Shown here: positions 1 to 23,502 of the stretch, piece after piece
Numbering within the stretch: the stretch's first letter is position 1
Layout of the letters: every line of letters begins with the position of its first letter
Source of the DNA: Tilletiaria anomala UBC 951
Taxonomy: Eukaryota; Basidiomycota; Exobasidiomycetes; Georgefischeriales; Tilletiariaceae
Assembly: GCF_000711695.1 (NCBI RefSeq)
Contig: NW_013546852.1
Coordinates: 1-23,502 of the forward strand
Length of the DNA: 23,502 nt
Direction: 5' to 3'
The notes under the pieces: generated by a model
The model's database searches: none
What the model was told of the DNA's origin: nothing
What the model saw: only the letters and a program-made list of their open reading frames with translations
Program-made: the position numbers and the translations under genes

Positions 1-95
1 TTTTGGTAGACAGGTCTGTTCCTTCAGAGAACAGAGTACTGGAAGCAGAGGGACCAGTGTTCGAGTCGCTTTCTGGACGGAGACTCCAATGAATT
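1..95. repeat. Terminal direct repeat, left copy
   Basis: Positions 1-95 are identical, base for base, to positions 23408-23502. The right copy is preceded by one more T. The repeat carries a 6-bp hairpin (CTGTTC, 7-nt loop, GAACAG) and a second 5-bp pairing (ACTGG with CCAGT). An exact repeat at the very ends of a sequence is what an assembler leaves when the path closes on itself, but a real tandem or dispersed repeat is also possible. Confidence 0.97.
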
Positions 96-2655
96 CGTTG
101 GGGACTAGGCATTGATGTGATGACATACGGGTGACTACTATTTGGGCGATGCGAGAAGAGTTGTCGCACACACAAGATGTGCTGCACACGCCAAACAAGG
201 GTGCTGATTGATGGAAACTGGCCACGATCGGTGGGTGCTACTATTGGAACTGCAGCTGAACCCTTCGACTGCCGCTCCTGGTAACGACGGTCGACCAGTG
301 ACACATTTCGCTTCCAAGTTTGCCTGCATGGCCTCTGATGCCTGATGCCCACGCTTGGCACTGTGATGTGGTGCCGCCCGAATTAAGACTCATCGCAGAA
401 GGTTTAAAACAATCAGGGCTTTGCACGACTTCCAGGCGCGAAGCGGGAAGAATTTAGTGAGTCACAATGCGAGTGGTGGGTGAATTGCAACTTTCCAGGC
501 TCTTTGGTGGTAAACACGAATAACGGTAAGGGTAACGATTTGGAAAGAATCAAAAGGTCAAATCAGCAAATTTGCCCTATCTGCATCTCCAAGTACACAC
601 TCGGACATGCACTAGAACATGTATGTATGTGTAGATACATACGCACAAACACGATACATACTTTGCTGAGCATTATTTTAGAGCTCAGTGCTCAGACTCA
701 GATGCGCAGGTCCCAGATTCAGCTTCCGCTGTACTATGAACGATGCATGTCCATATTCACAATTCAATAAATACATTTATACATATTCACGATTATACAT
801 ACACTATCAAGCTGGTTTCAAACAACCGACCATGCACTAGAGTCCAGCAAGTTGGGTGTTCAGGACTCCAGGCCCCATGAGCGTCTCCCAGCTTTCGGAT
901 TTCGGTTCAGACCGCGGCAGACCATAACAGACCGTGGCGTAACGTTAGCGTAACTGAAAGTCAGCGTTTTAGCACGTTAGCAGCTTTCAAGCCTTCAGCA
1001 TGAACGCATGATGGTTCACGAATAGCAATTGCTTCAAACACACCTGTGAATACTCGACCGCGCTAACTTTATATCCTATCACTTTGCTAGTGAACCTTTC
1101 TTGTTGAAACACTGTGAGCGAAGCTGTATCAGGCCCCTTGTTGATGAAGAAGGTCGTGAACCGTGAAGCGTGAAACGTGAACTGTGAAATGATGTGAAAT
1201 GTGGGTGTGTGAACGTTGGAACGTGAAAGGTTTGAAGTTGAACGTTGGATGAGCGTGGAGATTTGATATTCGAAACGTTGTGATGCATCACATCTACAGA
1301 TTGAAGAGGCAAAGTCTGGTCAGGTCTAGCAGGGCTTGGCCAAACCAGCCCAGTGTAGGTCAGCGGAGTCGAATCAAGACGTGGCTTGAAAGCGCAAGTG
1401 TTGCATCTGTTGCGTTGTTGCATTTGCAGGCGGGTAAAATTGTTGGCACCAGAACAGATGACACAACAAAACACCTGCAGAACGCGAGTGCAGAAACTTG
1501 AAAGCGCCCCTCTGCTGTCACAGGAGTTGCCACCGGTATGCCAAAGCAGTGCGTATATGTAGAGCAGATCAGGGCTTTGCAAGAATCAGTGCAGCTGGGA
1601 ACTTCAGGGCAGGTCAGGGGCGAAGGCGAGGCGCAGGGCGCACGCTGCATCCCCCTCATGCTCAATTTGAATTGCGGATCCGACGACAAGCACGGCTGAA
1701 AGTGATCGAACAAGAACTTTCCGGAAAGGGCCACAACCCTAAAGCTGCGCCTTGGTGCATTCAAAGGGTCTCAGAGTGAAACCCTCACGCTTGTTTGACG
1801 CTTTTGACTGCTTCATGCTGAGACTCCTATCTACGAAGACCATGTCTCGCACTGGTGAAAGGGTTCAGGCGCTCAAGTGTCATTGGAGAGGATGGTATTG
1901 TGAATGCACGAAACGATGAATGATCGAGAACCGAGAACGCGGGCGCTGGACGAATTGCAGATTGGTGCATATGGACCACGGGATTCTTCACGGGTCAAGC
2001 CTGACATTTGTCTGACGCCCAACAGTGGATCACGGCGTCATTGCACTCCTCGCACCCCCGTAGGGAGCCTAGGCATCTGCCTATAACCAGACCCTTCGCG
2101 AGTCCATAAGAAGAGTGGCCAGTCATGGCGCGTAAAGGTGCGAGGTGCACATTGAGCACGTATAACCGTTTGATCAGCCCGGGCAGTACGGCGGGTGGCC
2201 GTCAAATTCATTGCAAAGAAAACAATCAGGTAGTCGTTGGTATTGAGTGAGAACACCTGATGACGGCAAGGCAGAACACCGATACTCATCGGTAAACCGG
2301 TTGTGGTGAGCTAACTACTAGGCAACAAAGCCAGTGGTGTGTGAAGTGTGATGCTACAGATGCAATGCGAATGCTAACGATGTCCACTGAGAGCGGGGAG
2401 GACCTTGGGGATGCAGGCAGCGCTGAGGCGCACGCGATGTGTCCTAGAGAAAATGAGAACGCACACCGCATACGAAGCCTGTGTTTGTCAACGTATCTAT
2501 CGTATAGATCCAGTCTGCGACGCAGAGTCGAGCAAGACGGTCGATGCGTGTCCGGAAGCGAATCGGGCATGTAGACTCCGATCAACACATCTCAAAACCT
2601 TTGACCGCCCGATGGAAAACCAGCTGCGCACCCGCTGTGCGCTCGGCGTGGCAGT
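96..2655. other. Gene-free interval, left end
   Basis: No reading frame here resembles a known protein; the open frames are short and of odd composition. I see no rRNA, tRNA or snRNA signature. Positions about 590-815 are AT-rich, with alternating TATGTATG/ACATAC stretches and a segment near 765-800 rich in TTTATAC-like words. Positions 1155-1199 hold a 7-nt repeat. A 14-mer shared by 412-425 and 1568-1581 is about what chance gives. If the window is circular, this interval joins 22772-23407. Confidence 0.6.
1155..1199. repeat. 7-nt tandem repeat, CGTGAAN
   Basis: Five head-to-tail 7-mers lie at 1155-1189: CGTGAAC, CGTGAAG, CGTGAAA, CGTGAAC, TGTGAAA. After a 3-nt slip another TGTGAAA follows (1193-1199), and looser copies continue to about 1230 (TGTGAAC, CGTGAAA). 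On the other strand the unit is TTCACGN. Similar CGTGAA-type intergenic repeats are, from memory, common in smut fungi. No function can be assigned. Confidence 0.7.
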
Positions 2656-3940
2656 TCAATACGCTTCCTCAGCCGACTCGCGAACTAACCGCCGAACCTT
2701 TTTCTTATACCCAGGAAAGTCTTCCCGCACCTGCTTGGCAGCGTCGACGTTCGCCGGGCTGTCCGTGTTGGGCTTATCCGAGGACAGCAGGCTGATGACA
2801 GACAGCAAGATCGACTCCACGCTGTGCACCGGCATCCACCGCTCGCCGGCATCCTCATAGCCGTATTGGTCCGCGCCAGGCGCGTGCAGGATCGAGATAC
2901 AGACTGTGCCGTCATCATAGACTATAGCAATGACATGGTGCGGAGATCCAAAGGCATGGATCAGTCCGAAAGTCTTCTGAAGCAATAAAGGGAGAATCTG
3001 ACTTACTGTTCGGATGCCACATCTTGGTGAGGAATTTCATCTTGGGTGGAAGAAGCGGGTACTCGGGCGGGAAGATCAGCTCTGCGCGAAGGAATCCTCC
3101 CTCGTACAGTGTGTCGTTCGGCCCAATGATCATGATCTCCCACTGCAGAGAGACAGACCCAGTCAGTTCAGAGCTTCCGGATCAAAGGAGCGGGAAAGGG
3201 ATGCTCCGTCGCCGCCTGAGCACGCCTTGACTGATATGAGTTGAGCCCTCCCACATCCCAGATAAGACTTCTGGAAGGCAGTTTACGTCCGGCCCGACAG
3301 GCACATACGCGCAATGCCGCCAGTCCTACTTTGAGCTCCCTCGCTGCTACCGCGGCATGGCCTTCTAATACATCTGAAGCAGAGCGAGAAGGCCTGCTAC
3401 GTTCGCAAGTAGACCGATGCATAATGGCTAGCGACCGATCCACACTTACTTCGTACAAATTGCTCTCATCTTTCAGGCCAGCGCTGAAGCCGTCAACCGG
3501 GTCTGTGTTAACGGACACAGGTAAGACGTGTAGCCGATGGGAAGGCGCACGGCAAAATGTCAAGACCAGAAGAAATGATTTTGTGCCCAAGTTTGAGCCG
3601 GAAGGAAGTGGCATGGATAAGGGTGCATGTCGATTGAGGGATTGGACGTGAGCATTTGGGGACGCAGGTGTCCAAGAACAGAATCAAGAGTAGGCATAGA
3701 GAGAAAATCACAGGTAGGGTCAGTATACTTGCCACACAAGGATGCGTTATTCATGACAAGGCCGGCCTTAACAAGCAGATAGCCAGTGCTACCGGCGTCG
3801 TGGTGTACCAGCAGGTGGCAAGCGCCGCTGACAGGGCCGACGCGTTAGGAAACGGAGGAGTTCTTGGGCGACTCACGTTTCCGAAGCTCTTGCAGTTGCC
3901 GCTTGAGCAGTAATGTATTGCCACTCGGTGATGCCGACAT
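2656..3940 (-). CDS. Ubiquitin-conjugating enzyme E2, UBE2G1 type
   Basis: Exons (minus strand): 3877-3940, 3450-3502, 3007-3142 and 2656-2921, giving 172 aa with consistent phases; human UBE2G1 is about 170 aa. The enzyme takes ubiquitin from E1 as a thioester and passes it to substrates with an E3. The protein opens with a helix carrying LLLKRQLQELRK. The motif HPVDGFSAGL follows, then DTLYEGG, the YPLLPPKMKF strand and WHPN. The catalytic cysteine is C92 in DDGTVCISILH. The loop after it (APGADQYGYEDAGERW) is the insertion typical of the UBE2G/Cdc34 group. The ending SPANVDAAK fits UBE2G1 better than UBE2G2/Ubc7. Start context is good (A at -3). Introns 1 and 2 (374 and 307 nt) are long for this window; intron 3 is 85 nt. 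The first exon overlaps the end of another same-strand ORF. Confidence 0.95.
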
Positions 3941-4387
3941 CTTGTTGCATCAGTCGTTCAAATCTAGGTGGAAGCCAGACCTTCGGTCTCTTTGATCGGG
4001 AATGAGCAGAGAAAGAGAGCCGCTGTAGGAAAACAAGTGCGAAATGCTTCTTGGGGTGTAAGCTAATCATGCAAAGCGTGGAGCAAGAGAACAAAGGGAG
4101 GCATCGTTGAATGCCGGAAAGCAGAGAAAAAGCAAACGAAATGGGAAGAGTGAGTCCGAGAGCCCTGCTGCCTCTAGCGATCAGGCGAGCATTAACGGAA
4201 GAACGGCGGTACTCACCTCGCGCTCCGTCTTGGTCGGCACAGTTCTCCGGCCGCTGGCGAGTCTTTCTTTCGCCTTCTGAAGAGACCCCTTGAAGGCTGT
4301 TGACTTGTGCTGATGCTTGCTTTCGACAGTCAGACAATTCACACTGCTGAAAGATGTAACCCTCGAGGTCAAACTGGTGGCCATCAT
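3873..4387 (-). CDS. Small basic protein, possibly mitochondrial, overlapping the E2 start
   Basis: I do not recognise this family. Two exons fit well: 4217-4387 and 3873-4022. They are joined in phase 0 across a 194-nt intron with GTGAGT donor and TTTTCCTACAG acceptor. Product 106 aa. It begins MMATSLTSRVTSFSS, a Ser/Thr/Arg-rich, acid-free start like a mitochondrial targeting peptide. A very basic stretch follows (KGSLQKAKERLASGRR), then KRPKVWLPPRFERLM. The second ATG has A at -3 and G at +4. The last 68 nt overlap E2 exon 1 in another frame, and the TGA uses bases of the E2 intron-1 donor. If that intron is spliced, the frame reaches another TGA at 3495-3493, giving 108 aa. It could be a protein on a bicistronic mRNA, an upstream ORF in the E2 leader, or chance. 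About two thirds of exon-1 codons end in G or C, mildly favouring coding. Confidence 0.45.
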
Positions 4388-4915
4388 ATCATTGCATTGT
4401 TTGCGGTGGGGGCACACGCCGTCAAGCACCCACAAATTCTGACTTAGGATGCCTCTGGTCACTATCTGGCTCGCCCCCTGGCCATAGTTCATCACAGCCA
4501 ACAGGGCCACAGGCCAGCCACCAGAGCCCAGAGTTACGTTACACTGCCCAACCACCGAGACATAGGTTGGTACCTTAGGGTTGCCCCGTCAGGGCGGAAC
4601 GCGTTCTCACTTGGTGAAGTGCAATTAGATTCGTGCGGCGTCCCTACAACTTTTTCTCGTTCCAGTGTTGCATATAGATGAGTTTGGGTGGACCTCGTAT
4701 ACAGGCAAACGAGGTGAATACGCAAGGACACAAGAGGCGGCTGGATCGAGCTGAGGACAGCTAACTACTGAGTCGAAACCACCCAGAGAAGCGAGTGGGG
4801 ACGGGAGGTGGAAACTGCCAAAAATCTGCGGTTACACTTTGCAAGGAGTGAGCCCGGCTCCGGCATATAGACCCTTAGGTAGTGTACGCTTGCGCAAACA
4901 AGAGGCACACTAGCC
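4388..4915. promoter_or_regulatory. Divergent promoter region, E2/upstream ORF and RPC2
   Basis: These 528 nt separate the leftward E2/upstream-ORF unit from rightward RPC2 and must hold both promoters. The minus-strand frame of the upstream ORF stays open to 4555, so a longer start there cannot be excluded. I see no clear TATA box or named operator. Confidence 0.5.
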
Positions 4916-7900
4916 ATGCCTCGAGCCGCGCCAACTGCTCGGCGTGGTAAAGTCACCAAGCGCGAGGATGGGGAGAAAGCCGAGCCAGCCACCGCAGAGG
5001 CAGCGTTTCAGGAGGCAGAGGGTGTCGAAGCACACATGGATCAGGACGTCGATATGCCGGCAGAAGCACCTGAGTGCGAGCCCGATCAGGGCGTCCATGC
5101 AGCAGCAGCTGCTGATGAGATGAACATCGACAGTGAACCTGTACATTCGCGTGCCAAAGGCTCCCAGCCCGCTAATGCGGAAACCCTGACCCAGCTACCC
5201 GGCAGCATCAAGGAAATGGCAAATGCATTGGCTTCAGCAAAAGGACCGGGCGGAGGCCCCAAATATGACTCGGCTGCGTTTCTGCAAGAGATGCACGAGG
5301 CGAGCAAGCTTGGCTTGTCATCATTTGATGCGCTGTCTGCGCTCAAAGCGAACATGCTGAACGGAAAAGGAATTATGGAGCCGATCAAAGAGGTTCAAGA
5401 CAAATGGCAACTTCTACCCGCCTTCCTGCAAGTCAAGGGTCTTGTTAAGCAGCACATCGATAGCTTCAATTACTTTGTCGATGTTGGCCTTAAGCAGATT
5501 CTGAAAGCGAACAGTGAGGTCCGGTCGGACATTGATCCGAAATTTTACTGGCGCTACACAGATATTTACGTTGGCCAACCGCAGCGCCCAGGGGGCAGCG
5601 AGCAAGATTTCGACGTCCACGGCGGCGGCGGCGGCGGCGGAAACAAGCGCAGCTACAGGGGGGTCTTTTCGCCACAGGAATGCCGCTTGCGCGACATTAC
5701 CTACTCTGCACCGATCTTTGTTGACGTTGAATACACTCGTGGCGGGAAGATTATCAGGCGGAGGCACATTGAAATCGGGCGAATTCCGATCATGCTCCGA
5801 AGCAATAAATGCGTGTTGGCGGGCAAGACCGAGAAAGAGCTTGCGCAGCTCAACGAATGTCCGCTGGACCCCGGTGGATACTTCGTGGTCAAGGGGACGG
5901 AGAAGGTTATCCTGGTCCAAGAACAGCTGAGCAAGAATAGAATCATTGTCGAAGCAGACACAAAAAAGGGAATCGTATTGGCTAGTGTGACCAGGTGAGT
6001 CTGTCACACTAGGGATATGTTCGTCACGCTGTCGTATCGTTTCTGACCTCTCTCTGCAATTGCAGTTCGACGGCAGAGAGAAAGTCAAAGTCGTATGTGG
6101 TGACCAAGAACAAGCAGATCTACTTGCGGCACAACTCGATCACCGAAGACGTTCCAATTGCGATCGCCTTCAAGGCTCTTGGCGTCACGACGGACAGGGA
6201 GATTGTCGAGCTTGCTGCTGGCCCTAATGAGGAGTTCCGAGAGCTGTTCGCCACCAGCCTGGAAGAGGCTGCCAAGCTCAGGGTTTTCACAAAGCGACAA
6301 GCGTTAGACTACATCGGCCGCAAGGTACGGCGCAACACACGACCCGGCGCGATGAGAAAGCCTACATATGAAGAGGCGATTGACGTGCTCGCAACTGTCG
6401 TCATTGCTCACGTCCCAGTTGACAACCTCAATTTCCGCCCCAAAGCGATCTTCCTGTCGACCATGGTTCGCCGAGTACTGATGTGCATGCAAGACGAAAA
6501 GCAAGTGGATGACCGCGACTATGTTGGCAACAAGAGGCTTGAGCTCGCCGGGCAGCTGCTCTCGCTGCTGTTTGAAGATTTGTTCAAGAGGTACAACTAC
6601 GACCTGAAGGTCGCGTTCGACAAAGTGATGAAGAAGCCGCATCGCACGTCGGAATTTGACGCCAACCACCACCGGCAGTACCACACGGATCACATCACCT
6701 CTGGCTTTGTGCGAGCGATCAGCACAGGTAACTGGAACTTGAAGCGATTCAAAATGGAGCGAGCGGGCATTACGCACGTCCTTTCGCGTCTGAGCTACGT
6801 TGCAGCGCTGGGTATGATGACGCGCATCAGTTCACAGTTCGAAAAGACGCGCAAGGTCTCTGGTCCACGTGCATTGCAGCCGAGTCAATGGGGCATGCTC
6901 TGTCCGTCGGATACGCCGGAAGGAGAGGCGTGTGGTCTGGTCAAGAACTTGGCACTCATGACACACATCACCACAGAGATCGAAGAGAAGCCGCTCGAGA
7001 CGCTTGCCTTCATGCTCGGTGTCGAAGATGCCAGCCTGCTGACCGGCGCAGAGATGTATCGTCCCGACTCGTACCTTGTTTACCTCAACGGCGTCGTCAT
7101 CGGGCTCACGCGCTATCCAGTACGCTTCGTCACGGCTTTCCGCAAGCTCCGGCGTGCTGGGCGCATATCTGAGTTCGTCTCCATCTACACCAACAGCCAT
7201 CAGCAAGCTGTGCACATAGCTTCGGACGCTGGCCGCATCTGTCGCCCGATGATCATTGTCGAAAAGGGTCAGCCAAAAGTGCGGCGAGAGCATATTTTAT
7301 CTCTGCAGCGAGGTGATATGACCTTCGACGATTTTTTGGCTGCAGGCCTGATTGAATATCTCGACGTCAACGAGGAGAATGACTCGTATATCGCTCTGTA
7401 TGAGCGTGAGATCATTCCGGCAACGACCCATCTCGAGATCGAGCCGTTCACCATCCTCGGGGCGGTGGCTGGGTTGATTCCATACCCGCATCACAATCAG
7501 TCGCCGCGAAACACATATCAATGTGCTATGGGTAAACAGGCCATTGGTGCGATCGCATACAACCAACTCAACCGTATCGACACGCTGCTGTATCTCATGG
7601 TCTATCCACAGCAACCGATGGTCAAGACCAAAACGATCGAGCTGATCGGGTACGACCGTCTACCAGCAGGCCAGAACGCCATGGTCGCGGTCATGTCCTA
7701 CTCAGGGTACGACATTGAAGACGCTCTCGTCCTGAACAAAGCGTCCGTCGATCGAGGATTTGGTCGCTGCCAGGTGATGAAGAAGACGACTGTGCAGTTG
7801 CGTACCTACAACAATGGTTCGCACGATCGCATCGGTGATGTCCCCAAAGACGCCAACGGCGAGGTGCCGCGCAAGTATGAGATGCTCGGCGTCGACGGGC

Positions 7901-9019
7901 TGCCCGAAGTGGGAGCCGAGGTCAGGGAGGGTCACGTGTACATCAACAAGCAGTCGCCGACGACGGCCAACGACACTTCCGACTCAGGTATGGTCGCTAA
8001 CGAGTCGCAGACAGTTTATCGTTCGAGTGGCGCGACGTACAAACTTAAGACGCCATCTTACATTGACCAGGTGATGATCACCGACTCTGATGGAGACCAA
8101 CAGATTATCAAAGCGCTCCTCCGCCAGACACGCCGGCCCGAGCTGGGCGACAAGTTCTCCAGTCGTCATGGACAGAAAGGTGTTTGCGGCCTGATCTCGC
8201 CGCAGGCAGACATGCCGTTCACCGACCAAGGCATTAACCCTGATGTCATTATGAACCCGCACGGGTTCCCCTCGCGTATGACGGTCGGCAAGATGATTGA
8301 GCTGCTTGCAGGGAAGGCGGGCGTGATCACGGGCCAGTTGCAGTACGGCACGGCGTTCGGCGGCTCGAAGGTGGAGGACATGAGCCGGCTGCTGATCGAG
8401 AACGGGTTCAGCTACTCTGGCAAAGACTTTTTGACGAGCGGCATCACAGGAGAGCCGATGGAGGCGTACGTCTACTTTGGGCCAATCTACTATCAAAAGC
8501 TGAAGCACATGGTTATGGACAAAATGCATGCACGTGCGCGTGGCCCGCGCGCTATCCTTACGCGCCAACCTACCGAGGGTCGTTCGCGGGATGGAGGTCT
8601 GCGTTTGGGAGAGATGGAGCGCGACTGTCTGATTGGATATGGTGCGTCCCGGCCACTTCATAGCACCTCTTCATTAGTATGCGATTGACCACTTACTTGT
8701 CCTCTTGGTCCTCTGCAGGCGCAACGCAGCTTCTGCTCGAACGGCTGATGATTTCGTCGGACGAGTTTCCCGTTGACGTGTGTCAGAGCTGCGGATTGCT
8801 TGGGTACAACGGCTACTGCAGTTACTGCAAGAGCAGCAAGGCGGTTTCTAACATCAAAATTCCGTATGCCACCAAGCTCCTGTTCCAGGAGCTGATGGCC
8901 ATGCAGGTCGTCCCGAGGCTTGTGCTTGAGGTGGGTCTCAGTTCGCGCTTCCTGCTGGTGCCGAATGTACCATCCATTGACGTTCCCACCGCCTTTCATT
9001 CCTGCAGGATGCCGTCTAA
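4916..9019 (+). CDS. RPC2: DNA-directed RNA polymerase III subunit RPC2 (second-largest subunit)
   Basis: Exons 4916-5994, 6066-8641, 8719-8930 and 9008-9019 give 1292 aa; introns are 71, 77 and 77 nt. This catalytic beta-like subunit of nuclear RNA polymerase III makes tRNA, 5S rRNA and U6. Conserved sequence starts near residue 163 ([19 protein letters not shown]). The fork region shows [13 protein letters not shown] at 639-651. The hybrid-binding region shows [13 protein letters not shown] at 906-918 and [12 protein letters not shown] at 1054-1065. The C-terminal zinc ribbon uses C1240, C1243, C1252 and C1255. The family is usually about 1130-1150 aa; the excess is mainly an acidic, Ala-rich N-terminal extension of about 130 aa plus a run of eight glycines near residue 238. 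The last exon encodes only DAV and stop; continuing exon 3 past its GTGGGT donor would add an unrelated tail. RPC2 rather than RPB2/RPA2 is called from overall similarity. Confidence 0.97.
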
Positions 9020-9188
9020 AACAAGCTAATGCGTCTCGATAGATCCAGCGCCTCCTTTGCAAGTACCATTGTAGCATACGTTGCATTACACCACGACAAC
9101 CGCACTGCCTCGAAAATAATGTGCAATACCTTTCTATGATAGCGACAGGAACAACAAGAAAAATGGGATGACACGCAGAGCACCCGCA

Positions 9189-11597
9189 TCAGAGCCTCGC
9201 CTTGAACACCCTCGTCTCTGTACCGGGGCCGATGTCACCTAGGAGATGGCGGCGGATGTACGGGTTCACAAAGACATTGTGCGGGTCCACCTGCTGCCGG
9301 AGCGCGAGGAAGTCGTCCCAGTGCGGGTAGAGCATGCGCAGCTCTATGGGTCCGCAAGTGTGGGCCTTTGCCCAGTGGGGCCTGCCATTGTAGTGGCGCA
9401 TGAGCGCCTCGAACTTGGCGAAAAGGGCGCGATAGCGCACATTAGCGTTGTACGGGCGGTACATGACGATGCCAATGAAGCAGGTCGGGCGCGCATGACA
9501 GTGCGACAGCCAAATCCCGTCCGGCGCTGCGAAACGGATCTCGATGGGGAAGTGGACCTGTTCACCAGATGCCAGGCGCGACTCTTCGGCGAGCCAGTCG
9601 CGCAGTGCGCGGATGGCATGCGCAGATAACTCGAATGGGATGGCCCACTCGTTGGTATACTGCGGGAAGAGGCAGTCCATGTTGTAGATAGTGTGCGAGA
9701 TGCCCGTCATGGTGGACGACACGTGCTCCGGGTGCAGCGGCTGCAGAGGCGGCGGGTAGTCACGCGGGGTCATCGTAAGCACCTCACCGTTGCTGCTACT
9801 CAGATCGCTGGCGTCGTGACCATCCGTGCTTGCGGGGGCATTTGGCAATGCTGCGTGGCTGGTGGTGCCGACGGGCTCAGCGAACGCCTGGAGCGTCGCA
9901 TCCGCGTCTTGCACAAGAGCCTCGCGCTGCTCCTGCTCCTGCTCCAGGTGTCTGGCGATGGTGATTGGCGCATGGAGCCCCGTGGCGCGTGCTTGCACGG
10001 CGCAGACTGCCTGCGGCTGCGTTAGGCGGTGGATGATGCGCACAGCGGCGGGTGTCCAGCTGCGACGGAAGCGCGCCGCATAGAGCAGGAACTCCGTGAG
10101 ACCGTGCGCGATGAGGCGCGTGTGCAGCCGCTCAGTGAGTGGAGGACTCGGCGTGCGCGCATGCGGCTGCGGGCCGTCATACCGCATGCGGTCGGCGCGC
10201 AGGAGCGTGCACATGCCCAGCTGTGGGAACCACATGATGCGGACGTGCTGCGCGCTGCACACGACTTCGTGCAGGCGGCGTTGCGCACGCGCGCTGATGG
10301 TTGCTTCTGCGTCTGCCTCCTCTCGCCTATCCCCGCAGGCGGTAGCTGATAACGATGATGATGGGGAGGAGGAGAGTGGGCACTCGATACAGGTGCGTAC
10401 CAAATTGCCCTGTGCGTGCGGTGCGTCTGCAGTAGCGGGAAATGAATAGGGATAAATGATGGACGGGTCCGAGAGTGTACGCGCTCGTGCGCGCAGCGGC
10501 AGCATGGCCGCGAGTGGCGGGAGCCTGACGCTGTGCGCGAGGAGTGCGCCGATGCTGTGTGCGCGCGGGGCGCCTTGCGCCGGCGACGCGGCGCCGAAGA
10601 GAAAGTCGAAGCGGACTTGCTCGCTGAGCTGGCGAAGGCGGAACGCAGGCTCGACGGCGAGCTTGACGCGCACGATGAGGCCCGTGGCACCGAGTCCGCA
10701 GAGCGTCGCGTTGAAAAGCTTGGGGCGCACGGTGCGGCTACAGTGCAGTAGCTGCGTGCCGCCACCCGCTTCGCCGCATGTGATGACGTCGAGCGCGAGC
10801 ACTTGTGCTGAGACGACGGGGAAGGCGATGCCGGAGCCGTGTGTGGCGGTGGAGATGAGTCCGCCGATAGTCTGCTCCGAGATCGAGCCGACATTAGTCA
10901 TGGCGAGGGGGACGGGTTTCGCGGCGGCGAGGAGCGTGTGCATGTCCGAAACATACGTGCCCGCAAGGACCGTGATGCTCGGCTGACCTCTTGTGCGCGC
11001 TGCACGCGTGGCATGTGCGTCCCAGAGTGTATCATGCGTATCGAACGCGTTGATCTGCACGCAACCGCTGAGACCATCCATACGTACCATCCAGCCCTCA
11101 CGGCCGCTGTCGCCGCCGGCCATCATAAGATCGCTGGGGGAATGCGCGCGTCCAACGGCGCGGAGCTCGACGGGCGCCGCAGGCGCGCGAGCAGTAGTAA
11201 CATCATCATGATGTGTGGCGGGAGCTGAGGTTATGTTGCGCCTGCGCGCAAGCTCGACGATCGCCAGGCATTGCGCGACGTGCGTCGGCGACCAGAGCAC
11301 GTGCGGCGCCGCGACAAAGGTGCCTCCCCAGTTTTCGACTGTGTGGCTGCGGCGGGCGGCGGTGCTGTCAGACAGGCGCGCCGGCTGAGCGAGCGCCGAA
11401 AGCGCGGGCGTTGAGAGAGCACGGACGTCTGGCAGAGTGCTGTCGCTGTGCGCGTCGAGTGTCTCTGCGTTTGCTGATGGTAGTGGTGCATCGCCATGAA
11501 GCGTGCGTGGTGGCAAGGGGGGCAGCGCGTCAGCGGGGACGACGTGCGCTAGCGCTGGCGCTGGGGCGGATTCCGATGCCGATACCGAGGCCAACAT
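9189..11597 (-). CDS. ALO1: D-arabinono-1,4-lactone oxidase
   Basis: One uninterrupted frame of 802 aa from the ATG at 11597-11595. The enzyme oxidises D-arabinono-1,4-lactone to D-erythroascorbic acid, the fungal ascorbate analogue; the yeast enzyme is a mitochondrial-membrane flavoprotein of about 526 aa. The FAD-binding domain shows VENWGGTF (87-94), GRAHSPSD with H152 as probable flavin-linking histidine, and NVGSISEQTIGG near 235-246. The ALO domain shows HVRIMWFP (451-458), GRPHWAKAH (738-746) and DPHNVFVNPYIRRHL at the end. The extra length is low-complexity sequence: a Ser/Ala/Pro-rich leader of about 85 aa and two insertions near 337-440 and 545-625. The frame stays open another 113 codons to an ATG at 11936, with a Leu-rich segment, so a longer N-terminus is possible. 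The gene is convergent with RPC2, with 169 nt between stops. Confidence 0.93.
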   Translation of the reverse strand: MLASVSASESAPAPALAHVVPADALPPLPPRTLHGDAPLPSANAETLDAHSDSTLPDVRALSTPALSALAQPARLSDSTAARRSHTVENWGGTFVAAPHVLWSPTHVAQCLAIVELARRRNITSAPATHHDDVTTARAPAAPVELRAVGRAHSPSDLMMAGGDSGREGWMVRMDGLSGCVQINAFDTHDTLWDAHATRAARTRGQPSITVLAGTYVSDMHTLLAAAKPVPLAMTNVGSISEQTIGGLISTATHGSGIAFPVVSAQVLALDVITCGEAGGGTQLLHCSRTVRPKLFNATLCGLGATGLIVRVKLAVEPAFRLRQLSEQVRFDFLFGAASPAQGAPRAHSIGALLAHSVRLPPLAAMLPLRARARTLSDPSIIYPYSFPATADAPHAQGNLVRTCIECPLSSSPSSSLSATACGDRREEADAEATISARAQRRLHEVVCSAQHVRIMWFPQLGMCTLLRADRMRYDGPQPHARTPSPPLTERLHTRLIAHGLTEFLLYAARFRRSWTPAAVRIIHRLTQPQAVCAVQARATGLHAPITIARHLEQEQEQREALVQDADATLQAFAEPVGTTSHAALPNAPASTDGHDASDLSSSNGEVLTMTPRDYPPPLQPLHPEHVSSTMTGISHTIYNMDCLFPQYTNEWAIPFELSAHAIRALRDWLAEESRLASGEQVHFPIEIRFAAPDGIWLSHCHARPTCFIGIVMYRPYNANVRYRALFAKFEALMRHYNGRPHWAKAHTCGPIELRMLYPHWDDFLALRQQVDPHNVFVNPYIRRHLLGDIGPGTETRVFKARL

Positions 11598-14131
11598 GGT
11601 CTGAAACCTGGCTGCTTGCACTGATCTCTCTCTTCTTGGGGATGGGAGTTGGAGCAATCCCCAGCAGTAGGCACGCCAGCTTGACCGGTGTGGGGGCGGT
11701 GATGCACAGCCGCAAGTCCTGCACGCCTCTAAACTTGCCAACCGTTGTGCCTTTGCGACACGGGCTGCTCCTTCCCTGTTCGCCGGCGCACCACCGCTGT
11801 TGCTGCTGTGCCTTTGCCTGGAGGGGCGCAGCAACAGCAGTAGGTGGGATAGAAGGAGGGATGGGATGGGGAAAGCTTGGAATCGTGTAGCACAGGTACC
11901 CGACATTTTCTTCCCTATTTGTCTGTTGCATGGCATTGCATTACATAAGCAGCGCCGATCAGAGCGCTACATGTTATCGCCGAGGAGGCAGAAGAGAGGA
12001 GCAGATGCCAATCGACACCTCCGATCACGTAATTAAAATGAAAGCACTCTCATTTGGGTGCACGGTTGCTTATGTAATACCCGGCGCAAGTACCAAGCGG
12101 AAAATACAAGGCACTGTCTCACTCGTTGCACCTTGTAGGAGCCGTCGGACGCAAGCTTGCCGTACATCTGCAAGCCATTGTGCTGAGGGGGGAACATGGC
12201 CCAGTCTAGCTAGACCCATGGTGGGTGGAGCACCGCAGACGAGCGTGGTACAAGGTGCAGGGTGCAAGCGCGTTCCTTCTTGTCTGGAAGCATGTTCTCC
12301 CGGCATGCACATACTATGGCTGGTCGGAGAAAGCGAAGCGCATCACGATGGGCTCTGGGTGATACGTAGCAGATCACGGCCGACAGCGGAGTCGAGAGCA
12401 TTAGCACGGTGCAGACAGCTTCACAGAGAGCCTCCGCTCGTGCGCGCACTCGTCCTAGATTTTCCATCGTTGCAAAAGACTGCCTGTGAGAAGGTAGACC
12501 GAGCATGTTCTTAGCTTGCGGATCCATCCCTTGTATTTTGTGTCTGCCCATGACGTGGGTGGGGGCAGCGGACACTCGCCAAAAACCCTATGCTTTGACG
12601 GTGATAAATCGGGTGTATTCGGGTTGAACTGTACGCGACAGCAGGGGGACCATGGCGGTCCGGGCGATTCAACCCAACGCCAGCGGAGGGCTGGGCAGGG
12701 GCCGTGAAGGTGCATTTGATCTCTCCGAAAAATATGCAGCTCGCCTGTGGGCGTAAGGTTGCCCAGGTTATAATCGAGCTTCATCGTCCATTCGGCCACG
12801 TGGGCGACCCGTAAAGTCCAAGAGAAAGGAGTGATGCATTGTTGTCGCCCGACGACGAGGCATTTCGACAGCCGCAGGGTGAACATGGGCGTATAGCAGA
12901 TCACTTGAAAGAAACGCGGGAGGCGCAACAGAAAGCCCAGCAATAGGCAGGGAGGCGGGCCATAGCAGTAAATGTTGCATGTACGCCTGGCAAGCAACTC
13001 GACTCCAGCGCCATCGATATCCACTTGTGCATCGAAACAAACCCTTCAAGTCAATCTGCAGCTTCGAACGCTTCCCGGGTGGGATTCGTCTCAGCGACCT
13101 TACGAAACGCAAGCGACATCCTGAATCCGCAACGTGCTCAGACGTTTGCACGGCCAAGTAAAACTCAGTACCGTCGCCGAAGCCAAGTCCATAGCTGCTT
13201 TTATCTAGTCGACACAGTCCTGGGCTTGTACGAAAGATTGTTCAAGAGCGACGCATTGAATCATGTCTATTTATAGGCAAGAACTTACGTTCCTGCGCGT
13301 TAAAGGGGACGCGCAGGTGAGCTGAACGAATCCTTTCGCAAGCAAAGAGTTGAGCGAACGCGAGTCGCAAAGGTCGACTCAGGCCGGCATGGAAGCTGCG
13401 AGGCATTCTTGAGTTAGAGAGTTTCAACAGTGCGGCAAAGCAGGCTCATGATCTCCTAGATGGTGCCGCCGACTAAGGTTGAGAGCTGGCCAAAAGGACA
13501 AGGGTGTACGCAATGGTCATTTATGAACGGAGCGCACGTGCACATCATACGTCGCACTTGTGCCTCAACAGCCATCCTTCTGCTTTTCGGAACGGCTCGC
13601 GTTGTATGTAATAATGGGAGGTGGGAGGTTCGGTATGATCGGTGGTGAAGGAGCACAGAAGGTGGCGAAGGCGCAGTGAGGTGTAACTGGATTACTCGAA
13701 CAAGCTCGTGAGGACAGGCGGCAGTGGCGCAAAGCTGCTGACTGCCCTATGACGCCCCCACGACTCACCAGCAGGCTGACAGCCGAGCACCTCATTCACT
13801 TTCGCACGGTACACCTGACGTCTGGCTATCTCGCCCAAAGCTCAAATTGTTACTCTACCGAATGCCATAACGATGTCGACAAAATGCAGGTCGACAATTG
13901 CCAGCGCCGAGCATTCGGAGAGCACATGCGAGGGCACTCATTGAGTCCAAATCGAGAAAAGTTGTTAGTGTTCATAGCGTGGGGAAAAATCGCGTGATCG
14001 ACAGATTGCAGATTGCGAGAAGAACAGTTGTGCACTTGAAAAAAAGCAATGCAAGTCCTCATCCTGCTCGCGCCCATACTGTTCGCTCCGGAGAAGCCGC
14101 AGTGCTGAGCCAAGTAGGCACGTGCTGTGAT
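11598..14131. other. Gene-free interval between ALO1 and CTP1
   Basis: These 2.5 kb hold no frame that I can match to a family. The longest open frames (for example 11930-12514 plus, 12455-13024 minus) lack recognisable domains. The right part, 11598-11936, is open in the ALO1 frame and is probably its leader or an N-terminal extension. A perfect 9-bp inverted repeat lies at 13292-13317. I found no tRNA, 5S, SRP or snRNA signature by eye, but short structured RNAs could be missed. Confidence 0.55.
13292..13317. repeat. Perfect 9-bp inverted repeat (hairpin)
   Basis: CCTGCGCGT and ACGCGCAGG flank an 8-nt spacer, TAAAGGGG, and can form a GC-rich hairpin on either strand. It lies in a gene-free stretch about 800 nt beyond the CTP1 stop codon. 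It could be a protein-binding dyad, part of an RNA, or chance. Confidence 0.6.
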
Positions 14132-15381
14132 TTATACACTAGCTGCCCCCATGACCTGCATCATCTCTTCATAGATGGTGAACACGATACCGCCTGAGAG
14201 CACGAGCCTGGCAAGACGGGTGGTCGATCCGCGCCATAGCGCACGTACGCCTTCTTCGCGCACAGTGGTAGTGAAGCAGTTGAACGTCGAAGAGTACCGT
14301 TGTTTCGCTTCGAGCGACTGCATCCGCGTCTTGACAGTGTCAAATGGCATAGTCGTGTCTGTTTGATGGACGAGGAACGATGATCGATCAGTACGATGTC
14401 TCATCTCGAAGAATGCTGATTGCGACTTACAAACGGTGATGACACCCGCCGTGGCGCCGATTGCGAACGTAACACCGCCAGGCAGCGTCTGGCCTGGTCG
14501 AGCCGATCCCTGGACGAGATTTTTGATGGTGCTGTAGCTGCCAAGACGGACCATGCTGTTGGCTCCTTGTCTGAGCATGACGGGGAATAACCCGCGGTAG
14601 ATGCCGCTGATGCCTTCCTCGCGCACAATTGCTGCTGTACCGCCGATCAAAGTAGGCGGATACCGGCGCACAGCGCGCTTGCCATCATCAATGAGCTTGG
14701 TTCTGCAATGTCGCGATGTTTGTCAATATAGCAATGCAAGAGACCATTCGTTATTTTTTCACTTACTTGATCGTTTCGGACGGGGTTACTGCAAAAATTG
14801 CCTCCATCATGCCAGCGCCTAGACCTGCGATCAAACTCCTCGGCCCACTCAATCTCCCCTGGTCATCTCGTAGCAAGGACTTGAAGTGATCAAACGCGAG
14901 AAATCTCACGCCAGCCTACACTCAGATAGAAATCGGTTAGCCAAGCGCTCTAGTTTGATAATCATAAGGGGGTAAAGAGCACCGACCTTTACCGCATTCC
15001 CAGTCACCAGGGCACCACACCCGTTATACAATCCTTTGATGCCATCTTTGGCGACGGTCGACCTGACAATATGTATCGGCCCTGGTGGCTGTTCAGACAA
15101 AGGATTCAACGCCTTAGCGGTCATTTCTGAAGTCGAGTGTTACCCTAAAGTGATAGCCAGCTAACCTTTTCCCCATTCCGCTGAGCAAATTGCGCCACCG
15201 TCTTGGTGTACTCTATCGGATAAGTCACGAAGCCTTCGACTGCACCAGCCGTAGCACCCGCAATGAGCGAGTGCATCGGCTTGTCCCTCCTTGCGGCTAT
15301 GATATTCGGTGTCTGGTTAACGCCAAGCTTGCCGCTAATGCCTGGACCATGTTGCGACGAGGACGATGATGATCCAGTCAT
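14132..15381 (-). CDS. CTP1: Mitochondrial tricarboxylate (citrate) carrier, CTP1 family
   Basis: Exons (minus strand): 15166-15381, 14987-15112, 14767-14915, 14431-14702 and 14132-14358, giving 329 aa. Introns are 53, 71, 64 and 72 nt. The family exchanges citrate or related tricarboxylates across the inner mitochondrial membrane, supplying cytosolic citrate for acetyl-CoA. All three carrier signatures Px[DE]xx[KR] are present: P55/E57/K60, P159/E161/K164 and P259/D261/K264. Typical CTP sequence is seen in GAVEGFVTYP, LYNGCGALVTGNAVKAGVRF, AGMMEAIFAVTPSETIKTKL and IYRGLFPVMLRQGANS. The Ser-rich leader is longer than in the yeast protein. Intron 1 needs an AAG acceptor to keep the frame; the nearby CAG would leave a 39-nt intron in the wrong phase. 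Intron 3 splits the K164 codon. CTP1 is preferred to other carriers from motif wording, not from a database search. Confidence 0.95.
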
Positions 15382-15730
15382 GATCGTTACCTCGGTCTCT
15401 GATGCAAGTTATTCAGCCGGCCTGGAGTTGAGGTCTCACTGAGCGCTCTTTCCGATATATCACTGGTTACTCGGCACCTTTTACGTGTGGGCGTAGCTTT
15501 GACCGAGGCCTGCTTCGGGCTGCAGCAACTATACAACACCTCAAGCTCAGAAAACAGATGTGCAAGCAAAAGCTTGATGGTGAAAGAGAGTACGAGAGGG
15601 AAGTTGGCTCTGGCGGGCACAAAGGCGAGGACAGTTCTTTCATTTCGACATTCTTTTTTTTGCGCGTTGCTTTATGTTCACCATGTTTCTACTTGTGGCA
15701 TTGTCTCCGTTCAAAGGCGTCTCAATCCAC
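15382..15730. promoter_or_regulatory. CTP1 upstream region
   Basis: These 349 nt lie upstream of leftward CTP1 and should include its promoter and leader. The decayed serine hydrolase remnant begins directly beyond. I see no recognisable regulatory motif. Confidence 0.45.
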
Positions 15731-16320
15731 TCAGTATCTCCATTCTCGATCATCCCATGGCATCAAGGTATAGGGCCTGAAAGGTGCGTCCCACCATCGA
15801 AAGCCAAGCGCTTCACTTTGGCCCTTGATGGCGGGCACCCACTGGGGCTCGATGCCAATGGAGAAACCCCCGATGATATCGAGGTTGTTGGACGGCAAAA
15901 GCTGCGCCTGGATCGTTCCCGCGAGGCCGTTCTCGCGATCGCAGAGCCAGTAGTGGGTTGCGAGCCCCGTCTACTGGTTAGCGCGCCGTCGCTCATTCAG
16001 TTTCCGAGACCCGTTCTCTTCAGACCACCGAGTGCCCACTGTTTCGTTGCGCCCGGCAAGCTGATCCGGTGTGACAGGTCCAGCGTTGCGCCTTGGAACG
16101 ACTTCCTAAGCGACTTGACCTGCGACGCGTTTATCTGCGGAAGAAACAGCGTGTCGACCGTTTCAGGCTTCAGGATTTGCAAGCCCGTATTGGAGTACTT
16201 TCCATTGTTGAGCAGTGCCCAGCGGATCTGCACGTACTCGGAACTCTTGCCATCCAGACCTGCCTCGCCCTACTGAATTTCGATCTAGATTGTGAAGTCG
16301 CCCACGTTGCGCGTCAACAA
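15731..16320 (-). pseudogene. Decayed serine hydrolase (beta-lactamase/transpeptidase-like), C-terminal part
   Basis: Minus-strand segments resemble the C-terminal half of fungal secreted beta-lactamase-fold serine hydrolases. They read VGDFTI, then GEAGLDGKSSEYVQIRW, WALLNNGKYSNTGLQILKP, ETVDTLFLPQI, KQWALGG, and in another frame TGLATHYWLCDRENGLAG and QAQLLPSNN. They do not share one open frame. In-frame TAG codons lie at 16287-16285, 16272-16270 and 15973-15971, and a frame change is needed between about 16020 and 15975. The TAG before TGLATHYW falls where the family usually has Trp. The N-terminal catalytic part with the SxxK motif was not found. A signal-peptide-like ORF of 48 aa (16767 to 16621, MFALVLTMVFAAS) may be its old start, but the link is weak. 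Unusual introns or sequence errors cannot be ruled out. The family call rests on remembered motifs. Confidence 0.6.
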
Positions 16321-17296
16321 CGACGCCCTTGAGCTATACCCCACAAAGAGGGATGCAGAACTCATTCTCACCCTGGTGTGATTGACAAAGTACTAAGAAG
16401 CCATCAGCGGCCTGTTTAATGCATCGACGTGGAAGTCACGGCAGCGAAAGGATACACGTGCCACGCATGTGTTACTTGCCGAATATTCCACATTTGTTTC
16501 CCCGTTCATTCCCTCCGCTTGAGCTCTTCCACACGATGCGCGGTGCGCCCCGATCTATAGTCTCTCATCCCTGCAGCCAGTGAAGCCTGCTGGTTGGGAG
16601 ACGTAATCACCGTACTGAGCTCAAAGCTGGAAGCCGGCAACAGTCTCTGCACATGATGCAGGAACGAACGAGAGATCGGCACAACGCTTCTCCGTCGCTT
16701 TGCTTGACATGTCGCTTGTGTTAATAAGCGAAGCCGCAAATACCATCGTAAGGACAAGTGCGAACATCTTTACAAACAGGCCGAATACAGGTACGGCCCA
16801 GAACAAAGGATAAGGAGACGACTTGAAGGGCGAAAAGTATGAGCGAAGAGATGGATGAATGTAGTACATGCATGTGCTGAGGGAGGCACGGCTTTTAGGG
16901 GAGGAACAAGGGCGAAGGAGACTAGGTGATGATAGCACGTAAAGGCGGCAAAAGATCAAGGGCCAGAGCAACTGCTCGCCCAGCACGCTCGTACCACTGC
17001 ATTCTGACATGCATCCGATGCCCCCACCGCCATCCACTCAGCTGCCCTTCCCCTCCTCCATCGCCCATCCTCCAGGTGTGCTTGCCACCTCTCATCATCT
17101 ACTGCGCTGCATCGTCCATGCATCTTTCTCATCTAGCGCCGCTCTGCTGTGTGTGCGTGTGTGTGTGCGTGTGCTTGCGCGTGCGTTGGCGGGTGTGTAT
17201 GCCTGCCTCTACCAGTCAACGCCGAGCGAGGGGGTGCTCTTCGGTGCGCGCTGCGGAGACTGGAGTTGGATTGCGGGGTGTTTTGGGAGGGGCAGT
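16321..17296. other. Interval between serine hydrolase remnant and eIF5A
   Basis: No intact gene is recognisable. The minus strand at 16621-16767 encodes a 48-aa frame starting with a hydrophobic, signal-peptide-like segment, which could be a remnant of the hydrolase N-terminus. A TG-rich microsatellite lies at 17148-17174. The eIF5A 3' UTR should lie just below 17297. Confidence 0.5.
17148..17174. repeat. TG-rich microsatellite
   Basis: Mostly alternating TG with CG interruptions at about 17155 and 17168, fading into GC/TG-rich sequence to about 17200. It lies just beyond the 3' end of eIF5A. Probably neutral simple sequence. Confidence 0.75.
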
Positions 17297-18536
17297 TTAC
17301 TTGCCAGCGGGGGCCTCCTTCCAAGCGAGCGCCTGCTCCTCGCCCATGGCAGAGACAATGGTGACCATGAGGTCCTTGCCGTCGTCGAAGGCGGACTGGA
17401 TCTCCTCGCCGAGCGTGCCCTCGGGGACCTTGACGTCGTCCTTGCTGGTGCCGTCCGAGGTCATGAGGTTGAGGAAGCCGTCGTCGACGTTGACCAGCTG
17501 GTACTCGTTACGCGAGACATTGGGGACATCCATGTTGTGCGTAGAGGGCGAGATGTCTTCAAGCTTCTTGCCCGTGAAGATGTCGACAGCGACAAGGTGC
17601 ACCTTGGCGTGACCGTGCTTGCCCGTCTTGGACGTGGACATGTCAACAATCTATTTCAAGGAAAATGCATCATGTTAGATGTGAATTAAAGCGGATTGAG
17701 AGGCGCTGGCAAGTAATTCTCACCTTGCAAGGCCTGCCCTTGATAACGACGTGACCGCTCTTGCGCAGAGCCGAGCACTGCATGGGGAAAGTCAACGAGG
17801 CGCCGGCGTTGGCCGAGTCGAACTCGACATTGTGCTTCTCGTCGTCAGACTGTTGATAAAAGGGGGTCCAATCAGCCAGATGTTCGACAGTGAAAAGAGG
17901 TAAAAGCGAAGGAAGGAAATGGACAGAATTGAAGGCAAGGCCATGGGTGACCAAGCCAGGCAGGCTAGGATATCAGGGCACTGGCTAAATAACAGCCCTT
18001 GCTGCTGGTCAGCGCGATAGCTAAGACGATAGCAGAGGGTACCCCTCTCGTACAGTCGCCCTATTGTAGCCAGTAGGTGTGGTGTGGCTGCACTGCTTGA
18101 TGCCGCCCGCATCACAACCATGCATGGCAACGTCCTAATCGTTGTTCACAGCCAGGGCTCGGCCAAGGCCCTTGGCCGGCTGGATTTTTCTTGAAAGATC
18201 GAGCAAAAGGGGGAGTGGCTGCAGCTCTTCCTCTCCCCTTTGCTGCAATCTTCGTTTTGCGCAATAGAGATACTCCAGAAGCTCGTATGCGCTCCACCAG
18301 CCTAGCTCAGCCCGGAGTGGCGGAAAGGAAGCCTGTTCTAGATCCACTGCATCTTTGCAGGTTCAATGGCGGCACCGATGCCTGCACAGGGAGGGCTGGG
18401 CTGGTCCAACGAGTGATGTGACAGGAAGGAAGGAGGTCTACCCGAAGAGAAGCATTCCCGCGGGCCGACGTGAAGCAGCGAGCAGGAAGAAGGGCGGGCG
18501 AGGCGAGGGAAAGGAAGCGGCGAGCCAACTTACCAT
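17297..18536 (-). CDS. Translation factor eIF5A (hypusine-containing)
   Basis: Exons (minus strand): 18534-18536, 17724-17849 and 17297-17650, giving 160 aa; typical eIF5A is 157-160 aa. The factor binds the ribosomal E site and helps peptide-bond formation and termination, notably on proline runs. The hypusination loop [14 protein letters not shown] is intact, with K54 as the predicted modified lysine. Other family sequence includes [43 protein letters not shown] and [14 protein letters not shown]. The first coding exon is only the ATG: CCACCATG is followed at once by GTAAGT, and the second exon begins [10 protein letters not shown] after an ACAG acceptor in phase 0. Intron 1 is 684 nt, the longest in the window; intron 2 is 73 nt. 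A long first intron suits a highly expressed translation gene. The gene is divergent from CBF1. Confidence 0.97.
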
Positions 18537-19418
18537 GGTGGCTGTGAGTGAAAACTGGACGTGAATGCGCTGCTGGATTCGAAGAGGCCCAAGCGAAGGA
18601 GGAAATGTCGAACACCTGTCGAGATGGAGACGGGGTGGAGAGAAGAAGAGGTCAAAAAAGAAGGCAGGGGATGAGATGTGAGCTGGCAGTCGATCTGAGC
18701 AAGCAAAACGCAAGCCAAGCAGAACAGCGGCCGCTTCTGGCGAGAAGAGTTTTTTTTTTGGTGGAGGGAGAGGACAGCGGGAGAGTGCCCCCATAACCCA
18801 AGGCACTGCACCTGTGCGAGCCACTGTTGCTGGAGCGCAGCAACCCAGCGACTGCAGCGCGCCGCCCGCAGTGCCCCTCTCCCCTCACCACTGGCAGCAG
18901 CAGACTGAGCCGGTGGCGGCGGCGGAAGGGCGCAAGGAACTAGGCCTCCTGCAAAATTGAACCAAGCTCAATTCATCACGTGCCGCTCGACTCGACTGCA
19001 TCGCAACAATACAAGCCATCACCTGACCTCCATCCGGCCAAACACCAGTGCACAGCTCACACCTCCCATCGCGCCTCACCCACCCCCCCCAAAGCACACA
19101 AGCAACAGTCTTGCCGCACTTGGCGCGCATCCAGAAAGCTATCCCTCCCTCCAGGCCAGGCAAAAGATACACGAGGCAGCAACAGCCGCAGCGTGCTGAG
19201 CACTCGGTTTCGCTTGCCAATCAGGCAGCCGGTTAAACACTGTGCAGCACGTCACGAATCAAGCCATTACGCGCCGCGCCGCGCCCTCCCCACTTACATC
19301 CGTCATTTTATCCACAGTCGAAGCCTCGCGACGCGTGCCCGTGCCAGAAAACGCGCACAGCGTACGGCACATTCCGTTTCTTCTGGCCCATCGCTGGTCG
19401 CGTATTCGGCCTCTCACC
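18537..19418. promoter_or_regulatory. Shared divergent promoter, eIF5A and CBF1
   Basis: These 882 nt separate the eIF5A and CBF1 start codons, which point away from each other, so the promoters and leaders of both must lie here. It holds one RTCACRTG site (18975-18982), a T run near 18750-18759 and a C run near 19083-19090. Several plus-strand ATGs precede the CBF1 start, so upstream ORFs are possible if the leader is long. Confidence 0.6.
18975..18982. promoter_or_regulatory. Predicted CBF1/E-box site
   Basis: ATCACGTG matches the established Cbf1 (CDEI) consensus RTCACRTG completely. It lies about 440 nt upstream of the CBF1-like start codon and a similar distance upstream of the eIF5A start, so autoregulation or co-regulation is possible. 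CACGTG cores also occur inside coding sequence here, so the motif alone is weak evidence. Confidence 0.5.
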
Positions 19419-21465
19419 ATGGCGGCATCCACCGCAAGCACGCAGCAGGCGGGGGGAGGAGCCGAAGTGGCGCCATCCTCGAACGCGTCCATTGTAGCAA
19501 GCATCGCGGACGGAGCAGCAGCAGCGGTCGCCGCGGGCGGGATCGAACCGCCCGTCATGGCTTCCGTTCTAGGCCTCTTGCGATCGGGTTTGTCGCAGGG
19601 AGGGCTAGGTACCGCCATCGAGATTCTCGTGAGTCGATGCTCCTTTTGTTCACCGTACTTATGCCGCCTCGCTCGTGCCGGACACGTCTTGCAAACTTGA
19701 AACTGAACGTTCGACCAACTGGCTGACTCCCCTTCGCCCGTATGTCTGCGCAGACACGCCAGCAGCAAGGACTCCCTGTCCCACCAGCCTCGAGCTCAGA
19801 TCCGCAGCACGTGCAAGAAGCATGGATGCTCGTCAATACCCTCGGCAGAGCGCAAGGCGGGCCTGCATCTGTCCTGGCGTTGTTGCTGCAGCTCAAGAAC
19901 GCGCGCGATGCGCACCAGCAGCCTTCTTCTACTTCCCGCTCTGCGGCCGCAGGACATGGGCCAGAGGTAGGAGCAGGAGCAGGGGCGGCAGCCGGGCACA
20001 AGAACGGGCACGCGCACAGCGCCGAGACAGATGGCAAGCTGGGGCTGCTGGACGACGCGCCGGCGCCGCCTGGTGCGGAGCACCTATCGATACCGCACGT
20101 TCCAGACCCTGCCGCCGCATCATCCTCGTCATCCAAAGCAGCCAGCTTGTCGGACGCCCGGGAACCGCGTGCAAATGCCATGAGCGCGAGCAGGAGCGGC
20201 GGTGCAGCGTCAACGTCAGAAGCGAGCGGGAGCACGGGCGCAGGCGGCGCAGACATAGTGGATGTTCCGCCTCCATCGTGGGAGGAGTCACAACAGCAGC
20301 AGCGGCTACAAGACAATAGCAGGGTTGGCGATGAAGGAGCCATAGATGGCGATCGGAGAGAGTCTGCACAGGGGCTCGTATCCCTCGGAACATCACAGAC
20401 AGTGTCCGACGAAGTAGCAGGGGCAGGGGCATCAGGCGGGCGGACTGGCACCTCGGCTGCTGCTGCCGGGGACGAGTCCCCGTTGCCTGTTGTCGGAGAT
20501 GCGAGCTTGGCGGGCGCCGACGCGGCGGCGGCGACGGGGAGGCGGAGAGGCCGCAAGCGAAAGGATGCGGCAGGCGTCGTCACGGATGGACCGCACATCA
20601 AGGCGCGGCTTGAGCAGGACGAACTACAGCGGAAGAATAGTCATGTGCGTTTCTTTCCCCCCCCTTTACGGCCTACTGTCAAGCTATCGAGCTGTCCGCT
20701 GATCACAAACCCGTTTCCCCATCACCGAAAAAAAAGAAAGAAGTCGAGCGCCGCCGCCGACACGCGATAAATGAAGCGATCGACTCGCTTGCCACCATCG
20801 TACCCGGTTGCGAAGCCAAGACGACGAACAAGGGCAGCATCATCACACAGGCTGTTGCGTACATCCACGACCTCAAGAACAACGAGGCGAGCAACATTGA
20901 GAAGTGGACGCTCGAGAAGCTCCTTATGGACCAGGCGCTCGACGACGCGCGCAACGAGGCCGAGCGCGCCATCCGCGAGAACGACCGGCTGCGCGAGGCG
21001 CTCGAGCGCGCGGGTATTGACGTCGACCTCGTCGCCGGAGACATCGACCTCAGCACCGGCGGTGACGCTCAGCAGCAACAGCAGCAGCAGCAGCCTCAGC
21101 CACCTGGACCGGCTTTGACGCCGGGTCGGTTGCAGGAGCCAAATACGCAGAAGCACCATCACCAATTGCAATTGGTCACGCGTGGCACCGGCACAGGCAT
21201 GAACGGGGGCCATCGCGGGATAGACCATGGAGAAGAGGACGGGATTGTTGAGGCGGCCGTCGAAGCGCAGCTAGCCGACGTCGTCGCTGGTGGTGCTGGC
21301 AGCAGCAGTACCACCGCCCCCACCACCACCAACATGGCTCCCACTGCTGCTGATGTCCCCACGCCACCAGCTGACGCAAGCAGTGGCAGCGGCATAGGGG
21401 GCAAACGTGAAGCTCACGCTTTGCCTGACACGCCCACGCGGTCGGCCAAACGGGCGAAAACCTAA
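19419..21465 (+). CDS. CBF1: CBF1-like bHLH-leucine zipper transcription factor
   Basis: Exons 19419-19628, 19754-20644 and 20737-21465 give 609 aa; introns are 125 and 92 nt. The basic region reads NSHKEVERRRRHAINEAI, with H367, E371 and R375 being the contacts that read CACGTG. The helix-loop-helix (DSLATIVPGCE, KGSIITQAVAYIHDLKNN) and zipper-like helix (EASNIEKWTLEKLLMDQ) follow. The IEKWTLEKLL wording is close to yeast Cbf1, which binds centromere element CDEI and controls sulfur-amino-acid genes; the role here is inferred. About 360 residues before the domain are Ser/Ala/Gly-rich and look disordered; after it come a glutamine run and a basic C-terminus, KRAKT. Intron 2 falls exactly between H367 and K368 and uses an AAAAG acceptor; without it the bHLH is lost. 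Yeast Cbf1 is 351 aa, so this protein is much longer. Confidence 0.93.
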
Positions 21466-21735
21466 TTGCGACGGAATCTGAGATCGCGCCAGGGTGCTAT
21501 GTAAGGACTGGGAATGTCCCTAGCAGTGCAGTGCAGACCAATTTGCCAATCAATTGTATTCTTAAAGGTTGTAGTACGTCAAGTTCAAGCGTATCACATC
21601 GAGCAGTGGGACTGGACGAGTCGCCCGAGTCTAGGGTATCACGGAGGCCGTTACATCAGCGTTGATACGGCGAGGGTATACTAAAGAATCAAACTCTATC
21701 ACGAGCTATTGGCTTTCGCGCCGCCGCACCGCGCC

Positions 21736-22771
21736 TCAGATCACATGCTGGCGGACCCATTTAACGAAGCTAGGCACGTCCTCAGCGATCTTGCTGGGCA
21801 GGCTCCTTTCGGTCAGCCATGTGGGGATTCTGCCGGCTGGGTCGCTCTGCGTGCTCATTCTCCACGCCGTCGTCCCGTCCGCCTGCTCCGCAACGGCCTC
21901 GACGCTGACGTACCTGCCGCGGATGTATGCGCCTCTTTGCTGCGGCGCGGCGTCGTGGGATACTGGGACGCTGATCACGAGGAACGAGCGCAGCCGCTGC
22001 GCTTCGCCATCGTCGGCCGGTGGCCTGGGAGCCGCCAGCTCGCTGTTTGAGGTGGGGAAGAGAGTGGAGAGCTGCTCCTTGACGAGAGCTTCGTGCTCCT
22101 CAGAAAATGGGGACGCGTGCGCGGGCAAGTCGACGGTGATGATCAGCTCGACAAAGTCGCGGTCTTTCGTTATGATGGGCAGCTTGTCTGGAATCAGTTA
22201 AGCGAAACACAGGTGGGACGTCGTCAGTGCCCATGCTCGGTAGCGGGAGAGCGTGCTTACGGGAGCGTGTGGCATACATCCGTTTCTCCATACTTCGGCG
22301 GTAGTGCCAAAGAATGAGTCGACCTTGGTAGTCTCCCTGATGGCATGAATGTATTTGGCCTCGTTTGGCGAGTGGTCGAGGAGCAGTCCAGCTCTGAAGG
22401 CCTCGTACTTGGTTTCCGTGTGGATCTGAATTGCGGCGATGTTATTGAAGCCCATCAATGGAAAAATTTCTTTCTCGAATTACATGACTGCGCGGAGTCG
22501 ATTTAAAGCTCACACTGGTTCTACCGTGCCAGCTTAGATTCCCCTCGCGGCCCGACATAGTGCTCTCGCTCGAGAAGGTCTGCACGTGGCCACCATCCTG
22601 GCTTGCGTTCGTGAACTTCTTTCCGTTCTTCCACTTCAGGCTTTCTCGCGTCAGTGCAATGCTGCGCAGTGTGTAGGAGCGCAGAACTTCTTCGCGCGCT
22701 GTGTCCCCTGTCGGATATGACGAGAAGGGCGTAACGGTCAAGTTGAGCGGAAACTCGGTTGTGGTGGCCAT
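21736..22771 (-). CDS. DUF3074 (START-like) domain protein
   Basis: Exons (minus strand): 22514-22771, 22278-22425 and 21736-22187, giving 285 aa; introns are 88 and 90 nt. The wording matches fungal DUF3074 proteins, whose fold is predicted to be a START-like lipid-binding cavity; their ligand and function are unknown to me. Key segments are SWHGRTSIHTETKYEAFRAG (80-99), LLDHSPNEAKYIHAIRE, AEVWRNGYKLP (exon 2/3 join), RDFVELIITVDLP, RGRYVSVEAV, WRMSTQSDPAGRIPTWLTE and IAEDVPSFVKWVRQ near the end. The GTATGC donor at 22277 was chosen over GTAAGC at 22260 because it keeps phase and restores GYKLP. No signal peptide or membrane helix is seen. The gene is convergent with CBF1, with 270 nt between stops. 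Confidence 0.85.
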
Positions 22772-23407
22772 CTTGAAGTGAGTGAAAGGGCTGCGTAGGA
22801 TGCGACGCAGGGGCTGGAACTTTCTACGATGTCGGCATGCGAGACGAGGCAAGGCAATGTTTAAACGGATAAAGACGTGCAGCAGGATACGATGACCATG
22901 CCGCTCTGTCGAGGAGATCCCCTCCTAAAGGTCAGGACGATGCCGCAGGCTCGATCACTCTTCTACATGTGAAGATGGGTAGAGTGCTACAGTGCCAGAT
23001 ATGTGTGTGTGCCAACTTCTCCATTCTGAGTTTCTTCATGCCGCGGGATTTGGATGCTCGGGCATCCGAGTGTCTCCCCCCGCCGCCAGACCAAGTCAAG
23101 CTGCTGGGTGGACACTCGATCCATGACTCTACTAATCATCATCGTCCAGAGCTGCTGCCAGATTTGGTACGGCTGGGTCTCAAGATGCAACGGTTTATAA
23201 GAATGGTTGCTTAACATTCGCAAGGGCAAAGAACGGCTGCGCCCTTTTTTCTTTCCGAGCATGCGAACTTATTTTGGGGCCTCTTCTAGCAGGTCAACCC
23301 AAATGCACAGTGCGGGGTGGCCTCTTCTCGGTGACCATGAGCAATTGACCTTGCATCGTTAGCACCACGCGCCAGTTGCATTTCAATCTCTGTCACCATG
23401 ACTCGCT
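22772..23407. other. Gene-free interval, right end
   Basis: The left part must contain the promoter of the leftward DUF3074 gene. No further gene is recognisable. Near the right edge an ATG in good context (TCACCATGA, 23398) opens a 33-aa frame that runs through the terminal repeat to a TGA at 23497-23499. It is too short to call as a gene. Confidence 0.5.
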
Positions 23408-23502
23408 TTTTGGTAGACAGGTCTGTTCCTTCAGAGAACAGAGTACTGGAAGCAGAGGGACCAGTGTTCGAGTCGCTTTCTGGACGGAGACTCCAATGAA
23501 TT
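23408..23502. repeat. Terminal direct repeat, right copy
   Basis: Identical to positions 1-95. The identity runs to the last base of the window, and the left copy starts at its first base, so the true repeat length cannot be judged. The unique unit between repeat starts is 23,407 bp. Confidence 0.97.

Follow-up and report, generated by a model that had tools for sequence, protein, structure and literature searches.

Identical contig ends are easily taken as evidence for circles. The GAP1 circle is an example of an LTR-derived extrachromosomal circle in yeast, and the yeast delta and sigma elements are solo LTRs of LTR retrotransposons. Like the Ty-derived circles, the stretch of Tilletiaria anomala DNA considered here (the window, 23,502 nt in all) has direct LTR-like copies flanking a gene-bearing segment; unlike them, it is known from assembled contigs alone, and closure of its junction is putative. 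Another system in which contig ends coincide is the de Bruijn graph, with its overlaps of K-1 bases. The T. anomala genome is an ALLPATHS-LG assembly of 18.7 Mb in 289 contigs, with 56% GC and a depth of about 25x (PMC4056295); the window has 56.3% GC. In a default ALLPATHS-LG run the unipath size is K = 96 (PMC5905499). The identical ends of the window most likely represent the assembler's fixed overlap, falling within a repeat, and the window itself is in all likelihood a normal part of a fungal chromosome, not a DNA circle.

By self-comparison, window positions 1-95 are exactly identical to 23408-23502, in the same (forward) orientation, with both copies flush with the window edges; the preliminary description, which had noted this, is borne out. 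Among all lengths from 15 to 1999, prefix and suffix agree at 95 only. This pair (R; the left copy is read below as a K-1 graph vertex) is the window's sole exact repeat of at least 20 bases: of the 75 20-mers that recur, the first ten and the last ten fall in this pair, and a single pair of 95-mers accounts for the number. A search for inverted 20-mer repeats across the whole window found none. The exact self-comparison excludes chance as the source of the terminal repeat.

The contig set searched comprised 18.41 Mb in 202 contigs, the shortest of 11.2 kb, the window being contig C170. One edge of another contig, C72, likewise coincides with R (positions 1-95, minus strand), which thus lies at three contig edges: both window ends and that of C72. 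A survey sampled 44 contigs, 34 of them at both ends, and compared the last 110 bases of these 78 ends; the shared terminal stretches of at least 15 bases were each exactly 95 bases long and fell at five separate vertices, R and four further end pairs with flush sharing. All five are flush, exact and 95 bases long, as K-1 overlaps between ALLPATHS-LG contigs at K = 96 would be; what differs at R is that one contig's two ends meet at the vertex, together with the third contig edge. Self-overlap was seen in one of the 34 contigs sampled at both ends. There are two exceptions to the 95-base rule: C78 halts 42 bases before its vertex ends, and C17 runs 82 bases past one. Since 95 recurs exactly at unrelated contig ends, it is best taken to reflect the assembler, as K-1 for K = 96, and not a property of the DNA. 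A graph artefact at K = 96 was one of three options in the preliminary description, and gains support from this sharing at other ends and from C72.

Two other vertices were looked at closely, and both lie at repeats. The C186/C163 vertex falls in a repeat of probably 139 bp that is present whole in both C17 and C163; C186 ends within its first 95 bases and C159 begins with its last 95. This provides a model from the same assembly, in which a joining 95-base overlap needs no self-closing circle. A tRNA gene was suspected by eye at the C179/C188 vertex; ARAGORN (with and without introns) and Rfam at the gathering score found none there.

R sits inside a dispersed element of about 330 bp, listed at 39 or more other places, some of them partial. 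The copy at the window start (E1, 320 bp) occupies positions 1-303 on the forward strand, ending CAGTGACA at 303; its initial 17 bp lie on C72. A second copy (E2) begins at the window's other end, where its first 17 bp, starting TGTCACCA, are at 23391-23407 on the forward strand and lead directly into R; the two copies differ at 8 of these 17 positions. Among 27 other aligned copies, 21 start with TG and 20 have TG..CA ends; TGTCAC starts 15 and GTGACA ends 15, with both present, as a short inverted repeat, in seven. E1 begins GG, its first base being G, unlike the TG of those 21 copies. Element copies have a mean identity of 73%, and the longest exact match in the 351 pairs of the 27 other copies is 32 bases. 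Divergence by repeat-induced point mutation left no sign in these pairs (transition/transversion ratio 1.37).

From its sequence, the dispersed element looks like the solo LTR of an LTR retrotransposon. With solo LTRs such as yeast delta and sigma it shares a length of about 330 bp, TG..CA ends, a 5-bp target-site duplication and dispersed single copies; it differs in that the listed copies revealed no full-length element with a coding region, and in that the copies are old. None of the places listed include two copies 4-7 kb apart, as a possible full-length element would have, and a Pfam scan of two ORFs beside one copy found nothing. The short inverted ends raised the possibility of a DNA transposon (MITE), which was set aside: a solo LTR better matches the combination of TG..CA ends, a 5-bp duplication and a length of about 330 bp.

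The duplication length of 5 bp was first picked by eye from several copies; when every length from 2 to 10 was subsequently tried on the 27 other copies, 5 alone stood out. The 5-bp flanks of these copies match at a frequency of 0.474, vs. 0.256 for crossed pairs, and a permutation test gives p = 5e-5. In the 19 copies with independent flanks, leaving out seven within a larger shared repeat as well as L054, p is 9e-4. Complete (5/5) duplications are found in only two of the 27 (L035, which matches 5/5 under one boundary placement and not the other, is counted as non-matching); crossed pairs give 7 of 702 for the 27 copies and 0 of 342 for the 19.

E1 has one such complete duplication. Its 3′ flank, CATTT (304-308, forward strand), has a 5′ partner CATTT at C72:113-117, minus strand, a 5/5 match. 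The 5′ flank of E2 at the window's own end is ATCTC (23386-23390, forward strand), and matches the flank at 304-308 at only 1 of 5 bases. Because CATTT pairs C72 with the start of the window and not with its end, the ancestral order would be reverse-complemented C72, element, window, on a linear chromosome. We infer from these flanks that the window is linear and chromosomal, and follows directly on C72 in that orientation. The preliminary description had also left room for a circle; a standalone circular replicon is rejected, since C72 shares the same 95-base vertex and is paired with the window start by the target-site duplication.

The origin of the overlap can then be proposed as follows, and we consider this account, a K = 96 vertex within an old solo-LTR-like element, a linear window following C72 and a recent conversion between E1 and E2, to be quite probable. 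The identical ends would be one vertex of a de Bruijn graph, whose K of 96 would be the cause of the overlap length, every contig meeting there keeping the 95-base vertex. The vertex falls in the old dispersed element, two copies of which have at least 95 identical bases in common: E1, which spans the join from C72 into the window, and E2, with which the window ends. The assembler, unable to choose a path, would have cut at R: C72 (in reverse complement) and the right end of the window would both halt there, and the left end of the window would carry the remainder of E1. E2 presumably runs on into a contig outside the searched set, or was trimmed.

The contig that follows E2 was not found among the matches listed for the searched contigs (shortest 11.2 kb). 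Exact 95-base matches to window 1-420, 200-3200, 3000-22999 and 23200-23502 were listed for no contig besides C72, in searches that score their best candidates only. The pattern GTGACA followed by ATCTC, which the missing 3′ part of E2 should contain, occurs at 16 places, of which the closest to a contig start is C128:2801. None of the 16 is within 2 kb of a contig end, this distance being taken from contig extents for seven places and, for the other nine, from listed extents or an assumed falling size order of the contig numbers, with which the known lengths agree.

The main counter to this favored reading is the exactness of R. E1 and E2 share 95 bases, vs. at most 32 among the 27 other copies, with any of which E1 shares at most 25. 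Ordinary old copies should therefore make no K = 96 vertex, and a special recent event is required. Our first choice for it is a recent ectopic gene conversion between E1 and E2. Under random conversion, a partner copy 23.4 kb off, in the same orientation and on the same contig, would be an uncommon coincidence; such a partner is what a duplication or a circle predicts.

A real closing junction, consisting of a hybrid LTR-like element made of E1 and E2, with the sequenced culture carrying the 23.4 kb as a tandem duplication or as a circle, has to be weighed, and we think it unlikely, though not negligibly so. In its chromosomal form, which taken by itself we regard as doubtful, an unequal crossover of E1 with E2 would have produced a tandem duplication that was collapsed to one unit in assembly. 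The junction would be the first 17 bases of E2 and then the remainder of E1, and the observed arrangement (E2 5′ end, R, E1 remainder) is the geometry left by such a crossover. This would explain why exact identity begins directly after 17 bases that differ at eight, and why two contig ends enter R and only one contig was found leaving it. The last unit, however, should have its native exit just before R, and a contig beginning with roughly window 23313-23407 would be expected there; among the matches listed for contigs of 11.2 kb or more there is no other with this sequence. Crossovers between copies about 27% diverged are also expected to be rare.

The same hybrid geometry would result from LTR-LTR recombination producing an extrachromosomal circle alongside an intact chromosome. 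Budding yeast circles from LTR recombination have been reported (PMC4751563), but a minority form would not be expected to prevail in an assembly whose depth is about 25x (PMC4056295), and the CATTT pair, like the shared vertex, links C72 with the window start; that its genes were found in one copy speaks against a window present solely as a circle. Such a circle seems extremely improbable. Alternatively, the assembler might have made a false local join, with the true continuation of E2 replaced by E1 sequence through gap patching or chimeric reads. This would account for two exactly identical copies where the 27 other aligned ones share so little. It appears very unlikely: a contig that ends precisely on a 95-base vertex has most plausibly followed 96-mers present in the corrected reads.

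The genes of the window were assigned by Pfam and, for the polymerase, by chain matches. Among the window ORFs scanned, the recognized exon nearest the left end is that of a ubiquitin-conjugating enzyme (2656-2985, minus strand), and nearest the right end a DUF3074/START-domain exon (21736-22128, minus). Between them are several exons of RPC2, the second-largest subunit of RNA polymerase III (4916-9029, plus); a D-arabinono-1,4-lactone oxidase (ALO) region (9189-11936, minus); one or more mitochondrial carrier exons (14132-14671, minus), assigned at family level; and an eIF5A exon (17297-17641, minus). The polymerase gene matches RPC2 chains best, at 1307 bits vs. 631 for the best chain not so named. 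RPC2, eIF5A and ALO had thus been correctly named from the sequence, while the gene proposed as CTP1 is recognizable only as a mitochondrial carrier. The suggestion that these are single-copy genes holds for the polymerase at the protein level, its other matches in the genome being 27-51% identical; a DNA search of the contigs gave no second copy of window 200-22999 among the matches listed.

How long the overlap is, that it recurs at unrelated contig ends, and that a third contig edge shares its vertex all point to the word length of the assembler. If the junction does close, it would represent an LTR-mediated copy-number change in a relative of the smuts, and the duplicated or circular segment would carry RPC2, eIF5A and other housekeeping genes.

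The window starts and ends with the same 95 bases (1–95 and 23408–23502), as the preliminary description had claimed, and the identity is exact in a direct prefix/suffix comparison; at no other length from 15 to 1999 does a prefix of the window equal its suffix, and the window contains 75 repeated 20-mers, the number expected from one pair of 95-mers. A chance repeat was excluded as the origin of this identity. The same 95-mer (R) is also found at C72:1–95, on the minus strand and flush with the edge of that contig, so that a third contig edge is involved: in one reading direction, the reverse complement of C72 and the window both end in R, while the window also starts with it. Beyond R, the matches listed for the 202 contigs searched gave a single continuation (18,410,546 bp in total, including the window as C170, 23,502 bp; the contigs seen are numbered by decreasing length, C202 having 11,219 bp). 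The ALLPATHS-LG assembly reported for T. anomala UBC 951 has 289 contigs (18.7 Mb, 25x depth, 56% GC; PMC4056295), a total of which the contigs searched would be 87 short; window GC is 56.3%.

Shared ends of this length recur in the assembly. When the last 110 bases were compared for 78 ends of 44 contigs (both ends for 34), four further end pairs (C186/C163, C178/C164, C179/C188, and C173/C199) had a flush common terminal stretch, of exactly 95 bases in each case, and no two of these 78 ends had ≥15 terminal bases in common at any other length. The window was the only self-overlapping contig of the 34 with both ends sampled. PMC5905499 describes unipaths in a default ALLPATHS-LG run as built at K=96, which means that neighboring edges overlap by 95. 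The end identity is most likely a K-1 assembly overlap at a repeat: the earlier suggestion of a graph artefact with K=96 is supported by the recurrence of 95 at four unrelated end pairs, and by the third edge on C72. Flush 95-base sharing at these four pairs, including the end-to-end overlap of C164 and C178, may serve for flagging or ordering contigs in this assembly.

At the C186/C163 vertex the repeat, which we infer to be 139 bp long, is present whole on C17 and C163; C186 ends within its first 95 bases, C159 begins with its last 95, and C17 continues for 38 bases more along C163. At the C173/C199 vertex the repeat is carried by C59, and C173 and C199 begin with its last 95 bases; C78 is identical to C59 over all 247 fetched bases and stops 42 bases before the vertex end. 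In both layouts, then, the repeat stays on one flank and the remaining contigs are trimmed to 95 bases of it, C78 and C17 being exceptions. Compared with the C186/C163 vertex, the window start corresponds to C163, and the counterparts of C186 are C72 and the window end.

The element that contains R is dispersed and about 330 bp long, with at least 32 and at least 39 matches in two listings; merged by hand, and leaving out C72 and the window's own two copies, these give at least 39 other places, some partial. The ends of the 27 copies with loci cut are TG..CA in 20; a TGTCAC start is present in 15, a GTGACA end in 15, and both in 7. The five bases before and after these copies agree at 0.474 of positions, vs. 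0.256 for crossed flanks (permutation p = 5e-5; 9e-4 for the 19 copies with independent flanks); this excess is seen at length 5 only, with none at lengths 2–4 and 6–10. Full 5/5 matches occur in 2/27 and 1/19 true pairs, vs. 7/702 and 0/342 crossed pairs. The TG..CA ends, 5-bp duplication, and length fit a solo LTR by comparison with known families; no coding partner was found among the copies listed. Seven of the 27 copies (L036, L037, L041, L042, L047, L052, and L053) are nested in a larger repeat, with up to ~2.8 kb in common at 70–77% identity and inverted matches of ~90–140 bp between its outer parts. This larger repeat may be an old composite transposon; the T. anomala genome is described as having <1% repeats (PMC4056295).

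The RPC2 gene proposed earlier is confirmed by a score of 1307 bits to RPC2 chain 5fj8_B, vs. 631 for the best chain not named RPC2; its further genome matches are on C52 and C47, at 27–51% identity. Pfam scans (ten window ORFs plus three, two of the latter being frames already scanned) also placed ALO, eIF5A, a mitochondrial carrier, a ubiquitin-conjugating enzyme, and a DUF3074/START exon on the window, with no Pfam-family ORF at either edge among the ORFs scanned. No tRNA was found in the window, nor any Rfam family at gathering score. Long plus-strand reading frames at 19742–21465, biased to a few amino acids, match no Pfam family at E 0.1, and are possibly one gene without assigned function.

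The two element copies that meet in R, E1 (1–303, with its first 17 bp on C72) and E2 (begun at 23391–23407), differ at 8 of the 17 bases preceding R, and are then identical for 95. In 351 pairs of the 27 other copies, exact matches extend to 32 bases at most; with any of these copies, E1 reaches no more than 25 bases and the known part of E2 no more than 17. At the mean pairwise identity of 0.729, 95 of 95 identical bases would have a probability of ~1e-13. Such a run, vs. at most 32 bases elsewhere, argues for a recent event in which one element was overwritten by the other, or the two were joined. Our preferred explanation is gene conversion over 95 bp or more. Unequal crossing over between E1 and E2, producing a hybrid element and with it a tandem duplication or a circle, would look the same locally, and would explain without coincidence why two copies bound one contig. 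No continuation of E2 was found on any of the 202 contigs searched, among the matches listed, so the sequence alone does not choose between conversion and crossing over. An additional closure of the junction on itself in the cell, as a duplication or circle, seems unlikely.

E1 is followed by CATTT (304–308). The flank preceding the element on the reverse complement of C72 is likewise CATTT (5/5), vs. ATCTC at the window end (1/5); the left boundary of E1 rests on alignment, since it starts with GG, not TG. Most likely, then, the ancestral chromosome had C72 joined to the window start through the insertion of E1. The pairing argues strongly against a standalone circle, in the sense of a window with its own end as sole natural neighbor; an extra duplication or circle is compatible with it, because either retains that chromosomal junction. 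For the window, a linear chromosomal segment adjoining C72 is the most likely reading. Between C72:1–117 (minus strand) and window 1–308, the 95-base overlap and matching target-site duplication place the two contigs side by side, an adjacency that represents a scaffolding improvement.
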